Assembly: GCF_000427965.1 (NCBI RefSeq)
Contig: NZ_ATZA01000005.1
Location: forward strand, 1 to 64,000
Direction of reading: 5' to 3'
Length of the DNA: 64,000 bases
Origin: Olivibacter sitiensis DSM 17696
Lineage (GTDB): Bacteria > Bacteroidota > Bacteroidia > Sphingobacteriales > Sphingobacteriaceae
In this document: positions 1 through 64,000 of the stretch, one piece after another
Layout: every line of letters starts with the position of its first letter
Position numbering within the stretch: position 1 is the stretch's first letter
The notes under the pieces: model-generated
Seen by the model: the letters and a program-made list of their open reading frames with translations, nothing else
Told to the model about the DNA's origin: nothing
Database searches by the model: none
Translations under genes and position numbers: made by a program

Positions 1-118
1 GGACTAACTTGGACCGGACAATAGACAGAAGCTTGAAGCTTCGGCCGAACAGCAAGTTGAAAACCTGTCTCATTAGCAGGGTCCTATGGGAGGAAAAATA
101 GGATATTGTATTGTAGGT

Positions 119-134
119 GCGCAAGATCTTGCGC
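119..134. promoter_or_regulatory. 16-bp perfect palindrome upstream of a small HTH-like gene
   Basis: The sequence GCGCAAGATCTTGCGC is a perfect palindrome ending 29 bases before the start codon at 164. A second near-palindrome (GAAGCTT, one base, AAGCTTC) lies at 28-42. Such a site could bind a dimeric regulator, possibly the small protein encoded just downstream. This is inference from position only. The rest of 1-163 shows no gene. Confidence 0.35.
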
Positions 135-163
135 ATTCCTATCGGAGGAAATAAATCAGAGTA

Positions 164-358
164 ATGAAAAAACAAAGACTAATCATCTATGCCAGTGACA
201 TCAGCCTCATCACCGGCAAGAGCCACCGGCAGGCACTGAGGCTGCTGAAGGACATTCACTTTGTGCTGGGCAAGCAAAAGCACCAGCCCGTCACCATCAG
301 GGAGTTTGCCGAGTACATGGGCCTGGAGGTGGAGGAACTCATGAAGGCCTTGTTGTGA
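164..358 (+). CDS. small HTH-like protein, 64 aa, unknown function
   Basis: A 64-residue basic protein without signal peptide or membrane segment. The predicted helices around 'ITGKSHRQALRLLKDI' (about residues 16-31) and 'VTIREFAEYMGLEVEEL' (about 43-59) look like a compact helix-turn-helix of the kind seen in small Bacteroidota DNA-binding or excisionase-like proteins. I do not recognise a named family. A GGAGG sequence lies about 18 bases upstream of the ATG, further than usual. G+C is high (34 of 60 bases at 181-240), like the cassette at 1290-2987 and unlike the toxin-antitoxin genes between them. Function is unknown; a role as regulator of a mobile or accessory unit is a guess. Confidence 0.6.
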   Translation: MKKQRLIIYASDISLITGKSHRQALRLLKDIHFVLGKQKHQPVTIREFAEYMGLEVEELMKALL

Positions 359-507
359 GCTGTTGTTGATAGACCTTCAACTATGTTCAGGGAGACAAGA
401 CAAACAAATTGGGGCTTAACGGATTCTTGCATCCCTGTTAAAGACAACGCTTTGTGTTTAAGCAGAAGTTTGGTTATCTTTGCCTAAGGCACTTAATATC
501 AAAAGCG

Positions 508-765
508 ATGGAAGCACAAATAGCCATATCATACCCTACCTCTCTGGCTCTGTCATTAAAAATGGACAATAGCGAGTTTGAGAAGGAAATGAAAGTATTG
601 TCCATAGTGAAGCTGTACGAATTGGGGAAAATATCTTCTGGCGTGGCTGCACGTTTGCTCAATATGGATCGGGTAGCCTTTTTGGATCTTTTGGGCAAAT
701 ACCATGTATCCTATTTGCAGCCCGATACAGAAGAAGATTTATTAAGCGACCTAGGCAATGCGTAA
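508..765 (+). CDS. UPF0175 family antitoxin-like protein
   Basis: An 85-residue protein resembling UPF0175, a family of small HTH proteins usually encoded directly before DUF3368 PIN-domain toxins. The segment 'KLYELGKISSGVAARLLNMDRVAFL' spans the expected helix-turn-helix (described as positions 36-60). The ATG at 508 is chosen because it gives the family's usual length; the frame is open back to 454 but that extension looks unrelated. The gene overlaps the next by 8 bases, which suggests translational coupling, and it probably neutralises the PIN protein and represses the pair. Base composition is lower in G+C than the genes on both sides, consistent with separate acquisition. Confidence 0.8.
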   Translation: MEAQIAISYPTSLALSLKMDNSEFEKEMKVLSIVKLYELGKISSGVAARLLNMDRVAFLDLLGKYHVSYLQPDTEEDLLSDLGNA

Positions 766-1237
766 GGTTGTTTCCAATACTACTCCCCTATTATCCTTGT
801 TGAAATTAGGCCGCTTGCATCTGTTAAAGGATTTATATGGCAACGTCATCGTACCATATGCCGTATATCTAGAGATAGAAAGAGGTAGAGATTGGGAATA
901 TTACGTAGACCTCTCCAAGCAATCATGGATAACGATTCAAAAATTGGCCAATCCAGAAGCGCTATCCTACTTCTTCGATCTAGATAGCGGAGAAGCCGAG
1001 GTCATTGTATTGGCTAGGGAGCTCCATGCTGATCTAGTTATTCTAGATGAGAGTCTTGGTAGGCGCTATGCGCAAGAATTAGGCCTTACCTTGACTGGAA
1101 CGATAGGCGTTTTACTAAAAGCAAAACAAAATAGGCTTATTCCTTCCGTGAAAAATGCCTTGTTGGAATTGAGCGAAAAAGGTGTTTGGCTATCTACGGC
1201 GCTCATCCAACACGCCTCTGAGCTTGCGGGCGAGTAG
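758..1237 (+). CDS. PIN-domain toxin, DUF3368 type
   Basis: A 159-residue PIN-fold protein. 'VVSNTTPLLSLLKLGRL' at residues 4-20 is the typical DUF3368 start (family SNTSPL/SDTSPL), 'DLDSGEAEVIVLARE' near residue 75 carries the central acidic residues, and 'LVILDESLGRRYA' near residue 95 carries the conserved Asp. PIN proteins of this type are metal-dependent RNases acting as toxins of VapBC-like type II systems. The upstream UPF0175 gene overlaps by 8 bases and is the likely antitoxin. The sequence is full length with the acidic residues in place, so the toxin is probably active. RNA target unknown. Confidence 0.85.
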   Translation: MRKVVSNTTPLLSLLKLGRLHLLKDLYGNVIVPYAVYLEIERGRDWEYYVDLSKQSWITIQKLANPEALSYFFDLDSGEAEVIVLARELHADLVILDESLGRRYAQELGLTLTGTIGVLLKAKQNRLIPSVKNALLELSEKGVWLSTALIQHASELAGE

Positions 1238-1254
1238 TTTTATTTATGCAGTGC

Positions 1255-1290
1255 AAAAAGCCGCCTCCCAATAATGGGAAGCGGCTTTTT
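1255..1290. terminator. bidirectional intrinsic terminator
   Basis: AAAAAGCCGCCTCCC and GGGAAGCGGCTTTTT form a near-perfect stem with a 6-base loop, with A and T runs on the flanks. It sits between the convergent PIN toxin gene (plus) and the 53-aa gene (minus, stop codon at 1290-1292), so it can stop transcription in both directions. Confidence 0.85.
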
Positions 1291-1451
1291 CAACCTTTGC
1301 GGAGCCAGCGTAGCAAGGCGCTCACCACAAAGCTCACCGTGGCACCCAGGGCTGCCAAGAGGGCCGTTTTCAGTAGCTCATCGGCTCCGATGTGCGGCAG
1401 GGTACTGAGCAGGGTGCCTGCGGCCGTGCCCAGCTTCAGCTCATGGCGCAT
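1290..1451 (-). CDS. small membrane protein, 53 aa, holin-like in size and layout
   Basis: Reading the minus strand from the ATG at 1451 gives a 53-residue protein beginning MRHELKLG and ending ALLRWLRKG. It has a central helical part (GAD-ELLKTALLAALGATVSF) and one hydrophobic segment (about residues 28-48) followed by a basic tail. It overlaps the 3' end of the 89-aa gene by 11 bases, indicating translational coupling, and ends inside the terminator. Small membrane proteins at the end of phage-like cassettes are often holins, but I see no family signature; the function is inferred from size and context only. Confidence 0.55.
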   Translation of the reverse strand: MRHELKLGTAAGTLLSTLPHIGADELLKTALLAALGATVSFVVSALLRWLRKG

Positions 1452-1710
1452 GGCCGTCCTCCTCGCTGGCCTCTGCCTTGGCCGAGTGCTCCAGGCTCTC
1501 TATGATACCCAGCGCCAGGCTCAGGTAGCGCGCCACCTGCACCACCTTGGCCGGCAGGCCCAGCGGCGTGGCAATGACCAACTCACTGGCCACCTGCAGC
1601 CCCTGCTTCACCTTGGTCCACCAAGGCACTTCCTTTTGCCCATTCGGCACCTGGGCAGGTGTGGCCGCATCTCCCACCCTGGGAGACACGGCCTTTTCCT
1701 TGATACTCAT
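1441..1710 (-). CDS. conserved small protein, 89 aa, unknown function
   Basis: An 89-residue protein with a polar, Pro-rich start, a 'PWWTKVKQGLQVASEL' segment (about residues 29-44) and a long helical, partly hydrophobic stretch (LGLPAKVVQVARYLSLALGI) before an acidic tail. No signal peptide or catalytic motif is visible. It lies third in the minus-strand cassette, downstream of the DUF5675 gene after a 114-base gap containing two 7-bp tandem repeat tracts, and overlaps the 53-aa membrane gene by 11 bases. The tight arrangement suggests that the two small products work together, possibly at the membrane. I do not recognise the family. Confidence 0.6.
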   Translation of the reverse strand: MSIKEKAVSPRVGDAATPAQVPNGQKEVPWWTKVKQGLQVASELVIATPLGLPAKVVQVARYLSLALGIIESLEHSAKAEASEEDGHAP

Positions 1711-1727
1711 CTTTGAAGTTTTACGTG

Positions 1728-1747
1728 ATAAGTAATAAGTAATAAGT
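1728..1747. repeat. 7-bp tandem repeat (ATAAGTA), about 2.9 copies
   Basis: ATAAGTA is repeated nearly three times in tandem just upstream of the 89-aa gene (start 1710, minus strand), so it lies in the 5' region of that gene. The same 7-base period recurs at 1799-1840 and, degenerately, at 3097-3131. Confidence 0.8.
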
Positions 1748-1798
1748 TTTAAAAATCCCCGCCGCCACAGCGGCCAGAAGATTTACTACTTAAATCGC

Positions 1799-1840
1799 AC
1801 AACTGACAACTCACAACTCACAACTCACAACTGACAACTC
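1799..1840. repeat. 7-bp tandem repeat (ACAACTC/ACAACTG), six copies
   Basis: Six consecutive 7-base units: ACAACTG, ACAACTC three times, ACAACTG, ACAACTC. The tract covers the last codons and stop of the DUF5675 gene (stop at 1825-1827), so part of it is translated as the C-terminal RSCQL. Slippage here would change the C-terminus or the spacing to the next gene. Confidence 0.9.
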
Positions 1841-2229
1841 CTAATCACCAGCCACACCTCCTCGCCGGCATCCAGCGCGGGATAGGCAAGGTCCTTGATG
1901 CGCTCCAGCGCCACGCGGCTGTAATTGCCCACGCCCGGGGCGATGCATTTGGCCACGGGCGCAATGCAGCCCTGCAGCTCGCTCAGCGCATTGTTTGCCG
2001 GATGGATGAGGATGGCCTCCCGGCCTGGCACGTTCACCACGGCCAGCTGCAGGCCCCAGCGCTGGTGCATGCGCTTGATGAGGCGGTAGCGCCCCTCGGG
2101 AATGCAGCTCACCAGCCGCTTGTTGTTACGCCATGGCAGCTCGATGCACTCGCAGATAAGCTGGTTCTGATAGCTGATGGTACCATTGGTGCCCCGCTCA
2201 TGATACCTTCTCTTCAGGTGGAGCTCCAT
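1825..2229 (-). CDS. DUF5675 family protein
   Basis: A 134-residue protein matching the general pattern of DUF5675: 'GTISYQNQLICECIELPWRNN' early in the protein, 'IPEGRYRLIKR' near residue 43, 'ILIHPANN' near residue 73 and 'GCIAPV' near residue 86. The family occurs in bacteria and phages and its biochemistry is unknown to me. The ATG overlaps the stop of the upstream 252-aa gene in a TAATG arrangement, so the two are translationally coupled. The 3' end is made of a 7-bp tandem repeat. High G+C like its operon partners. The conserved GxY/His/Cys-like arrangement is suggestive of an enzyme, but I would not assign a reaction. Confidence 0.7.
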   Translation of the reverse strand: MELHLKRRYHERGTNGTISYQNQLICECIELPWRNNKRLVSCIPEGRYRLIKRMHQRWGLQLAVVNVPGREAILIHPANNALSELQGCIAPVAKCIAPGVGNYSRVALERIKDLAYPALDAGEEVWLVIRSCQL

Positions 2230-2987
2230 TAGGCCACGTCGATTTCGATGATGGAAATGGCGTTGAAGGCGCCGTTGTTGAGCGGGTAGTACTTGCCGTT
2301 CACCTCTTGGTAGAAGGTGATACCGAAGAGCACGAAGATGGGCAAGGTAGTGCCCGCTGGCACCGATGCCTGCAGCTGCGCGCCGGCAAAGGGCACATTG
2401 CCCAAGGGAGCCTCCTCGCTGCTGGCCATGGACAGGCTGGCATCTGCCAGGCCGGCAAAGTCTACCGTGGCCACCCCCAGGTTGAGCTGGAAGTGCGTGC
2501 TGCCTTCGGGCGCGGCAATGGCCGTGCCGGGCAGCAGGGCGGCCACGCCTACCTGCACGCTGCCCGTGGCGCGGTCTACGGCCAGCGTGGGCTTCACGAA
2601 GAGCGTGTTGTTGAGCTCGGCCGCCACGTTGAAGCCGAAGTTGCGCAGCAGGCCCAGGTTTTGCGGCAGCACCCGGCGCTCGCCGCGGTCGTGCTCCGTA
2701 TCGGCCTTGATGACGCGCATGATGCGGCTGAAAAGCCTGCTGGGCATGCGTGCGTCATAGGTGAGCAGAATCATGGGACGCAGCACGTCACGCAGGCTCT
2801 TGGCCGCCGCACCCCCTGCCGCAAACTCGGCATTGTTCTCGCGCGTACGCTGAAACTTGGGATCCGTGGCTATACGCGCTGCGCTCACGCCCGTAGCTTG
2901 CCGGGCCTGATAGCCCTCCTTGGTCTTGTAAAAGGTCAAATCCCCGATTTTCCCTTTCAACTTGATGATACTTTCCTGTTGTGCCAT
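2229..2987 (-). CDS. conserved Bacteroidota hypothetical protein, 252 aa, first gene of DUF5675 cassette
   Basis: Starting at the ATG at 2987 (MAQQESIIKLKGKIGDL) the protein has 252 residues; the frame stays open further upstream but without a family-like start. An N-terminal motif 'GKIGDLTFYKTKEGYQARQ' is followed by a helical region ('TRENNAEF' to 'RIMRVIKAD', about residues 45-100), then a long beta-rich C-terminal half ending 'ISIIEIDVA'. No signal peptide, membrane segment or catalytic motif is seen. Similar proteins occur next to DUF5675 genes in other Bacteroidota as I recall; their role is unknown. The layout (helical head, beta-sandwich tail, lysis-sized small genes after it) would fit a structural component of a phage-derived particle, but this is inference. 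G+C is very high (41 of 60 bases at 2341-2400). Confidence 0.65.
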   Translation of the reverse strand: MAQQESIIKLKGKIGDLTFYKTKEGYQARQATGVSAARIATDPKFQRTRENNAEFAAGGAAAKSLRDVLRPMILLTYDARMPSRLFSRIMRVIKADTEHDRGERRVLPQNLGLLRNFGFNVAAELNNTLFVKPTLAVDRATGSVQVGVAALLPGTAIAAPEGSTHFQLNLGVATVDFAGLADASLSMASSEEAPLGNVPFAGAQLQASVPAGTTLPIFVLFGITFYQEVNGKYYPLNNGAFNAISIIEIDVA

Positions 2988-3096
2988 GATATGGTTTTTT
3001 GAACAACAGTACAAAGGTCGGCAGCGAGCATGGAAGCCTTGTCGCAGATGGCGCAAAAGAACCTATTTGGCGCAGAAAGGCTTTTTTTGGGCTTAA

Positions 3097-3131
3097 AACT
3101 TACAACCTATAACTCACCTTATACCTCCCGC
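3097..3131. repeat. degenerate 7-base-periodic tract
   Basis: The stretch reads as five 7-base units: AACTTAC, AACCTAT, AACTCAC, CTTATAC, CTCCCGC. It lies about 110 bases upstream of the 252-aa gene and resembles a decayed form of the repeats at 1728-1747 and 1799-1840. Confidence 0.4.
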
Positions 3132-3724
3132 CCTTCGCCCATAATCCCATCTCCATTCGAGTTCTATTCATGTCCCATTCGGCGCCCATCCCGTCATAGT
3201 ACGGCAAAAACAGCCAAAAACGACCCTATAGGCCATTAATACCGAATACCTATCGGACTAAAGGTTACTCCGAAGGTTGCACGGCCCGGCAGGCAGTGCT
3301 AGAGATGCCTAAAGTGTGCGGCAGCCAAATAATCGACAATGGTAAACATAAGTGACATAAAATATGCAGGATGTGTGCAACATAGGCTTGTTTTTCTCGA
3401 AAGGACAGCCCATTCAATCGAAAAACAGCCGAAAAATCACCTATTAACTTCATGAAAAACAGAGAAAAATAAAAATCTATAATTAAAAAAAATACAATCA
3501 TTATAATTTAACTAAAATATAAAAAAATAGTCAAAATAAATTTTGTATTATATAAAAACTAATCAAATTATATATTATTTATATAAAAACAATTAAAAAC
3601 AGAACAAAATAACATATATTTGTCACATATAATTTTTTATCCTTTTTAATCAACACACCACAATCAACAAAAAAGGGTATAATAATCTCAATTTATTCAA
3701 ATTATCTAAAAAACAAAATGTAAC
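3132..3724. other. long intergenic region upstream of the first SusC gene
   Basis: About 600 bases without a convincing gene. The first half has average composition; from about 3450 to 3720 it is extremely A+T-rich, typical of a Bacteroidota promoter region. The only sharp signal I see is the -7-like element at 3615-3622. There is no adjacent sigma/anti-sigma or hybrid two-component regulator gene for the SusC/SusD pair. Confidence 0.6.
3615..3622 (+). promoter_or_regulatory. candidate -7 element of susC promoter
   Basis: TATATTTG matches the Bacteroidota -7 consensus TAnnTTTG. It would give a 5' leader of about 95 bases before the ATG at 3725. I see no clear -33 TTG at the expected distance, and the region is so A+T-rich that a chance match is possible. 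Confidence 0.45.
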
Positions 3725-6700
3725 ATGAAAAGAATTCTATTATTATGTGTACATGTAGTGTTTTACATGCTGTTGCCATTTTATGGCATGTCTCAACAAA
3801 AGCGGATAACAGGCAAGGTAAACAGTGCAGAAGACAATGCGCCTATACCCGGAGTATCTGTCCTAGTAAGGGGCACGACTCTAGGTACTAAGACAGATGC
3901 GAATGGTCTTTTTAGCATAGAAGTACCAATGGACACCCAGCAACTGGAATTTTCCATGATTGGCTACGAAAAACTGTCGGTAACCATAAGCGGCAACGTC
4001 CTCGACGTGACGTTAAGCCCAGACAATACGGCTTTGGACGAAGTAGTGGTGACAGCCCTGGGAATAGAAAGAAAGAAAAACGAACTAGCCTATGCCGCAC
4101 AACAAGTAAGTGGAGAAGAGATCGTGCAGGCACGGAACAACAATTTTGTCTCGGGACTTTCGGGCAAGGTAGCCGGGCTTTACGTGAACAGCAACAGTAC
4201 GATAGGCGGATCTACAAACGTAGTGGTCCGTGGTTTCAAGTCATTTACGGGCAATAACCAGGCACTGTTTGTCATTGATGGTGTCCCCATCAGCAATGCA
4301 AATATCAATACCTCTGGGCAGCAGAGCGGAGGTACCGGATATGACTATGGTAATGCCGCCGCCGACATCAACCCAGACGACATCCTTTCGGTCAACGTAT
4401 TGAAAGGAGCTGCAGCTACCGCCCTATATGGCTCCCGTGCAGCAAATGGCGTCATCATGATTACTACCAAGAAGGGAAAAAAGAACAGCCTCAACGTACA
4501 GGTAAACACGGGCCTGACGGTAGGAAAAATAGACAAGAGCACCTATCTTACCTACCAAAAAGAATACGGCGCAGGCTATACGGGCGAGGGCTCCATGTGG
4601 ACGGCAGATATTGATGGAGACGGGGTACTGGACTGGGTCACCTCATTCACCTCCGATGCCTCCATGGGAACCAAGTTTGACCCAAATAAGCTGGTCTATC
4701 AATGGAACGCCTTCGATCCCAATTCGCCTTATTTTGGGCAGGCTACGCCTTGGGTGGCCGCACAAAACGACCCCACTTCTTTTTTTTGAAACGGGCATCA
4801 ATGCCATCCAAAGCATCACCGTTGACGGTGGGGGAGAAACCTCTACCTTCAAATTGGGCTATGCGCGCAACGACGATAAAGGCACCTTGCCCAACAGTAA
4901 GTTGGTCAAGAATCAGTTTACCGTTGCCGGGTCTTTGGACCTGACTTCCAAACTGACCGCCAGTGCATCGGCAAACTACTCACAGCAGGATGTGATAGGT
5001 CGTTACGGAACGGGCTATAGCGGTGTTAATATCAATCAGCAGTTCCGCCAATGGTGGCAAACAAACACAGATGTGCAAGAATTGAAGCAGGCCTACTTTA
5101 ACCAAGAGCAAAACGTCACCTGGAACAGAAAATCCATTGAGGATGGTGATGGAATTTACTTCAACAATCCATATTGGGTGCGCTATCAAAATTATGCAAA
5201 CGACACCAGGGACCATTATTTTGGAAACATGTCGCTTTCCTACGATGTGTTTGACTGGCTAAACGTCTTGGGCCGCATCACCTATGACGGCACTTTTGAC
5301 TTCCAAGAGGAACGCCAAGCGGTGGGAAGTGTGGGGGTTGCTTCTTACGCCCGTTTCAATAGGGACTATACGGAGACAAACTACGACCTGATGCTCAACT
5401 TCAAAAAGGACATTTCTTCCGATCTGACATTTAACGGCTTACTGGGAGCTAACCTAAGACGGAACACCACTAGCAGCATCCGGGCAAGCACAAATGGGGG
5501 ACTGGTAGTTCCAGAGCTATATTCCCTTTCAAATTCATTAAACTCCATCCTTCCGCCTACGGAATACTACGCCAAGAGAGGTGTAGATGGCCTGTTTGCA
5601 AATGTCAATTTCGGCTACAAGGAGCTCTTGTTCTTGGATGCCAGCTTAAGAAGGGATAAGTCTTCTACTTTGCCAGACGACAACAACACATACTACTACC
5701 CCTCTATCGCTGGTAGCTTTCTGCTATCCAACTTATTGCAAGACCAAACTTGGTTGAACTCTGCCAAGCTGCGCGTGAACTACGCCGAAGTGGGCAACGA
5801 TGCGCCAGAACTGTCCATGTTTGATGTCTATACAACCGTAGCGTCTTATGGTTCCAACCCTATTTTCTCCGTTCCAAACACAAAAAACAACGAATATTTG
5901 CTGCCTGAGCAAACAAAGAGTATAGAAGCCGGCTTGGAGGCGTCTTTCTTTGGCGATCGGTTAGGATTGGATTTTTCTTGGTACAAATCCAACAGTTACG
6001 ACCAGATTATGCCCGTATCGGTTACTACCGCTACCGGATACCTACAGAAATATGTAAACTCGGGTGAAGTGGAAAACAAGGGATTTGAGCTATCTGCCTA
6101 TGGTACGCCTATCCGCAATGCCGATTTTTCCTGGAATATCAATCTCAATTTCAGCCGCAACAGGAGCATGGTAATTTCTCTATATGAAGGCGTTGACAAT
6201 CTGCAACTTGCTTCCTTGACAGGTGGCGTTACCGCCAATGCCCAGATAGGACAACCATATGGCATATTGATGGGAACGAATTACGTATACAATGACAATG
6301 GCCAACCCCTGGTAGGAAGCGATGGATATTTCCTTGTGAGCTCAAGCACCCAGGTAATAGGCGATCCCAATCCCGATTGGTTGGGAGGTATTACCAACAG
6401 CTTCAAGTACAAAGGGCTGGGGCTTTCCTTCCTGATAGATGTCCGTAAAGGCGGAAGCATCTTCTCGCTCGATTCCTGGTACGGCTATGCCACTGGCTTG
6501 TGGCCAGAAACGGCGGGGCTGAACGATTTGGGAAATCCCAAGCGCGATCCTCTGAACAGTGGTGGCGGTATCGTGGTTCCTGGGGTATTGGAAGATGGCT
6601 CTCCAAACAACATCCATGTCCTGGCCGATCGCTATTCCAACTACCCGCTGTCTTCGGCACGGGCTCCAAGGGCGTACCACGTTTACGACGCCAGCTATGT

Positions 6701-6935
6701 GAAACTTAGGGAAGTAAACCTAAACTATAGCTTACCGGCATCGTGGATCAATGACCTTGGCCCAGTAAAAGGCATAGACGTGGCTCTTGTGGGACGAAAC
6801 CTTTGGATAATCCACAAAAACCTTCCTTATGCCGATCCAGAGCAAACACTGAGCTCGGGCAATATCATGGGTTACCAAAGTGGAGCCTATCCATCTATAA
6901 GGAACTTTGGGTTTAATGTTAAGTTCAGGTTTTAA
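3725..6935 (+). pseudogene. SusC/RagA-type TonB-linked outer-membrane protein, frameshifted
   Basis: Two overlapping reading frames (3725-4789, and the frame entering at about 4788 and ending at 6935) together encode one SusC-like protein of about 1,069 residues, the family's normal length. It has a signal peptide ending near 'GMSQQKR', a carboxypeptidase-like CNA-B regulatory domain ('ITGKV...PGVSVLVRGT'), the motif 'ALDEVVVTALG', a plug domain ('ALFVIDGVPIS', 'NVLKGAAATALYGSRAANG') and a barrel ending 'IRNFGFNVKFRF'. The frame breaks in a run of eight Ts (4780-4787): with seven Ts the protein reads on as TSFFETGINA. Everything before and after is intact, so this is a very recent mutation, a slippage-controlled switch, or a sequencing or assembly error. 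Paired with the SusD gene 37 bases downstream; it would import an oligosaccharide or other nutrient across the outer membrane with TonB energy. Confidence 0.85.
4780..4787 (+). other. T8 homopolymer at the susC frameshift
   Basis: Eight consecutive Ts follow ACTTC. Seven would keep the downstream SusC frame; eight create TTTTTTTGA with an immediate in-frame stop (4787-4789). This one tract explains the whole break. Confidence 0.9.
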
Positions 6936-6972
6936 TTTAGAAAAGACACGAAGGATTTAAAGAAAGCGCAAT

Positions 6973-8445
6973 ATGAAAAAGATCATAAAACAATATACGA
7001 TAGCCGGTTTGGCTTTGCTATCGCTAATGACCGGAGCCTGCGTGAAAAGTGCAGAAGAATGGAATCTTGACACCAAAAACGCGAGTACCGTGCCTGCATA
7101 TACTTTGTTCACCGGAGCAACAAAGAATCTGGTAGACGTAATTACCACACCCGCGACAGGTACTAATCCGTTTCGGTTTTACGTGCAGTACTGGACCATG
7201 ACCGAATACCTCGATATGCCCAGGTACAACTTAGATCAAAGCACCCTACCGCAGAACTTTTGGCAAATAGTCTACAAAGATATATTGGCAGATTTTGCAG
7301 AGTCTAGGAAGATTACCGAGGCAGACGAACTGCTAGACCCAGTGGTAAAACAAAATGAGCTGGCCCAGATCGAAATATTATCAGTCTATGCATGGAGCAT
7401 ACTGGTAAACACCTTTGGGAATGTGCCCTATACAGAGGCCATGAATCCAGACAATGTATTGCCTGTCTTTGATGATGCTCATAGTATTTATCTAGACTTG
7501 CTAAGCAGGCTGAACACAGCCATAGGCCAACTAGATACGCAAGGCGAAAGCTTCGGCTCGGCAGATCCCATCTATGGCGGAAACATGGGCCAATGGGTGA
7601 AATTTGCAAATACCCTGAAAGTGAAACTTGCCATGGTAGTAGCCGACTCGGATGAAAACCTGGCCAGGCAGTATGTGGGCGAGGCCTATGACAAAGGGTT
7701 CGAGTCAAATGCGGATAATGCTGTTTTTCAATACATGGCAGCAAACCCCAATAACAATCCCATTTCTGGCGTGGCAAACCCGCTGTTTACCAGCAGGCAG
7801 GATTTTGTGGTAACCAGCATCATCGTGGACCCCATGAACGAGCTTAGCGACCCTCGTCGCAGCGCCTACTTTACCACCGTTGGGGGTACTTATAGGGGTG
7901 GAGATTACGGCTTCACCAATGTATACGGCAATTTTTCCACGATGTCAACGACCATATCCGACCCCCTATTGGAAGGCGTGTTTGCAGACTACTCGGAATT
8001 TCAGTTCAACCTAGCCGAAGCTGCCGAACGCTGGGGCAATGTGGGAGCTTCTGCCGCTTCGTACTATGAAAATGGCATACGGGCTTCCATTAGCTATTGG
8101 GGAGGCAGCGAAGCAGCGACAGCATCATACCTGGCGCAGCCTACCGTGGCCTATACCTCTGCACAAGGCGACTACAAGCAGAAAATAGGTATGCAGAAAT
8201 GGTATGCGCTATACAATCGGGGTTATGACGCTTGGATAGAATGGCGTAGATTGGACTATCCCGTATTGTACCCACCTACCGTATCGGCAGATGGTGAAGA
8301 CTTCGCTCCCTCGGGCTTGTCCATTCCAGTTCGCCTTATTTATCCGCTTAACGAGCAGGGCTTGAACGGCGACAATCTCGCTGCTGCCGCTAGTGCCATA
8401 GGAGGCGATCTAGTCACAACAAAACTCTTCTGGGACATATTTTAA
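6973..8445 (+). CDS. SusD/RagB-like outer-membrane lipoprotein (SusD-like_2 type)
   Basis: A 490-residue lipoprotein. The signal peptide ends in the lipobox 'LMTGAC', so Cys at about residue 23 should be lipidated. The start of the mature protein ('NLDTKNASTVPAYTLFTGATKNL') and the C-terminal part ('YKQKIGMQKWYALYNRGYDAWIEWRRL') resemble the SusD-like_2 branch of SusD proteins, which cap SusC transporters and bind the incoming ligand at the cell surface. It follows the frameshifted susC by 37 bases and must be its partner. No glycoside hydrolase or regulator is nearby, so the ligand cannot be predicted. The gene itself is intact. Confidence 0.9.
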   Translation: MKKIIKQYTIAGLALLSLMTGACVKSAEEWNLDTKNASTVPAYTLFTGATKNLVDVITTPATGTNPFRFYVQYWTMTEYLDMPRYNLDQSTLPQNFWQIVYKDILADFAESRKITEADELLDPVVKQNELAQIEILSVYAWSILVNTFGNVPYTEAMNPDNVLPVFDDAHSIYLDLLSRLNTAIGQLDTQGESFGSADPIYGGNMGQWVKFANTLKVKLAMVVADSDENLARQYVGEAYDKGFESNADNAVFQYMAANPNNNPISGVANPLFTSRQDFVVTSIIVDPMNELSDPRRSAYFTTVGGTYRGGDYGFTNVYGNFSTMSTTISDPLLEGVFADYSEFQFNLAEAAERWGNVGASAASYYENGIRASISYWGGSEAATASYLAQPTVAYTSAQGDYKQKIGMQKWYALYNRGYDAWIEWRRLDYPVLYPPTVSADGEDFAPSGLSIPVRLIYPLNEQGLNGDNLAAAASAIGGDLVTTKLFWDIF

Positions 8446-8469
8446 CTTGTTCCAGAAGTTCCGCTTTTC

Positions 8470-8509
8470 AAGGTGTGTCTACCCATAGGAAGGTCGGCAC
8501 ACCTTTTTT
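8470..8509 (+). terminator. intrinsic terminator after susD
   Basis: AAGGTGTGTCTACC and GGTCGGCACACCTT pair around an 8-base loop and are followed by a run of Ts, 24 bases after the susD stop codon. Confidence 0.85.
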
Positions 8510-8635
8510 ATTTATTGTTAGTGCAGGTGAGATAAAACAGCGCCGCAGAGAACATCCACCTACCATCAGCTACCAAATAAAAAAATCCCCGTCAAATAAA
8601 TTACACTTTGCCCTTAGCGAATACCAAAAATTGAT

Positions 8636-8643
8636 TACCTTTG
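8636..8643 (+). promoter_or_regulatory. carB: candidate -7 element of the carB promoter
   Basis: TACCTTTG matches TAnnTTTG. A TTTG lies at 8607-8610, with a spacing of 25 bases, slightly long for a -33 element. Use of this promoter would give carB an untranslated leader of about 235 bases containing the inverted repeat at 8684-8822. Confidence 0.55.
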
Positions 8644-8683
8644 CACTCCGATAAAGCAGTCGGAACTCCCTATCTAAATAGAG

Positions 8684-8822
8684 TTCGTCCATAAAGTCTA
8701 GTGGCCAGGCTAGAATGGTGTTTGGCTAGGCGCGCGAAGCGAGAAAAAGCGCAGTTTACTGACGGTAAATGAGCATTTTTTGAGTAAGCGCAACGAAGCC
8801 AGGCGACGTTATAGACGGACAC
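8684..8822 (+). promoter_or_regulatory. carB: large imperfect inverted repeat in the carB leader, with attenuator-like hairpin
   Basis: The carB leader is an imperfect palindrome of about 140 bases: outer parts GTTCGTCCATAAAG and TTATAGACGGAC are related by inversion, then GGCTAGGCGCGC pairs roughly with GCGCAACGAAGCCAGGC. The centre is a hairpin, GCGCAGTTTAC (8749-8759), loop TGACG, GTAAATGAGC (8765-8774), followed by six Ts (8776-8781). That centre looks like an intrinsic terminator placed about 105 bases before the start codon, so premature termination could control carB. Alternatively the whole element is a dispersed palindromic repeat that landed here. No known riboswitch class is recognisable. 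Confidence 0.5.
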
Positions 8823-8886
8823 TAAACAACAGGCTTTTCTGCACTGTGGCATCCAAAGCGTATATTGAAAATTTTTTAGACAAAAA

Positions 8887-11703
8887 ATGCCAAAAAACAC
8901 CTCCATTGGTTCCGTACTCATCATCGGATCGGGGCCCATCATCATCGGACAAGCGTGTGAATTTGACTACTCTGGTTCCCAAGCCGCTCTTTCCCTAAAG
9001 GAAGAGGGAATTGAGGTTTCCATCATCAATTCCAATCCGGCAACTATCATGACCGACAAGGTCATTGCCGACCACGTTTACCTCCTGCCATTGACCGTAG
9101 AAAGCATTGAGCAAATCCTACAGGAAAGGAAGATAGATGCCGTACTGCCTACCATGGGCGGGCAAACGGCGCTGAACCTGTGTATCCAAGCATCCGAAAG
9201 GGGCATCTGGGAGAAATACGGTGTGAAGGTCATCGGTGTGGACGTAGCGGCCATTGAAAAAACCGAAAACCGCGAGGCTTTCCGCCAGCTGATGGTAGAT
9301 ATCGGCGTGGGCGTGGCCAGATCACATATTGCCAACTCCTTCCTGGAAGGCAAGGAAGCTGCACAGGAAATAGGATTCCCGCTGGTGATACGTCCTAGCT
9401 ATACACTAGGGGGCACAGGGGGTGGCTTTGTGCACAAGAAAGAAGAATTTGAAGCGGCCCTGAGCCGTGGCCTGCAAGCATCGCCCACGCATGAGGTGCT
9501 GGTAGAGCAAGCCGTATTGGGATGGAAAGAATACGAGCTGGAGCTGCTGCGCGACAGCAATGACAACGTCATCATCATCTGCTCTATAGAAAACTTCGAC
9601 CCTATGGGCATCCATACGGGCGACTCGATAACGGTAGCCCCGGCCATGACTTTGAGCGACAAGTGCTACCAAGACATGCGCAATCAGGCCATAAAGATGA
9701 TGCGCGCCATAGGCAACTTTGCAGGAGGCTGCAACGTGCAGTTTTCCGTCAATCCGGAAAACGAGGACATCATCGCCATCGAGATCAATCCGCGTGTGAG
9801 CCGTTCATCCGCACTGGCCTCTAAGGCTACTGGCTATCCCATAGCCAAGATTGCCGCCAAGCTGGCCATTGGCTATAACTTGGACGAACTGGACAACCAG
9901 ATCACCAAGACCACATCGGCCTATTTTGAGCCTACGCTAGACTATGTCATCGTGAAATCGCCTCGCTGGAACTTTGCCAAGTTCAAAGGGGCCAATCGCG
10001 AGCTAGGGCTTCAGATGAAATCCGTGGGCGAGGTGATGGCCATTGGCCGTACCTTTATCGAGGCTTTGCAGAAAGCCTGCCAGAGCTTGGAGACAAACCG
10101 TCTGGGCCTTGGCGCCGACGGCAAACAGGTGCGCAACATAGAGGAGATCATGCATGGGCTGGAACATCCTAGCAGTGGACGCCTCTTCTACATCAAGGAC
10201 GCCTTTGAGATGGGCGTGCCTTTGGAGTCCATCCGCAAGGCCACCCTCATAGATAAATGGTTCTTGGTGCAGATACAGGAACTGGTGGAGCTGGAGGGCG
10301 AACTGAGGCGCTATCAACTGGACAATATACCCAAGGATTTTTTTATCACCCTGAAGCAAAAGGGATTTTCCGATGGCCAGATCGCCTGGCTTTTGGGCAA
10401 TGTGACCGAAGACGACGTATACCACCGCCGTCGCGAGCTGGGCATCAAGCGAGTGTACAAAATGGTGGATACCTGCGCTGCCGAATTTGAGGCCAAAACG
10501 CCTTATTACTATTCTACCTTTGAGCACGAAAACGAATCCACTCCTAGCGATAAGAAGAAAATCATCGTGTTGGGTTCAGGCCCCAACCGCATAGGCCAAG
10601 GCATCGAGTTCGACTACTCCTGCGTGCACGGCCTGCTGGCTTCCAAAGAAGCGGGATATGAGGCCATCATGGTAAACTGCAACCCCGAAACGGTATCCAC
10701 CGACTTCAACATGGCAGACAAGCTGTATTTTGAACCCGTATTCTGGGAACATGTCCGCGAGATCATTGACCTGGAAAAACCAGAGGGCGTCATCGTGCAA
10801 TTAGGCGGGCAAACGGCCTTGAAAATGGCTGAGCAACTTAAGGAAACAGGTGTCAAGATAATTGGTACCAGCTTTGAAAACATGGACCTGGCCGAAGATA
10901 GGGGCCGCTTTTCCGACCTGTTGAAAGAACTCGATATCCCATACCCAAAATATGGTGTAGCTGAGAATGCGGAAGAAGCTATCAAGGTAGCCAAGGAAGT
11001 TGGCTTTCCCGTTTTGGTGCGCCCCAGTTACGTACTTGGCGGACAGCATATGAGCATTGTCATCAACGATGAAGAGCTCGAGAAGGCCGTTATCAAGATC
11101 AACAAAAACCTGCCCGGCAATAGGGTGCTCATAGACCATTTCCTAGATCGTGCCGAAGAGGCCGAATCTGACTCTATATGCGATGGCAACGAGGTGCACA
11201 TCATCGGCATGATGGAGCACATAGAGCCCGCAGGCATCCATTCGGGTGACTCCAGCGCCGTGCTACCGCCATTCAGTCTTTCGCAAAAAGTGCAGGATAC
11301 GATGGCAGAATACACCATCAAAATTGCCAAGGCACTTAACGTGCTGGGACTGCTCAACATTCAGTTTGCCATCAAGGATGAGAAGGTCTACGTGATAGAG
11401 GCCAATCCGCGTGCCTCGCGTACCGTTCCTTTCATTGCCAAAGCATACGATGTACCTTATATCAACATCGCCACCAAGGTGATGCTGGGAGACAAAAAAC
11501 TGAAAGATTTCAAGATAGAAAGAAAACTGAAGGGTTATGCCATCAAGGAACCTGTATTCTCCTTTGATAAGTTCCCGGACGTGGACAAGCAGTTGGGCCC
11601 CGAGATGCGCTCTACCGGCGAGGCCATTCGCTTTATCAAAGATCTGAACGACCCTTATTTCAGGCAGCTATATGCCGAAAAATCCATGTACCTGAGCAAA
11701 TAG
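8887..11703 (+). CDS. carB: carbamoyl-phosphate synthase large subunit
   Basis: A 938-residue CarB, which makes carbamoyl phosphate from glutamine-derived ammonia, bicarbonate and two ATP for pyrimidine and arginine synthesis. The two homologous halves are both complete: the N half begins '[21 protein letters not shown]' (from residue 9) and the C half repeats it as '[20 protein letters not shown]' near residue 558. ATP-grasp motifs '[12 protein letters not shown]' and '[11 protein letters not shown]' and the metal-binding '[12 protein letters not shown]' and '[12 protein letters not shown]' are present. The protein stops at 'AEKSMYLSK', where enterobacterial CarB (1,073 aa) continues into the methylglyoxal-synthase-like allosteric domain, so UMP and ornithine control through that domain should be missing. 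carA is not adjacent. Expression may be controlled through the structured leader. Confidence 0.96.
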
Positions 11704-11715
11704 TTGTTCAGGTAC
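11688..11715. terminator. inverted repeat at the carB/comB convergence
   Basis: GTACCTGAGC and GTTCAGGTAC can pair (one G-T pair) around the carB stop codon, between the convergent carB and comB genes. There is no T run after it, so its activity as a terminator is uncertain. Confidence 0.35.
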
Positions 11716-11720
11716 ATAAC

Positions 11721-12431
11721 CTAGGCTTTCAATTCAACTAGGCGGTCACCATCCATCACCGGAATAGCGGTGATGGTATCTTGTTGCAGGCAAAACCGAA
11801 TATCGGCATCCAAGCCTAACCTTTGCATACGCTGTCCGTGCGTGCTGTCAGACAGGCGTTGGTACAGGTCGTCTTTATAGTCATGGTACAATTGCAGGGC
11901 TATTTGCGCTGCATCATCCTCAAGGGCGTAGCTATGCCCCAGCTTGGCAATCAGCGCACCGGCAAATACGGTATCTTCCAGGTTGACATGATCTTCCCAC
12001 CCGGCACATACCAAAACTACGTTTTCCTCCCGAGTAGCAAGGTACCGCGCCAAAGCGGTAATGTGGAGAAAGGAGCCCGCCAAGATCTGCTTGGCTCCAA
12101 GAGCCATTTGTATGGCTTTGGTACCATTGGTAGTGGTGAGGACGATGGTCTTTCCCAAAACTTGCTCCCGGGTATAAGAAAAGGGAGAGTTGCCCGCATG
12201 AAAGCCCTCCACCACCTTGCCCCGGCGTTCGGCAGCCAACAAATAACCCCTGCCCTCATAAGAAAGGCATTCGGAAACATCCATCACCGGAATGATGGCC
12301 CTGGCTCCGTTGGCTATACCGTAGCAAATGGATGTCGTGGCCCTGAAGATGTCTATTGCAACGACAATACTCGCCTGCAGGTCATATAAGGGCAAAAGCG
12401 CCGGGCTCAAGCAAACGGAGATAAGAGGCAT
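11721..12431 (-). CDS. comB: 2-phosphosulfolactate phosphatase family protein (ComB)
   Basis: A 236-residue cytosolic protein with the ComB signature: 'VVAIDIFRATTSICYGIANGA' region near residue 23, 'LAAERRGKVVEGFHAGNSP' near residue 65, 'TTTNGTKAI' near residue 98 and 'CAGWEDHVNLEDTVFAGALI' near residue 141. ComB of methanogens hydrolyses 2-phosphosulfolactate to sulfolactate in coenzyme M synthesis; bacteria have homologues where the product may be sulfolactate or the substrate may differ. It follows gcvT by 27 bases on the same strand and is probably cotranscribed, although no pathway link to glycine cleavage is known to me. A role near sulfonate or sulfonolipid metabolism, known in some Bacteroidota, is only a guess. 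Confidence 0.88.
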   Translation of the reverse strand: MPLISVCLSPALLPLYDLQASIVVAIDIFRATTSICYGIANGARAIIPVMDVSECLSYEGRGYLLAAERRGKVVEGFHAGNSPFSYTREQVLGKTIVLTTTNGTKAIQMALGAKQILAGSFLHITALARYLATREENVVLVCAGWEDHVNLEDTVFAGALIAKLGHSYALEDDAAQIALQLYHDYKDDLYQRLSDSTHGQRMQRLGLDADIRFCLQQDTITAIPVMDGDRLVELKA

Positions 12432-12458
12432 AACAATAATAAATAAGGCTATTTTCTT

Positions 12459-13538
12459 CTATTTCACAAAAGGGGGCTTGCTCACACTGGCCTTCACCGG
12501 CTTGTTCCTGATGTCGATATAGATTTCGGTTCCTTCCTTGGCAAAGGCCGTTTTTACATAGCCTAGCCCAATTGACTTCTGCAAGGTGGGCGACTGTGTT
12601 CCGGAGGTTACCACACCTATCTCGTTGCCTTCGGCATCTACAATCTTGTATCCATGGCGTGGGATGCCGCGATCTATCATCTCAAAGCCCACGAGCTTGC
12701 GCTCCACACCCTGCTCTTTTTGCTTTTTCAGGTTCTCCGAGTTTACAAAGTCCTTCGTAAACTTGGTCACCCATCCCAATCCCGCTTCCAATGGGCTTGT
12801 GGTATCGTCTATATCGTTGCCATAGAGGCAAAAGCCCATTTCCAGTCTAAGTGTATCGCGTGCGCCCAAGCCAATGGGCTTGATGCCAAAGGGCTTGCCC
12901 GCTTCCATGATGGCATCCCATACGGTTTGGGCATTTTCATTGGCCACGTAGATCTCAAAGCCGCCGGCACCCGTATAGCCTGTGGCAGATACCAGCACAT
13001 TGTCTACGCCGGCAAAGACGCCCTTCTCAAAGGTATAGTAAGCCATCTTGCCCAGGTCCATATCCGTGAGCGACTGCAGCGCTTCGGCAGCCTTGGGGCC
13101 TTGTACGGCAAACAAGGAGGTCTGCTCCGAAATGTCCTTCATCTCCACACCAAAGGTGTTGTGGCTAGATATCCAATTCCAGTCTTTTTCGATATTGGAG
13201 GCGTTTACTACAAGGAGCAGCGTCTCCTCACCCAATTTGTACACCAGAAAATCGTCTACAATACCGCCTGTCTCATTGGGAATACAGGCATATTGGATCT
13301 TGCCCTTATACAATCTGGAAGCATCGTTCGAACTAATCTTCTGTACCAGGTCTATGGCATGAGGGCCCTTGAGTATAAATTCGCCCATGTGGCTCACATC
13401 AAAGACACCTACGCTATTGCGTACGGCAGCATGTTCATCATTGATACCCGTGTATTGTACAGGCATGTTGAAGCCTGCAAAAGGAACCATTTTCGCACCC
13501 AGCTTTATGTGGGTGTCAGTCAGTGCGGTATTTTTCAT
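12459..13538 (-). CDS. gcvT: glycine cleavage system aminomethyltransferase (T protein)
   Basis: A 359-residue T protein, the tetrahydrofolate-dependent step of glycine cleavage that releases ammonia and passes the methylene group to THF. The start '[19 protein letters not shown]' and '[10 protein letters not shown]' (about residues 44-53) are the standard folate-site motifs; '[12 protein letters not shown]' and '[21 protein letters not shown]' are also characteristic. The ATG at 13538 gives the usual length. gcvH and gcvP are not nearby. No glycine riboswitch is recognisable in the 127 bases upstream. comB follows in the same direction. Confidence 0.96.
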
Positions 13539-13665
13539 TCAAAAATAATTTGTTTTAAAGCAGCCCCATGGAACCTGCATTTTCATCACCATTTACCTTA
13601 GGCGTCGATCATGAAAGGTTTCATCGAGGCCAAAAATACATATTTTAATGATAATAGCACTAGGC

Positions 13666-14265
13666 CTACAGCGCCAGCATCAACTGTGGATCGCTTACGC
13701 GGAAACTCTTCCTATGATGCGGACTGATGCCATATTCCAATATGGCCTTGCGGTGCTTCACCGTAGGATAGCCTTTGTTGCACAGCCAGTCGTATTGCGG
13801 AAAGTCTAGGGCCAGCCTGTCCATATAGTCATCCCTATAGGTCTTGGCCAAGATAGAGGCGGCCGCTATGCTCAGGTATTTCCCATCGCCCTTTACGATA
13901 CATTCAAAAGGAAGGTTTTGGTATGGGCGGAAACGGTTGCCATCTATCAAAACAAACTCCGCCCGGGTAGTCAGTTTATCGAGGGCACGATGCATGGCCA
14001 GAAAAGAAGCGTTCAGGATGTTGATGCGGTCTATCTCCTCTGCTTCTACCTGGGCCACGGCAAAAGCGATGGCCTCCTGTTCGATAATCTCTCTCAAGAC
14101 ATAGCGTTGGGCGGCATTCAGTTTCTTCGAATCGTTGAGTATTTCATGCCTAAACTCGGGACCAAAGACTACCGCAGCAGCAAATACGGGACCTGCCAAG
14201 CAGCCCCTTCCTGCCTCATCGCAGCCAGCTTCAATCAATTGGTTCTGAAAAGAAGATAAAAGCAT
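13666..14265 (-). CDS. rnhB: ribonuclease HII
   Basis: A 199-residue type 2 RNase H, which removes RNA and misincorporated ribonucleotides from DNA. '[19 protein letters not shown]' at about residues 14-32 holds the catalytic Asp-Glu (D16, E17) and the GRG motif; 'LNDSKKLN' follows near residue 43, 'VLIDGNRF' carries the third acidic residue, and '[15 protein letters not shown]' with '[12 protein letters not shown]' completes the family pattern. It stands 127 bases downstream-to-upstream of gcvT on the same strand. The 246 bases between this gene and the next plus-strand gene (14266-14511) must contain the divergent promoters; I see no exact -7 consensus there. Confidence 0.95.
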
Positions 14266-14511
14266 CTAACAAACTTAGGCAATGTGAAACTAAAATGCAA
14301 GTCTGACCTTTCTAAGGTCCTTTTCGGAAATTTAGAATCATTATTGCGCTGCATTAAGCCTAATTAACATTCCCATTTACTATCATTGCAAATTATTTGA
14401 CTCAAGACATTGAGGTTTAACGCAATTAGGCTTTCTATTTGTAATAATCTTGTTGCGGTTAAACAGCCTATATACTCATCAGTCAAAGTGAAGATTAGAA
14501 TTTAATGTTAG

Positions 14512-15339
14512 ATGAATAAATCGCTACATTTTTATTTTTTTGTTTGTGCAATGTCGTTTGTCCTGCTTAATGCTGGCAATGCCTTTGCGCAAAAAAAGAA
14601 AAAGGAAAAACCATTGCCAGACAGGGAAGCGGAATCACTTTTATACCTGATGCCCGTATCCATAGACGGCAATTTGGAGGAATGGGGCGACTCGCTGCGG
14701 TTCAGTTATGAAAAGCAGCATTTGCAATTTGATCTGGCCAATGACGGTACCAACCTCTATATAGCGATGAAAACAAGCGATCCCGATGCCCAGATGCAGG
14801 CCTTAAGGCAGGGATTCAATTTCACGGTAAATGTGGATGGAAAGAAAAAAGACGGCCCTACCATCACATTCCCCATTCCCGACAGGGAAGCCTTGCGTAG
14901 CTTGATGGCACTGCCTGACGACGAGAAACCCGAAGATATTCGGGCAGGCATTCTCTCTACCGTGAAGGCTATCTATATATCAGGCTTCAAGGATATCGTA
15001 GACGGGGCAATTTCTTTGCAAAACAATTTTGGCATTCATGCAAAAGCCGCCGTAGACAGCGCAAGCGACGCCCTTTGCTTTGAAGCGCAAATCCCCTTGG
15101 ACAGGCTCTATATGGCCGACGAGAAGGCACCATTGGCCATGAATATCAAGATAAATGGCATCATCGTCAGGATGGTGAGCGACAACAGCAACATGTCCCC
15201 TTATGGTAATAGTATGCGCCGTCGCATGTATGGAGGCTACGGCTACCCCTATTACGGCAATATGGGCCAGGGACCTATGAGAAGAGAGGCCAGGCAAGAG
15301 CCCGGGAAATGGATAGTGCTCCCCTTAACTACAGAATAA
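14512..15339 (+). CDS. exported protein with CBM9-like/DOMON-like domain
   Basis: A 275-residue protein with a signal peptide (cleavage near 'NAFAQ', about residue 26) followed by a Lys-rich stretch. 'MPVSIDGNLEEWGDSLRF' near residue 47 and 'ANDGTNLYIAMKTSDP' near residue 76 are typical of family 9 carbohydrate-binding-like beta-sandwich domains attached to exported Bacteroidota proteins. The C-terminal part is rich in Tyr, Gly, Met and Arg ('RRRMYGGYGYPYYGNMGQ'). It is 33 bases upstream of a TonB-dependent barrel gene and probably forms an operon with it, so it may be a periplasmic or surface accessory of that protein. Ligand unknown. Confidence 0.7.
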   Translation: MNKSLHFYFFVCAMSFVLLNAGNAFAQKKKKEKPLPDREAESLLYLMPVSIDGNLEEWGDSLRFSYEKQHLQFDLANDGTNLYIAMKTSDPDAQMQALRQGFNFTVNVDGKKKDGPTITFPIPDREALRSLMALPDDEKPEDIRAGILSTVKAIYISGFKDIVDGAISLQNNFGIHAKAAVDSASDALCFEAQIPLDRLYMADEKAPLAMNIKINGIIVRMVSDNSNMSPYGNSMRRRMYGGYGYPYYGNMGQGPMRREARQEPGKWIVLPLTTE

Positions 15340-15372
15340 TACTAAAACAAAAACAATATATTTTTCAAACAA

Positions 15373-18219
15373 ATGAATTCCTTCTGGACTAAATCGACAT
15401 GGCAAAAAGCCGTTTTTCTGTCACTTTTATTTGCAATATTTTTGACACCAAATACCAAGGCGCAAACTGGCAAGCCAGTGAGTGGTACCGTGCAAGATAG
15501 CACAGGGCTCAGTGTCATCAGTGCTTCCGTCCGCCTGACATCGGACAAAGATACCTTACAGGCTATTACGGACCTCGATGGCAAATTTGCGTTCCCAAGT
15601 GTGAAAGCTTCTTCTTTCACGCTCACCATCACAAGTATCGGATTCGAGGCCCTCACCCGCAGCTTCACCATTGCTGCCGATAGATCCAGCCTCGTGATAG
15701 CCCCTATTACCATGAAGTATTCCAGCCAGATGCTACAAGAAGTGAGCGTCACGGGCGGTACCTTGGTCACCATGAAAGGCGACACGGTAGAGTACAATGC
15801 CAAAGATTACAGGGTGAGGGACAACGCCTTGGCAGAAGAACTGGTGAAAAAGCTAGATGGCGTACAGGTAGATAAAGACGGCAACATCACCGCACAGGGT
15901 GAGACTGTTTCCAGGGTACGCATCAATGGCAAGGACTTTTTTGGCGGGGACATAAAGACCGCCACGCAGAACCTCCCAGCCGACATCATCGAGAAATTGC
16001 AGATTATAGATGACTATGGCGATCAGGCAAACCTGACAGGGAACCGTACCGGAGATCCTGAGAAAATATTGAACATTGTCATTCCAGAAGACAAGAACAA
16101 GGGCTATCTGGGCCGCGTGGGTGCCGGAGGAGGTACCGAGGACCGCTACCAAGCCGGAGGTATGTTCAGGGCAAGCAACAACAAAAGCGAGGCCACCATC
16201 GTGGGCGATATGAACAACAACAACAACCAGGCATTCAACTTCAATACCCGAGGAGCTGGTGCCAGAAGGATGCCAGGCGGTATGGGGGGAGCCGGAGGAG
16301 CTGGTGGAGCCGGTGGCTTTGGAGGAGGTTCCAATGGATTGACCAAATCCTATTCCATTGGCCTGAACGTAAGAAGTGATATCAATGACAAAATCACTAC
16401 CTATGGCAACTATAGCTACAACCATAGTGACAATACCACTACCAACATCACCGATGCGACGTACAACTATCCAAGTAGTCAGATAGTGAACTATATCAAT
16501 GGTGTGACCAATGCCATCAGCAACAACCACCGTTTTGATTGGAACCTGGAATACAAGATGAGCCAAAAGAGCTTCCTGAAATTGTCTCCGACATTTAGCT
16601 TGGGCAATAGCACCACCATATTGGACCAGACAAACGACCAAACGACCAATGGGGAAAGGCAGGTCATCTACAATATAAACGATGACGGTTCTAGGGTGCC
16701 CAGCTATGGCCTGAGCGGACTGTACAACTTCCGTATAGATGACAAGGGCAGAAATGCATTTATCAATTTCTCTTTGAACTCTTCCAAGACAAAACAGGAT
16801 CAGGATAGGATTATCAATACGCTCAATTATAGCGATGACGATGTCGTGGATACCTATACCCGCCAGTTGATAGACCTTGACAACAAAGGCCTCAATGGAG
16901 GGGCTTCGCTCTCTTATATAGAGCCTTTATCTGGAACCAGCAACCTGGAATTCACCTATGACTATAATTTTGCCAATTATGACAACCTAAGAAGGGCTGA
17001 TACACTGAGCACTACAGGAAGCATAGACTATTCTCCCCAGCTGAGCACAGATTTCGATTATACCTTTGCCACGCACAAGGTAGGACTTACCTATAGATAC
17101 CGCACGGAAAAAACCACGCTTCAATTAGGAGGAGCTGTTTTGCCTACCCGCCTTACCGGAAACAGTCTTTACCTAGATAACAATATAGATACCAAGCGTA
17201 CCGGTTTCTACTTTGTCCCTGTATTCCGCTACGAGTACAAGGCCTCGAGAACGAAGGTATTCACGGCAGAGTATAACGGTAGCGCATCTGAACCTAGCTT
17301 CTCGCAAATACAGCCTGTAGTGGACATGTCCAACCCGCAAAACACGATAACGGGTAATCCCGAACTAAATGCACAGTTCAACCACTCGTTGAGACTTCGC
17401 TACCGCAATTTCGACTTTGCCACCGGCAACGTATTCTTTGCCATGCTGATGGCCAATCTTTCAGAAGACCGGATTGTGGCAGACAGATCGGTCATCATGG
17501 ATGAACGCTATGGCACCGTGCAACAAACCAGCTATTTGAATGCCAATGGCTATTATGATGTAAGGGGATTTTACAATTATTCCAGACCTTACAAAAACAG
17601 GGCTTATGTGCTATCTTTCCGTGGGGGAGCCAACTATGTAAACAACGTCACCTACACCGAAGGAGTGGAAAACATAGCCAAGAACTGGGTCTTGAACCAA
17701 GGGATAGATTTGCAAATAAACCCACAAACCTGGCTCGAAATACGTCCGGGCGTTAATTATACTTTTAATACCATTAGCAATACGACGGGTAATCAAACTA
17801 GCACCAATATCCAGACTTGGGCTGCTACCTTGAATAACAACATCACTTTCATTCCTACGTGGGTATGGGGGCTCGACCTTAGTGCAACAAAGAATATTGG
17901 TTATGGCAATACAGTCAATGCCAATCCGACCATTCTGAATACGTTTTTAGAAAAGCAATTTTTCAAGGCAAAGAACGGTATGTTGCGCCTTTCGGCATTT
18001 GACTTGCTGAATCAACAGGTGAGCGTAGGGCGTACCATTACCGAAAACAGCATCGTAGACGTACGGAACAACCGTCTTGGTCGCTACTTCATGCTGTCCT
18101 TCACCTACAGGTTCCAGAAGTTTGGCGGCGTCTCTGGCGCCGGCGACCCCAACGAGCGGCAGATGGGCTTCCCTAGACCTGGCGGCGCCGGTCCTGGCGG
18201 AAGACCCGGAGGCTTGTAG
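15373..18219 (+). CDS. TonB-dependent outer-membrane beta-barrel protein with Gly-rich segments
   Basis: A 948-residue outer-membrane protein. A signal peptide ends near 'NTKAQTG', then a carboxypeptidase-like regulatory domain ('VSGTVQDSTGLSVISASV'), a plug-like region ('AEELVKKLDGVQVDKDGNI', 'VRINGKDFFGGD', 'LPADIIEKLQIIDDYGDQA') typical of the outer-membrane-beta-barrel family related to TonB receptors but distinct from SusC, and a long barrel. Residues about 292-318 are a Gly/Ala-rich insertion ('MPGGMGGAGGAGGAGGFGGG', DNA 16260-16340), preceded by an Asn run, and the C-terminus is again Gly/Pro-rich ('GGAGPGGRPGGL'). Such low-complexity parts are probably exposed loops. Likely cotranscribed with the CBM9-like gene; substrate unknown. 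Confidence 0.85.
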   Translation: MNSFWTKSTWQKAVFLSLLFAIFLTPNTKAQTGKPVSGTVQDSTGLSVISASVRLTSDKDTLQAITDLDGKFAFPSVKASSFTLTITSIGFEALTRSFTIAADRSSLVIAPITMKYSSQMLQEVSVTGGTLVTMKGDTVEYNAKDYRVRDNALAEELVKKLDGVQVDKDGNITAQGETVSRVRINGKDFFGGDIKTATQNLPADIIEKLQIIDDYGDQANLTGNRTGDPEKILNIVIPEDKNKGYLGRVGAGGGTEDRYQAGGMFRASNNKSEATIVGDMNNNNNQAFNFNTRGAGARRMPGGMGGAGGAGGAGGFGGGSNGLTKSYSIGLNVRSDINDKITTYGNYSYNHSDNTTTNITDATYNYPSSQIVNYINGVTNAISNNHRFDWNLEYKMSQKSFLKLSPTFSLGNSTTILDQTNDQTTNGERQVIYNINDDGSRVPSYGLSGLYNFRIDDKGRNAFINFSLNSSKTKQDQDRIINTLNYSDDDVVDTYTRQLIDLDNKGLNGGASLSYIEPLSGTSNLEFTYDYNFANYDNLRRADTLSTTGSIDYSPQLSTDFDYTFATHKVGLTYRYRTEKTTLQLGGAVLPTRLTGNSLYLDNNIDTKRTGFYFVPVFRYEYKASRTKVFTAEYNGSASEPSFSQIQPVVDMSNPQNTITGNPELNAQFNHSLRLRYRNFDFATGNVFFAMLMANLSEDRIVADRSVIMDERYGTVQQTSYLNANGYYDVRGFYNYSRPYKNRAYVLSFRGGANYVNNVTYTEGVENIAKNWVLNQGIDLQINPQTWLEIRPGVNYTFNTISNTTGNQTSTNIQTWAATLNNNITFIPTWVWGLDLSATKNIGYGNTVNANPTILNTFLEKQFFKAKNGMLRLSAFDLLNQQVSVGRTITENSIVDVRNNRLGRYFMLSFTYRFQKFGGVSGAGDPNERQMGFPRPGGAGPGGRPGGL

Positions 18220-18248
18220 TCGCTTTTCAAGCTCATAAAAATAGGAGA

Positions 18249-18284
18249 GGATGTCTTGATATAACCAGGACATCCTTTTTTTTG
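18249..18284 (+). terminator. intrinsic terminator after the TonB-dependent receptor gene
   Basis: GGATGTC and GACATCC pair around a 13-base loop, followed by a run of nine Ts, 30 bases after the stop codon of the barrel gene. It directly precedes the promoter of the M16 peptidase gene. Confidence 0.85.
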
Positions 18285-18296
18285 TTCAATGTTTCT

Positions 18297-18304
18297 TACT
18301 TTTG
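18297..18304 (+). promoter_or_regulatory. -7 element giving a nearly leaderless M16 peptidase mRNA
   Basis: TACTTTTG matches TAnnTTTG and ends only 9 bases before the ATG at 18314. Transcription would begin about 3-5 bases before the start codon, so the mRNA would have almost no leader and no ribosome-binding site. The match also helps decide the start at 18314 over the upstream TTG at 18302, which lies within the element. Confidence 0.6.
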
Positions 18305-18313
18305 CCTTCCAAC

Positions 18314-19543
18314 ATGGAGTACCAGCAATTTACGCTTAAGAATGGCATACGCGTTATGTTCTTGCCTGCAAACAGTCCCATCGCACATGCCTGTGTGGTA
18401 GTCAATGCCGGATCGAGGGATGAAACGCCAAGTCAGTATGGGCTGGCGCATTTCATTGAACATTTGTTGTTCAAAAAAACGGAAAAAAGATCTACCAATC
18501 AGATTCTAAACAGACTGGAATTGGTAGGCGCCGATCTCAATGCCTACACCACCAAAGAGTATACATGCATCCATGCTTCATTTCTCAAAGAGCACCTGCC
18601 ACGTACCTTGGACCTCTTCGAGGATATCCTCTTTCATTCGGTATTCCCCGATCAGGAAATAGAAAAGGAAAGGGGCGTCATTTTGGATGAGATTGCTTCC
18701 TATATAGATAGTCCAGAGGAAGCCATTGCCGATGATTTCGAAGATATCATCTTTGCGGAACATCCCCTGGGGCATAATATTTTGGGAAATGAAGAATCCT
18801 TGGGCAGGATGCGGCGCCCGGATGTTTTGCATTTTATGCATCAGCACTATGTGCCAGAAGAAATCGTGGTGGCCATCACGGGCAATTATGACCCAAAGAA
18901 AATCCATCATTGGGCACAAAAGTATTTTGGATTATTGCCCGAAAAACCCGCTCAAAAGAAAAAACAGCTGCTGTTTACCCATGAGCCGAAAAGGCAGGAG
19001 CAGGCCAAGCCCATTAGCCAATTCCACAGTGTCCTCGGGTCCATAGCCTATGACCTCCACCATCCGGATAAGTACGCGCTGATGCTCCTCAACAATTATT
19101 TGGGAGGTATGGGCATGAGCTCCAAGCTCAACCTGCAGATAAGGGAAAAGTACGGCATCGCCTATACCATTGAGTCGAGCTACGTACCTTTTTCAGATAC
19201 CGGTCTCTTTACCATCTATTATGGAACGGATATGGAAAAAGCCAAAAAATGCGAAAAACTCATCCAAAAAGAACTTCAGCTGCTCTGCCAACAGAAATTG
19301 GGCAAGATACAGCTTCACCAAGCGAAGCGTAAGTTTATGGGGCAGATCGCCTTGGGTGAGGAAAACCGCATAGGCGTACTCATCGCTATTGCCAAAAATA
19401 TCCTCGATTACGGGCGGGTAAACAGCCTGGAAGAGGTACTGGAAAATATCGAAGCGGTATCGGCAGAGCAGGTATTGCGGGTGGCCAATGAGGTTTTGCA
19501 TCCAGAACGGCTCACGACACTCAGCTTTGTACCTCAAGCATAG
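18314..19543 (+). CDS. M16 family zinc metallopeptidase
   Basis: A 409-residue single-domain-pair M16 peptidase (insulinase/processing-peptidase family). The inverted zinc motif 'HFIEH' gives H46, E49 and H50, and E126 in 'VILDEIASYID' is the third ligand, at the usual spacing of about 76. The C-terminal half ('LLNNYLGGMGMSSKLNLQIREKYGIAYTIES') is the typical M16 substrate-gripping segment. No signal peptide is seen, so it is probably cytosolic. These enzymes degrade peptides in a closed chamber. It stands alone between a terminator and def; the natural substrate is unknown. Confidence 0.93.
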   Translation: MEYQQFTLKNGIRVMFLPANSPIAHACVVVNAGSRDETPSQYGLAHFIEHLLFKKTEKRSTNQILNRLELVGADLNAYTTKEYTCIHASFLKEHLPRTLDLFEDILFHSVFPDQEIEKERGVILDEIASYIDSPEEAIADDFEDIIFAEHPLGHNILGNEESLGRMRRPDVLHFMHQHYVPEEIVVAITGNYDPKKIHHWAQKYFGLLPEKPAQKKKQLLFTHEPKRQEQAKPISQFHSVLGSIAYDLHHPDKYALMLLNNYLGGMGMSSKLNLQIREKYGIAYTIESSYVPFSDTGLFTIYYGTDMEKAKKCEKLIQKELQLLCQQKLGKIQLHQAKRKFMGQIALGEENRIGVLIAIAKNILDYGRVNSLEEVLENIEAVSAEQVLRVANEVLHPERLTTLSFVPQA

Positions 19544-19570
19544 TACCATCGCTATTTACATTAAAAACCG

Positions 19571-19578
19571 TAAATTTG
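19571..19578 (+). promoter_or_regulatory. def: candidate -7 element of the def promoter
   Basis: TAAATTTG matches TAnnTTTG in the 92-base gap before def and would give a leader of about 50 bases. Confidence 0.5.
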
Positions 19579-19635
19579 TGGCATCGGAAGACATCGGCCT
19601 AGCGTACGACAATCCGACGACAGAAAATAAAATAG

Positions 19636-20211
19636 ATGAAATTACCTATTATTGCATATGGCGATCCCGTACTGAAAAGGAAAGCCGAAGAAATCGATCA
19701 GGACTACCCCAATTTAGGCGAACTGGTAGAAAACATGTTTGAAACCATGTATGGCGCCCATGGTGTGGGTATTGCTGCTCCTCAAGTGGGGCTGTCCATA
19801 CGCCTGTTTGTCATTGATGCCGATCCGTTTGCCGATGATGATGAACCCGATCTGAAAGGATTCAAGAAAGTGTTTATCAATGCCCAAATCGTTGACGAAG
19901 AAGGCGAGAAATGGGCCTTCAACGAAGGCTGTCTCAGCATACCGGACATACGCGAAGATATTGAACGACACGAAACCATCCATATCCGTTACTATGACGA
20001 AAACTGGACCTTGCACGAAGAAAGCTACTCTGGCGTGGCAGCAAGAGTCATCCAGCATGAATATGACCATATAGAAGGCAAACTCTTCACGGATAGAATT
20101 GGCGTGCTGCGCAAGGCCCTGATAAAGTCCAAACTGGATGCCATTTCCAAGGGGCAAGTGAAAGTGGACTATAAGATGAAATTCCCGAACACGAAGATCA
20201 AAAAGCGCTAA
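19636..20211 (+). CDS. def: peptide deformylase
   Basis: A 191-residue cytosolic metalloenzyme that removes the formyl group from the N-terminal Met of new proteins. All three family motifs are present: 'GVGIAAPQVG' (residues 43-52), 'EGCLS' (97-101, metal ligand C99) and 'QHEYDHIEG' (140-148, ligands H141 and H145 with catalytic E142). A stretch of acidic residues ('DPFADDDEPD', 63-72) is an insertion common in Bacteroidota enzymes. The stop codon lies in the loop of a bidirectional terminator. Confidence 0.96.
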   Translation: MKLPIIAYGDPVLKRKAEEIDQDYPNLGELVENMFETMYGAHGVGIAAPQVGLSIRLFVIDADPFADDDEPDLKGFKKVFINAQIVDEEGEKWAFNEGCLSIPDIREDIERHETIHIRYYDENWTLHEESYSGVAARVIQHEYDHIEGKLFTDRIGVLRKALIKSKLDAISKGQVKVDYKMKFPNTKIKKR

Positions 20212-20233
20212 TAAAAAGCGCTTTTTGATCTTC
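20193..20233. terminator. bidirectional terminator overlapping the def stop codon
   Basis: A perfect 16-bp stem (20193-20208 with 20218-20233; core AGATCAAAAAGCGC/GCGCTTTTTGATCT) with a 9-base loop. It encloses the def stop codon (20209-20211) and reaches the last base of the convergent TRIC-type gene, so both genes end within it. Confidence 0.85.
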
Positions 20234-20835
20234 TAGCCACCTATAATAGGTAAGGACAGCTTATAGCGAACGGACACTATCCTGATAGTAAAAATGAGTG
20301 CAGCGCCGAGGAAGGCACTCCAACTGCTGTCTATCCCATAGTTGTACAAAAAAATGAACAGGAGCGCCCCGGCAAGGCAGGCAGTAGCATATATTTCCTT
20401 GCGGAATATGAGGGGTGTCTCGTTCATCAAGGTATCGCGTATCACACCTCCCATCACCGCAGAGAACATGCCCAGAAAGATGGCCGCGAGCTGGCTACTG
20501 TCATATACCAAGGCTTTTTGAAGCCCCACAATGGTGAAGAAACTAATGCCTATGGTGTCAAAAAGAAATAGGGTTCTTCTAAGCTTGGCTATCTTTTTCC
20601 CAAAAGCGGCCGCAATGAACACGCCCATCAAAATACTTGTCAGGTAATTGCTGTCATCTACCCATATAGGACGTGTATTGAGGAAAATATCCCTAATACT
20701 GCCTCCACCGATAGCTGTTACGAAACCTGTAAATCCCCCGCCGAACAGATCGATATTTTTGTCCCTAGCGGCCAATGCTCCCGATATAGCGAATACAAAA
20801 GTGCCAAGGAGATCGAAATAGTAAAGGAATTCCAT
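20233..20835 (-). CDS. TRIC-type (UPF0126/YadS family) membrane channel
   Basis: A 200-residue integral membrane protein with about seven hydrophobic segments built as two similar halves: 'FAISGALAARDKNIDLFGGGFTGFVTAIGGGSIRD' in the first and 'AIFLGMFSAVMGGVIRDTL' in the second (each described by its GGG/GG-x-IRD core near residues 43-49 and 128-134). Prokaryotic TRIC proteins form trimeric, monovalent-cation-selective channels. It is the last gene of a tight group rbfA-aat-this gene, 9 bases after aat, and ends in the shared terminator with def. Confidence 0.9.
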   Translation of the reverse strand: MEFLYYFDLLGTFVFAISGALAARDKNIDLFGGGFTGFVTAIGGGSIRDIFLNTRPIWVDDSNYLTSILMGVFIAAAFGKKIAKLRRTLFLFDTIGISFFTIVGLQKALVYDSSQLAAIFLGMFSAVMGGVIRDTLMNETPLIFRKEIYATACLAGALLFIFLYNYGIDSSWSAFLGAALIFTIRIVSVRYKLSLPIIGG

Positions 20836-20844
20836 AACGTGCTT

Positions 20845-21519
20845 TTAATCGGCATTTAAATCGCTGTCCACATCAATTGTGCGAAAAAAGCGCATGTATT
20901 CCTTGCGCGTTATCAACCTGGCTCCCATACTGCTTAAGTGGCTGCTCTCTATCTGACAATCTATAAGGGAATAGTTTCCCGACTGGCACAAGGCCACAAG
21001 CGCCAATTTGGAAGTATTGCTTTCCAACGAGAACATGCTCTCTCCACAAAATACCTGTCCGGCTATGCCGCAAGACACACCATATAACCCTCCTACCAAG
21101 TTTCCTTCTTTATTCCAAACTTCTACTGAATGTGCGTGACCATTGCGATGCAATAGCTTATAAGCATCCATCATGTCATCCGTGATCCAGGTGCCGTCCT
21201 GCCCCTGGCGCTTGATGTATGCACAGGCCTCTATCACCTCGGCAAACGTCCTGTCGTAGGTAAGGACATAGGTAGCCTCTCGCATCAGCTTGCGCATGGT
21301 TTTGCTCAGGCGCAACTCATCGGGGTACAACACAAACCGCTCATGAGGGCTATACCACAAAATAGGCGTATCTTCGCCATACCACGGGAAAATCCCCAAC
21401 TCGTAGGCCAAGAGCAATCGCTCTATTCGCAAATCGCCCCCGATGGCCAACAATCCGTCGCTGTCTGCCAGCGACGGATTGGGGAACGAGATATCATCAG
21501 GATCGAGCTGAAAAAACAT
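20845..21519 (-). CDS. aat: leucyl/phenylalanyl-tRNA--protein transferase
   Basis: A 224-residue enzyme that adds Leu or Phe from tRNA to proteins with N-terminal Arg or Lys, marking them for ClpAP. Motifs: 'FPNPSLADSDGLLAIGGDL' near residue 12, 'ELGIFPWYGEDTPILWYSP' near residue 41, 'GQDGTWITDDMMDAYKLLH' and 'GHAHSVEVW' in the middle, and 'GLYGVSCGIAGQVFCGESMFS' for the catalytic region. The gene lies between rbfA and the TRIC-type gene with 9-base gaps on both sides, so the three are probably one transcript. Confidence 0.95.
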   Translation of the reverse strand: MFFQLDPDDISFPNPSLADSDGLLAIGGDLRIERLLLAYELGIFPWYGEDTPILWYSPHERFVLYPDELRLSKTMRKLMREATYVLTYDRTFAEVIEACAYIKRQGQDGTWITDDMMDAYKLLHRNGHAHSVEVWNKEGNLVGGLYGVSCGIAGQVFCGESMFSLESNTSKLALVALCQSGNYSLIDCQIESSHLSSMGARLITRKEYMRFFRTIDVDSDLNAD

Positions 21520-21528
21520 ACGCCAACA

Positions 21529-21900
21529 TCAGTCGTCTTGCCTACTCTCTTTGCTGATCTGCTCAAAAAGCCTATCCATACGTGAAACGTATTCGTTGGT
21601 ATCGTCCACAAAAAACTCCAATGATGGGACGATGCGTGCTTGATTCTTAATCTTGGCGCCAAGCTTATAACGTATCTCATTGCTGTGTATACGGATATTC
21701 TTGATGAGTTCATCGCTAGTTTTGCTCTCTAGAAAACTAAGGTATATGCGAGCAATGGCCAAATCCGGTGTCATTCGTACCTTGGTGACGGTAATAAACG
21801 ACCCGGGAAACCAATTTTGACCCTCTCTCTGGAATATGTCTGCCAAATCTTGCTGTATAATTCCCGCAAAACGTTGCTGTCTTTTACTTTCACTTGCCAT
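21529..21900 (-). CDS. rbfA: ribosome-binding factor A
   Basis: A 123-residue KH-fold protein needed for late maturation of the 30S subunit. 'QQRFAGIIQQDLADIFQRE' at residues 8-26, 'TVTKVRMTPDLAIARIYLSF' at about 37-56 and 'ELRYKLG'-type helix ('EIRYKLGAKI') near residue 74 fit RbfA, and 'RIVPSLEFFVDD' near residue 88 is diagnostic. First of the group rbfA-aat-TRIC; hflX lies 82 bases further upstream in the other gene's downstream direction on the same strand. Confidence 0.94.
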   Translation of the reverse strand: MASESKRQQRFAGIIQQDLADIFQREGQNWFPGSFITVTKVRMTPDLAIARIYLSFLESKTSDELIKNIRIHSNEIRYKLGAKIKNQARIVPSLEFFVDDTNEYVSRMDRLFEQISKESRQDD

Positions 21901-21982
21901 GGCTTTCGATTTTTAGTATTGTGTTGTCGCGCATTGCTTTTTTAAAGTTAACAAATTATATCCATATCATGCGGCAAGGCCG

Positions 21983-23206
21983 TCAATATAATAAATTGTT
22001 GTAGGGGTAACGTATGGTATGCATGGCATAGACCTTCTCGTAAAGCAATTCCCTGAACTCATCAATATTTTCCTTATTCAAGGCAGAGATGAAAACGGCG
22101 GGGCTGCTATGCTTGGCCATCCAGCTATTTTTGAAGTCATCTATCGTCAATACCCCCTGCTCAGCTTCCGCCGCGCCGTCCGCGCCATGGTGCATAGGCA
22201 ATTCATCGGTCTCTGTGCGCGGCTTATAGGCATCCACTTTGTTGAATACGGTAATGACGGGCTTATCTATGACGCCAATATCTTTTAGGGTTTCATTTAC
22301 GGTATGCATATGATCTTCAAAAGAAGGGTGAGATATATCCACAACGTGAAGCAATATATCCGCTTCCCTAGCCTCGTCCAAGGTAGACTTGAAACATTCC
22401 ACCAAATGGTGCGGTAGCTTTCTAATAAAGCCGACGGTGTCCGATAGCAAAAACGGCAGGTTGTTTATCACCACCTTTCTCACCGTGGTGTCCAACGTAG
22501 CAAAAAGCTTATTCTCGGCAAAAACTTCCGATTTCGAGAGCATGTTCATGATCGTCGATTTGCCCACATTGGTATAGCCCACCAGCGCCACGCGGATAAG
22601 TTCGCCCCTGTTCTTGCGTTGGGTTTCGTTTTGCTTGTCTATTTGCTTGAGTTTGTCCTTCAGCAAGGAAATCTTGGTCAAGATAATCCGGCGGTCACTT
22701 TCGATCTGGGTTTCTCCCGGACCACGCATACCGATACCTCCTTTTTGCCTTTCCAAGTGCGTCCACATTCTGGTAAGCCTCGGCAAGAGGTACTGCAACT
22801 GTGCCAGTTCTACCTGCGTCTTAGCCTGTGCCGTCTGCGCCCTGCTGGCAAAGATGTCCAATATGAGGTTGCTCCTGTCCAGGATTTTTACCTGCAGCTC
22901 TCGTTCAATATTGCGCAATTGCGAAGGTGAGAGCTCATCGTCAAACACGACCATATCAGCCTCTTCCGCCGTCACATATGCCTTGATCTCCTCCAGCTTT
23001 CCGGTTCCTACAAAGGTGGCCCTCTCCGGCCTTTGCATCTTTTGCGTGAAGACCTTCAGTGTTTCGCCTCCTGCGGTCATCACCAGAAACGACAGCTCGT
23101 CCAGGTACTCCTTGGCTTGCTCTTCCGTCTCGCCCGGCGTAATAACTCCCACCAAAACCGCTCGTTCCGGCCTTAAACTTGTATCGTAATATTTTTGAAT
23201 AGCCAT
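21983..23206 (-). CDS. hflX: ribosome-associated GTPase HflX
   Basis: A 407-residue HflX, a GTPase that binds 50S and rescues or splits stalled ribosomes. The N-terminal domain starts 'RPERAVLVGVITP', the linker has 'GGIGMRGPGETQIESDRR', and the G domain has G1 'VGYTNVGKST', G3 'DTVGFIRKLP' and G4 'NKVD'. The ATG at 23206 is chosen: the frame is open further to a TTG at 23329, but that extension contains no ATG and no family similarity that I see. A -7 match at 23441-23448 would give an unusually long leader of about 230 bases. Confidence 0.94.
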   Translation of the reverse strand: MAIQKYYDTSLRPERAVLVGVITPGETEEQAKEYLDELSFLVMTAGGETLKVFTQKMQRPERATFVGTGKLEEIKAYVTAEEADMVVFDDELSPSQLRNIERELQVKILDRSNLILDIFASRAQTAQAKTQVELAQLQYLLPRLTRMWTHLERQKGGIGMRGPGETQIESDRRIILTKISLLKDKLKQIDKQNETQRKNRGELIRVALVGYTNVGKSTIMNMLSKSEVFAENKLFATLDTTVRKVVINNLPFLLSDTVGFIRKLPHHLVECFKSTLDEAREADILLHVVDISHPSFEDHMHTVNETLKDIGVIDKPVITVFNKVDAYKPRTETDELPMHHGADGAAEAEQGVLTIDDFKNSWMAKHSSPAVFISALNKENIDEFRELLYEKVYAMHTIRYPYNNLLY

Positions 23207-23440
23207 AATATCGTCTAATAGCTTTTTTGTTCGTAAATCAATAAGTGTTCTTTGCAAGAAAGAGACCAAGGTCCTAAAATCTCTGCCATCTATTATCGAA
23301 AGGTAATCGTTGAGAAATGTGCGGAACAATGTTTGACGTCTCTACTACAAAACAAGAAATAAGCTTTACTCTCTGCCTTGTCTCTTGCGCTGAAAATAGA
23401 GTAGTATTACATTGTCATTTGAATTATAAGGTTTTCGCTA

Positions 23441-23448
23441 CAAAGATA
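23441..23448 (-). promoter_or_regulatory. hflX: candidate -7 element upstream of hflX
   Basis: On the minus strand this reads TATCTTTG, an exact TAnnTTTG match, in the gap between recG and hflX. It would start the hflX transcript near 23434. Confidence 0.5.
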
Positions 23449-23505
23449 AGGGTATTTGCCCACTATTCAAAATTTGGAGAAAAAAGCTCACCTTTCCCTC
23501 CAACT

Positions 23506-25614
23506 TTATGAAATCTTATCCCAACTTATTCCATTTCCATTTCTGCCAAAGAACTTTCTCAGCACTTGATTGGCGGGGCTCAGCAGCTCGGGATCTTCCT
23601 CAAACAGGCGAATCACGGCCTCCCTCGCTTCCAATAGCAACGGCTGGTCCGTTGCCAGATTGGCCAGTTTCAGGTCTAGCACGCCGCTCTGCTGTGTTCC
23701 GGCTATATCTCCCGGTCCCCTTATTTTAAGGTCCGTTTCGGCAATTTCGAAGCCGTCGTTGGTTCGTACCATCGTCTCCAATCTCAACTTGCTTTCCTTG
23801 CTCAACTTGTTTCCCGACATCAGCAGGCAATAAGACTGCTCGGCCCCACGCCCCACCCTGCCTCGTAGCTGATGGAGCTGCGACAGCCCAAAGCGTTCGG
23901 CATTCTCAATGACCATAACCGATGCATTTGGAACATTGACTCCTACCTCTATCACGGTGGTGGCAACCATGATCTGCGTTTCTCCCTTCACGAAGCGCTG
24001 CATTTCAAAGTCTTTATCCTTAGCGGGCATTTTGCCATGCACAATGCTGATCCGATAGTCGGGAAGCGGAAATTCACGCACGAGGTGCTCTATGCCCGTT
24101 TCCAGATTCATTAGGTCCATTTTTTCACTCTCCTTGATCAAGGGATATACTATATATACCTGCCTGCCCAAGGCTATCTCCTTGCGCAAGAAACCGAACA
24201 TCTGCAAGCGGCTTCTCTCAAAAAGATGCATGGTCTGAATGGGTTTTCTGCCTGCCGGCAATTCGTCGATGACTGAAATGTCCAGATCTCCGTATAGGCT
24301 CATAGCCAGCGTGCGCGGTATGGGCGTAGCGGTCATTACCAACATGTGGGGAGGAATGGCATTCTTACGCCACAGCTTAGCTCTTTGCTCCACCCCAAAG
24401 CGATGCTGCTCGTCTATGACCGCTAAGCCCAATTGACGGAACCGCACCCCCTCCTCTAGCAGCGCGTGGGTTCCTACCAATATATCCAACGATCCTTCTG
24501 CCAATTGCTGATGAATAATTTTTCTTTCTTTCTTCCCCGTGGAGCCGGTAAGCAAGCGAATGGAGGCGATTTCATCTCCCAACAGGCTCTTCAAGCTATT
24601 GAAATGTTGCTGTGCCAATATTTCCGTCGGCGCCATTAAACAGGCCTGGCAACCATTGTCATTGGCCAGGAGCATGCTCATGAGGGCTACCACCGTTTTG
24701 CCGCTACCTACGTCGCCCTGCACCAATCGATTCATCTGCGCACCGCTGCGGGTGTCCATGCGGATTTCCTTCATTACCCTCTTCTGTGCATTGGTAAGTG
24801 GAAAGGGTATTCTATCTTGATAAAAGGTGTTGAACTTGCTGCCCACCTCTGCAAATACATGTCCCTTGAACTTGGTTTTCTGGATATGCTTGCTCCTTAG
24901 CAACTTGAGCTGAATGAAAAACAGCTCCTCAAATTTCAGGCGCCTCTCTGCTTCATGCAGGTCTTGAGCACTGGCAGGAAAATGAATAAAGCGAAGTGCT
25001 GTTGCTAGGGGCAGTAATTTATGCTGTGCCAATATGGCGTGAGGCAAGCTTTCTTCTATAACATTGCCTATTACGGAGAGAAGGGTTTCCTGAAGCCGCT
25101 GAATACCCTTGCTATCCAAGAAATGCTTTTTGAGTTTTTCGGTGCTGCTATAAACAGGCTGCAAGCTCTGATTGCCTGTCACGCTCATCTGCTGCCGCCC
25201 ATAACTTTCTATCTCCGGATGAGTGATATTGATGGCACCGCCAAATAGCGTAGGCTTTCCATAGACAACATATGCCTTGCCTATCTCCAGGTGGTCTTGC
25301 ATCCACTTAATGGCCTGAAACCACACCAGCTCTATCAAACCAGTATCGTCCCTGAACTTGCCCACGAGGCGCCTCGACCGCTTTTCTCCCACCACTTCCA
25401 AGCTCACTAAGCGTCCCAGCACTTGTGCGGCGGCCATGTCGGCGGTCAGTTCACTGATCTTATAAAATCTGGTCTTATCGACATAGCGAAAAGGGTAATA
25501 ATGCAGTAAATCTTCAAAAGTAAAGACACCCAGCTCCTTGTTGATCAATTCCGCTTTAAATTGGCCAACGCCTTTTAAATAGGTTATCGGTGTATTTAAG
25601 TCGTAACTTACCAC
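23506..25614 (-). CDS. recG: ATP-dependent DNA helicase RecG
   Basis: A 702-residue helicase that remodels stalled replication forks and branched DNA. The N-terminal wedge begins 'TPITYLKGVGQFKAELIN', with an OB-fold region ('KFRDDTGLIELVWFQAIKW') near residue 87. Helicase motifs: Walker A 'QGDVGSGKTVVALM', motif II 'VIDEQHRFGVEQR', 'MTATPIPRT', and motif VI 'QLRGRVGRGAEQSYCLLM'. The start at 25614 is a GTG; no in-frame ATG lies near it and this start gives the normal N-terminus. ridA ends 9 bases upstream, so the two are probably cotranscribed. Confidence 0.95.
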   Translation of the reverse strand: MVSYDLNTPITYLKGVGQFKAELINKELGVFTFEDLLHYYPFRYVDKTRFYKISELTADMAAAQVLGRLVSLEVVGEKRSRRLVGKFRDDTGLIELVWFQAIKWMQDHLEIGKAYVVYGKPTLFGGAINITHPEIESYGRQQMSVTGNQSLQPVYSSTEKLKKHFLDSKGIQRLQETLLSVIGNVIEESLPHAILAQHKLLPLATALRFIHFPASAQDLHEAERRLKFEELFFIQLKLLRSKHIQKTKFKGHVFAEVGSKFNTFYQDRIPFPLTNAQKRVMKEIRMDTRSGAQMNRLVQGDVGSGKTVVALMSMLLANDNGCQACLMAPTEILAQQHFNSLKSLLGDEIASIRLLTGSTGKKERKIIHQQLAEGSLDILVGTHALLEEGVRFRQLGLAVIDEQHRFGVEQRAKLWRKNAIPPHMLVMTATPIPRTLAMSLYGDLDISVIDELPAGRKPIQTMHLFERSRLQMFGFLRKEIALGRQVYIVYPLIKESEKMDLMNLETGIEHLVREFPLPDYRISIVHGKMPAKDKDFEMQRFVKGETQIMVATTVIEVGVNVPNASVMVIENAERFGLSQLHQLRGRVGRGAEQSYCLLMSGNKLSKESKLRLETMVRTNDGFEIAETDLKIRGPGDIAGTQQSGVLDLKLANLATDQPLLLEAREAVIRLFEEDPELLSPANQVLRKFFGRNGNGISWDKIS

Positions 25615-25623
25615 ATTGAACAG

Positions 25624-26001
25624 CTACTTATAGGCTATGACAGAAATTTCTACCCTTACACCTTTGGGAAGCCCAGCCACTGCCACACATTCGCGCGCAG
25701 GGGCATTTTCAGTAAAATATTCCCCATATACTGCATTTACCTCTCCAAAATCGGCCATATCCGTTAGGAAGATCGTCGCCTTCACTACATCTTCAAAATC
25801 ATAACCCGCTCCATGAAGTATGGCTTTGATATTTCCAAGTACTTTATGCGTCTCATCAGCTATGGAGCCCTTCACAAGCTCTCCGGTTTCAGCAGATAGG
25901 GGAATTTGCCCAGACACATAAAGTGTATTGCCTGCCTTTACTGCCTGATTGTATGGCCCTATAGGTGCAGGAGCCTCATTTGTATTGAAGATTTCTTTCA
26001 T
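25624..26001 (-). CDS. ridA: RidA family reactive imine/enamine deaminase
   Basis: A 125-residue RidA protein, which hydrolyses reactive enamines and imines such as 2-aminoacrylate released by PLP enzymes. 'APAPIGPYNQAVKAGNTLYVSGQIP' begins near residue 10 (key residues Y18 and G31), 'VVKATIFLTDMADFGEVNAVYGEYF' is the central helix region, and 'PARECVAVAGLPKGVRVEISVIA' carries the catalytic Arg and the Glu near the C-terminus (described by 'ARE' and 'VEIS'). Lies between the 47-aa membrane gene and recG on the same strand with very short gaps. Confidence 0.94.
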   Translation of the reverse strand: MKEIFNTNEAPAPIGPYNQAVKAGNTLYVSGQIPLSAETGELVKGSIADETHKVLGNIKAILHGAGYDFEDVVKATIFLTDMADFGEVNAVYGEYFTENAPARECVAVAGLPKGVRVEISVIAYK

Positions 26002-26008
26002 GAAATTT

Positions 26009-26152
26009 CTACTTGAAAAACATATATTGGATTATTTTATACGTCACTCCCAAGACAAAAACAACAATGGCGATAACATTGATAGCGTACATCACCTTCA
26101 TATTAAATGTTTTCTCCCGCTTCTCCACTTGTGCTTTTTTCTTTGTCGACAT
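26009..26152 (-). CDS. small single-span membrane protein, 47 aa
   Basis: From the ATG at 26152 the protein has 47 residues: a basic, charged start (MSTKKKAQVEKREKTFNMK) and one hydrophobic helix ('YAINVIAIVVFVLGVTYKII'). The frame is open upstream to 26215, but that part runs through the ompA terminator and is unlikely to be translated. It lies 7 bases upstream of ridA. No family is recognised; function unknown. Confidence 0.55.
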   Translation of the reverse strand: MSTKKKAQVEKREKTFNMKVMYAINVIAIVVFVLGVTYKIIQYMFFK

Positions 26153-26203
26153 CGAAACGAAATTAGGATAACTTGCGCAGATATCCAAACAGAGAAAAAA
26201 CAA

Positions 26204-26233
26204 AAAGCCTCCCATTTTGCAACGGGAGGCTTT
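26204..26233 (-). terminator. intrinsic terminator of the OmpA-family gene
   Basis: On the minus strand AAAGCCTCCC and GGGAGGCTTT form a 10-bp stem around a 10-base loop, followed by TTTGTTTTTTC. It lies 39 bases after the ompA-like stop codon. Confidence 0.9.
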
Positions 26234-26271
26234 CTTGTTGTATTCTGCTTATGTATACAGAATTACATGGA

Positions 26272-27645
26272 TTATTTTACAAATTGAACGTTACGGTTCA
26301 AGATACGTCCAGCTTCTGTAGCGTTAGATGCAACAGGCTTGTCTTCGCCATTACCAACAACTTGCAATTGTGAAGCAGCTACACCAGCGTTTACCAAGTA
26401 GTTCTTCACAGAGTTAGCACGGTCAATAGACAATTGCTTGTTGTACTCTGCGGGACCTTCTGATGAAGCGTTACCTTCTAGAGTGATAGTAGCACCGCTA
26501 GCTTTCAAATCTGAAGCTACTTGATCCAAGACAGCGTAAGAGCTAGTCTTCAATACTGAGCTATCAAATTCAAATTGGATGTTTGAGTAAGATCCCAAAG
26601 AAACTTCTGCTTTTGGAGGCTCAGGGAAGTTGATTGGGCATCCAGATCCGTCTACTTGAGTTCCAGCAGGCGTGTTAGGGCACTTGTCAAACTTGTCAGA
26701 TACACCGTCACCGTCAGAATCCTTGCTCAAAGCATCAACAGTAGCTTCCAATGCACCTACACGTTGCTTCAAGGCTTCTACTTCGCCTCTCAATGCTGGG
26801 TCTTTCAACTCATCGTAAAGAGTAGCAACTGGGTTAGCCCAAGTAAGATCTTGTTTTTCTTTCTTACCCAAAGAGAATTCAAGTCCTGCATGAGTATAAG
26901 AGAATTTGTCATTAGCAGTTCTGTTGGCAACAGGACCAAACAAAGTCTTGGTATCAACGAAGTTCATGGTGTAACCCAAATCAAGAGCTACACGGTCAGA
27001 TAATTTGAATTTCAAGCCTAAACCTACAGGAATGTAAGCTTCGCGTTTGAAATCCCTATCTCCTTGCAACTCTCTATCTGTAGCACTTTCGCCCCAGTTA
27101 CCTTTATTGTCCCAAGAAGCGCCAGTACCGTCATTGTTAGCATACATTACAGGATTGAAAGCGATAAGGCCATAACCTGCTGTAGCGTAGAAATTAACGG
27201 CATTTTCCCTTCTCAAGAAGTCAATAGTAGCCAATTGGAATACACCGTTCAAGCTAACAGCGTATTGAACGCTAGTTTCAGCAGACTGATAGGTATTACC
27301 ATCCCAAGCATTAACCGTTGCAAAAGGCTCCGAGTTGTGCGTAAAGATACGACCACGGTTAGCGTCTACTTGCAGACCGAACCAGCTGGAGAATTGCTTA
27401 CGGATATTGATTCCGTAATATTCCCTAACAGGGGCTTCGAAGAAGCCAACTTTATTGCCAAAAGCGTTAGATCCGCCAACGAGTACATTAGGTGAAGTAA
27501 TACCACCATTGATTCCTATAGACCAAGTTCTGTACTGGCTCCTTCCGCCAAATACTTTAGCGTCCTGTGCATTTACTGCACCAGCTACTCCTAGTGAAGC
27601 CACCAAAGAGCAAGCGACCGCTTTTTTGATTGTAGAATAGTTCAT
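26272..27645 (-). CDS. OmpA-family outer-membrane protein with TSP3 calcium-binding region
   Basis: A 457-residue outer-membrane protein. Signal peptide to about residue 26 ('VAGAVNAQD'), an N-terminal eight-strand-type barrel (about 30-260), a coiled stretch ('LRGEVEALKQRVGALEATVDAL'; core near residues 285-306), a thrombospondin type 3 Asp-rich repeat ('DSDGDGVSDKFDKCPNTP', about 311-328), and a C-terminal OmpA domain binding peptidoglycan ('ASSEGPAEYNKQLSIDRA', 'NRNVQFVK'). Codon use is more restricted than in neighbouring genes, suggesting very high expression, typical of a major structural porin. It has its own promoter and terminator. Confidence 0.94.
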   Translation of the reverse strand: MNYSTIKKAVACSLVASLGVAGAVNAQDAKVFGGRSQYRTWSIGINGGITSPNVLVGGSNAFGNKVGFFEAPVREYYGINIRKQFSSWFGLQVDANRGRIFTHNSEPFATVNAWDGNTYQSAETSVQYAVSLNGVFQLATIDFLRRENAVNFYATAGYGLIAFNPVMYANNDGTGASWDNKGNWGESATDRELQGDRDFKREAYIPVGLGLKFKLSDRVALDLGYTMNFVDTKTLFGPVANRTANDKFSYTHAGLEFSLGKKEKQDLTWANPVATLYDELKDPALRGEVEALKQRVGALEATVDALSKDSDGDGVSDKFDKCPNTPAGTQVDGSGCPINFPEPPKAEVSLGSYSNIQFEFDSSVLKTSSYAVLDQVASDLKASGATITLEGNASSEGPAEYNKQLSIDRANSVKNYLVNAGVAASQLQVVGNGEDKPVASNATEAGRILNRNVQFVK

Positions 27646-27698
27646 ACTTTTTTTTCTTTCTTTTAAAGGTTAAACAGTTTTAATTGTATAATTAAATA

Positions 27699-27727
27699 CA
27701 AAATTAAACATTTGTTTTATCGGTGCA
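27699..27727 (-). promoter_or_regulatory. promoter of the OmpA-family gene
   Basis: On the minus strand a TTG (27727-27725), an 18-base spacer and TAATTTTG (27706-27699) match the Bacteroidota -33/-7 pattern. The leader would be about 47 bases. The rest of 27728-27960 is A+T-rich and shows no further feature. Confidence 0.6.
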
Positions 27728-27964
27728 ATACTATCAAACACTATTCCAAAAAAAAATTATTGTTATTTTTTGTTAAATTATTTTGCGTACCCACCTCGCA
27801 AAACCACATAACACGCTATATAAAAGCACCTTATGCATAAAAGGCAAAACAAAATGTTTGATTACGCGCTTTGTAAGAAGCGGAAACAGCCCTTTTTATT
27901 GTCCCAGATAATTATAAAAATGTGTCAAAAAAGGAACATCGTGCATGAAAAGCCATACAAAAAG

Positions 27965-28147
27965 CTACTTCTCCCCGCTCCTAACGGCCTTTAGTAGCTT
28001 TATTTTGAGGTAGATCAACAAGGCAATTCCCAAAATGGAAACGCCCGTAATGGCAAACTGCCTCTCATTAAAAGAGGCAATAACACAATAGGCCAGCACG
28101 AATATCCCCAGACTGAGCGCAACGTTGTAAATCATTTTCCTGCCCAT
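27965..28147 (-). CDS. small two-span membrane protein, 60 aa (possibly DUF6358)
   Basis: From the ATG at 28147 the protein has 60 residues: MGRKMIYNVALSLGIF then two hydrophobic segments (about residues 7-25 and 33-50) and a basic tail ending 'RSGEK'. The frame continues upstream into the rhodanese gene in another frame, which argues for the shorter start. Size and pattern resemble small Sphingobacteria proteins of the DUF6358 type, but I recall this only loosely. It follows the rhodanese gene by 26 bases and is probably cotranscribed. Function unknown. Confidence 0.6.
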   Translation of the reverse strand: MGRKMIYNVALSLGIFVLAYCVIASFNERQFAITGVSILGIALLIYLKIKLLKAVRSGEK

Positions 28148-28173
28148 ACATATACGAACTAATGGATATGCTC

Positions 28174-28488
28174 TTAGTAAACGGGCAATTCCGGATCGAA
28201 CGTGTCTCTCCATGCCAAAATCCCACCTTGCAGGTTGTACAAGTTTTCAAATCCTTGCTGTTCCAGCAACAGTATAGCTTGTGCACTTCTCTTTCCACTT
28301 CTGCAGTGGACGACAACTGGCTTATCCTTGCTTATTTTATCCGTTTCCAGGAGCACATTGGCCAAAGGAATGTTTTCCCCGTCTAGGTTGGAAGTCTCGA
28401 ACTCGAACTCTTCCCTTACGTCTATTAGCTGAAAATCTTCCTTATTGTCTATTTTTTCCTTCAGTTCTTCTACAGAGATTTCTTTCAT
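28174..28488 (-). CDS. single-domain rhodanese-like protein
   Basis: A 104-residue rhodanese fold with the active-site loop 'CRSGKRS' at about residues 62-68; the Cys would carry a persulfide and transfer sulfur. 'QLIDVREEFEFE' near residue 20 and 'NLQGGILAW' near residue 84 are typical. No signal peptide, so cytosolic. It has a good promoter (28514-28544) and precedes a 60-aa membrane protein. Sulfur acceptor unknown. Confidence 0.92.
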   Translation of the reverse strand: MKEISVEELKEKIDNKEDFQLIDVREEFEFETSNLDGENIPLANVLLETDKISKDKPVVVHCRSGKRSAQAILLLEQQGFENLYNLQGGILAWRDTFDPELPVY

Positions 28489-28513
28489 TATCTGATTTAT
28501 TTTATTATAAAAT

Positions 28514-28544
28514 CAAACATATGCAAAATGGAATTCATATGCAA
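28514..28544 (-). promoter_or_regulatory. promoter of the rhodanese gene
   Basis: On the minus strand TTG (28544-28542), 20 bases, then TATGTTTG (28521-28514), close to the Bacteroidota consensus. The leader would be about 20 bases. Confidence 0.6.
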
Positions 28545-28640
28545 CAACGATATGTTTCCCAGAAAAGGACAAATGGCAAATAAGTATCAACCAAACTGGG
28601 GCCTTAATGGGCATGAATACATTTATTCGCAAATATTCCG

Positions 28641-28648
28641 TAGCTTTG
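28641..28648 (+). promoter_or_regulatory. candidate -7 element of the M28 peptidase promoter
   Basis: TAGCTTTG matches TAnnTTTG about 47 bases before the ATG at 28695. No clear -33 element. Confidence 0.45.
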
Positions 28649-28694
28649 AATGCTATAATTGCAGGACAAAACGTTACGCTCAAAGGAATAGATT

Positions 28695-30014
28695 ATGAGA
28701 AATATATTACTTTTTACGATATCCTTGATTTTTCTTTCTGCCTGTTCTGCCCATCGGGCGGCACTGCAGTCGTCCGTGCAGCCAGCCGATGTGAACAGAA
28801 TCATTTCTACCTTGGCTGCTGACGACATGGAAGGGCGAGCCATTTTCTCTCCGGGCATTCAAAAAGCGGCAGATTTTATCGCCTCGGAATTCAAATCGGC
28901 CAGATTATCTTTTTTGTCAAATGACACCTCCTTTCTACAGACCTTTGGCGTATGCAGGACAACACTCACCTCTTTGGAGGTACAGATCAATGGTGAGGAT
29001 ATAGCCGAAGGCCGACTGGTGATGAGCTCCACTAAACCGGGCATAAATTGGAACGACAATCCCGAAATCAACATAATCGCCGTAAATGCCGGTGAAGACC
29101 TGCTTGCAACATACCGTAAGCTTTCCCAATCAGAAAACGACTACCTTATCAAGGTGGATGAAAGCCTGGCAGAGCAATTTAAACGCCTTAGGAGCTACCT
29201 CAGCCGACCGAAATTGGAACCAGAAGGCAAAGGCAAAAGCAGCCCTACCCTGGCGTTCGTATTGGGTGGCGAGGATATAAAGTCCTTTAGGGTAAACTTT
29301 TCGCAGGGGCAGGAGGAACTACCGCTATTTAACGTAGTAGGTGTCTTACCCGGCAAATCGAAACCGAATGAATTTATCGTTTTTTCAGCTCATTATGACC
29401 ATTTAGGTATCGTGAAACCTGTCGGCCAAGATTCTATTGCCAATGGCGCTGATGACGATGCATCGGGCGTCACTGCCGTCATCAGCCTAGCAAAAGCTTA
29501 CGCAAAACAGAAAAACAACGAGCGCAGCTTGATTTTTGCCGCATTCACGGCAGAAGAATCTGGCGGCTTCGGCTCACAATACTTCTCCAAGCAGCTCGAT
29601 CCAGACTCGGTCATTGCCATGGTGAATATCGAAATGATTGGCAAAGACTCCAAGTTCGGGCCAAACACGGTTTACATCACGGGATTTGAGCGGTCCAATC
29701 TGGGCACGCTGATGCAAAAAAGGGTGGAAGGCACGGGTTTTTCGTTTCATGCAGACCCTTATCCGGAGCAAAACCTGTTCTATAGGAGCGACAATGCCAC
29801 ACTGGCCGCTCAGGGTGTTCCTGCACACTCATTTTCCACCGTACAAATAGACAAAGACGAATATTACCATACGGTAAAAGACGAGCTAGAAACATTAGAC
29901 ATAAACAATATTATTAGCACCATAAGGGCCATAGAACTAGGCGCAAGGGGGCTGATCAATGGAGAAGATACACCCACGAGAATCCCAAAACTAGAAAACG
30001 GCAGAAACCGTTGA
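28695..30014 (+). CDS. M28 family zinc aminopeptidase, lipoprotein
   Basis: A 439-residue lipoprotein (lipobox 'IFLSAC', Cys near residue 16). The M28 domain has the expected ligand motifs in order: 'SAHYDHLG' (His), 'NGADDDASGV' (bridging Asp), 'TAEESGGFGS' (catalytic Glu and ligand), 'VNIEMIG' (Glu ligand position) and 'EYYHTVKDE' (His). M28 enzymes are co-catalytic zinc exopeptidases; this one would work in the periplasm or on the outer membrane. It stands alone, followed convergently by the TPK-like gene at 30029 with no obvious terminator between. Confidence 0.93.
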   Translation: MRNILLFTISLIFLSACSAHRAALQSSVQPADVNRIISTLAADDMEGRAIFSPGIQKAADFIASEFKSARLSFLSNDTSFLQTFGVCRTTLTSLEVQINGEDIAEGRLVMSSTKPGINWNDNPEINIIAVNAGEDLLATYRKLSQSENDYLIKVDESLAEQFKRLRSYLSRPKLEPEGKGKSSPTLAFVLGGEDIKSFRVNFSQGQEELPLFNVVGVLPGKSKPNEFIVFSAHYDHLGIVKPVGQDSIANGADDDASGVTAVISLAKAYAKQKNNERSLIFAAFTAEESGGFGSQYFSKQLDPDSVIAMVNIEMIGKDSKFGPNTVYITGFERSNLGTLMQKRVEGTGFSFHADPYPEQNLFYRSDNATLAAQGVPAHSFSTVQIDKDEYYHTVKDELETLDINNIISTIRAIELGARGLINGEDTPTRIPKLENGRNR

Positions 30015-30028
30015 TAACAAGGCGGACA

Positions 30029-30610
30029 TCATTCTATTTCTTCCTTTATTAAAAGGCTACCTTCATCATAACTGAAAGTATAAAGACCATCGGCTGGTAC
30101 AACCCATTTACAAGGCAGGTTCAGAGCATACTGATTGACCAGTATTTTACTCTGTTGAAATGCACTCAAGTGAATAACATCGCCTTCTGGAAACCATTTG
30201 GCAAAGCCCTTTGCAGCGACATATGTTTTTGTGTTGCCGCAAAGGAGCGTCGCTGTTAGCAAGCGACTATATGCAACAAGGCCTGATGCATCCATCGAGC
30301 TACTTATGATATTGGCCGCGGCGTAGCTGTTTTCGTGAAGCCATTGGATGGCCATGCTTATGAAATGTTCCGTCTTCTCATGATAGGGCAGCAGCTTTGT
30401 GTGTTCTTGAAGATCCAAAAAAGACGCATCTCCAAACACGACGTCTACTTTTATGCCTTTGTTCACAATGTCTTCATATGCTTGAGAAGCGCATATGACG
30501 GTAGGTGACCACTCCAGAAGTTGTCCAAGATATTCTACAGCGATGGTGTCGGCATCTTCAATAATCAGTGCCGGTTCCTGCTTTTCCCTTATGACATGGT
30601 GTGACGACAT
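30029..30610 (-). CDS. degenerate thiamine-pyrophosphokinase-like protein
   Basis: A 193-residue protein from the ATG at 30610. Its start 'MSSHHVIREKQEPALIIEDA' and 'QLLEWSPTVICASQAYEDIV...KVDVVFGD' follow the pattern I know from Sphingobacteriaceae thiamine pyrophosphokinases, but the catalytic signature is lost: the family GDFDS-type motif reads 'GDASFL' (about residue 57) and the K-T-D motif reads 'KTEHFI' (about residue 77). It is therefore probably a non-catalytic paralogue or a protein with a changed substrate. It lies downstream of pafA, separated by a terminator that overlaps the region before its start. Confidence 0.6.
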   Translation of the reverse strand: MSSHHVIREKQEPALIIEDADTIAVEYLGQLLEWSPTVICASQAYEDIVNKGIKVDVVFGDASFLDLQEHTKLLPYHEKTEHFISMAIQWLHENSYAAANIISSSMDASGLVAYSRLLTATLLCGNTKTYVAAKGFAKWFPEGDVIHLSAFQQSKILVNQYALNLPCKWVVPADGLYTFSYDEGSLLIKEEIE

Positions 30611-30620
30611 CGGCAGAAGA

Positions 30621-30652
30621 AACAGCCCCACAATGGATATTGTGAGGCTGTT
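30621..30652 (-). terminator. intrinsic terminator after pafA
   Basis: AACAGCCTCACAAT and ATTGTGGGGCTGTT (minus strand) form a 14-bp stem with a 4-base loop followed by T-rich sequence, 16 bases past the pafA stop. It ends 10 bases before the start of the TPK-like gene, which would then need its own promoter or read-through. Confidence 0.85.
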
Positions 30653-30667
30653 TGCTTTAAGAGGTAG

Positions 30668-32323
30668 TTAATTCTTTTTATCTGTTATCTCCGTTATAGC
30701 CTGGCCAATATTGCCATTGGGCTCCTCAATATGCAGCAGCGCCGCAATAGTGGGAGCAATATCGGTCATATGCGTGGCTCGATTGGTCGCGCCATGTTTG
30801 ATACCCCAGCCCATGAAAACCAAAGGAATATGAGAGTCGTAGGGGTTCCAGGTGCCGTGTGAAGTACCAGTTGCCCTAGGCGATCCGCTAAACCACTGAG
30901 CCTCGGTGATGACTTGAATGTCACCGCTTCTTTTATAATTATAGCCGTTAATGATTCGCTCTTTTAATAGGGATGGTATACTCGCAGAAGCGACATCGTC
31001 CATGTCCGCTACAAATGCTACGCCATCCAATCTGCGCAGGTGTTTGATGGCGCTCTTCTTGATTGCTTCTTCATCCAACTGCTTTTCCTTAATTAGGGCA
31101 TGGTCTAGATGAAGCTGGTAATTCCTGAGGCTATAGGCCAGTTTGGCGTGCCCAAACTCTTTCTCCAATAGTCCGTTGAGATCCGTGAGTACGGCATTCG
31201 AGTTGAAATAACCGCCGTCTCCTTTGTGATCCATAAAAAACTGAGGGTTATGGGCTGCGCCATGATCAGCAGATAGGAATACCGTATAATTGCCCTTTCC
31301 GAACTGCTTGTCCAAGTATTGAAAGAAAGACGCCAGGTCTTGGTCCAATCGAAGATAAGTATCTTCTACCTTGGCACTATTAACGGCAAACTGATGGCCC
31401 ACATAATCTGTGGAGCTCAAGCTGACGGCAAGAAAATCAGTAACACCCGCTGGATTGCTTCCTAGATTTTCGTTTTCAATAGCTGCTCTTGCCATATCCA
31501 GGGTAAATGTATTGCCAAAGGGAGTGCTTCTCAAAAGCCCCATACCGACGGTTTCAGAGAGTTTGGCAGTATTAATAGGGAAGGAAGTATTATCCTCACC
31601 CTTGAACCTACCTTCGTAAACATCCTCAGGAGCACTTTGTACGTATGTTTCCAAAGGATATAAGCTATTCCAATTTTGCTTAAGATATTTCTGGGCGAGT
31701 TTTTTGGCATTGAAGTCCTTTACCCACTTGGGCAGATCCTGCATATAAAAGGTGCTGCTTATCCACTCTCCTGTTTCATCATACCAATATGCGGCGTCTG
31801 CAAAGTGCCCTGCGGGCAGAATGGCGCCACGGTCTTTGAGAGAGATGCCTATCACTTTCGACCTGAAATTTGTTGCCAATTTCAGCTCATCCGTTATGGT
31901 TGAAGTCAAGAGGTTACGAGGAGACATCTTGCCTGCATTATTGGAGTTGTTCACGCCTTGCACCGTGTTGTCTTCCGTACAATAGACGCTCTGTCCATTC
32001 TCTTTTAAATAGAAATCATTTCCCGCAATACCATGCAAGGCTGGGACGCTGCCTGTATATATTGTGCTGTGCCCGATAGCCGTCACGGTTGGGACGTAAT
32101 TGATATAGGTGTTTTCTGCCGAAAACCCCTCATTGAGCATCCTTTTGAATCCACCATCTGTGTAGCGGTCGTAATAACGGTACAAGTAGTCCCAGCGCAT
32201 CTGATCTACAACAAGACCGATTACCAATTTTGGTCTTTCTACGTCCTTTTTATTACCCACCTGTGCGGTGGCAGAAAGAAGGGAAAGAAATGAGCACAAG
32301 AATACAACTATTTTAAATTTCAT
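30668..32323 (-). CDS. pafA: PafA-type alkaline phosphatase
   Basis: A 551-residue exported phosphatase of the alkaline phosphatase superfamily. A signal peptide ends near 'SATAQVG'. Comparison with the known PafA active site finds every key residue: D40 (VVDQMRW), nucleophile T81 in 'VPTVTAIGHS', N102, the K163/R165 pair of 'SLKDRGA', D306 and H310 of 'SSTDYVGHQ', D353/H354 of 'SADHGA' and H489 of 'TSHGTWNP'. PafA is a periplasmic, calcium-tolerant monoesterase that releases phosphate from many organophosphates and is not repressed by phosphate in species studied. Preceded by an unlinked gene; own terminator. Confidence 0.93.
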   Translation of the reverse strand: MKFKIVVFLCSFLSLLSATAQVGNKKDVERPKLVIGLVVDQMRWDYLYRYYDRYTDGGFKRMLNEGFSAENTYINYVPTVTAIGHSTIYTGSVPALHGIAGNDFYLKENGQSVYCTEDNTVQGVNNSNNAGKMSPRNLLTSTITDELKLATNFRSKVIGISLKDRGAILPAGHFADAAYWYDETGEWISSTFYMQDLPKWVKDFNAKKLAQKYLKQNWNSLYPLETYVQSAPEDVYEGRFKGEDNTSFPINTAKLSETVGMGLLRSTPFGNTFTLDMARAAIENENLGSNPAGVTDFLAVSLSSTDYVGHQFAVNSAKVEDTYLRLDQDLASFFQYLDKQFGKGNYTVFLSADHGAAHNPQFFMDHKGDGGYFNSNAVLTDLNGLLEKEFGHAKLAYSLRNYQLHLDHALIKEKQLDEEAIKKSAIKHLRRLDGVAFVADMDDVASASIPSLLKERIINGYNYKRSGDIQVITEAQWFSGSPRATGTSHGTWNPYDSHIPLVFMGWGIKHGATNRATHMTDIAPTIAALLHIEEPNGNIGQAITEITDKKN

Positions 32324-32442
32324 TTTAATGAGCTTTTAAAACACTATTTTTGGTTAAAAAATAAATTTTAGATAAAGAGTACTCCAAAGTAAGCGAATTG
32401 CCTTGAAGAAATCGCGGAGAAGGGGTAAAAATTTTGTTAAGA

Positions 32443-32544
32443 GGGCCGTCTAAAAAGATCACAACCATCAGCCAAGGCCAGGTCGAGGAATGTTTCGACT
32501 TCGCTCAGCTTAATGCTGATTTCGGATACTCTTTAGACAAGCCC
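32443..32544. repeat. 102-bp element with inverted ends (MITE-like)
   Basis: GGGCCGTCTAAAAAG at 32443-32457 and CTTTAGACAAGCCC at 32531-32544 are imperfect inverted copies bounding a 102-base element just downstream of pdhC. Its interior includes TCGACTTCGCTCAGC, a phrase I associate with dispersed intergenic repeats in Bacteroidota genomes. It may be a non-autonomous mobile repeat or a complex terminator. The remaining part of 32324-32555 holds nothing else I can name. Confidence 0.45.
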
Positions 32545-32555
32545 ATAATATTCTA

Positions 32556-34199
32556 CTAAACCAGCAAACGCACTGGCTCTTCGAGCAATGATTTCACGGT
32601 TTGCAGGAAAGCAGCTCCTGTAGCTCCGTCCACTACGCGGTGGTCACAGCTCAATGTCAATTTCATGATATTGCCGGGAACGACGGCACCATTCTTTACT
32701 ACTGGTACCTGCTGTATTCCTCCAACTGCCAAAATACAGGCATCTGGCGGGTTGATGATAGCCGTAAATTGGTCTATACCAAACATACCCAAGTTTGACA
32801 CGGTAAAGGTAGAGCCTTCCCAATCTTTCGGCTGCAGTTTCTTAGCTTTTGCCTTTTGTGCAAAATCTTTCACTTCTGCCGAGATGTGGGACAAGGTCTT
32901 TCCATCGGCAAAACGAACGACGGGAACCAACAAACCATCTTCTACCGCGATGGCGACACCTACGTTTACATGCTCATTGTAGCGTATCTTGTCTCCAAGC
33001 CATGAGGAATTCACGTTCGGATGCTGTTTAAGGGCTACTGCCACAGCTTTGACAACGATGTCATTGAACGACACTTTTATGGGCGCCACCTCGTTGATCT
33101 TGGTGCGGGCCGATATAGCGCTGTCCATGTCAACTTGTATGGTAAGATAAAAATGGGGTGCGGTAAACAAGCTTTCCGACAAGCGCTTGGCGATGGTTTT
33201 GCGCATCTGCGTAATAGGCTTCTCCTCGTATTTTTCCTCGCCTATGAACTGTGGTATGCTGATGGTCTTGCTTTCTCCTGCTGGCTTCGCCGCATCTGCA
33301 GCTGGCTTTTCGGCCGCCTTGGGGGTTGGCTTGAAAGACTCGACATCTTTTTTGATGATACGGCCATTTTCGGCAGATCCTTTCAACTGGCTTAAGTCTA
33401 TACCCTTTTCTTTGGCAATAGAGCGTGCAAGGGGCGATGCCTTAATCCTGGAATCGCTGTCGGCTGTGGAAGAGGGAGCTGCTTTTTCCTCTACGGGAGC
33501 AGGTGCATCTTCTTTCTTCCCTTCTTCTTTTTTGCCTTCTGACTTAGCAGGCTTCTTCTTCAGCAAAGGTGTAATATCGGTTCCCTCTTTGCCTACGATA
33601 GCGATGATGTCGTTCACCTTGGCCGATTCGCCTTTTTCGATACCTATATATAACAGTGTACCTTCGGCATAGGCGGTGACTTCCATTGTAGCCTTGTCTG
33701 TCTCTACATCAGCAATGACGTCATCGCTTTTTATTTTGTCTCCTACCTTGAAGTTCCATTGAGCAATGGTACCCTCGGTCATTGTATCGCTCAGCAGAGG
33801 CATGGTGATGACGGTAGCGCCCAATGACTCGGGAGTTACTTCTTCTTCATCTCCATTTTCTTCTTCACTTGCCTGCTCGGTTTCAGGACTTGCCTCTTCG
33901 CTTGTTTCTCCCTCTTTGGCTGTGCCACTATCGCCTTCCAGCAGTGCCTTGTAATCTTCTCCTTCTTCTCCCAGTACAGCTATTACCGCATTGATAGGAA
34001 CAGCTTCTCCCTCTTTGGGGCCTATATATAGCAAAGTTCCTTCTTGGTAGCTCTCAAAGTCCATGGTGGCCTTGTCTGTCTCCACTTCCGCTATCAGGTC
34101 TCCCGAGCTTACTTTATCGCCAACTTTTTTATGCCATTTGGCGATAACACCTTCGGTCATGGTATCGCTCATCTTGGGCATTCGAACTACTTCAGCCAT
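32556..34199 (-). CDS. pdhC: pyruvate dehydrogenase complex E2, dihydrolipoamide acetyltransferase
   Basis: A 547-residue E2 with two lipoyl domains (lipoylated Lys in 'ETDKATMDFES' near residue 44 and 'ETDKATMEVTA' near residue 174), each followed by a flexible Glu- or Lys/Ala/Pro-rich linker, a peripheral-subunit-binding domain ('IKASPLARSIAKEKGIDLSQ', near residue 250), and a catalytic core ending with 'SCDHRVVDGATGAAFL', whose His is the acetyltransfer residue. It follows pdhA by 53 bases. E1-beta and E3 are not in the window. Cytosolic, it passes acetyl groups from E1 to CoA. Confidence 0.95.
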   Translation of the reverse strand: MAEVVRMPKMSDTMTEGVIAKWHKKVGDKVSSGDLIAEVETDKATMDFESYQEGTLLYIGPKEGEAVPINAVIAVLGEEGEDYKALLEGDSGTAKEGETSEEASPETEQASEEENGDEEEVTPESLGATVITMPLLSDTMTEGTIAQWNFKVGDKIKSDDVIADVETDKATMEVTAYAEGTLLYIGIEKGESAKVNDIIAIVGKEGTDITPLLKKKPAKSEGKKEEGKKEDAPAPVEEKAAPSSTADSDSRIKASPLARSIAKEKGIDLSQLKGSAENGRIIKKDVESFKPTPKAAEKPAADAAKPAGESKTISIPQFIGEEKYEEKPITQMRKTIAKRLSESLFTAPHFYLTIQVDMDSAISARTKINEVAPIKVSFNDIVVKAVAVALKQHPNVNSSWLGDKIRYNEHVNVGVAIAVEDGLLVPVVRFADGKTLSHISAEVKDFAQKAKAKKLQPKDWEGSTFTVSNLGMFGIDQFTAIINPPDACILAVGGIQQVPVVKNGAVVPGNIMKLTLSCDHRVVDGATGAAFLQTVKSLLEEPVRLLV

Positions 34200-34252
34200 A
34201 GTGATCTTCTTTGTTCTTTATTAAATATATATATGTATCGAAATAAAATTAA

Positions 34253-35248
34253 CTAATCTTGGATGAATGGGTAGTCTTCCTGCACATACACATCCTCAAA
34301 CAGCTCATGTGCCTGTGGATAGTCAGACTCCTCGGCAAACTTAACACATTCTGAAATCGCGTTTTTCACCTCTTCTTCAACGCTTTCGAACCATTTGTCG
34401 TCCGCATAGTTGTTGTCGATGATAGCATGCTTCACATGGGCTAAAGGATCCCTTTCTTTATATTTCTCCAATTCTTCTTTAGTACGGTATTTTGCAGGGT
34501 CAGACATGGAGTGCCCTTTATACCGGTAAGTACGTATCTCCAAGAAGGTAGGTCCTTCGCCTTTGCGGGCGCGTTCTACAGCTTCGTCCATGGCATTGTG
34601 CACTGCTACTACGTCCATGCCATCTACGGGAGCGCTAGGCATATCAAAGCCCAAACCCATTTTGTAGATATCCACCATATTGGTGGTACGTTTTACCGAT
34701 GTTCCCATGGCATAGCCATTGTTTTCGCACACGAACACTACCGGAAGCTTCCAAAGCATCGCCATATTGAAGGCCTCATTTAAACTTCCTTGACGAACGG
34801 CTCCATCACCCATATAACATACACAAACATTATCCGTACCTTTATACTTCTCAGCAAATGCAATACCCGCTCCCAAAGGGATCTGTCCGCCTACGATGCC
34901 GTGGCCACCAGCGAAGTTGTTCTCCCTGTCGAAAAAGTGCATGGAACCTCCCTTGCCTTTTGAACAGCCGGTTACCTTTCCAAACATCTCTGCCATCGCC
35001 GCATTGGGACTCATCCCCTTTGCCAAGGCATGTGCATGGTCGCGATAGGCCGTAATCATCGAATCCTCTTTGCGCAAAACAGACATGGCGCCTGCCACAA
35101 CAGCTTCTTGTCCTATATACAAATGACAAAAGCCCCTGATTTTTTGTTGACCATATAACTGGCCTGTTTTTTCCTCAAATCTGCGCATAAGTAGCATCGA
35201 CTTATACCACTCCAAATATGTTTCCTTTGTTATTGCTATTGAACCCAT
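34253..35248 (-). CDS. pdhA: pyruvate dehydrogenase E1 component, alpha subunit
   Basis: A 331-residue E1-alpha. 'RGFCHLYIGQEAVVAGAM' near residue 38, the HAHALAKG segment, 'GKGGSMHFFD' and the thiamine-diphosphate motif 'GDGAVRQGSLNEAFNMA' to 'CENN' (about residues 147-178) are all present, as is the phosphorylation-loop-like 'TYRYKGHSMSDPAKYRTKEE'. It works as a heterotetramer with E1-beta, encoded elsewhere. It is first in the pdhA-pdhC transcript, with a good promoter at 35281-35311. Confidence 0.95.
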   Translation of the reverse strand: MGSIAITKETYLEWYKSMLLMRRFEEKTGQLYGQQKIRGFCHLYIGQEAVVAGAMSVLRKEDSMITAYRDHAHALAKGMSPNAAMAEMFGKVTGCSKGKGGSMHFFDRENNFAGGHGIVGGQIPLGAGIAFAEKYKGTDNVCVCYMGDGAVRQGSLNEAFNMAMLWKLPVVFVCENNGYAMGTSVKRTTNMVDIYKMGLGFDMPSAPVDGMDVVAVHNAMDEAVERARKGEGPTFLEIRTYRYKGHSMSDPAKYRTKEELEKYKERDPLAHVKHAIIDNNYADDKWFESVEEEVKNAISECVKFAEESDYPQAHELFEDVYVQEDYPFIQD

Positions 35249-35280
35249 ACGTCAATGATGTATCTTAAATTATCAGTACG

Positions 35281-35311
35281 CAAACTTAGATAAAATTGTG
35301 TTGATATGCAA
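35281..35311 (-). promoter_or_regulatory. pdhA: promoter of pdhA-pdhC
   Basis: On the minus strand TTG (35311-35309), 20 bases, TAAGTTTG (35288-35281). Leader of about 30 bases. It shares the 286-base divergent region 35249-35534 with the NlpC/P60 promoter. Confidence 0.65.
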
Positions 35312-35429
35312 TTATACCATATGACACGAAATTTTGATCTGTTGAGGCGCCTATCGTCTCCCATCAACCGTAAAGATGTAGTTTTTTGCATACAGTTTTC
35401 GACTTCAAAAATAAAAGTGTTCTTTTTTG

Positions 35430-35460
35430 TTGACATCACGCAAGAATTAATATAGATTTG
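35430..35460 (+). promoter_or_regulatory. promoter of the NlpC/P60 hydrolase gene
   Basis: TTG (35430-35432), 20 bases, TAGATTTG (35453-35460). The leader of about 75 bases contains a small hairpin GTTCG-TTGTAG-CGAAC. Confidence 0.65.
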
Positions 35461-35537
35461 CTTCGGTCGAAATTTGACTGAGGGATTACAAGTTCGTTGT
35501 AGCGAACGAAACAAACAAATATTAAAGAAGACTATTG

Positions 35538-36119
35538 ATGAAAAAAGCTTTTCTTGTCCTATGTTTCATCACGGGAAACTTGCTATCAAATGCGGTACAA
35601 GCGCAGACCTCTGAGGTAAAGGTCGAAAACCCCGATGATTCAGAGAACCTAGCCAAAGAATACTTTTCACAAATCATGGGCGTAGCGATCTCTGCCACTA
35701 CTAGTACCAAGCTATATCAGTTTGTTTACGATTGGATTGGCACCCCTTATAGACTTGGGGGAAAAACAAAAACAGGGATAGATTGCTCCCGTTTTGCTTA
35801 TGAACTATATGAAAAAGTCTTTAACACTTCTATTGGCAACAACTCCAGGAACATATATACGCAAGTGAACCCCGTTTCAAAGTCAGATTTGAAGCCTGGC
35901 GACTTGGTGTTCTTCAAAATCAGGAGCAAAAATATCACCCATGTAGGTGTCTATATCGGTGAAAACAAATTTGCCCATGCCTCTACCAGCCGTGGTGTCA
36001 TGATCAGCAATTTGGAAGAAGCCTACTGGAGAAGGTACTACTTCAATGGAGGAAGGATGCTAAAAGCGGATGCACAAATAGAGGAAGAAGACGACAGTAC
36101 CGCCATCAAATTGAATTGA
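35538..36119 (+). CDS. exported NlpC/P60 family peptidoglycan endopeptidase
   Basis: A 193-residue protein from the ATG at 35538 (a TTG one codon earlier is less likely). Signal peptide to about residue 23 ('NAVQAQT'), then an NlpC/P60 domain with catalytic C83 in 'GIDCSRFAYEL', H135 in 'ITHVGVYIG' and H147 in 'FAHAST', the expected triad. These cysteine peptidases cut gamma-D-Glu-diaminopimelate bonds in peptidoglycan stem peptides. The tail is acidic ('IEEEDDSTA'). Single gene with own promoter and terminator. Confidence 0.93.
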   Translation: MKKAFLVLCFITGNLLSNAVQAQTSEVKVENPDDSENLAKEYFSQIMGVAISATTSTKLYQFVYDWIGTPYRLGGKTKTGIDCSRFAYELYEKVFNTSIGNNSRNIYTQVNPVSKSDLKPGDLVFFKIRSKNITHVGVYIGENKFAHASTSRGVMISNLEEAYWRRYYFNGGRMLKADAQIEEEDDSTAIKLN

Positions 36120-36145
36120 TTTTATCCAAACAACAATAATAATAG

Positions 36146-36180
36146 GGTCAGGCCGATGCTTTTCATGGTCTGGCCTTTTT
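36146..36180 (+). terminator. intrinsic terminator after the NlpC/P60 gene
   Basis: GGTCAGGCC-GATG and CATGGTCTGGCC pair with G-T pairs and are followed by TTTTT, 27 bases after the stop codon. Confidence 0.75.
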
Positions 36181-36244
36181 GATTTAAACAGTACCATATC
36201 TGCAAATAATACTTACTTTTATATCCACTGTTGAGAGCAAGTAC

Positions 36245-36757
36245 ATGGAAGCAAGAAACAACATATTAATCTTAGACAAAATAAATATACAGGAACGTAT
36301 TCGTAGAATTGCCTACCAAATACTGGAAGACTGTTTTGAAGATGAGGAGTTGGTGCTGGCGGGACTGGCCGAAAGGGGCTATATCTTTGCACAAAGATTA
36401 GCGAACGAGCTATCACTCATCTGCGACAAGTCTATTCTGCTAATAAGCTTAGATATCGACAAGCAGGGTTCAGTACTAGATGGCAGAGCAGATATCCCCG
36501 TAGAGCAAGCTACTAATAAGGCTGTTATATTGATAGACGACGTATTAAACAGTGGAAGGGCTTTGGCCTACGGCCTAGGTATGTTCCTTGACATCCCGTT
36601 GAAGAAAATGCGCACAGCAGTACTAATTGACAGGAGCCACCGCAAATTTCCCATTGTCACAGATTTTACCGGATTACAGTTAAGTACTGTATTGAACGAG
36701 CAGGTGAGCGTGCATTTCGAGGAGATAGATGGAGAGGATGCGGCCTATTTGAACTAA
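36245..36757 (+). CDS. PyrR-like phosphoribosyltransferase family protein
   Basis: A 170-residue type I phosphoribosyltransferase. The PRPP-binding loop is 'VILIDDVLNSGRALAYGL' at about residues 98-115, and the following 'MRTAVLIDRSHRKFPIVTDFTG' and 'VSVHFEEIDGEDAAYL' match the pattern of PyrR (uracil phosphoribosyltransferase and RNA-binding regulator of pyr operons in Gram-positives). 'LAGLAERGYIFAQRL' near residue 40 is the substrate hood region. Whether it binds RNA here or is only an enzyme is unknown. The carB leader in the same window has an attenuator-like hairpin, which makes the question interesting. Confidence 0.8.
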   Translation: MEARNNILILDKINIQERIRRIAYQILEDCFEDEELVLAGLAERGYIFAQRLANELSLICDKSILLISLDIDKQGSVLDGRADIPVEQATNKAVILIDDVLNSGRALAYGLGMFLDIPLKKMRTAVLIDRSHRKFPIVTDFTGLQLSTVLNEQVSVHFEEIDGEDAAYLN

Positions 36758-36821
36758 TAAACCGAATCCATTATCTTCTTGCCTTTCTCGCCGTAGTTTA
36801 TATTTATCAGAAAGGGGTTGC

Positions 36822-38183
36822 TCAATTGAGCTTTAGGCTCATCCCTTCACTTATTGCATTTCCTTTAAGGTTATTGAGGGCTTTCAGCTTGTTTACTGTA
36901 AGCCCTTTGTGTTTACTGGCTATGCCCGAAAGCGTATCACCCTTCTTTACCTTGTAGCTCAACATTGAATTTGCCGATCCTTTCTTCGAAGTAAGCGGTG
37001 CTTCCTGCACTTGATTGACGGCAATACTTTGGCCTGGCAATACGGTGTTGTTTTTCAGGCTATTCCATACCTTCAGGTCTTGCACCTCCACCTGATAGAG
37101 GTTGGCTATTTTCGCAAGGCTCTCTCCTTTTTTCACCTTGTGGTACACTCTCTTATTCTCGGCAGTAGATGCCAATTGGAATTCCATCGTCTCCTTGGCA
37201 GACGGCTCATCGCTATTCAGCACGGCGTAAAGATCGGCATATGCAGATTTGTCCACCGCAGGGACAATGAGTCTCTTTGGGCTTTCCACACTCCCGTTTA
37301 CTATTTTCCTCTTATAGGAGGGGTTCATATTGGCCAGCAAATCCACATCCACCTGAATAGCACGTGCGATGCTCGATAGCGAGATCTGCCTTTGTACTGA
37401 AATAATTTCGGGTGAAGGGCCAAACCCGGGGTCCAAAGGCTCAATGCCGAGCTCTTCCAAGTGGTTCATGGCATAAGTCATGGCGATAAAGGAGGGAACG
37501 TAATTTCGGGTTTCGCCAGGTAGGTACTGCCTTATATCCCAAAAATCGGGTTTTTCCAAGCCCGATCGCTGTATGGCACGGTATACATTTCCTTTCCCGC
37601 AATTGTATGAGGCTATGGCCAGCAGCCAATCGCCAAACTCGTTGTAGGCTTCCTGCATATATGCAGCAGCGGCATAGGTGGCCGCTACTGGGTCCTTGCG
37701 CTCGTCTATATAATTGTCCATTTGCAGGTTGTACACCTTGGCTGTGGCAAACATAAACTGCCATGGACCTGTTGCCCCCACCCGTGATACTGCTTGCGGA
37801 TTGAGCGCCGACTCTACCACGGAGAGATACTTGATCTCATCGGGGAAATTGAGCTCTGCAAACACCTTCTCAAACAAAGGGAAGTAATAGTTAGCTAAAC
37901 CAGATACCTTGGCAAGGTGGTTTCTGTAGCGAGGGCTCGTATACACATCAATGAAAGACTGCACAAAGGGATTGTGCGTCAGCTGCACCTGCTTTTGAAG
38001 CGAGTCCAGCCTTGATTTATAGTTTATGACATGAGGAGAATGTGTCTTTAAGAGATTTCTCTCAGCCAATGTATCTTCTTTGGTCTCCACCTTGTCAAAA
38101 CCTAGTATTTCTCCTTGCACCCGGCAAAAAGAGCCGCACAATGCTATCCCCATAGCAAGCGCTACATATTTTTTCAATTTCAT
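36822..38183 (-). CDS. lytic transglycosylase with two LysM domains (MltD-like)
   Basis: A 453-residue exported protein. Signal peptide to about residue 24, then an SLT goose-lysozyme-like domain: 'KYLSVVESALNPQAVSRVGATGPWQFM' holds the catalytic Glu (VES, near residue 125) and GxxGxxQF motif, and 'ASYNCGKGNVYRAI' is the family's AYN-type motif. Two C-terminal LysM repeats ('YHKVKKGESLAKIANLYQV', 'YKVKKGDTLSGIASKHKG') bind peptidoglycan. It cleaves glycan strands with 1,6-anhydro product. It heads the minus-strand envelope group with tatA and the EnvC-like gene upstream. Confidence 0.93.
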   Translation of the reverse strand: MKLKKYVALAMGIALCGSFCRVQGEILGFDKVETKEDTLAERNLLKTHSPHVINYKSRLDSLQKQVQLTHNPFVQSFIDVYTSPRYRNHLAKVSGLANYYFPLFEKVFAELNFPDEIKYLSVVESALNPQAVSRVGATGPWQFMFATAKVYNLQMDNYIDERKDPVAATYAAAAYMQEAYNEFGDWLLAIASYNCGKGNVYRAIQRSGLEKPDFWDIRQYLPGETRNYVPSFIAMTYAMNHLEELGIEPLDPGFGPSPEIISVQRQISLSSIARAIQVDVDLLANMNPSYKRKIVNGSVESPKRLIVPAVDKSAYADLYAVLNSDEPSAKETMEFQLASTAENKRVYHKVKKGESLAKIANLYQVEVQDLKVWNSLKNNTVLPGQSIAVNQVQEAPLTSKKGSANSMLSYKVKKGDTLSGIASKHKGLTVNKLKALNNLKGNAISEGMSLKLN

Positions 38184-38330
38184 AATGACAAATGAAAGGT
38201 TATTAGTTGATGACTCATTCGATGTTCTTTCATGTAAATAACATTTCCATTTTTCAGCGGCATTTGCTCTACTCGTTAATAGTAACGCGCAAAAAGGGCC
38301 AATTAGTATGGAGAGAACAATAAACGAAAA

Positions 38331-38364
38331 AACGGAATGGCTTTAAATATAAACCCATTCCGTT
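38331..38364 (-). terminator. intrinsic terminator after tatA
   Basis: AAACGGAATGG and CCATTCCGTTT form the stem; on the minus strand it ends in TTTTTTCG. It lies 46 bases downstream of the tatA stop. Confidence 0.85.
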
Positions 38365-38409
38365 TCTAGTTTTTTATATTTCTATTGCGTTGCGCAGCAT
38401 CGGTTATCT

Positions 38410-38616
38410 TTATGAATGCTCTTCTTTTTTCAATTCATCCTTACGCGCATCTTCCTTGGGCTCGCCGGCCTGACCTTCCTTGAACTCCCTAACACCTCTG
38501 CCGAGTCCACGCATCAATTCGGGAATCTTCTTGCCACCAAATAGCAATAAAAGGGCAACTACAATAAGAATTATCTCCTGACCACCGATTGCCGCAAGCA
38601 ATACTGAACTTACCAT
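38410..38616 (-). CDS. tatA: Sec-independent translocase TatA/TatE subunit
   Basis: A 68-residue protein with the TatA layout: one N-terminal membrane helix ('[20 protein letters not shown]'), the hinge 'FGGKKIPEL', an amphipathic helix ('[15 protein letters not shown]') and a charged tail. TatA forms the pore part of the twin-arginine pathway exporting folded proteins. TatC is not in this window. It lies between the EnvC-like gene and the LysM transglycosylase with its own terminator. Confidence 0.95.
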
Positions 38617-38701
38617 GATATATTTTTTAAATTAATTTCTTTTTACCTGAGGATTGAGAACAATAGAAACAACCCCGTTTTACAAATATAGAAATAATTA
38701 A

Positions 38702-39994
38702 TTAATTCCGTGCAAGCCAAGGGCTAGGATTTATTGGAGTGGCATTTTGCAATATTTGAAACTCCAGATCTGACGTTCCTTCCACCGCATCTATCGCTAC
38801 GGTTCCTATGGCCTCTTTGGTAGCAACTTTTTGATTTTTTGTAACGGATACACTCTTAAGGTTATTATATACCGAGATATAATTACCATGCTTGATGGCC
38901 ACCGCATACCTATTCTGTATCTGGACCACCGTAAAGACCACGCCATCAAAAACAGCGCGAACACTTGCCCCTGCAGGAGTCCTCAGTTTTATACCGTCGC
39001 TATTTACCTTTACATTAGCGCCATAGGTATATTGCCCAAAGCCTTGTAGTATAGAGCTTTGAGCAACAGGCCAGGGCAATTTCCCTTTGTTGGAGACAAA
39101 ATCTGCTGCAAGTTTTGCCGATTCTGGATTGGCAAGCAAGGCTTCGCTATCGCTCATCTTTCTTGCAGACGCGGCTTCGCTCGCCGACGGCTTTTCCCCG
39201 CTGCTTTTTGCCGCAGCCAGCCGCCTAGCTTCTTCTCGTTTTCTTTCGGCATCTATCTCTCTCTTGATTGCTGCCTGAATTGCTCTTGCCAGCCTGGCGT
39301 CTTCTTGTTGTTTTTTGCTCAGCTCCTGTTTATATTGCTTTTCCTTCTGGCTCAGGTCATTGAGCGCTTTAGATTTCACCCCTTTTTGTTTGTCGAGGTC
39401 CAGCTTTTCTTTTTCCTGGTCGGTCAGTAAGGCGGCCTGTTCTTTTTTGTTGTTGTGAAGCTCCGCAAGCTTCTGCTGAAGGTCCTTTTGCGTTTTCTCG
39501 ATTTCTTCCGCCTGCTTTTTACGAGACTCGCTGAACTGCTGTAGGTATTTCAACCGCTTGTAGGCTTGATTGAAATCCTGCGAAGCAAAGACAAACATCA
39601 GTTTGTTATAGGCATTGGAATTGCGGTAGGCAAATTGTACCATGCTGGCGTAGTCTTTCTTGAGCTGAACGAGCTGGTCCTGCAATTCTTTGATGGTTTT
39701 GCTGTTTTTGTTAATCTGATTGTTAATCAAATTAATCTGGCTGTTGATGGTATTGATCTTTTGCTGCCTCAACCTAATCTGCGCATTAAGGGCATTGACC
39801 TGCTTTAAGGACAGGGACTTGTCAGAAGAGGTGGTTTTCAAGCTCTTGTTCAGTAGCTCTATTTCGCGCGTGAGCGCTTCCCTTCTCTTTTGCAGCTCTG
39901 CACTGGACTGTGCAGATACAGGTTTCATCGCTGCTATAAGCAAAAAAAGAACACTTATTACTAAGCTTTTCCACATACCCTGATTTAGTATCAT
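38702..39994 (-). CDS. EnvC-like murein hydrolase activator (coiled coil plus degenerate M23 domain)
   Basis: A 430-residue exported protein: signal peptide to about residue 28 ('KPVSAQSS'), a very long coiled coil (about 30-260, rich in Lys, Gln, Glu), a Ser/Ala-rich linker and a C-terminal LytM/M23 domain (about 310-428). In that domain the zinc ligands are missing: the H-x-G-x-D start reads 'VNSDGIKL' and the second His of H-x-H is replaced in 'VYNNLKS'. That is the hallmark of EnvC and NlpD, which activate amidases rather than cut peptidoglycan. It probably controls daughter-cell separation. Followed by tatA; the DUF4292 gene lies 88 bases upstream. Confidence 0.9.
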   Translation of the reverse strand: MILNQGMWKSLVISVLFLLIAAMKPVSAQSSAELQKRREALTREIELLNKSLKTTSSDKSLSLKQVNALNAQIRLRQQKINTINSQINLINNQINKNSKTIKELQDQLVQLKKDYASMVQFAYRNSNAYNKLMFVFASQDFNQAYKRLKYLQQFSESRKKQAEEIEKTQKDLQQKLAELHNNKKEQAALLTDQEKEKLDLDKQKGVKSKALNDLSQKEKQYKQELSKKQQEDARLARAIQAAIKREIDAERKREEARRLAAAKSSGEKPSASEAASARKMSDSEALLANPESAKLAADFVSNKGKLPWPVAQSSILQGFGQYTYGANVKVNSDGIKLRTPAGASVRAVFDGVVFTVVQIQNRYAVAIKHGNYISVYNNLKSVSVTKNQKVATKEAIGTVAIDAVEGTSDLEFQILQNATPINPSPWLARN

Positions 39995-40082
39995 TATTTT
40001 AATTATTCAATTACTTTATATACATCGAAAATCGCAACCTTTTATTGCCGAGCGCCTGACATATTCCAAATATTCAACAAAA

Positions 40083-40868
40083 TTAATCAATCTTCCTATA
40101 TCTATTTGGTATACTGAATGGTATTTGTATTGGATTATCAATTTCTATTTTATCATATTGCATATGGACGAATAATTTGAGATTGTCCGCTTCCGACCTA
40201 AGTTTCACGTTTTGCGGCAGATTCCGCTGCTTAAAAAGTGCGTAGTCGCCATAGTTTATCACCAGGCTCTGCCGACCGGTTGTATTGTTTATTTGATTGA
40301 TCAGGGAGCTGAAATCTGTAGCGGTTTGCAGAGCAAAATCCATATTGGCCGTTTTGCCACTGAAGATATAGGTGCTATCTGTTTGCCTTAAGGCTACATC
40401 TTCTCCCAAGACAGCGGAGATGCCACGCCCCACTAGTAGCGATTGCAAATCGACAAAGCTCAGGGGAACACTGGAAAACCTGTACAACTCGCTAAATGGC
40501 TTTTCTATATATTCATTATTTATCCTATTGACCACCTTAAAGCTATCTGGCGTAATGAGTACCCTGGCTACCTCCAAACCCAAAATAGCTGTTACTGAAA
40601 CCCAAATGGCCTGTTTGTCCTTGATACGGAGGTTTAGCGTCACATCCTGCTTATCGTCATTGATGATGAGATTTGTCTTTGCCCTTGCAGAGAAACTGTC
40701 AAAGCTTACTTGCTTGTTCCGTAACTCTCCAATAACACGGGCCTTATTGGACACGTTTACCGCCTCTCTCTTATCTATTTCTTTGGTGGCAATCTTTTTT
40801 TTCGTTTTACATGCGCCAAAAAGCACGAACAGTGCCAGACAAATGTATAACGCTTTCTTATTCAACAT
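40083..40868 (-). CDS. DUF4292 lipoprotein (LolB/LolA-like fold)
   Basis: A 261-residue lipoprotein (lipobox 'LFGAC', Cys at about residue 20) with a charged linker and a DUF4292 domain: 'FDSFSARAKTNLIINDDKQDVTLNLRIK' start region and 'SVTAILGLEVARVLITPDSFKVVNR' (cores near residues 60 and 95). The domain resembles LolA/LolB-type sheets that carry lipids or lipoproteins, and these genes sit in envelope clusters in Bacteroidota. It overlaps the upstream TPR gene by 11 bases, which implies coupled translation. Exact role unknown. Confidence 0.85.
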   Translation of the reverse strand: MLNKKALYICLALFVLFGACKTKKKIATKEIDKREAVNVSNKARVIGELRNKQVSFDSFSARAKTNLIINDDKQDVTLNLRIKDKQAIWVSVTAILGLEVARVLITPDSFKVVNRINNEYIEKPFSELYRFSSVPLSFVDLQSLLVGRGISAVLGEDVALRQTDSTYIFSGKTANMDFALQTATDFSSLINQINNTTGRQSLVINYGDYALFKQRNLPQNVKLRSEADNLKLFVHMQYDKIEIDNPIQIPFSIPNRYRKID

Positions 40869-42576
40869 AAGCCTGGAGGTCTATTTTCTTCTTTAATGTC
40901 TGTGCGCTAGCGGTATCGTCTCCAGCTATTTTCAAGGCAGATTCCCACTGTTTCATTGCCTCTTTTTCTTTGCCCAACTTGGCCAAAATATCGCCATAGT
41001 GTTCTAATAAAGCGACAGAACTGCTGTCGCTATTGCCAATAGCCTTTTCAATCCATACCAGTGCTTCCTGGTACTTGCCTTGCTGAAACAGCACCCAGGC
41101 ATAGGTATCTTCAAAGGTTGCATTGTTGGGCTCCAGCATATTGGCCCTACTGGACATCTGGGCCGCCTGATCCAAGTTTTCCTTGCGCAAGGAAAGGTAA
41201 TAGGCATAGTTGTTCAGTACGCCGACGTTATCTGGCTCCAGGGCTAAGGATTCGTTATAGGCGAGATCTGATTCCCTGTACATATGCAAAGCATTATAAG
41301 TATCTCCCAGGCTGCCATATATCTGCGCCATAAACGGTTCGTTACGCTCGTCTGCATGGTTCAAGGCAGCCTCAAAACTGCTTCTCGCTTTGTCAAATTC
41401 CTTGTTAAAGGAAAAAGCATGTCCCGCAAAAAACTGCGTAATGGGACTGTCTGGAAATAAATTAACCGCAGTGTCAGCATGTACTGCCGCATCTTTCAGG
41501 TGATTGTTTGTCAAATCTAGCTGTAGCAACTGCTCCCAAACCTTATTTTGATGGGCATCCAACTGGGTAGAGCGTATATATTGCATACGGGCGAGATCTT
41601 GCTTGCCGGTTTGGACAAGCACGTCCCCATATATGGCGTGCACGACCGCTTCCTCCGGATACTTTGTTGTGAGTATATTGGCCAGTTCCTCTACGCTGGA
41701 CCACTGCTCTCTTTTCAGATCCCGAGAAGCCATTACCCGAGATAAAATATTCACCTTGTCTTCAACTTTCAGGTCGCTGGTCATGAAAACCTTTTTCAGA
41801 TTGTCCAAAGCTTTGCCCTCTTCGTTCTGAGCATTGTAAACGTCCGAGCGACTAATGGCTATATAGGGATCCTTAGGAATTTTCTTTTCTGCCCTATCCA
41901 AAGCTGCCATGGCCTGCTTTGGATCCCCGAGCTTCAGGTAAAGATTGGAGAGTAAGATATATCCCTTATTGTCCTTGGGTTTGTTCTTTATCAGCTTATT
42001 CAGTTCCTCCACGGCGATATGCGATTGACCCTGCGCGATATACACATTGTGGCGGGCCAACATCAAATTGTCACTACTGCCAAATTCTTTCTCAATCAAA
42101 GCGTAGGTCTTTAATGCCGCTTCATAGTCCTTGCTCAAAAATTCTGAATAAGCCTTATCGAAATAAAATTCCCTCTGCTTAGGTTTCAATGCTATCAACT
42201 TGGCATATATGGGAGGCAGGGAAGCAAAATCTTCCATTTGTTTATAGACATCGGAAAGTAGTATCCAATACCACTCATTATCGGGATTTAGCTGGGCGGC
42301 CTTTTTTGCATTGATGGCAGCCTCGCCCGAAGAGCCCATTTCCAATTGAAGGCGTGCAAGCTCGAAATAAGCTTGATCGTTCTGTGGGTTTACCTTTACT
42401 GCCCTCTGCAAATCGGCTACGGCTTGCTGCACATTCCCCTCGTTCCTCTCGCTGATACCAGAGGTCAAAAGACTGGAAGAAAGCGCCGAGTCTGGCAAGG
42501 TCTCCTGCGCTAGCGACGCGATAGGCGCTACGAGCGCAAGAAAAACGAGAACAATCAGGCAACGAGCTATTTTCAT
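40858..42576 (-). CDS. exported tetratricopeptide-repeat protein
   Basis: A 572-residue protein from the ATG at 42576 with a signal peptide ('APIASLAQE'), then TPR units over almost the whole length, e.g. 'NPQNDQAYFELARLQLEMGS' and 'EPDNVGVLNNYAYYLSLRKE' (each about 34 residues). TPRs form solenoids that assemble protein complexes. It is coupled to DUF4292 by an 11-base overlap and follows the flippase gene by 77 bases, so it likely works in envelope or polysaccharide assembly in the periplasm. Confidence 0.88.
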   Translation of the reverse strand: MKIARCLIVLVFLALVAPIASLAQETLPDSALSSSLLTSGISERNEGNVQQAVADLQRAVKVNPQNDQAYFELARLQLEMGSSGEAAINAKKAAQLNPDNEWYWILLSDVYKQMEDFASLPPIYAKLIALKPKQREFYFDKAYSEFLSKDYEAALKTYALIEKEFGSSDNLMLARHNVYIAQGQSHIAVEELNKLIKNKPKDNKGYILLSNLYLKLGDPKQAMAALDRAEKKIPKDPYIAISRSDVYNAQNEEGKALDNLKKVFMTSDLKVEDKVNILSRVMASRDLKREQWSSVEELANILTTKYPEEAVVHAIYGDVLVQTGKQDLARMQYIRSTQLDAHQNKVWEQLLQLDLTNNHLKDAAVHADTAVNLFPDSPITQFFAGHAFSFNKEFDKARSSFEAALNHADERNEPFMAQIYGSLGDTYNALHMYRESDLAYNESLALEPDNVGVLNNYAYYLSLRKENLDQAAQMSSRANMLEPNNATFEDTYAWVLFQQGKYQEALVWIEKAIGNSDSSSVALLEHYGDILAKLGKEKEAMKQWESALKIAGDDTASAQTLKKKIDLQAYVE

Positions 42577-42653
42577 GTGTAATTTGTCTTTATTATTTTT
42601 ATAACCCCTATTTAACGCTTTTGTTGGCAATAGGTTTAATTGCATATGCCGTG

Positions 42654-44159
42654 CTATCTATCTCTTTTGCCCAACAATATGGCCAACTGCTTTCGTTCCA
42701 TAAGGAATGTGAAAAGTAAAAATAAGATAAATAAAACGTTTCCTATAATAAGATCCCGATGAAATACAGAAAAAGACATCCAGCTGATGACCGCCGCCAT
42801 GGCCAAATAGGTTATGTTTTTTTTGAGGTGATAGGGTATGGGATAATGGCGCTGCCCCAATATATACGAAAGCACCATCATGGATCCATAAGTCGTCAAG
42901 GTGATCCAGGCACTGGCAATATATCCGTATCGTGGGATGAGCACGAAGTTCAGCACGATGGTCACTATCGCCCCAAATCCGGAAATGTAAACTCCATAGC
43001 GGGTCTGATCGGAAAGTTTGTACCAAATGGATAGGTTCATATAAACCCCCAAAAACACATAAGCCATAATGAGTATGGGTACTATGGGCAATCCCGACCA
43101 GTATTCCATTCTGGCTTCGAGCGTGCCCCCTCTAGTGAAAAATTTAAGTATCTCTATGTTAGCCACCAGCCCCACCATGGCGACAGACATGGCAATGATG
43201 AGGTAGTCCATGATAACGGAATATACCGATCCGGCGTTCTTCTCCTTGGCATAACTGAAAAAAAACGGCTCTGCACCTAAGCGAAATGCCTGTACGGCAA
43301 TACTCATAAAAACCGCTAGCTTGCTGCACATAGTGTATATACCTACGTCGCGGGCGCTGGTTTCTTGGGGCAGCAACTCCTTGAGCAGCAACTTATCCAG
43401 GTTTTCGTTGACAATGAAGGAAAAATTAGCTATCAGGATAGGGAAGCTATACCCCAACATATCCTTCACCAATGCTCCATCCCACTTCAACTGTAGTTTT
43501 AATATTTCCGGAATCAGCATCAGTAGGGTAATCACACTGGCGGTTAGATTGGATAGAAATACATAACCAATCCAGCCAGGCCGATACCAACGCGCTAACC
43601 AATCTGCTCCTATTCCATTTCGTTCAATGAGCCAGGGAATAACAAGGATGAACAATAAATTAAGCCCCACGAAAGTGGCAATGTTAGCGAGTTTGATACA
43701 AGCAAACCGTATGGGCCTCCCTTCTGCCCTGATACGCGCAAAGGGAATGACTGCCAAAGCATCTGCAATGAGGATGAAAACGAACACCTTCAAATAAAAG
43801 GCTAGGTCCTTATCTGCAAACTGTCGCTGTAAATAGCCCGCCACTGCATCGAAGGAAACAAACAAGGTGAGCAGCAAAAGGGCTGAGGTAAACAGCGTAA
43901 TCAGAAAAGTATTGGCATACACCTTCTCCTTCTCGTCGGCTCTCTTTTGCAAATAGCGAAAGAAAGTAGTTTCCATGCCAAATGCCAAAAAAGCATTGAG
44001 CATGGCTGCCCAACTATAGAGATAACCAAACACGCCATAAGTAGAGGGGGGATACTTATTGGCCAGAAGCGGCGTCAGGATGAAATTCATGATCCTGGCC
44101 ACTATGGTACTAAGCCCGTATATCAGGGTATGTCCGGCAAATCTTCTTAATGTAGACAA
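42654..44159 (-). CDS. oligosaccharide flippase (Wzx/MATE-like polysaccharide exporter)
   Basis: A 501-residue inner-membrane protein with about 12-14 hydrophobic segments. The start 'FAGHTLIYGLSTIVARIMNFILTPLLA' and 'YGVFGYLYSWAAMLNAFLAFGMETTFFRYL' (cores near residues 8 and 41) are typical of the polysaccharide synthesis/MOP exporter family, which flips lipid-linked glycans. The start at 44159 is TTG: the frame has a stop three codons upstream and no ATG near, and this start gives the complete first helix. The gene heads the flippase-TPR-DUF4292-EnvC series. Confidence 0.88.
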   Translation of the reverse strand: MSTLRRFAGHTLIYGLSTIVARIMNFILTPLLANKYPPSTYGVFGYLYSWAAMLNAFLAFGMETTFFRYLQKRADEKEKVYANTFLITLFTSALLLLTLFVSFDAVAGYLQRQFADKDLAFYLKVFVFILIADALAVIPFARIRAEGRPIRFACIKLANIATFVGLNLLFILVIPWLIERNGIGADWLARWYRPGWIGYVFLSNLTASVITLLMLIPEILKLQLKWDGALVKDMLGYSFPILIANFSFIVNENLDKLLLKELLPQETSARDVGIYTMCSKLAVFMSIAVQAFRLGAEPFFFSYAKEKNAGSVYSVIMDYLIIAMSVAMVGLVANIEILKFFTRGGTLEARMEYWSGLPIVPILIMAYVFLGVYMNLSIWYKLSDQTRYGVYISGFGAIVTIVLNFVLIPRYGYIASAWITLTTYGSMMVLSYILGQRHYPIPYHLKKNITYLAMAAVISWMSFSVFHRDLIIGNVLFILFLLFTFLMERKQLAILLGKRDR

Positions 44160-44238
44160 GCTATACTAAAAATAAAAAGTAAAAAAAACGTCCGCAAAAG
44201 GGTGGAAAGAAATCGACACAAGCAATTGCATAGATTCT

Positions 44239-44523
44239 TTATCGCTTAACTACGACAAAATTTTTGTGATGCCGTAGCTCGCCTTCCTTGACCTCTACCT
44301 GTGTTACCTGCGCATCTTCCGGACCTTCATGGCACCATTCCAAAAAGCTCTCCAAATCCAGCGGATTACCCTCTGCCTCGATTTGTACCGAGCCATTGGG
44401 AAGGTTCTTTACGGTGCCCCTTATCTTCATCACATCGGCCACTGCCTTTGTAGACGCCCTATAATATACCTTTTGAACTTTACCGTGAACAAGTATGTCC
44501 AAATGTTTTAACGCTTGCGGCAT
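44239..44523 (-). CDS. acyP: acylphosphatase
   Basis: A 94-residue acylphosphatase, which hydrolyses carboxyl-phosphate bonds such as those of acetyl phosphate or 1,3-bisphosphoglycerate. The catalytic Arg lies in 'VHGKVQKVYYRAST' (about residue 22) and the Asn in 'GTVKNLPNGSVQIEAEG' (about residue 40). The loop is 'KVQKVYYR' where most family members have GxVQGVxFR, a conservative change that keeps the catalytic Arg. Alone between the flippase and the amidohydrolase. Confidence 0.9.
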   Translation of the reverse strand: MPQALKHLDILVHGKVQKVYYRASTKAVADVMKIRGTVKNLPNGSVQIEAEGNPLDLESFLEWCHEGPEDAQVTQVEVKEGELRHHKNFVVVKR

Positions 44524-44634
44524 TGCTATCTTATTGTTGTTCTATCCAGTTGGGCATGCATCTGCCAAATTGGCTAATAAAGAACAAAAGTATTCAAAAA
44601 TAATGCAAATACGGAAAAATATAGCAGCAGCAAC

Positions 44635-45807
44635 CTAGGCCAACTTTTTGACCGTTGACTTTTCCGACAGGGTTTTCCCTTTCACATGGCTTATTAGGTT
44701 AAGCCCAGGTGTCTTACCTATCTCTAGCGAGCCGAGTTGTTCGTCCATCTGCAAGTACTTTGCGCCATTTAGCGTGGCCCAACGCAATACCTTCTCAAAA
44801 GGAATTTCATCAAAGTGTTGCAGTATTGTTTTTATTTCGGACAGTATGCATAACCTGTCATTGGAGGCCAAGCTATCTGTACCCAAAACGATCTCATGTT
44901 CCATCTTCCAAAACATAGGAATTTTGGGCAAGCGGTTTTCTATGTACAAGTTGGCCTTAGGGCAAAAGCACCAGGTAATCTGCTGCTCGTGCCTATTCAC
45001 AAAATAGATATCCTTTATTGTTGTGTAGGTATTGTGCACCAACATGCAGGGTTGATTGCTAGGCATCAACGGAAGCATGCTTTGCAGCGAATCCCTGCCT
45101 TGTGCCTTAAAAAAGCTGATATCTCTCCCCAGCTCCCTATAGAAATCAACGAAATCTCCATTTTTATAACGAAAGAATTTGTTCTCCTCCTCTGTTTCCT
45201 GGTTATGAATGCTCAGCAAATTGCGCTCGGGATGGTCTAGCTGCTTGAGGTATCGGTAGATCTCCTTGCAGACGGAATAGGGTGCATGGGGTGTGATGCT
45301 TGAGGGAAGATCGAAGGCTTGGCAGGTTTCCAGCGCCCTGTCAAAATAAGCTCGGGCCTTCTCTGGTTCAAAGCATAACAGTTCAACAAAAGTATGATAA
45401 GCGATAGCGCTGTCTTTCTTTGTGGGAGCAGAAATTGCCGTATTGGAGATATCGCCCACCGCCACTACGCCATTTTCCAACATTTGCGCATCGGCTCGTT
45501 CCATTGCCGCAACTATATCATCTTCTTCATAGTAGCGGAATTTCATGACAGATTGCAAAAACCTCACAAGTCCCGTGTGCCTAGGCAATGCCCCAAGCAG
45601 GTGCGAAAGTTCAAGATGGCAATGACTATTCACAAATCCCGGGGTAATGAACCCTTTATGCTTCTGGACAACGGCATCGGCGGGAATTTCATCCGAGCTG
45701 TGATACAAACCTAAAATTTCCCCGTCTTCGCCAACTTCTACTATTCCATTCCGGACAGGGTCCTTGTGTACAGGAAAGATATAGTCTGCGGTATGGTATA
45801 TGCTCAT
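44635..45807 (-). CDS. amidohydrolase family (TRZ/ATZ-like) metal-dependent deaminase or hydrolase
   Basis: A 390-residue cytosolic amidohydrolase. 'GFVNSHCHLELSHLLG' near residue 57 holds the HxH metal motif, 'TPHAPYSVCKEI' near residue 192 a further His, 'SIHNQETEEE' the following His-Glu motif, and 'VLGTDSLASN' near residue 309 the catalytic Asp. This is the pattern of cytosine-deaminase-like enzymes such as chlorohydrolases, S-adenosylhomocysteine deaminase and aminofutalosine deaminase. I cannot choose between these substrates. It is divergent from rlmN. Confidence 0.82.
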   Translation of the reverse strand: MSIYHTADYIFPVHKDPVRNGIVEVGEDGEILGLYHSSDEIPADAVVQKHKGFITPGFVNSHCHLELSHLLGALPRHTGLVRFLQSVMKFRYYEEDDIVAAMERADAQMLENGVVAVGDISNTAISAPTKKDSAIAYHTFVELLCFEPEKARAYFDRALETCQAFDLPSSITPHAPYSVCKEIYRYLKQLDHPERNLLSIHNQETEEENKFFRYKNGDFVDFYRELGRDISFFKAQGRDSLQSMLPLMPSNQPCMLVHNTYTTIKDIYFVNRHEQQITWCFCPKANLYIENRLPKIPMFWKMEHEIVLGTDSLASNDRLCILSEIKTILQHFDEIPFEKVLRWATLNGAKYLQMDEQLGSLEIGKTPGLNLISHVKGKTLSEKSTVKKLA

Positions 45808-45974
45808 TTAATTCTTTTTTTCCACCAAAATGAGATAGATATTCAGTTGAAAGTGGCCTATAAACGACAGCAATCTATATCTTTTAAATAAGATTAGCTT
45901 CTATTTATTTGATATATAATCAATTAAGCCTTTATTTTTTATTTTTCGGTGGTCGAAAGTTCACCATTTTTAGG

Positions 45975-45982
45975 TATCTTTG
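45975..45982 (+). promoter_or_regulatory. rlmN: -7 element giving a nearly leaderless rlmN mRNA
   Basis: TATCTTTG matches TAnnTTTG and ends 7 bases before the ATG at 45990, so transcription should start within a few bases of the start codon. This argues for the start at 45990 over the longer frame from 45909. Confidence 0.65.
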
Positions 45983-45989
45983 CAAGATA

Positions 45990-47060
45990 ATGTTGAAAAA
46001 AAATAAGATCGACATACGTTCACTGTCTCTGGAACAGCTAAAAGAGCAGCTTGTGGCCAATGGCGAACAGGGATTTCGTGCCAAGCAGATTTACGAATGG
46101 CTGTGGCAGAAATCCTGCACGGATTTTGAGCAGATGAGTAATTTGAGCAAAAATTTGCGTGACAAGCTGAGCCAGACGTATACTATCAATGCGGTCAAAA
46201 TAGACAAGTCGCAACACAGTGCCGACAAAACCATAAAAAGTACTTTTCGTTTGGTAGACAATCATCTCATTGAGGGCGTGTTGATTCCGACTCCCGAGCG
46301 CATGACTGCTTGCGTGAGTTCTCAGGTTGGCTGCAGCCTCACCTGCAAATTCTGCGCCACGGGCTATATGGAAAGAAAACGCAACCTCCATGCGGACGAG
46401 ATCTATGACCAAGTGGTATTGATAGCACGACAAGCCGAAGAAAGCTATCAGCAAGCCTTGAGCAATATTGTTTACATGGGTATGGGAGAACCTTTACTTA
46501 ACTATGCCAATGTCTTGCGTTCCATAGAGCGCATCACCTCACCAGACGGCCTCAATATGGCTTCCAAACGCATTACGGTTTCTACGGCGGGTATTGCCAA
46601 AATGATCAAGAAACTGGGCGACGACCAAGTAAAGTTTAACCTAGCGCTTTCCTTACATGCCGCAAATGACGAGAAACGCAATGAGATCATGCCTATCAAC
46701 GAACAGAACAGTTTGAAGGCGCTCTCGGAAGCCTTAAAATACTATTTTGCCAAGACCAAAAATCCCGTCACCTACGAATACATTGTCTTTCACCATTTCA
46801 ATGATGAGCTAAGCGATGCCAAGGAGCTGGCAAAATTTTGCAAGCATGTTCCCTGCAAAGTAAACATCATTGAGTACAACCCCATTGCTTTTGCCGATTT
46901 TCAAAATGCCGAAGGAGATAAAATAGAACAGTTTGCCGAATATTTGCGTAGCCAAGGGGTCATCACCAATGTGCGGAGAAGTAGGGGAAAGGATATAGAC
47001 GCCGCCTGCGGCCAATTGGCCGTGAAAGAAAAGGAAGCACAAGAAACAGTAAACACTTAG
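45990..47060 (+). CDS. rlmN: dual-specificity 23S rRNA (A2503)/tRNA (A37) methyltransferase RlmN
   Basis: A 356-residue radical-SAM enzyme that makes 2-methyladenosine in 23S rRNA and some tRNAs. The iron-sulfur motif is 'CSLTCKFCATG' (C115, C119, C122), preceded by 'RMTACVSSQVG'; 'NIVYMGMGEPLLNYANVL', 'ITVSTAG' and 'LALSLHAANDEKRNEIMPIN' follow, and 'DIDAACGQLA' near the C-terminus holds the conserved methyl-carrying Cys. Start chosen at 45990 because of the promoter and the family length. comF follows 22 bases downstream. Confidence 0.95.
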   Translation: MLKKNKIDIRSLSLEQLKEQLVANGEQGFRAKQIYEWLWQKSCTDFEQMSNLSKNLRDKLSQTYTINAVKIDKSQHSADKTIKSTFRLVDNHLIEGVLIPTPERMTACVSSQVGCSLTCKFCATGYMERKRNLHADEIYDQVVLIARQAEESYQQALSNIVYMGMGEPLLNYANVLRSIERITSPDGLNMASKRITVSTAGIAKMIKKLGDDQVKFNLALSLHAANDEKRNEIMPINEQNSLKALSEALKYYFAKTKNPVTYEYIVFHHFNDELSDAKELAKFCKHVPCKVNIIEYNPIAFADFQNAEGDKIEQFAEYLRSQGVITNVRRSRGKDIDAACGQLAVKEKEAQETVNT

Positions 47061-47082
47061 ATTAACCATCCATATTAAAGAC

Positions 47083-47778
47083 ATGGAAATGAGACAGGTT
47101 TTCCATGATTTTATTTCTTTGCTATTTCCGCCTACCTGCATTGGTTGTGGGATGCCTTTATATGCTAACGAAGAGTACCTTTGTACTTTTTGCTGGTATA
47201 AATTGCCCGTTACCAACTGCCATCTCCACCCAGAGCAGAATGAAGCTGCCAAGCACTTTTGGGGCCGATTGCAGGATGTACAGGCTGCTTCCTATCTCTA
47301 TTTTAATCCAAAATCGTCCGTCGAAAGGATACTCTACGAACTGAAATACAACAACAAACCAGAGATCGGTATCTTACTAGGAAAGAAATATGGCGAGATA
47401 CTACAAAATACCGATTTTGCTCGTATCGACGCCATACTGCCAGTACCCCTACATAGTAAGAAAAAACGGAAACGAGGGTATAACCAAAGCTCTTGTATTG
47501 CGCAGGGGCTTGCCCATGCTTGGAATGTCCCTGTTATGGAAGATTGCCTAATACGGACAAAACACACTACTTCTCAAACCCGTAAGAACAGAATAGAGCG
47601 CTATGAGAATATGAAGGAGGCATTTACAATACCTTATCCCTTACAATTGGAGCATAAGCACGTATTGCTCGTAGATGACGTACTGACCACAGGTGCCACC
47701 ATAGAAGCTTGTGCGGCACCATTGTTGAAAATAGAGGGATTAAGGCTCAGCATTCTTACCCTTGCCTTAGCAAAATAA
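47083..47778 (+). CDS. ComF family phosphoribosyltransferase-like protein
   Basis: A 231-residue ComF/GntX-type protein. The N-terminal zinc ribbon has Cys pairs 'CIGCG' (about residues 19-23) and 'CTFC' (about 34-37). The PRTase part has 'ILYELKYNNK', 'ILPVPLHSKKKRKRGYNQSS', and the PRPP loop 'VLLVDDVLTTGATIEAC'. Homologues take part in DNA uptake in some bacteria, but most have no proven role. Cotranscribed with rlmN (22-base gap) and followed by a terminator. Confidence 0.9.
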   Translation: MEMRQVFHDFISLLFPPTCIGCGMPLYANEEYLCTFCWYKLPVTNCHLHPEQNEAAKHFWGRLQDVQAASYLYFNPKSSVERILYELKYNNKPEIGILLGKKYGEILQNTDFARIDAILPVPLHSKKKRKRGYNQSSCIAQGLAHAWNVPVMEDCLIRTKHTTSQTRKNRIERYENMKEAFTIPYPLQLEHKHVLLVDDVLTTGATIEACAAPLLKIEGLRLSILTLALAK

Positions 47779-47823
47779 CTAAAATCGCCCAGAAATAGAC
47801 GGAAACAAAAAAGACAAAGACGG

Positions 47824-47866
47824 GGCTGTCTCCTATGTTTGTTGTAAGCAAATGTAGCAGACAGCC
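47824..47866 (+). terminator. intrinsic terminator after comF
   Basis: GGCTGTCT and AGACAGCC form a perfect 8-bp outer stem, with a second inner pairing TTTG/CAAA. It sits in the gap between the convergent comF and DoxX-like genes. Confidence 0.65.
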
Positions 47867-47903
47867 TCTTAAAGATTTAAGAAGATTAAAATATCGAAAC
47901 CGA

Positions 47904-48332
47904 TCAGGCTGGTACGTTTTTCTTCTTCGATTTACCGAAAACATCCATCACCAACACGAATACCAGTGTGATGAGGATAGCTAGACTAACTCCCGAAGCA
48001 GCGTAGGGATTGAGCACCGTAACCGTTAAATCCTTGAACAATAAAGCCATAAGAATAACAGGCATCTGAGCGGCACAGGCAACCCGAATATATTTTCCGG
48101 TAAAAAGTGCCATGGCTCCCAAAATATGGGCCACGATGATCATGTGAACCAACAGGCTTAACATAAAAGCGACACCCACCGAGCTTTCCCTCATGACCAC
48201 ACTAAAAGCATTAATATTGGAAACAAATTCTATCCCTTTCCACAAAATAACAATGGCCAAAACTATCCTGATAGCTTCCAACCAAAGCGGATGACGAGGC
48301 GCGTCTTCCTGGGCTGCATTTCTTGAGACCAT
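47904..48332 (-). CDS. DoxX-like four-span membrane protein
   Basis: A 142-residue inner-membrane protein with four hydrophobic segments, starting after a polar head ('RHPLWLEAIRIVLAIVILWKGIEF'; core near residue 15). 'GMALF'-like 'GAMALFTGKYIRVA' in the third part and a Lys-rich C-terminus fit the DoxX-like group of small membrane proteins, whose function is mostly unknown. Alone between convergent comF and the start of the carbohydrate locus downstream. Confidence 0.55.
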   Translation of the reverse strand: MVSRNAAQEDAPRHPLWLEAIRIVLAIVILWKGIEFVSNINAFSVVMRESSVGVAFMLSLLVHMIIVAHILGAMALFTGKYIRVACAAQMPVILMALLFKDLTVTVLNPYAASGVSLAILITLVFVLVMDVFGKSKKKNVPA

Positions 48333-48485
48333 AACATTAGGTTTTAATGTTTAACAAATACAATTGGTCTGATAAAATTCGACTTTTACTTTGAGAAAAA
48401 CAAATTTATTTTACTTTTCTCTTTCCCTAGAAAAACCATTCTATCTTTATGATCCGCCTCTCGGCCCTGCATTGCTTTTTCTTGC

Positions 48486-50444
48486 TCATCTAATGGTATA
48501 TTTTTCTGTTTTGGTAATTTCTGGCCAGTTGTCCGTACGAAAAGGTTCTGCTGGCAAGCCAGAAGTGTTGAACAAATTGGCGGCTCCTGCATCGTCTGCC
48601 CAAGCATAGTGCACTGAAACCGGCACACTAACCTCGGCAGCCGTCAACACCACCTTATTGCCGGAAATCACAGCCTTTGCAGGATAAAACTTTTGATTGG
48701 CGCCCGCCAGCTCAAAGCCATTCAACTCAAGCCCTTTCACTTTTAGCCCGCCGTCGGTATTTTTAAAGGTTAAGGTTACGGTATTTCCCGAAATCTTTAC
48801 CTTATCCAGTATCGGGCCTTTGTCTACCACTTTTTTTCCATAAGTGTTCTTCAAAGCCAATTTTGCCAATCGCAGTCCAACGTCCTGCTTGTTCTTGGGA
48901 TGTATATCCTTGGATTCACCGATATCAATGGTAACGGCCATACCTGTATTGGACAAATCCAACGCTTTTGTTTGTGCTTCCCGAAGTTCTGCCCATTGGC
49001 TCCCTTCGTTGCTCACCCCACCTCCTGCCTGATAGCTGGCTAGTTGAACAAAATAGAAAGGCAAAGCGCCCTGGGCGAAATGCGTTCGCCAGTCGGTAAT
49101 CATCAATGGAAAAGCAGTTTGATATTGATGGGCTCGGGGAGCATTGTTCTCCCCCTGATACCATAGAAAACCTTTAATACTCATTGGCAAGAGAGGGAAA
49201 ATCATGGCATTATACAATAAAGACGGGTAGCTATTGGGACCTATATCGATCTTAGAATCAAACAAACGCTCCACTTTATACTTCCATTCGGAAGCTAGGG
49301 GAATGATCTTGTCTCCGATATGCAGACCTACATCATCCGGCCGTCCATATATTCCGCCATTACCATAACTATCCTCTATCCTCACGGCAATCACATTTGT
49401 TCCCTCTTTCAAAACTCCCGATGGGATTTTATATGCCCTAGGCTCATTATAGCTTTTCGTTCCTCCTACACGCACTCCGTTTACATAGGTATCGTCCATG
49501 TCATCAATGGCGGCCAAAAGAAGAAGTGCTTCCTGACCCGCATCTTCAGAAGAAATCTGTAGGGTTTTGCGCATCCACACTATGCCATCCAAAGTACCTA
49601 GGGGTCCTTGCCACAGGCCGGGTACCTTCATTTCGGGCCAAGTGGAGTCATCATAATCTGCGCCCTTTAGCCGAGCTAGTTCGGATGCATCGGGCAGACC
49701 CCCTTGTTGCTGTTGTATGGTTTCTATATTGCTTTCCTTTATCTTTTTCATCTGGCTTACCCTCTCTTCAAAAGAGAAGCTGGAAGTGAACTTGGCATCC
49801 ACAATACCTGCCTGTTGCAATGCTGTCAGACTAGTCCATGTTTCTATATCGGTACCACCCCAAGACGAATTGACGATACCAATTGGAACCTGTAGCTCCC
49901 TATATAATTCCCTCGCAAAGAAATATCCCACTGCGGTAAATTGACCAACATGCTGGTTATTAGCGACTTTCCATTCTCCTGCATCCATCAAATCGTCCAA
50001 AGGATTTGCCGATACAGCATTTGAAACCTTAAAATTTCTGATATTTGGGAAATTGGCAGAAGCTATCTCCACTGTAGCATTTGCGCTCTGCCCCACCGTC
50101 CATTCCATGTTGGACTGCCCAGAACAAAGCCATACATCGCCCACCAGCACATCCTCCAGCACGATTTTGTTTTTGCCTTCTACGGTCAATATATCCGGTC
50201 CTCCGGCCTTTTCTGGTTTAAGAACAACATACCAAAGACCATTTTCATCTGCTGTCACCTGTCGCTGCTGCTGACGAAAACGGATGCTTACACTTTCGCC
50301 TCTGGCGGCCCAACCCCAGATCTTCATATCCTTGTCCCTTTGCAAGACCATGCCAGTACCGAAAATCTTGGGCAACCGTATCTCGCAAAAAGTTTGTCCC
50401 ATTATAAAAAATGCGACTAGAAAAAACGCAAGTTTCTTGTTCAT
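48486..50444 (-). CDS. sialate O-acetylesterase-like SGNH carbohydrate esterase
   Basis: A 652-residue exported esterase with signal peptide ('FIMGQTFCEIRLP'). The SASA-type domain begins after an N-terminal 'FGTGMVLQRDKDMKIWGWA' region; the nucleophile is S111 in 'LCSGQSNMEW', the oxyanion Asn is in 'NSSWGGTDIETWTSL', and 'DIGESKDIHPKNK' near residue 537 holds the catalytic Asp-His. A beta-sandwich insert ('DDTYVNGVRVGGT') is inserted in the catalytic domain, as is common in this family. It removes O-acetyl groups from sialic acids or from other acetylated sugars. Last gene of the minus-strand carbohydrate locus. Confidence 0.88.
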   Translation of the reverse strand: MNKKLAFFLVAFFIMGQTFCEIRLPKIFGTGMVLQRDKDMKIWGWAARGESVSIRFRQQQRQVTADENGLWYVVLKPEKAGGPDILTVEGKNKIVLEDVLVGDVWLCSGQSNMEWTVGQSANATVEIASANFPNIRNFKVSNAVSANPLDDLMDAGEWKVANNQHVGQFTAVGYFFARELYRELQVPIGIVNSSWGGTDIETWTSLTALQQAGIVDAKFTSSFSFEERVSQMKKIKESNIETIQQQQGGLPDASELARLKGADYDDSTWPEMKVPGLWQGPLGTLDGIVWMRKTLQISSEDAGQEALLLLAAIDDMDDTYVNGVRVGGTKSYNEPRAYKIPSGVLKEGTNVIAVRIEDSYGNGGIYGRPDDVGLHIGDKIIPLASEWKYKVERLFDSKIDIGPNSYPSLLYNAMIFPLLPMSIKGFLWYQGENNAPRAHQYQTAFPLMITDWRTHFAQGALPFYFVQLASYQAGGGVSNEGSQWAELREAQTKALDLSNTGMAVTIDIGESKDIHPKNKQDVGLRLAKLALKNTYGKKVVDKGPILDKVKISGNTVTLTFKNTDGGLKVKGLELNGFELAGANQKFYPAKAVISGNKVVLTAAEVSVPVSVHYAWADDAGAANLFNTSGLPAEPFRTDNWPEITKTEKYTIR

Positions 50445-50511
50445 ATAGGTTTATTTAATCAGTTACGTTTAATACGGTAAATATATGAAATGTCTGCATT
50501 CCAAATGCTGC

Positions 50512-51924
50512 CTATTTCAATACAAATAGCTGCAGCCAGCGCTCGTCACCATCGGTAACGTAGCGATTGTAAGCCAGGCAACTACCGTCATAACTCCATG
50601 TTATTGCTCCAATAGGCGCATTTGCATCGCTTGATTTCCTGGTTATCCGCTCGGTCTCGCCCGATCCGATTTCTGTTATAAAGACACTGTTGTCGGACAC
50701 ATAGGAAACAAAACGGTCATCGGGACTAATACTGAATGCCGATTGTACGGCGAATGGGTTCTTTGTCACCTGCCTTATTTGGCCTCCAACAGTGGGTACG
50801 GCGAATACCTGTACGATGCCTTCATCGTCTTTCATCAGAAAGAAAACGGATTGGCCGTCGGCAGAGGTACGGAGCCAATGCCTCGGTCCCTGTATACCCG
50901 GATACTTTCGAGAACTGGTAAAGGTCAACCGCCTTTGTTCAGTTCCTTGGGGTGGGTTTGGCCTGCTCTTTCCCGTTCCTTCTAGCGGTTTGTCCACTAC
51001 CGCCTGCGTGATGTCGTTTGGTATATTCACCACAAATACTTCGGTGACTATATTACCCAGGCTATCGCGTACATTGCCCTGAAAAGCAATAGCCCGCTTT
51101 TGCTTTGCCCCGCCTGTCTTGATATAGCCATCCTTACCTATCCATGCTTCATCAAAAGCCTTTTCAATCTCGTCGCTTCCCCATCTGGGCCTCTCCGTCA
51201 CTTCCGTGACCACTGCACTGAACATTTCCCCGCGATTGTTTTCCAATGAGCCGTCATCTTTTACCACGACTTTTCCAGGACACATCACTCCCACTACCCT
51301 CAAATCCAGCACAGAAGAATCCGTTTTGGCTAATTGTTCCATGATATAGTCATTGTAGGTAAAGGAAATCCACTCGCCATCTCCGCTCCAAGAGTGGGCA
51401 TGCGTACCCCCTCGAAGGGCTCCGGCCGTAAACGGGGGAAAAATATCGCGCGCATCCATAAATATAGGCTGTTCTGGCCGCTCAATATCTATGGCTACAC
51501 CTGTTCGGCGAGTCATGCCATAGGGCTTGTGCTCATCGGAATTGCGAATGCCTTGGATAAACAACACCCTGTTTGCCACGGGAGAGAAGGTAGCGGCCCC
51601 TACGCCGGGGCCATATTCGCTTTGGTTGCTGGTTTGATACAGTACTTTCGATTCCCCTGTCTCTATATTGATCATCTCGATCCTGCCAGTGCTTCCTATC
51701 TGGGTATCATCGTTGCGCGTATCGTAGACTATCCATTTACCGTCTTTTGAAAAGACCTGAGCATGATGAAGGGTATGTCCTTGACGGGCAGTGGTGAGCT
51801 GACTTTCTTCCAATTTTATGTTCATTTTATGCTGTTGGTTACAAGCAGTGAGACAGGTCATAAATCCCAACGAGAAAAGATGGCTGATCTTTATCAACAA
51901 AGCTCTCTTAACTTGACCTTTCAT
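50512..51924 (-). CDS. DUF3748 (YidR-like) TolB-type beta-propeller lipoprotein
   Basis: A 470-residue protein with a lipobox-like 'CLTACNQ' near residue 27. It is a WD40/TolB-like propeller ('VFSKDGKWIVYDTRNDDTQIG', 'SPDDRFVSYVSDNS', 'WSYDGSCLAYNR' repeats) matching DUF3748, the family of Escherichia coli YidR. 'GGTHAHSWSGDGEW' near residue 178 has a conserved His pair, and 'GPRHWLRTSADG' another His, so it may bind a ligand or act as a lyase. yidR lies near the galactonate genes in E. coli as I recall, which suggests sugar-acid context. 6 bases downstream of the esterase gene. Confidence 0.82.
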   Translation of the reverse strand: MKGQVKRALLIKISHLFSLGFMTCLTACNQQHKMNIKLEESQLTTARQGHTLHHAQVFSKDGKWIVYDTRNDDTQIGSTGRIEMINIETGESKVLYQTSNQSEYGPGVGAATFSPVANRVLFIQGIRNSDEHKPYGMTRRTGVAIDIERPEQPIFMDARDIFPPFTAGALRGGTHAHSWSGDGEWISFTYNDYIMEQLAKTDSSVLDLRVVGVMCPGKVVVKDDGSLENNRGEMFSAVVTEVTERPRWGSDEIEKAFDEAWIGKDGYIKTGGAKQKRAIAFQGNVRDSLGNIVTEVFVVNIPNDITQAVVDKPLEGTGKSRPNPPQGTEQRRLTFTSSRKYPGIQGPRHWLRTSADGQSVFFLMKDDEGIVQVFAVPTVGGQIRQVTKNPFAVQSAFSISPDDRFVSYVSDNSVFITEIGSGETERITRKSSDANAPIGAITWSYDGSCLAYNRYVTDGDERWLQLFVLK

Positions 51925-51930
51925 GATACT

Positions 51931-53238
51931 TTACTTACCCAACCGTCCCAGCAACCATTCCGTTATTTTCGCCTGCTGTTCGGGAAATGTCCAGTGTCCC
52001 GTTTCCTGCACCACAAAAAGTTCCTTTGGTGCCTTAATCTGATTATAGGCGGCGTAGTACGAGGTGGGCGGACAGGTTTCGTCATTGTATCCCCAAGTAT
52101 AAAAACCCGGTACTTTGACAAAGCGTGCAAAATTGACTACATCGTAATATGCCGACACCTTGATTTTTTCTTCCTTGGCCATAAAGGGTGCATTCCATTC
52201 GTTGAACATGTGGGGCCATCCGCCGGCCCGGCCGTGGAGGTAACCGGTCAAATCGCATAGTGCGGGATATAGCGAGACTAAGGATTTCACCCGCTCATCG
52301 AGTGCCGCCGTAACAATTGACAGTGCGCCCCCTTGACTGCCTCCCCATACCGCCAAGGTGCTACCATCAAATTCGGGTAGGGAATACAAATAGTCGATGG
52401 CACGTACACAACCCAAGTACACTCTTTTGTAGTAGTATTGATCGCGATCGTCCATATTGAAAAATTGATAATCCTTCAATGCGCCCGCGCGAAGATCGTC
52501 ATACAATGTCGTCTCATAGGTCACGGGTATGCCGTGAATACCGATCTGTAGTGTGATGATGCCCTTTTCGGCAAGGTCGACAATGCCCGCATATGGTCGT
52601 ATGCCCGCCCCTGGCACAGACAGTACAGCAGGGTATTTTCCCTCTTGCTTGGGTTTGGCCAAAATACCATATAGCCGCGCACCGACTTCAAAATTTTGCA
52701 GATTTACCTGATATACATCCACCTTTTCGGTGCAACGTTCGGGCAAAAGGATGAGCTTGGCATCTAAAGGTACTTTTGCAGCATCGGCCTTTGCTTTATT
52801 CCAAAAGTCCCAAAAATCATCGGGTAATGTCTGGGTGGGTTTAATTGTTTCGGGCAGGTATGCGGCAGTGGCCAAACCACGGTACTCCAAGCCATCCACG
52901 TTCACCTTCACCTCACAGCGCAAAAATCCTGCTTGCTTCAACGTTCCTTTTATTTCTCCCAAACCATTTTGCAGCTTTAGCTCACCCTTGTTCGTTGGCG
53001 GCATCTTTTCCAGTCCCACACTATAGGTCACTTCCACGTCCTTTATGGGTACCTGGTGTTGCAAAACCCTCACCGTAAACTTAGCTTCCTCGCCAATCGC
53101 GTAGTTCCAATCGGGTTTATCTGGCGAAACCAGCACCTGAATGGGGTGGGGCGGGCGCGACTGTGCAAGGCCGAAATAAAAAAAAGAAAGCAAAAGGCTT
53201 AATGCCATCAAAGGCCGAATAAACATTCGTATTCTCAT
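51931..53238 (-). CDS. acetylxylan esterase-like (CE7-type) alpha/beta hydrolase
   Basis: A 435-residue exported hydrolase from the ATG at 53238 (the TTG at 53247 is less likely). Signal peptide to about residue 26; an N-terminal Ig-like domain (about 30-125), then the AXE1/cephalosporin-C-deacetylase domain with nucleophile S301 in 'WGGSQGG', D386 in 'GYNDETCPP' and H415 in 'ETGHW', the complete triad. Such enzymes take acetyl groups off xylose or other sugars. Its place beside a sialate-O-acetylesterase-like gene suggests an acetylated target glycan. Confidence 0.9.
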   Translation of the reverse strand: MRIRMFIRPLMALSLLLSFFYFGLAQSRPPHPIQVLVSPDKPDWNYAIGEEAKFTVRVLQHQVPIKDVEVTYSVGLEKMPPTNKGELKLQNGLGEIKGTLKQAGFLRCEVKVNVDGLEYRGLATAAYLPETIKPTQTLPDDFWDFWNKAKADAAKVPLDAKLILLPERCTEKVDVYQVNLQNFEVGARLYGILAKPKQEGKYPAVLSVPGAGIRPYAGIVDLAEKGIITLQIGIHGIPVTYETTLYDDLRAGALKDYQFFNMDDRDQYYYKRVYLGCVRAIDYLYSLPEFDGSTLAVWGGSQGGALSIVTAALDERVKSLVSLYPALCDLTGYLHGRAGGWPHMFNEWNAPFMAKEEKIKVSAYYDVVNFARFVKVPGFYTWGYNDETCPPTSYYAAYNQIKAPKELFVVQETGHWTFPEQQAKITEWLLGRLGK

Positions 53239-53363
53239 GGTTGTCAAAAATAAAGGTTTAATAATGAGGGAGCAATATACTAATTTCTGAGCATCGTCAC
53301 TCCTAAGCTGAGATTAAATGCCTCAATACTACTCCCTCACTCTTTGCCTGCACCAATTCCCAA

Positions 53364-54575
53364 TTATTTGCTCAAATTGGACAACAGGTGCTTCCGAAAG
53401 TCCGTGATACGATGGAAAGTCAAAAAATTGGCATCGTGGTTATTGTGAGCTCCGCCTTCCTTGTCATCATATGCCGTTCTGCAGGCAACTATCATATCAT
53501 TGTCTTCAAACAGCCAGTCTACATACTGAAAGCCGTGATTCAGCACATCGGGATGCTGCAAGACAATATGGTGTACCTGCCAATTCATCAAATCCGATGA
53601 ACTCATCAGTGCCAAGGTATTGCGGAAACTGGCGGCGTTTCTACCTGGATATTGCTGTCTAAATTCCTGTGGGATAATGTTGCTCAAGGTCCAATAACGC
53701 TTGCTTTTGTCATCAAAGCGAATGGCAAATTTCTTGCTTCCTCCCGGAAACGACACGAAGCCCGTTGTGGGATCGAAAGAGGCAATCTTGCCGTCGGCAC
53801 TTATTTTCACTATAGCTGCCTTTTCGTCCATCGTAGTTCTATCATCTACCCGCAATATATCTACCATATTCCCGTCAGGCGCTACTACGGCATTGCCCTC
53901 TAGCCAACCGGTAAAGTGACCTTCCAGATAGGTGGAGTCATATGGCAGGAAATTGCTCGTTGTCCAGCTATCGGCCTGTAGGAGGTCGGCATTGACCGGA
54001 GCAGACATCATCATGGCACCATAGCGCTTGCCCCATTGCAGTATGGGGCCATGGGCAGTTTCCATGGCCCGCCACAGACGTCCATTATGTTCGATAACCG
54101 GCATGGGAGCACAATGGAACTCACCGGCTAGCAACAGTCCATTCTCCCTATTGCTAGGCTGGGACCAAGTCACGCCACCATCTTCCGATTTACGGATGAG
54201 GACGGTCCCATGGTGCCTATCGGGACCCAAGAGGTATAATACTTCCCGATGTACAAATAAGCTAGACCAAAATGCCCCTCGGATTTCACTGATCTGCTGC
54301 CAGCTCTTTCCCTTGTCTGAAGAGCGATATATCCTGGAAATGGCCTGGACAAATTCCGAACTATTCGGGCCGAAAAAATCGTGCGAAACGACATAATCAC
54401 CGTTGGGAAGTACCGCAATACTGGGCGAGCCAATGTATTGTTTTGAAGATGCGGGTTGATGCGCAATGATCACACCTGGCACGGTAGATAGATCTTGTCC
54501 CTTTATCTGCCCGTTCATGCAGGAGAAAAAGAATGCGCCCATTACAATAAATTTAAATATCCTGAAGTATAACAT
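53364..54575 (-). CDS. sialidase-superfamily beta-propeller, probably GH145-like rather than true sialidase
   Basis: A 403-residue lipoprotein (lipobox-like 'FFFSCMN', Cys near residue 19). Two Asp-box motifs ('SSDKGKSW' near 85 and 'SEDGGVTW' near 128) show a bladed beta-propeller. At the position of the sialidase Arg motif (F/Y-RIP) it reads 'YIGSPSIAVLPNGDYVVSHD', so the key Arg is lost, while H65 in 'VVSHDFFGP' and the tract 'LLGPDRHHGT' are kept. This recalls the GH145 L-rhamnosidase/PL27 type, which uses a His near that position. The family assignment is an inference. It is the only candidate backbone- or side-chain-cleaving enzyme of the locus. Confidence 0.7.
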   Translation of the reverse strand: MLYFRIFKFIVMGAFFFSCMNGQIKGQDLSTVPGVIIAHQPASSKQYIGSPSIAVLPNGDYVVSHDFFGPNSSEFVQAISRIYRSSDKGKSWQQISEIRGAFWSSLFVHREVLYLLGPDRHHGTVLIRKSEDGGVTWSQPSNRENGLLLAGEFHCAPMPVIEHNGRLWRAMETAHGPILQWGKRYGAMMMSAPVNADLLQADSWTTSNFLPYDSTYLEGHFTGWLEGNAVVAPDGNMVDILRVDDRTTMDEKAAIVKISADGKIASFDPTTGFVSFPGGSKKFAIRFDDKSKRYWTLSNIIPQEFRQQYPGRNAASFRNTLALMSSSDLMNWQVHHIVLQHPDVLNHGFQYVDWLFEDNDMIVACRTAYDDKEGGAHNNHDANFLTFHRITDFRKHLLSNLSK

Positions 54576-54626
54576 ATGCTAAAATGCTTGTCGTATGTTG
54601 TCTTTTACTATCATTGACGCCATTTC

Positions 54627-56096
54627 TCAATAGCCCTCGTTTTGTACCAAAAGTGGGTCGGAGTCCATCACGGCTTGTGGGATTGGGAAAAGTACATGAT
54701 GTGCCGTGGCACTCGTTTTCCCTCTAGCTATTGCCCCTGAGATAAACTTGTCCATTCTGATCAAATCCATTCTTCGGTGTCCTTCCGAATAAAACTCCCA
54801 CCCGCGTTCTGCAAGGATGTGATCTCGCAAAGCCGCTTTATCCGAAAAGGCTCCAAACGCAATACCATCTAAGGCTGCTCTAGTTCTCACTTGATTTATC
54901 AAGTCGAGGGCTTCCTGTGTAGGCCCATTCAACTCATTCAGCGCCTCTGCCCTAGAAAGGAGAATATCTGCATACCGTATTTCGGGTATATCGTTACCAT
55001 GGGAAGCTCCCAATGCCCCAGGGTCTGGCAGGTATTTAAAGGATCGGATATTGTCATTGCCAAGGAGAGACACCGTCTGTCCCGAGCTATTGATATAAGA
55101 AGTAACCAATAAATTCCTTCGCTTATCTCCTTCTTCAAACGAATTATAAAAGCTGTCGTATATCCTGAACTCGTTAGGCCAGTTGACATAAGTAGGCAGG
55201 TACCTTACGCCAAGGCTTGGTGCTTCTGCAAAATTGTCTGGAAATGCGGTATTCATCCAGCTATTGGCGGTGGCCCTGTCGCTACTTGCAAAAGCCGGCC
55301 GAACCCAGATATACTCTCCATTTCGCTCGTTGGCTACGCTAAAAAGCGTTTCATAATTGGCGAATAGGCTGTAGCTAAACTGACTCATTATATTTGCCGC
55401 TATGTCGGCACATTTTTGCCATTGTCTGGTATTCAGGTAAAATTTACAAAGATAACCCATTGCAGCAGCTTTATGAGCTCTTCCATAAGCTGCCTCTTCT
55501 CCCGGTGATGGCAGATCTGCCGCCGCACCCAATAGCTCTGTTTCAATAAACGTCCTCATCTCTTCGTCCGAAGCCCTCGCCAACTGCAATTCTCCAGTAG
55601 TGCTTACACGTAGCGGAACTGGGCCGAACATAAAATACAGCTTATGATAGCTAATAGCTCTTAAAAACCTGAACTCAGCGATATAGATTGCTTTTTCACT
55701 TTCAGAAATGCTGACATTGTCGATATTTTCCAGCAAAATATTCGTATTGCGAATGGTTTGATAGGGTGCGTCCCAATTATTACCTATGAAATCGATGGTA
55801 GGATCCCAGGTGAAATTAATAAAGTTGCGCGCATCCCGTTCAACATTATCTCCTGACTGATAGAGGATATCCGTTGGCCACTCTTGTGGAGCAATCACAT
55901 AGATGGAATTATTGGTATTCATATTTGCTGCTCTGGCATATGCATCTGCCAATACGGATTCAATGCCCTCTCTTGTGTTCAGGTAATTGTCGGGAGCAAG
56001 TTGCGAATACACTTCTTCGTCCAGAAAACCGCTACACGATTGCAAGGCCATCAGACCTGCCACACTAAAAAAACCGATATATTTTGATAATTTCAT
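54627..56096 (-). CDS. SusD/RagB-like outer-membrane lipoprotein
   Basis: A 489-residue SusD protein from the ATG at 56096 (a GTG 9 bases upstream gives a less usual start). Lipobox 'LMALQSC' near residue 20. The N-terminal TPR-like part ('REGIESVLADAYARA', 'FRFLRAISYHKLYFMFGPVPL') and the C-terminal 'EIRYADILLSRAEALNEL' and 'ERGWEFYSEGHRRMDLIR' are diagnostic. It captures glycan at the cell surface and closes over SusC. It follows susC by 12 bases. Confidence 0.95.
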   Translation of the reverse strand: MKLSKYIGFFSVAGLMALQSCSGFLDEEVYSQLAPDNYLNTREGIESVLADAYARAANMNTNNSIYVIAPQEWPTDILYQSGDNVERDARNFINFTWDPTIDFIGNNWDAPYQTIRNTNILLENIDNVSISESEKAIYIAEFRFLRAISYHKLYFMFGPVPLRVSTTGELQLARASDEEMRTFIETELLGAAADLPSPGEEAAYGRAHKAAAMGYLCKFYLNTRQWQKCADIAANIMSQFSYSLFANYETLFSVANERNGEYIWVRPAFASSDRATANSWMNTAFPDNFAEAPSLGVRYLPTYVNWPNEFRIYDSFYNSFEEGDKRRNLLVTSYINSSGQTVSLLGNDNIRSFKYLPDPGALGASHGNDIPEIRYADILLSRAEALNELNGPTQEALDLINQVRTRAALDGIAFGAFSDKAALRDHILAERGWEFYSEGHRRMDLIRMDKFISGAIARGKTSATAHHVLFPIPQAVMDSDPLLVQNEGY

Positions 56097-56108
56097 AATA
56101 ATCACTGA

Positions 56109-59100
56109 TTAAAGACCAATATTAATACCTAACAGAAATGTTCTTGCAGAGGGGTATGCATTCCAATCAATCCGAAAATTTGCGCTCCCATTTGGATTTA
56201 AGGCGGGGTCGTAGCCCGTATAATCGGTAATGGTAAATAAATTTTGCCCAGAGACATAAACAGATGCCGATTTAATAGCTCGTCCCGACATAGGAAGCTG
56301 ATAGCTAAGCCGCACCGTATTCAATCGGATATAGGAAGCATCTTCTACAGTATAGGAATTGACGGTTTTCTGCCCCTGTACATTTGGCGTCACAAAAGAA
56401 GGGTATGTGGTAGAAGGGTTTTCGGGCGTCCAACGGTTTAATAGCGGTTCGGCCAATCTGTTTCTTTTCAAATTTGCCGGAAAGTAGGTGTCTACTGCAT
56501 TATTGTTCAACATACTTACCCCGTTCACTCCTTCAAAAAAGATATAAAGGCCAATATTTTTATAGCTGAAAGTATTGGTAAATGACCAGATAAAATCTGG
56601 GAATGAGTCGCCCAGGATCACCCGGTCCTCGGCGTTAACCACTCCGTCTCCATTCACATCCAAGTATTTTATATCTCCTGGATTTACGTTATCGTTTGTC
56701 ACCGAAAAATCGTCGCCTTGCTGCCATATGCCAATAATCTCGTACCCATAAAAGGAATGCAAGGGCCTACCTTCTTCAATAATGGCGATCTGACCTGTTG
56801 ACCCTGCCGAACCAGTGATGATATTAGGAATGCCACCCAGATTGGTTACCTTGTTCTTCAACGTATTGAAGCTGATATTGGAATCCCATTTAAATGCTCC
56901 TGTCAGGTTATTGGTAGCCAGCATCAACTCGAATCCGCTGTTCTGCATACTACCAATGTTCGTCATCATGGACGAAAAACCCGTGGAGCGGGGAATGGGT
57001 AGACTCAGCAGCATATCGCGGGTATTCTTGGTGTACCAATCGATTGTTCCCGAGATTCTATTGTGCAAAATACCGAAATCTAAGCCAGCATTAATTTGTT
57101 CAGACGTTTCCCATTTCAGATCGGGATTGGCCAGGCGGGACGGTGCTGTGGAAGAAACCTGTATGCCATCAAAAACCGTTTTCAGACCCGTCCCAAAAGT
57201 AGACATTGATTGATTGTTGCCTATCTCCTGATTTCCGGTTTTACCCCAACTGGTTCTTAGCTTTAAGGAATTGAGTGTTTCCACCCCACTGAGGAAATCT
57301 TCCTCATTTATCTTCCAGCCCAATGCCACAGAGGGAAAATATCCAAACTTGTTATTGGCTCCAAAACGCGACGAGCCATCTATACGCAAAGCCGTGGTAA
57401 ACAAATACTTGTCATGCAAGGTATAATTCACTCTTCCCAGATAGGACAACAAGCTATTGGAGCTTTTGCCACTGCCAGTGATGTGCGTAGTGGGATCGCC
57501 AAGGTTCAGGTTATTGGTGCCTGTCGCATCCGAAGGAAATCCACGCGCCTCTGCAGAAAAGTCATCGTCAATAAAACGCTGACCGGTCATCCCAATTACG
57601 GCATTTAAGGCGCTGTTTTGAAATGTTTTGTTATAATTTATGGTTGCCTCGGCCAAGTAGTTACTGTTCTTGCCTTGCAGGATACTGGCTATTCCTCCGG
57701 CCGCGCCGCCATCGATAGTTAGCCTGTTGATATATGTATCCCTACGTTGGTTCACGATATCTCCTCCAATATTGAGTTTTGCCGACAGGCCATCGGCGAG
57801 TTGGTATTCGCCGTAAACGGTACCGAATGTACGGTAAAGATTAGAGACAGCTTTCTTTCCATTCCCAATAGCCAATGGATTGTCGATATTCATGTCCGTT
57901 GATAAGGTATATTTTCCCTGTTCATCAAACATGGATAAGGTCGGATCATAATTGATGGCGGCGTAAATAATACCTGCCCTTTCATTCAAATCCATCCCAT
58001 TGGGTACGTAATCGTCCTTGCTGTAGGATGTGCTCAAACTGAGCCCTAGCTTAAACCTGTCCATCACGCGGTGTTCTAGGTTGATCCTGGCGGTATATCG
58101 TTTGTTTCGCGAATTGATCAAAACGCCATCTTGATCGTAATAATTAAAAGAAGTCATAAAAGTGGTATGTTCACCGCCTCCAGAGAACGACAGGTTATGA
58201 TTTTGAATCGCTGCATTCGGCTGATATACCTCCTCCAACCAATCAGTTCCCCCGTTATTTATACCTGAAACCCGCTGGTTGTCGGAACCTCCGCCGGCAT
58301 CGATAATGGCATTAATGGTTTGCATGTATTCGGATGCATTGAGTAGTCGTATTTTGTTGGCTACATTCTGGAAACCGGCATAGGCATCATAGTTAACTTT
58401 CATGGCGCCTGATGCGCCACTTTTAGTTGTGATCAAGACAACGCCATTGGCACCTCTTGAACCGTATATGGCCGTGGCAGAAGCGTCTTTCAAGACCTCG
58501 ATAGAGGCAATATCATTTGGGTTTATGGAATTTAATGGGTTCCTTGCCGTGCGCATACCCGTAAAATTGGCACCCGAGCCAGAAACTGCAGACGAGTTGT
58601 CCAGCGGCAAACCGTCTACCACATACAGTGGGCTATTGCCCGCATTGATGGATCCCACACCACGGATATTCACAGAGATCCCACCTCCTGGTTCGCCGCT
58701 ATTCTGCACTACCTGAACACCTGCTGCTTTACCAGCGATCAGCTGATCGGCAGAGGTTATGGCTCCTTGATTGAAATCCTTCGCACTCAACGTAGTTACC
58801 GACCCTGTCAGATCGCTCTTTTTCACGGTACCATAACCCACTACCACAACTTCATCCAATTCCGAGTCGTCTGCAGTCAATGCTATATTGACAATCGTTC
58901 TCCCAGCTAGATTTACTTCTTGGCTTTGATAACCTATAAAACTCACCGACAATTTTTCAGTTCCTGCTGAGATCGTAATGGAATATTTTCCTTCAGCATT
59001 CGTTGTCGTTCCGTTGGTTGATCCTATGACTTTCACTGAAGCACCCACCAACGGCTCATTGGTCAATCGATCGGTTATCTTCCCGGAAATAACCGTTTGT

Positions 59101-59171
59101 CCAGCTGCATATGTCATGCAAAACATTAAGCAGGCAGCAAGACACCATCTTTTTAATCGCGCTTTTATCAT
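56109..59171 (-). CDS. SusC/RagA-type TonB-linked outer-membrane transporter
   Basis: A 1,020-residue intact SusC protein from the ATG at 59171 (signal peptide 'CMTYAAGQT'). It has the carboxypeptidase-like regulatory domain ('ISGKITDRLTNEPLVGASV'), the motif 'DELDEVVVVGYGTVKKSDL' (TonB box region near residue 100), plug motifs 'SPLYVVDGLPLD' and 'IASIEVLKDASATAIYGSRG', and a barrel ending 'ARTFLLGINIGL'. Together with SusD it imports oligosaccharides using TonB energy. The 143 bases upstream show no exact -7 match. In contrast to the broken susC at 3725, the frame is complete. Confidence 0.95.
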   Translation of the reverse strand: MIKARLKRWCLAACLMFCMTYAAGQTVISGKITDRLTNEPLVGASVKVIGSTNGTTTNAEGKYSITISAGTEKLSVSFIGYQSQEVNLAGRTIVNIALTADDSELDEVVVVGYGTVKKSDLTGSVTTLSAKDFNQGAITSADQLIAGKAAGVQVVQNSGEPGGGISVNIRGVGSINAGNSPLYVVDGLPLDNSSAVSGSGANFTGMRTARNPLNSINPNDIASIEVLKDASATAIYGSRGANGVVLITTKSGASGAMKVNYDAYAGFQNVANKIRLLNASEYMQTINAIIDAGGGSDNQRVSGINNGGTDWLEEVYQPNAAIQNHNLSFSGGGEHTTFMTSFNYYDQDGVLINSRNKRYTARINLEHRVMDRFKLGLSLSTSYSKDDYVPNGMDLNERAGIIYAAINYDPTLSMFDEQGKYTLSTDMNIDNPLAIGNGKKAVSNLYRTFGTVYGEYQLADGLSAKLNIGGDIVNQRRDTYINRLTIDGGAAGGIASILQGKNSNYLAEATINYNKTFQNSALNAVIGMTGQRFIDDDFSAEARGFPSDATGTNNLNLGDPTTHITGSGKSSNSLLSYLGRVNYTLHDKYLFTTALRIDGSSRFGANNKFGYFPSVALGWKINEEDFLSGVETLNSLKLRTSWGKTGNQEIGNNQSMSTFGTGLKTVFDGIQVSSTAPSRLANPDLKWETSEQINAGLDFGILHNRISGTIDWYTKNTRDMLLSLPIPRSTGFSSMMTNIGSMQNSGFELMLATNNLTGAFKWDSNISFNTLKNKVTNLGGIPNIITGSAGSTGQIAIIEEGRPLHSFYGYEIIGIWQQGDDFSVTNDNVNPGDIKYLDVNGDGVVNAEDRVILGDSFPDFIWSFTNTFSYKNIGLYIFFEGVNGVSMLNNNAVDTYFPANLKRNRLAEPLLNRWTPENPSTTYPSFVTPNVQGQKTVNSYTVEDASYIRLNTVRLSYQLPMSGRAIKSASVYVSGQNLFTITDYTGYDPALNPNGSANFRIDWNAYPSARTFLLGINIGL

Positions 59172-59314
59172 GTTTAGTTTATAATTAATTGGTTCATTAC
59201 TATTCACGACTTGACATTGGTTCGATCAAGTCCTGTTTCAAAAATCTCTACGAATCTTCGCCTTCCCCGATGACAGCAATAGATGCGGCGAGACATTGCC
59301 TCTCGGCTATTTTT

Positions 59315-60247
59315 TTAAACGACCAGTTTTATCTCCATTCTTTTGTACAAATTTTCATAGTCAACATATAACTTATCTATATCTCTCCGTACCTCGCTAT
59401 CGAAGTTTCCCACATCCCGACGCGTATAAGTAGAAATAGGCAGCCCCCGCTTTTGCAAAAAATATTTGGCCACTACCGGATATACGGCATGCATGACATC
59501 CATGTGGTCTATGAAAAACTGCTGTGCCTCTTGCACTTGCTCATGAAGTTCGGGCACGTCATAGTTCTTGCACAGCCACACGATCAACTCGGGAAAATAA
59601 TTGCCCTGAATACAGGAAAGACCCGCTGCGCCAACCCTTAGGGAATCAACCGCATGGGCCATATAGGCATCGTAAAGCCCAAAGGCATCATGTCCTTCTG
59701 TGGCTTTAAGCTTCGCCTTTATTGCATCCAGATCCAGGCAAGTATCTTTGTGGTATATCACCCTTCCCGTAGACACAAATGCACCCAATTGCTTGGCCGA
59801 CAGCACACGTTTGAAGGGATCTGGGCATTCATAAAAACCCAAGGGAATGTTTTCGGTAAGGGTCAACAAATCATATACGTTACTTTCAAAAATGGCATCT
59901 TCTACACCGTCTTCTCCCAACATATTAGTGATGACTATTACCGCTTGCACTCCAGTGTCATAGATTTGCTTCACAAAATCGGCCTGTTGCACGGTATTCC
60001 CCCCAAAGGTACCCGTTGCTACTACCGGCACTGCACCAGCACTAACATCTACAATATATTTGGTTACCTTCAGGCGTTCTGCCTCGCTGAGCTCAAACAT
60101 TTCGCTGGAAAGGCAATTGGCAAATAATCCTGCCGCGCCAGCGTTGAGATAGAACTCCGTCAAATGGGTCAAACCATCATAATCGATTGCTCCGTTTTCC
60201 TTAAAAGGGGTCAGCATCACAGGAATAAATCCTTTCTCTCTATTCAT
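59315..60247 (-). CDS. dihydrodipicolinate synthase/N-acetylneuraminate lyase family aldolase
   Basis: A 310-residue class I (Schiff-base) aldolase-family protein. The catalytic Lys is K167 in 'VIYHKDTCLD' and the Tyr is Y139 in 'LGFYECPDP', the standard pair. The substrate carboxylate motif (GTTGE in DapA, GSTGE in NanA) reads 'CLSSEM' here at about residues 45-50, so the enzyme has diverged and is unlikely to be DapA or NanA proper. It could cleave or dehydrate a 2-keto-sugar acid. Promoter-like sequence at 60300-60293 with direct repeats upstream. Confidence 0.85.
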   Translation of the reverse strand: MNREKGFIPVMLTPFKENGAIDYDGLTHLTEFYLNAGAAGLFANCLSSEMFELSEAERLKVTKYIVDVSAGAVPVVATGTFGGNTVQQADFVKQIYDTGVQAVIVITNMLGEDGVEDAIFESNVYDLLTLTENIPLGFYECPDPFKRVLSAKQLGAFVSTGRVIYHKDTCLDLDAIKAKLKATEGHDAFGLYDAYMAHAVDSLRVGAAGLSCIQGNYFPELIVWLCKNYDVPELHEQVQEAQQFFIDHMDVMHAVYPVVAKYFLQKRGLPISTYTRRDVGNFDSEVRRDIDKLYVDYENLYKRMEIKLVV

Positions 60248-60292
60248 GGGATAAATACGTATGGAAATTTGTCATTTATAATTGATACCAAA

Positions 60293-60300
60293 CAAAGATA
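60293..60300 (-). promoter_or_regulatory. candidate -7 element upstream of the aldolase gene
   Basis: On the minus strand this reads TATCTTTG, an exact TAnnTTTG match, giving a leader of about 40 bases before the ATG at 60247. Confidence 0.5.
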
Positions 60301-60322
60301 TACCGATACCTATGTCCTTTTC

Positions 60323-60354
60323 TATAGGATATTGGCAGGTATTTATAGGATATT
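60323..60354 (-). promoter_or_regulatory. 11-bp direct repeats with 21-bp period, operator candidate
   Basis: TATAGGATATT occurs at 60323-60333 and again at 60344-60354, exactly 21 bases (two helical turns) apart, just upstream of the -7 candidate of the aldolase gene. The second copy overlaps the symporter stop codon (60343-60345). Same-face repeats at this distance suit binding by a regulator dimer or two monomers. Confidence 0.5.
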
Positions 60355-61914
60355 ATCGCGCTGTTTCTTTGCGCGAATCCAAGTAATCAATCTCCCCGAC
60401 AAAAAGATGCTCAAGGTTCCTACGACGATGACCATATTGGCATGTAGCGGATTCCGAAGATAGCTGTACTGCTCGGGAATAAGATAAGAAAAAGTCATCC
60501 ACACGATGACGCATATACCGATTATTGTCCCCGCTATGGCCTCGGCATTGCCTGTCTTTCTGCTGATGATGCCCAGTAGAAATAATCCCAACATGCCACC
60601 TGCGAAGATACCAGATAGCTGCCACCATACATCCAATACGCTTTTGATGCCAATCATGGCCACTCCTGCAAACATGCCGAACAATCCGAAGGCCGTGGTA
60701 GCGATATAGAGCAAGCGCAATTGCTGTTTTTCTTTTATATTCGGGTTGATATAGCGTTTATAAATATCTTCGGAAAAAACGGTAGCAGAAGCATTCATTC
60801 CCGAACTGATGGTGCTCATGGCTGCCGAAAGTATGGCCGATACGATGAGGCCAACCAAGCCCGTGGGAATCTTGGTGACCATAAAATGGGGCATGACCTT
60901 ATCGCCATAATCCTCTGGCTTCAAAGTAGCTGCCAACTTTGCTATGTCGCCTGACGTGGCGCTGGCGGAAAGACGTTCGGCAGCGGCCTGTAACTTGACG
61001 GGCTCAATCATGTCTGGATTTATCTGGTAATAGGCATACAGGCAAGTGCCGATGATGAAGAACAACAGGGATGCGGGCAAATAAATCCATACGCACAGCC
61101 AGATCGATTTACTGGCTTCCCTCGGCGAAGTAGCCGTGTGGTACCGTTGCACGTAATTCTGATCCATGCCAAAATTGTTGAGGTTAATAAAGAAACCATA
61201 CAAGAGGATAACCCAAAAGCTTGCCTGTGTAAAATCAATATCCCAACTCCCCAAACTGAACTTATGGTCTGCCTTGCCTATTTCCACGATCTTGGAAATG
61301 CCTCCGGGCATATTGACTACTACCAAGTATACTATCAGCACGGCACCCAGCGTTTTGATGATCCCTTGTACTACTTCTGTCCAGATCACAGCCTCAATCC
61401 CTCCTAAAACAGTGTAAAAGATAATGCAGATGCCGGTCACCAACATAATAAGCTCCATGGAATATCCCGTGAGGGCTTGCAAGCTAAGGGCGATACCGAA
61501 AAAAATGGATCCCATTCGCGCCAGCTGGGTAAGCAAAAAACAAATTACGGCATAGCTCCTGGCCCAAGGACCAAAGCGCTTCTCCAGATTGGTATAGGCA
61601 GAGACCTCGCCCGTAGCCCTATAAAAAGGAACAAAATACTTGACCGCAACCCAGGCCGCCAATGGCATGGATATACTGAATACGAATGCATTCCAATTCC
61701 CCCCAAATGCCTTGCCCGGTACACCGAGAAAAGTATTGCTGCTCAAAAAAGTGGCATAGATGGACAAGCCGATTGCCCAACCCGGTATCATGCCGGAGGC
61801 CTTGGTAAACTGATCGGCGCTTTTGTTCTTTCTGGAGAACCATATGCCTACCAATACCATAGCCAAAAGGTATAAAAAGATAATGGCAAGATCTATAATT
61901 GGCAGGTTCTTCAT
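60343..61914 (-). CDS. sodium:solute symporter (SSS family)
   Basis: A 523-residue inner-membrane protein with about 13 hydrophobic segments. 'SGMIPGWAIGLSIYATFLSSNTFLGVPGKAFGGNW' is the conserved start of the transport core (near residue 38) and 'LSAAMSTISSGMNASATVFSEDIYKRYI' the later conserved helix (near residue 358), matching the SSS family that includes sialic acid, glucose and proline carriers. It would take up the released monosaccharide with sodium. Its ATG overlaps the stop of the kinase gene in ATGA, so the two are coupled. Confidence 0.92.
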   Translation of the reverse strand: MKNLPIIDLAIIFLYLLAMVLVGIWFSRKNKSADQFTKASGMIPGWAIGLSIYATFLSSNTFLGVPGKAFGGNWNAFVFSISMPLAAWVAVKYFVPFYRATGEVSAYTNLEKRFGPWARSYAVICFLLTQLARMGSIFFGIALSLQALTGYSMELIMLVTGICIIFYTVLGGIEAVIWTEVVQGIIKTLGAVLIVYLVVVNMPGGISKIVEIGKADHKFSLGSWDIDFTQASFWVILLYGFFINLNNFGMDQNYVQRYHTATSPREASKSIWLCVWIYLPASLLFFIIGTCLYAYYQINPDMIEPVKLQAAAERLSASATSGDIAKLAATLKPEDYGDKVMPHFMVTKIPTGLVGLIVSAILSAAMSTISSGMNASATVFSEDIYKRYINPNIKEKQQLRLLYIATTAFGLFGMFAGVAMIGIKSVLDVWWQLSGIFAGGMLGLFLLGIISRKTGNAEAIAGTIIGICVIVWMTFSYLIPEQYSYLRNPLHANMVIVVGTLSIFLSGRLITWIRAKKQRDNIL

Positions 61915-63563
61915 AATTTATGACTATAAAATTTATCCCCAAGTATAAGATATCTTGGATAAAGTGTTTCATATATCGCCACTTTATCCTGTTCGGGCAG
62001 ATAGGTCTGCTCAAATCCCGATGACATGGCCCGCTGAGCACTGGATATATCAGCGTGAATACCGCTCACCACAGCGGCATACATGGCCGCACCCAAGGCA
62101 CAGGCTTGTTCGCTGCGTACAGTTTTTATGGGCCTGTTCAACACATTGGCCAAGGTCTGCATCACGTAGGGCGATTTTTTGCTGATGCCACCTAGGGCGA
62201 TAACTTCTTGTACCGGAATACCTTCTTTCTCGAAACGCTCGATAATGGCTCTTGATCCATAAGCGGTGGCTTCGACCAATGCCTTAAATATCCGAGCGGG
62301 AGAAGACCCCAAATGCAATCCCGAAAGCACAGCAGTAAGATTCAAATCGACATCTGGTGTACGGCGCCCATTGATCCAGTCCAACGCGATTTCGTCATCT
62401 ACGGTAAGGGGAACAAGCGCGGCTTCTTTGTTCAACTCGGACAATATGCGGCCGCTCAGGCCATTCTGCTCCTCGGCAGAGAGTTTTTCTGGATATATGT
62501 TCGTGAGTGGAAAGCTTAACAAGTTGGCAAACCATTGATATAGATCACCAAAGGCGGATTGTCCTGCCTCAAAGCCGAGCATATCTGGAATGATAGACCC
62601 ATTCACTTGGCCGCATATACCGCGCACAAACTGCCCTCCATGTTTATCGGTAGGAGCCACCAGCATATCGCACGTAGACGTTCCCATCACTTTCACCAAG
62701 CTGTACGGAGCAATACAGGCACCTACAGCACCCATATGTGCGTCAATGGCCCCTACGCCTACTTTTACCGCTGGCGATAGACCTAATTTTTCGGCCCACT
62801 GCAACGATATTTTCCCCATGCCATGATCGGCCGTATAGGTGTCTTGGTAGAGCCTATTGCGCAATTGGGCTAGTCGGCCATCGAGCTGTTGCAGAAAATT
62901 GGCTGTGGGGAGGCCGCCGAAATCCTGATGCCACATGGCCTTATGCCCTGCCGCGCAACGGCTCCGCTTTATCTCCAAGGGATTGGTATTGCCCGTAAGC
63001 ACGGCAGATAGCCAGTCGCATTGTTCCACCCATGAAAATGCACGCTGCGATACCGCATTATCCTTGCGGATAATATGGAGGATTTTGGACCAAAACCATT
63101 CAGAAGAATAACTCCCACCGACATATTGGGTAAAATCCGTTTCCCAACGCTTTGCCAACTCGTTGATCTCGGCCGCTTCTGCATTGGCCGTGTGATCTTT
63201 CCACAAAATGAACATCGCATTCGGATTGTCCGAAAACTCGGGAAGCAGTGAAAGAGGTGTTCCATACTCATCTACCGCAACAGGTGTAGAGCCTGTAGCA
63301 TCTACGGAAATGCCGACGATGTTGTCCCTGACCTGCTGCGAAACGGAAGTCAATACCGCCCGCAGGCCGCGCTCCATACTTTCCAAATAGTCCAACGGAT
63401 GCTGGCGAAACTGCGCCTTGGCCGCACTGCAGTATAAACCGGCCGCCCAGCGAGCAAAAGGGGATACGGCCATACCCATTTCTTCACCCGTCAGCGCATC
63501 GACCACTAAGGCCCTAACGGAATCTGTCCCAAAGTCTAACCCAATAACATATGTTGATTGCAT
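61911..63563 (-). CDS. FGGY carbohydrate kinase, ribulokinase-like
   Basis: A 550-residue FGGY kinase, close to the length of ribulokinase AraB (566 in E. coli). 'VIGLDFGTDSVRALVVDA' at residues 6-23 is the first phosphate-binding motif, 'GISVDATGSTPVAVDEYG' near residue 84 and 'LWKDHTANAEAAEIN' near residue 120 are typical of ribulokinases, and 'VIALGGISKKSPYVMQTLANVL' near residue 453 completes the ATP site. It phosphorylates a ketopentose or similar sugar. It ends in a 4-base overlap (ATGA) with the symporter and begins 11 bases after the isomerase-family gene. Confidence 0.9.
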   Translation of the reverse strand: MQSTYVIGLDFGTDSVRALVVDALTGEEMGMAVSPFARWAAGLYCSAAKAQFRQHPLDYLESMERGLRAVLTSVSQQVRDNIVGISVDATGSTPVAVDEYGTPLSLLPEFSDNPNAMFILWKDHTANAEAAEINELAKRWETDFTQYVGGSYSSEWFWSKILHIIRKDNAVSQRAFSWVEQCDWLSAVLTGNTNPLEIKRSRCAAGHKAMWHQDFGGLPTANFLQQLDGRLAQLRNRLYQDTYTADHGMGKISLQWAEKLGLSPAVKVGVGAIDAHMGAVGACIAPYSLVKVMGTSTCDMLVAPTDKHGGQFVRGICGQVNGSIIPDMLGFEAGQSAFGDLYQWFANLLSFPLTNIYPEKLSAEEQNGLSGRILSELNKEAALVPLTVDDEIALDWINGRRTPDVDLNLTAVLSGLHLGSSPARIFKALVEATAYGSRAIIERFEKEGIPVQEVIALGGISKKSPYVMQTLANVLNRPIKTVRSEQACALGAAMYAAVVSGIHADISSAQRAMSSGFEQTYLPEQDKVAIYETLYPRYLILGDKFYSHKL

Positions 63564-63574
63564 GCCTGGATAGA

Positions 63575-64000
63575 TTAATGCTCAAAATGTACGTCACCAC
63601 AAAAATGGACCTGAATACCCAATTCATCCAAGGTCACCGCTTTGATACGGCAGGCGCTATGGGCTTGCTGTTCATCTGTTGCGTATACGACATGAATATG
63701 ATTGGCCTGATGCCTTGCCATCAGTTGGTCCCTATTGACGCCATGCAATACGGCGTGCATGATAGGCCATTCCGGTGAGGTTGCCTTCCACCGCCTTTCA
63801 CTTTCTTCGTGAGGCAATTCCAAGGCCTGGCCCACCCCAAGGTCACAATGCAACTCATCGTCCTTCACATAGATACGGCTCCATACGATATAGCCAGCCT
63901 TGCTGACTCCCCTGATGGTTCCACCACCCAGACGGAAATACATGGGCGACTGTCGCCAGCTTTCAGCTCCCGCGTAACCCCCATCGAAGTGGGCGGGCGG
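63575..64000 (-). CDS. L-fucose/L-arabinose isomerase family protein, C-terminal part (partial)
   Basis: Open to the end of the window; the 141 residues visible are the C-terminal part of a longer protein. 'PPAHFDGGYAGAESW' at the cut end, 'MYFRLGGGTIRGVSKAGYIVWSRIY', and 'WPIMHAVLHGVNRDQLMARHQANHIHVVYA' (conserved RDQ-MARH-ANHI core) match L-fucose isomerase-like proteins in Bacteroidota. FucI-type enzymes convert L-fucose to L-fuculose and D-arabinose to D-ribulose. The following FGGY kinase would phosphorylate the ketose. The start is outside the window. Confidence 0.8.
   Translation of the reverse strand, partial: PPAHFDGGYAGAESWRQSPMYFRLGGGTIRGVSKAGYIVWSRIYVKDDELHCDLGVGQALELPHEESERRWKATSPEWPIMHAVLHGVNRDQLMARHQANHIHVVYATDEQQAHSACRIKAVTLDELGIQVHFCGDVHFEH

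Follow-up and report, generated by a model that had tools for sequence, protein, structure and literature searches.

A candidate locus for Kdo utilization in Olivibacter sitiensis combines a pyruvate lyase with a FucI-like isomerase and a ribulokinase

Which sugar is consumed by a locus with a propeller, an esterase, an importer and a lyase like those of sialic acid loci and, in addition, an isomerase and a kinase for a pentose? This question is raised by a block of minus-strand genes at the end of the window analyzed here, the first 64,000 nt of contig NZ_ATZA01000005.1 (151.7 kb) of Olivibacter sitiensis DSM 17696. The original prediction, that these genes might specify an undescribed degradation pathway, is plausible. 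No gene set for Kdo catabolism was found to be described in the open-access literature searched. We are moderately confident that this is a Kdo utilization locus, mediating import of this sugar and its breakdown to the pentose phosphate pathway. What was computed here is the gene set, the families, the folds and the conserved linkage; every substrate and reaction is one that we infer. In most Gram-negative bacteria, Kdo (3-deoxy-D-manno-oct-2-ulosonate) forms part of the LPS. It is also a component of plant RG-II, to which Kdo and Dha are restricted in plants, as stated in an excerpt of PMC12168206.

Results

All ten consecutive minus-strand ORFs were confirmed and are tightly packed, and the family names given to their products were backed by Pfam and NCBIfam, with the BNR_2 and Fucose_iso scores falling below the Pfam cut-offs. 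In order of coordinates, the locus encodes a SASA-type carbohydrate esterase (48486..50444; PF03629, 86.1 bits) with an inserted GH2-like sugar-binding domain (PF02837, 25 bits, below the cut-off of 28), a DUF3748 beta-propeller protein (50512..51924; PF12566, 126.3 bits), an AXE1-type acetyl esterase (51931..53247; PF05448, 156.9 bits; listed with a TTG start, the true start possibly being internal), a sialidase-fold BNR propeller (53364..54575), a SusD-like lipoprotein (54627..56105; PF07980 and PF14322) and a SusC-like TonB-dependent transporter (56109..59207; TIGR04056, 893.4 bits). The predicted catabolic core consists of a pyruvate lyase of the DHDPS/NAL superfamily (59315..60247), a sodium:solute symporter (60343..61914; SSF), an AraB-type FGGY ribulokinase (61911..63563), whose gene overlaps that of the symporter by 4 bases, and an L-fucose/D-arabinose isomerase-like protein, of which the C-terminal part lies within the window (63575..64000). 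The locus runs past the window, as anticipated: extension along the contig completed the isomerase gene (contig positions 63575-65248, or L003:3575-5248; 557 aa) and added a divergent AraC-type gene (65447-66325). Gene counts in other genomes were taken from tblastn because, where loci are rich in GC, some of the ORFs called by our simple method are antisense. Ten loci encode, between AraC and SusC, a protein of 220 to 250 aa that was initially taken for an epimerase or an aldolase; this guess was dropped, the protein being DUF3826. A Pfam scan of L040:13486-14694 was without a match.

The full-length isomerase scored 25.8 and 23.4 bits against the Pfam Fucose_iso models (cut-offs of 29.3 and 28), had zero NCBIfam matches at an E value of 1e-10 and matched none of the solved chains by single sequence (E of 0.01) or by profile (E of 0.1). 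Its AlphaFold model (pLDDT 89.7) had D-arabinose isomerase 3a9r as its top Foldseek match (E of 1.3e-21), with a poor whole-chain superposition (TM of 0.50) in which the N-terminal part was not superposed. Good structural alignment by VIA was limited to residues 194 to 557; with 1fui, 338 residues (195 to 557) were aligned with a Z of 37.0 and an rmsd of 2.7. Among the matches listed, Z values were 34.6 to 37.0 for seven L-fucose/D-arabinose isomerases and 29.3 to 32.3 for L-arabinose isomerases. The modeled protein has the FucI fold, its structure resembling FucI more closely than AraA. Residues 194 to 557 share this fold with FucI and the B. pallidus D-arabinose isomerase, which differ in having 591 to 595 aa rather than 557.

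Glu362, Asp391 and His517 of the isomerase were invariant in the 30 rows of alignment A1, comprising the window isomerase and 29 of the 37 homologues found (excluding L109, identical to the query, the truncated L057, L058, L070 and L102, and also L041, L112 and L122). Profile alignment with canonical FucI (hhalign E of 0.005, with a probability of only 7%) aligned Glu362 and His517 and misplaced the Asp motif, Asp391 being paired with the metal-ligand Asp of FucI by motif alone. The metal ligands of RdFucI are Glu337, Asp361 and His528, and the substrates of canonical FucI are L-fucose and D-arabinose, according to an excerpt of PMC6894278.

The kinase scored as an L-ribulokinase (AraB), with 588.6 bits against TIGR01234 (cut-off of 583.25) and 711.8 bits against NF003154 (cut-off of 428), and its best solved match was PDB 3qdk (E of 4.9e-102). 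As described in part of PMC12307932, AraB of E. coli phosphorylates D-ribulose. The earlier proposal that a sugar is isomerized and then phosphorylated is supported.

The lyase scored 86.5 bits against PF00701 (cut-off of 22.1), indicative of the DHDPS/NAL superfamily, and Tyr139 and Lys167 were invariant across the 30 sequences of alignment A3 (the window lyase and 29 of 48 homologues). Scores against the curated NanA models were 34.5 bits for TIGR00683 (cut-off of 382) and 48.3 bits for NF003164 (cut-off of 281). The GxTGE motif had been noted as missing; this was borne out, CLSSE occupying the place of the GTTGE of DHDPS proteins. The lyase probably acts as an aldolase on a released sugar acid, as had been suggested. 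Kdo is cleaved by E. coli NanA and human NPL (an excerpt of PMC13220900), and three NALs formed Kdo from D-arabinose and pyruvate at a rate only 1 to 1.5% of that with ManNAc (an excerpt of PMC4016182).

The propeller, a candidate exo-hydrolase for a terminal acid sugar, matched BNR_2 with 29.4 bits, below the Pfam cut-off of 31.4. Its AlphaFold model (pLDDT 90.7) aligned with the NanA sialidase 3h71 with a VIA Z of 31.8; the 50 matches listed, with Z values of 28.6 to 31.8, were mostly sialidases, indicating a sialidase-type fold. This fold is common to alpha-L-arabinanases such as 3a71, the top Foldseek match. The prediction that the propeller lacks the Arg of RIP, which we take to be the start of the GH33 sialidase Arg triad, held: the tripeptide occurs nowhere in its sequence, and at the place where RIP would presumably be expected, as judged by eye, GSP was invariant in 16 of 16 aligned members (alignment A2, the window propeller and 15 of 19 matches, leaving out L126, which is identical, L132, the second L070 match and L108). 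Besides the window locus, 7 of 41 other lyase loci encoded a member of this family. An Arg at RIP would be expected to bind a carboxylate, and its absence counts against the Kdo reading. The nearest solved relative of the symporter was 5nv9 (252.7 bits; next match, 135.9 bits), which we take to be the sialic acid transporter SiaT.

Of 301 genomes of the host's family, 114 had the lyase and 88 had the isomerase (raw counts, relatedness ignored). Of the 88 isomerase genomes, 87 also contained the lyase, within 10 kb of the isomerase in 74, and only one lacked it. The original prediction treated the sugar acid and the isomerized sugar as separate; this co-occurrence makes that view less well supported. 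The isomerase was missing from 27 of the 114 lyase genomes, and 21 of these 27 also lacked canonical FucI, so the lyase product must there take another route, a point against the Kdo reading. Canonical FucI (TIGR01089), absent from the O. sitiensis genome at an E value of 1e-50, was counted, as was FAH, in 66 lyase genomes (27 without and 39 with the isomerase). Six had canonical FucI, all without the isomerase (6/27 versus 0/39; p = 0.003, relatedness ignored); in five of the six, a ribulokinase gene lay 1.4 to 1.6 kb away, and the one canonical FucI compared was nearest to D-arabinose isomerase (977 versus 887 bits). Two loci from such genomes, L067 and L097, had the window gene order minus the isomerase and kinase.

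Genomic context was assessed for 80 of the 114 lyase genomes (all 27 lacking the isomerase and 53 of the other 87). In 47 of the 80, of which 29 had the isomerase, an apiosidase-family gene (PF13204, presumably GH140 of RG-II) lay no more than 30 kb from that of the lyase; a span of ±30 kb is about 1% of a 5-Mb genome. One of these loci also contained GH28, GH95, GH2, GH43, rhamnosidase and BNR_2 genes. This linkage suggests that the lyase belongs to RG-II loci. The window locus differs in that no apiosidase gene is nearby (the only match in the genome is on contig C28), and BNR, DUF3748 and esterase genes are present instead; the missing apiosidase weighs against the Kdo reading.

Discussion

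Since the isomerase and ribulokinase fit a five-carbon product, the substrate of the lyase should be an eight-carbon ulosonate, Kdo; the co-occurrence of lyase and isomerase and the proximity of lyase and apiosidase also point to Kdo, and the distributions of canonical FucI and of AraA across genomes are in line with this. In the proposed pathway, the esterases would strip acetyl groups from a glycan captured by SusC/SusD, and the propeller would free Kdo, both outside the cell or in the periplasm. Following import by the Na+ symporter, the lyase would cleave Kdo to pyruvate and D-arabinose via a Lys Schiff base, the isomerase would convert D-arabinose to D-ribulose and the kinase would generate D-ribulose 5-phosphate for the pentose phosphate pathway. 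Regulation is likely to fall to the divergent AraC-type protein. We know of no gene assigned to 3-deoxy-D-manno-octulosonate aldolase, whose reaction is the one proposed here for the lyase. That activity was described in 1966 by Ghalambor and Heath, as cited in an excerpt of PMC4412817.

More tentatively, and with rather less than even confidence, the isomerase, ribulokinase, SiaT-like importer and NAL-superfamily aldolase may form a movable Kdo cassette found in RG-II and other loci, with the GSP propellers representing a novel Kdo hydrolase family whose target would be an acetylated Kdo glycan. In a small AraB tree, the window kinase grouped with four isomerase-adjacent kinases (support of 98/97), while five Sphingobacterium-type cassette kinases fell apart from these, with an araBAD-type clade between on midpoint rooting, and the tree contains only one true araBAD kinase, so that a single cassette-kinase clade is not shown. 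Also counting against Kdo, orthologues of the isomerase elsewhere in the phylum (59 to 66% identical) sit in loci in which this type of lyase was not seen (12 of 13 matches inspected), so this family extends beyond the use of Kdo.

A division of functions on an RG-II-type glycan is unlikely: the lyase would act on Dha (a C7 diacid), or on Dha and Kdo, and the isomerase and kinase on L-fucose, L-galactose or another neutral sugar. RG-II holds both acids (an excerpt of PMC12168206), FucI is active on L-fucose as well as D-arabinose (an excerpt of PMC6894278), 27 lyase genomes manage without the isomerase, and one orthologue from another lineage (L141) adjoins a class II aldolase. Such an aldolase is absent, however, from the ten window proteins, the kinase scored only 38.3 bits against the fuculokinase model (cut-off of 470.9), and the isomerase hardly occurs without the lyase within the family. 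It nevertheless counts against Kdo that, within RG-II, L-fucose or L-galactose could be the substrate of the isomerase and Dha that of the lyase.

Less probable still is a D-arabinose or aldonate pathway, in which the lyase would act as an aldolase on a 2-keto-3-deoxypentonate or on KDG, and D-arabinose would pass in parallel through the isomerase and kinase. In Pedobacter loci L041 and L043, the kinase and symporter genes are separated by genes for FAH, an aldehyde dehydrogenase and a member of the altronate dehydratase family, and the best solved relative of the FAH protein is 2-keto-3-deoxy-D-arabinonate dehydratase (E of 5.5e-56). This arrangement was, however, seen in only 2 of 41 loci by ORF clustering, FAH was present in 22 of 66 lyase genomes, the ten window proteins include no dehydratase, and a SiaT-like importer would not be expected for an aldonate. 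The FAH dehydratase was also considered as a general stand-in for the isomerase and set aside, the result being weak (13 of 27 isomerase-lacking versus 9 of 39 isomerase-containing genomes; p = 0.03); 11 of the 27 had neither FAH nor canonical FucI.

The original prediction favored an acetylated plant or algal glycan such as arabinogalactan side chains; with L-arabinose as the sugar isomerized and phosphorylated, we regard this as very improbable, although esterases and a ribulokinase are present. The kinase is of the same family (TIGR01234) as that of the araBAD operon, but the window locus has a FucI-like isomerase in place of AraA, no neighboring AraD, and an SSS gene. L-Arabinose is probably served by a separate araB-araD-araA set at 107.9 to 111.9 kb of the contig (araD by eye), a second ribulokinase copy being at 107950-109602, and the window kinase lies outside this operon. 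Furthermore, AraA (PF02610) was missing from 11 of 50 genomes, exactly those whose sole TIGR01234 match adjoins this isomerase (5 of these 11 kinases score below the cut-off). L-Arabinose was rejected because of the separate operon and these 11 genomes, to which the FucI-like structure may be added, and arabinogalactan is less well supported given the tie of the lyase to apiosidase-bearing loci.

Catabolism of sialic acid (Neu5Ac or Kdn) by an odd gene set is equally remote. Sialic acid loci (NanH, SiaT or NanT, NanA) are alike in their sialidase-fold propeller, SASA esterase, SSS importer and NAL-superfamily lyase expected to release pyruvate; they differ from the window locus, with its pentose isomerase, its ribulokinase, its lyase without GxTGE and its propeller without RIP. 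A nine-carbon sialic acid would next need enzymes for ManNAc or mannose, with which, to our knowledge, neither the isomerase nor the ribulokinase has a role. None of 50 genomes, that of O. sitiensis among them, had a match to NanE (PF04131, AGE-type epimerases left out), with 5 of 14 controls positive. The earlier statement that NagA, NagB and NanE are missing stands for NanE; NagA-like (amidohydrolase) and NagB-like genes do occur about 15 to 17 kb past the window end, but as part of a GH20 locus (about 15 to 23 kb past the end) with its own SusC/SusD-like genes, as judged by eye. It was on these two grounds that sialic acid was rejected as the main reading, in agreement with the original prediction. 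Sialic acid also misfits RG-II-type loci because it is absent in plants (an excerpt of PMC12168206). The locus follows a logic like that of sialic acid catabolism, but its chemistry is different.

For Kdo, the locus provides four named candidate genes for catabolism. If the Kdo reading is true, these would include genes for the Kdo-splitting activity described in 1966, would reveal the route by which bacteria that degrade pectin exploit one of RG-II's last unusual sugars and may be a source of enzymes for Kdo analysis and synthesis.

Results

The predicted run of ten minus-strand genes was present from position 48486 to the window end, with names backed by both Pfam and NCBIfam. Its continuation past the window was borne out by extension along the contig (C45, 151.7 kb in a genome of 5.05 Mb, the window covering its bases 1-64000), which completed an isomerase-like gene (63575-65248; 557 aa) and added a divergent AraC-type gene (65447-66325). 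The kinase (61911-63563) and symporter (60343-61914) genes overlap by 4 bases and the isomerase-kinase gap is 11 bases, indicative of an operon-like arrangement. Directly upstream is a second locus (C45 66.3-78.0 kb; L003:6346-18028) encoding a GH2 protein related to beta-galactosidase, with SusD-like, SusC-like and large hybrid two-component regulator genes recognized by eye. NagB-like, amidohydrolase (NagA-like), MFS and two GH20 genes, accompanied by SusC/SusD-like genes (by eye), occupy C45 79-93 kb (L003:18990-19745 and L004:1-13305) and are likely to form a hexosamine glycan locus. An araB-araD-araA operon was located at 107.9-113.6 kb (L005:7941-13627) together with an SSS-like gene, araD and this transporter being recognized by eye. 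It is adjoined by GH43-like and GH127-like genes (by eye), and its three ara genes span 107.9-111.9 kb, apart from the window cassette.

A scan of species genomes detected 41 loci carrying the lyase (59315-60247 in the window), in which gene content was determined by tblastn. The symporter was present in 36 of the 41, AraC in 20, the isomerase in 15, DUF3748 in 10, the kinase in 8 and the propeller in 7. Among 301 genomes sampled from the family of the window organism, 114 had the lyase and 88 the isomerase; both occurred in 87 genomes and were ≤10 kb apart in 74 of these, counts that ignore kinship. In the one genome with an isomerase and no lyase (G162), the isomerase was split in two pieces.

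Two locus architectures were observed. In the first, symporter, lyase, AraC, DUF3826 and, though not in every case, the isomerase are embedded in pectin loci, such as that of Pedobacter polaris (L073), which contains GH28, GH95, GH2, MGH1-like, PF13204 apiosidase (a family that we take to be GH140), GH43, alpha-L-rhamnosidase and BNR_2 genes. An apiosidase gene was found ≤30 kb from the lyase, at distances of 12 to 25 kb, in 47 of 80 lyase genomes tested, spanning 8 of the 13 genera of this set (counted from tables). Plant Kdo and Dha are described as confined to RG-II (PMC12168206), and we take the apiosidase-bearing lyase loci to be RG-II degradation loci. In the second architecture, to which the window locus belongs, the isomerase adjoins the kinase; this adjacency was present in 18/24 isomerase genomes without a nearby apiosidase versus 1/29 with one. 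Sphingobacterium psychroaquaticum (L070) exhibited the same order as the window: AraC-isomerase-kinase-symporter-lyase-SusC-SusD-propeller-DUF3748.

The kinase scored as a ribulokinase, above two curated cut-offs. The top solved relative of the symporter was 5nv9 (252.7 bits; runner-up, 135.9 bits), titled a putative sodium:solute symporter in the database and known as SiaT, which transports sialic acid in Proteus mirabilis. The lyase was assigned to the DHDPS family, with scores far under the NanA cut-offs; Tyr139 and Lys167 were invariant across 30 sequences, and CLSSE occupies the position of GTTGE in DHDPS-type proteins.

Sequence-based searches of solved chains with the isomerase (single sequence and profile) detected no match. 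The top Foldseek match of its model (pLDDT 89.7) was the B. pallidus D-arabinose isomerase (E, 1.3e-21; whole-chain TM, 0.50). Among the matches listed, model residues 194-557 gave VIA Z values of 34.6-37.0 to seven L-fucose/D-arabinose isomerase entries and 29.3-32.3 to L-arabinose isomerases. Glu362, Asp391 and His517, invariant in 30 homologs, probably match the metal ligands Glu337, Asp361 and His528 of the studied FucI (PMC6894278); a profile alignment with FucI gave weak support for the Glu and His pairing and misplaced the Asp.

Canonical FucI (TIGR01089) was detected in 6 of 66 lyase genomes, comprising 6/27 of those lacking the isomerase versus 0/39 of those bearing it (P = 0.003). 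The single canonical FucI compared was nearest to D-arabinose isomerase (977 bits, versus 887 for L-fucose isomerase). A ribulokinase gene was located 1.4-1.6 kb from canonical FucI in five of the six genomes, with an MFS transporter gene between the two (Pfam, one genome), and no class II aldolase was recognized by eye near these pairs. Two genomes of this set, those of L067 (Olivibacter domesticus, taken as G004) and L097 (G203), have loci with the window gene order without isomerase and kinase. AraA (PF02610) was present in 39 of 50 genomes, and the 11 AraA-less genomes were exactly those whose single TIGR01234 match (threshold, E 1e-100) adjoins the isomerase; 5 of these 11 kinases score under the TIGR01234 cut-off. 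E. coli AraB is reported to phosphorylate D-ribulose, feeding the pentose phosphate pathway (PMC12307932).

The propeller (53364-54575) model (pLDDT 90.7) has a sialidase fold (VIA Z, 31.8 to 3h71), and its first Foldseek match was the arabinanase 3a71. GSP was invariant in 16 propeller sequences at the site where RIP was expected, and no RIP tripeptide was found through the whole window propeller sequence. A second member of this propeller family, sharing 49% identity, is located elsewhere in the window's genome (G000:C59; L152:10011-11189), at a locus that also holds GH26, GH43, GH28-like and rhamnosidase genes. In another lineage (L151), a propeller relative lies near a DHDPS-family gene with GTTGE (L151:5334-6263), an SSS gene at 42% identity and, by eye, genes resembling sulfatases, a neighborhood that would suit a propeller upstream of a pyruvate lyase and leaves the sugar unfixed.

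Discussion

The best reading of the window locus, held with moderate confidence, is that of a Kdo catabolic locus. The lyase would cut pyruvate off Kdo, and the D-arabinose product would pass to the D-arabinose-type isomerase and then to the ribulokinase. An eight-carbon 3-deoxy-2-ulosonate with a D-arabinose tail is Kdo; by established chemistry, a pyruvate lyase whose product feeds such an isomerase and a ribulokinase requires a substrate of this kind. The propeller is a candidate Kdo hydrolase only, and this is the weakest step of the reading because it is without the RIP Arg that we assume would bind the carboxylate. Published accounts describe Kdo cleavage by NanA and human NPL (PMC13220900), Kdo formation by NALs from pyruvate and D-arabinose, only 1-1.5% as fast as their reaction with ManNAc (PMC4016182), and a Kdo aldolase yielding D-arabinose and pyruvate, credited to Ghalambor and Heath in 1966 (PMC4412817). 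No Kdo-catabolism gene set was found in the open-access literature searched, in which subscription journals are represented only in minor part and bioRxiv not at all.

Two Pedobacter loci (L041, P. nyackensis; L043, Pedobacter sp. ok626) contain an FAH protein, an aldehyde dehydrogenase and an altronate-dehydratase-family gene between kinase and symporter, possibly an oxidative side route for the pentose. The top solved relative of the FAH protein is 2-keto-3-deoxy-D-arabinonate dehydratase, a hint that serves as a second pointer to D-arabinose or a related pentonate. Against the Kdo reading, canonical FucI was absent from 21 of the 27 isomerase-lacking lyase genomes, 11 of which were also without the FAH gene.

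Alternatively, the two enzymes might have separate substrates in RG-II loci, with L-fucose or L-galactose handled by the isomerase and Dha by the lyase. In one genome (G300), an HpcH/HpaI-type aldolase gene (L098:10444-11223) adjoins isomerase and kinase and could encode an aldolase for Dha. The arabinogalactan substrate of the original prediction is not favored, the Kdo reading being preferred. Its exclusion of sialic acid catabolism is supported.

Three further lyase loci (L044, L103 and L105) contain Gfo/Idh/MocA, HUMPS-family and sugar-kinase-like (by eye) genes, L103 and L105 with a second lyase (38-40% identical), and perhaps represent another pathway built on the window-type lyase family. 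A further point against the Kdo reading comes from isomerase orthologs elsewhere in the phylum, which are 59-66% identical; no window-type lyase was detected by BLAST in their loci (12 of 13 matches fetched). Three of these orthologs (L136-L138) lie near ABC-transporter-like genes (by eye), with an FGGY kinase in L136, and another (L141) is near a class II aldolase. The isomerase family has uses wider than the proposed Kdo pathway.
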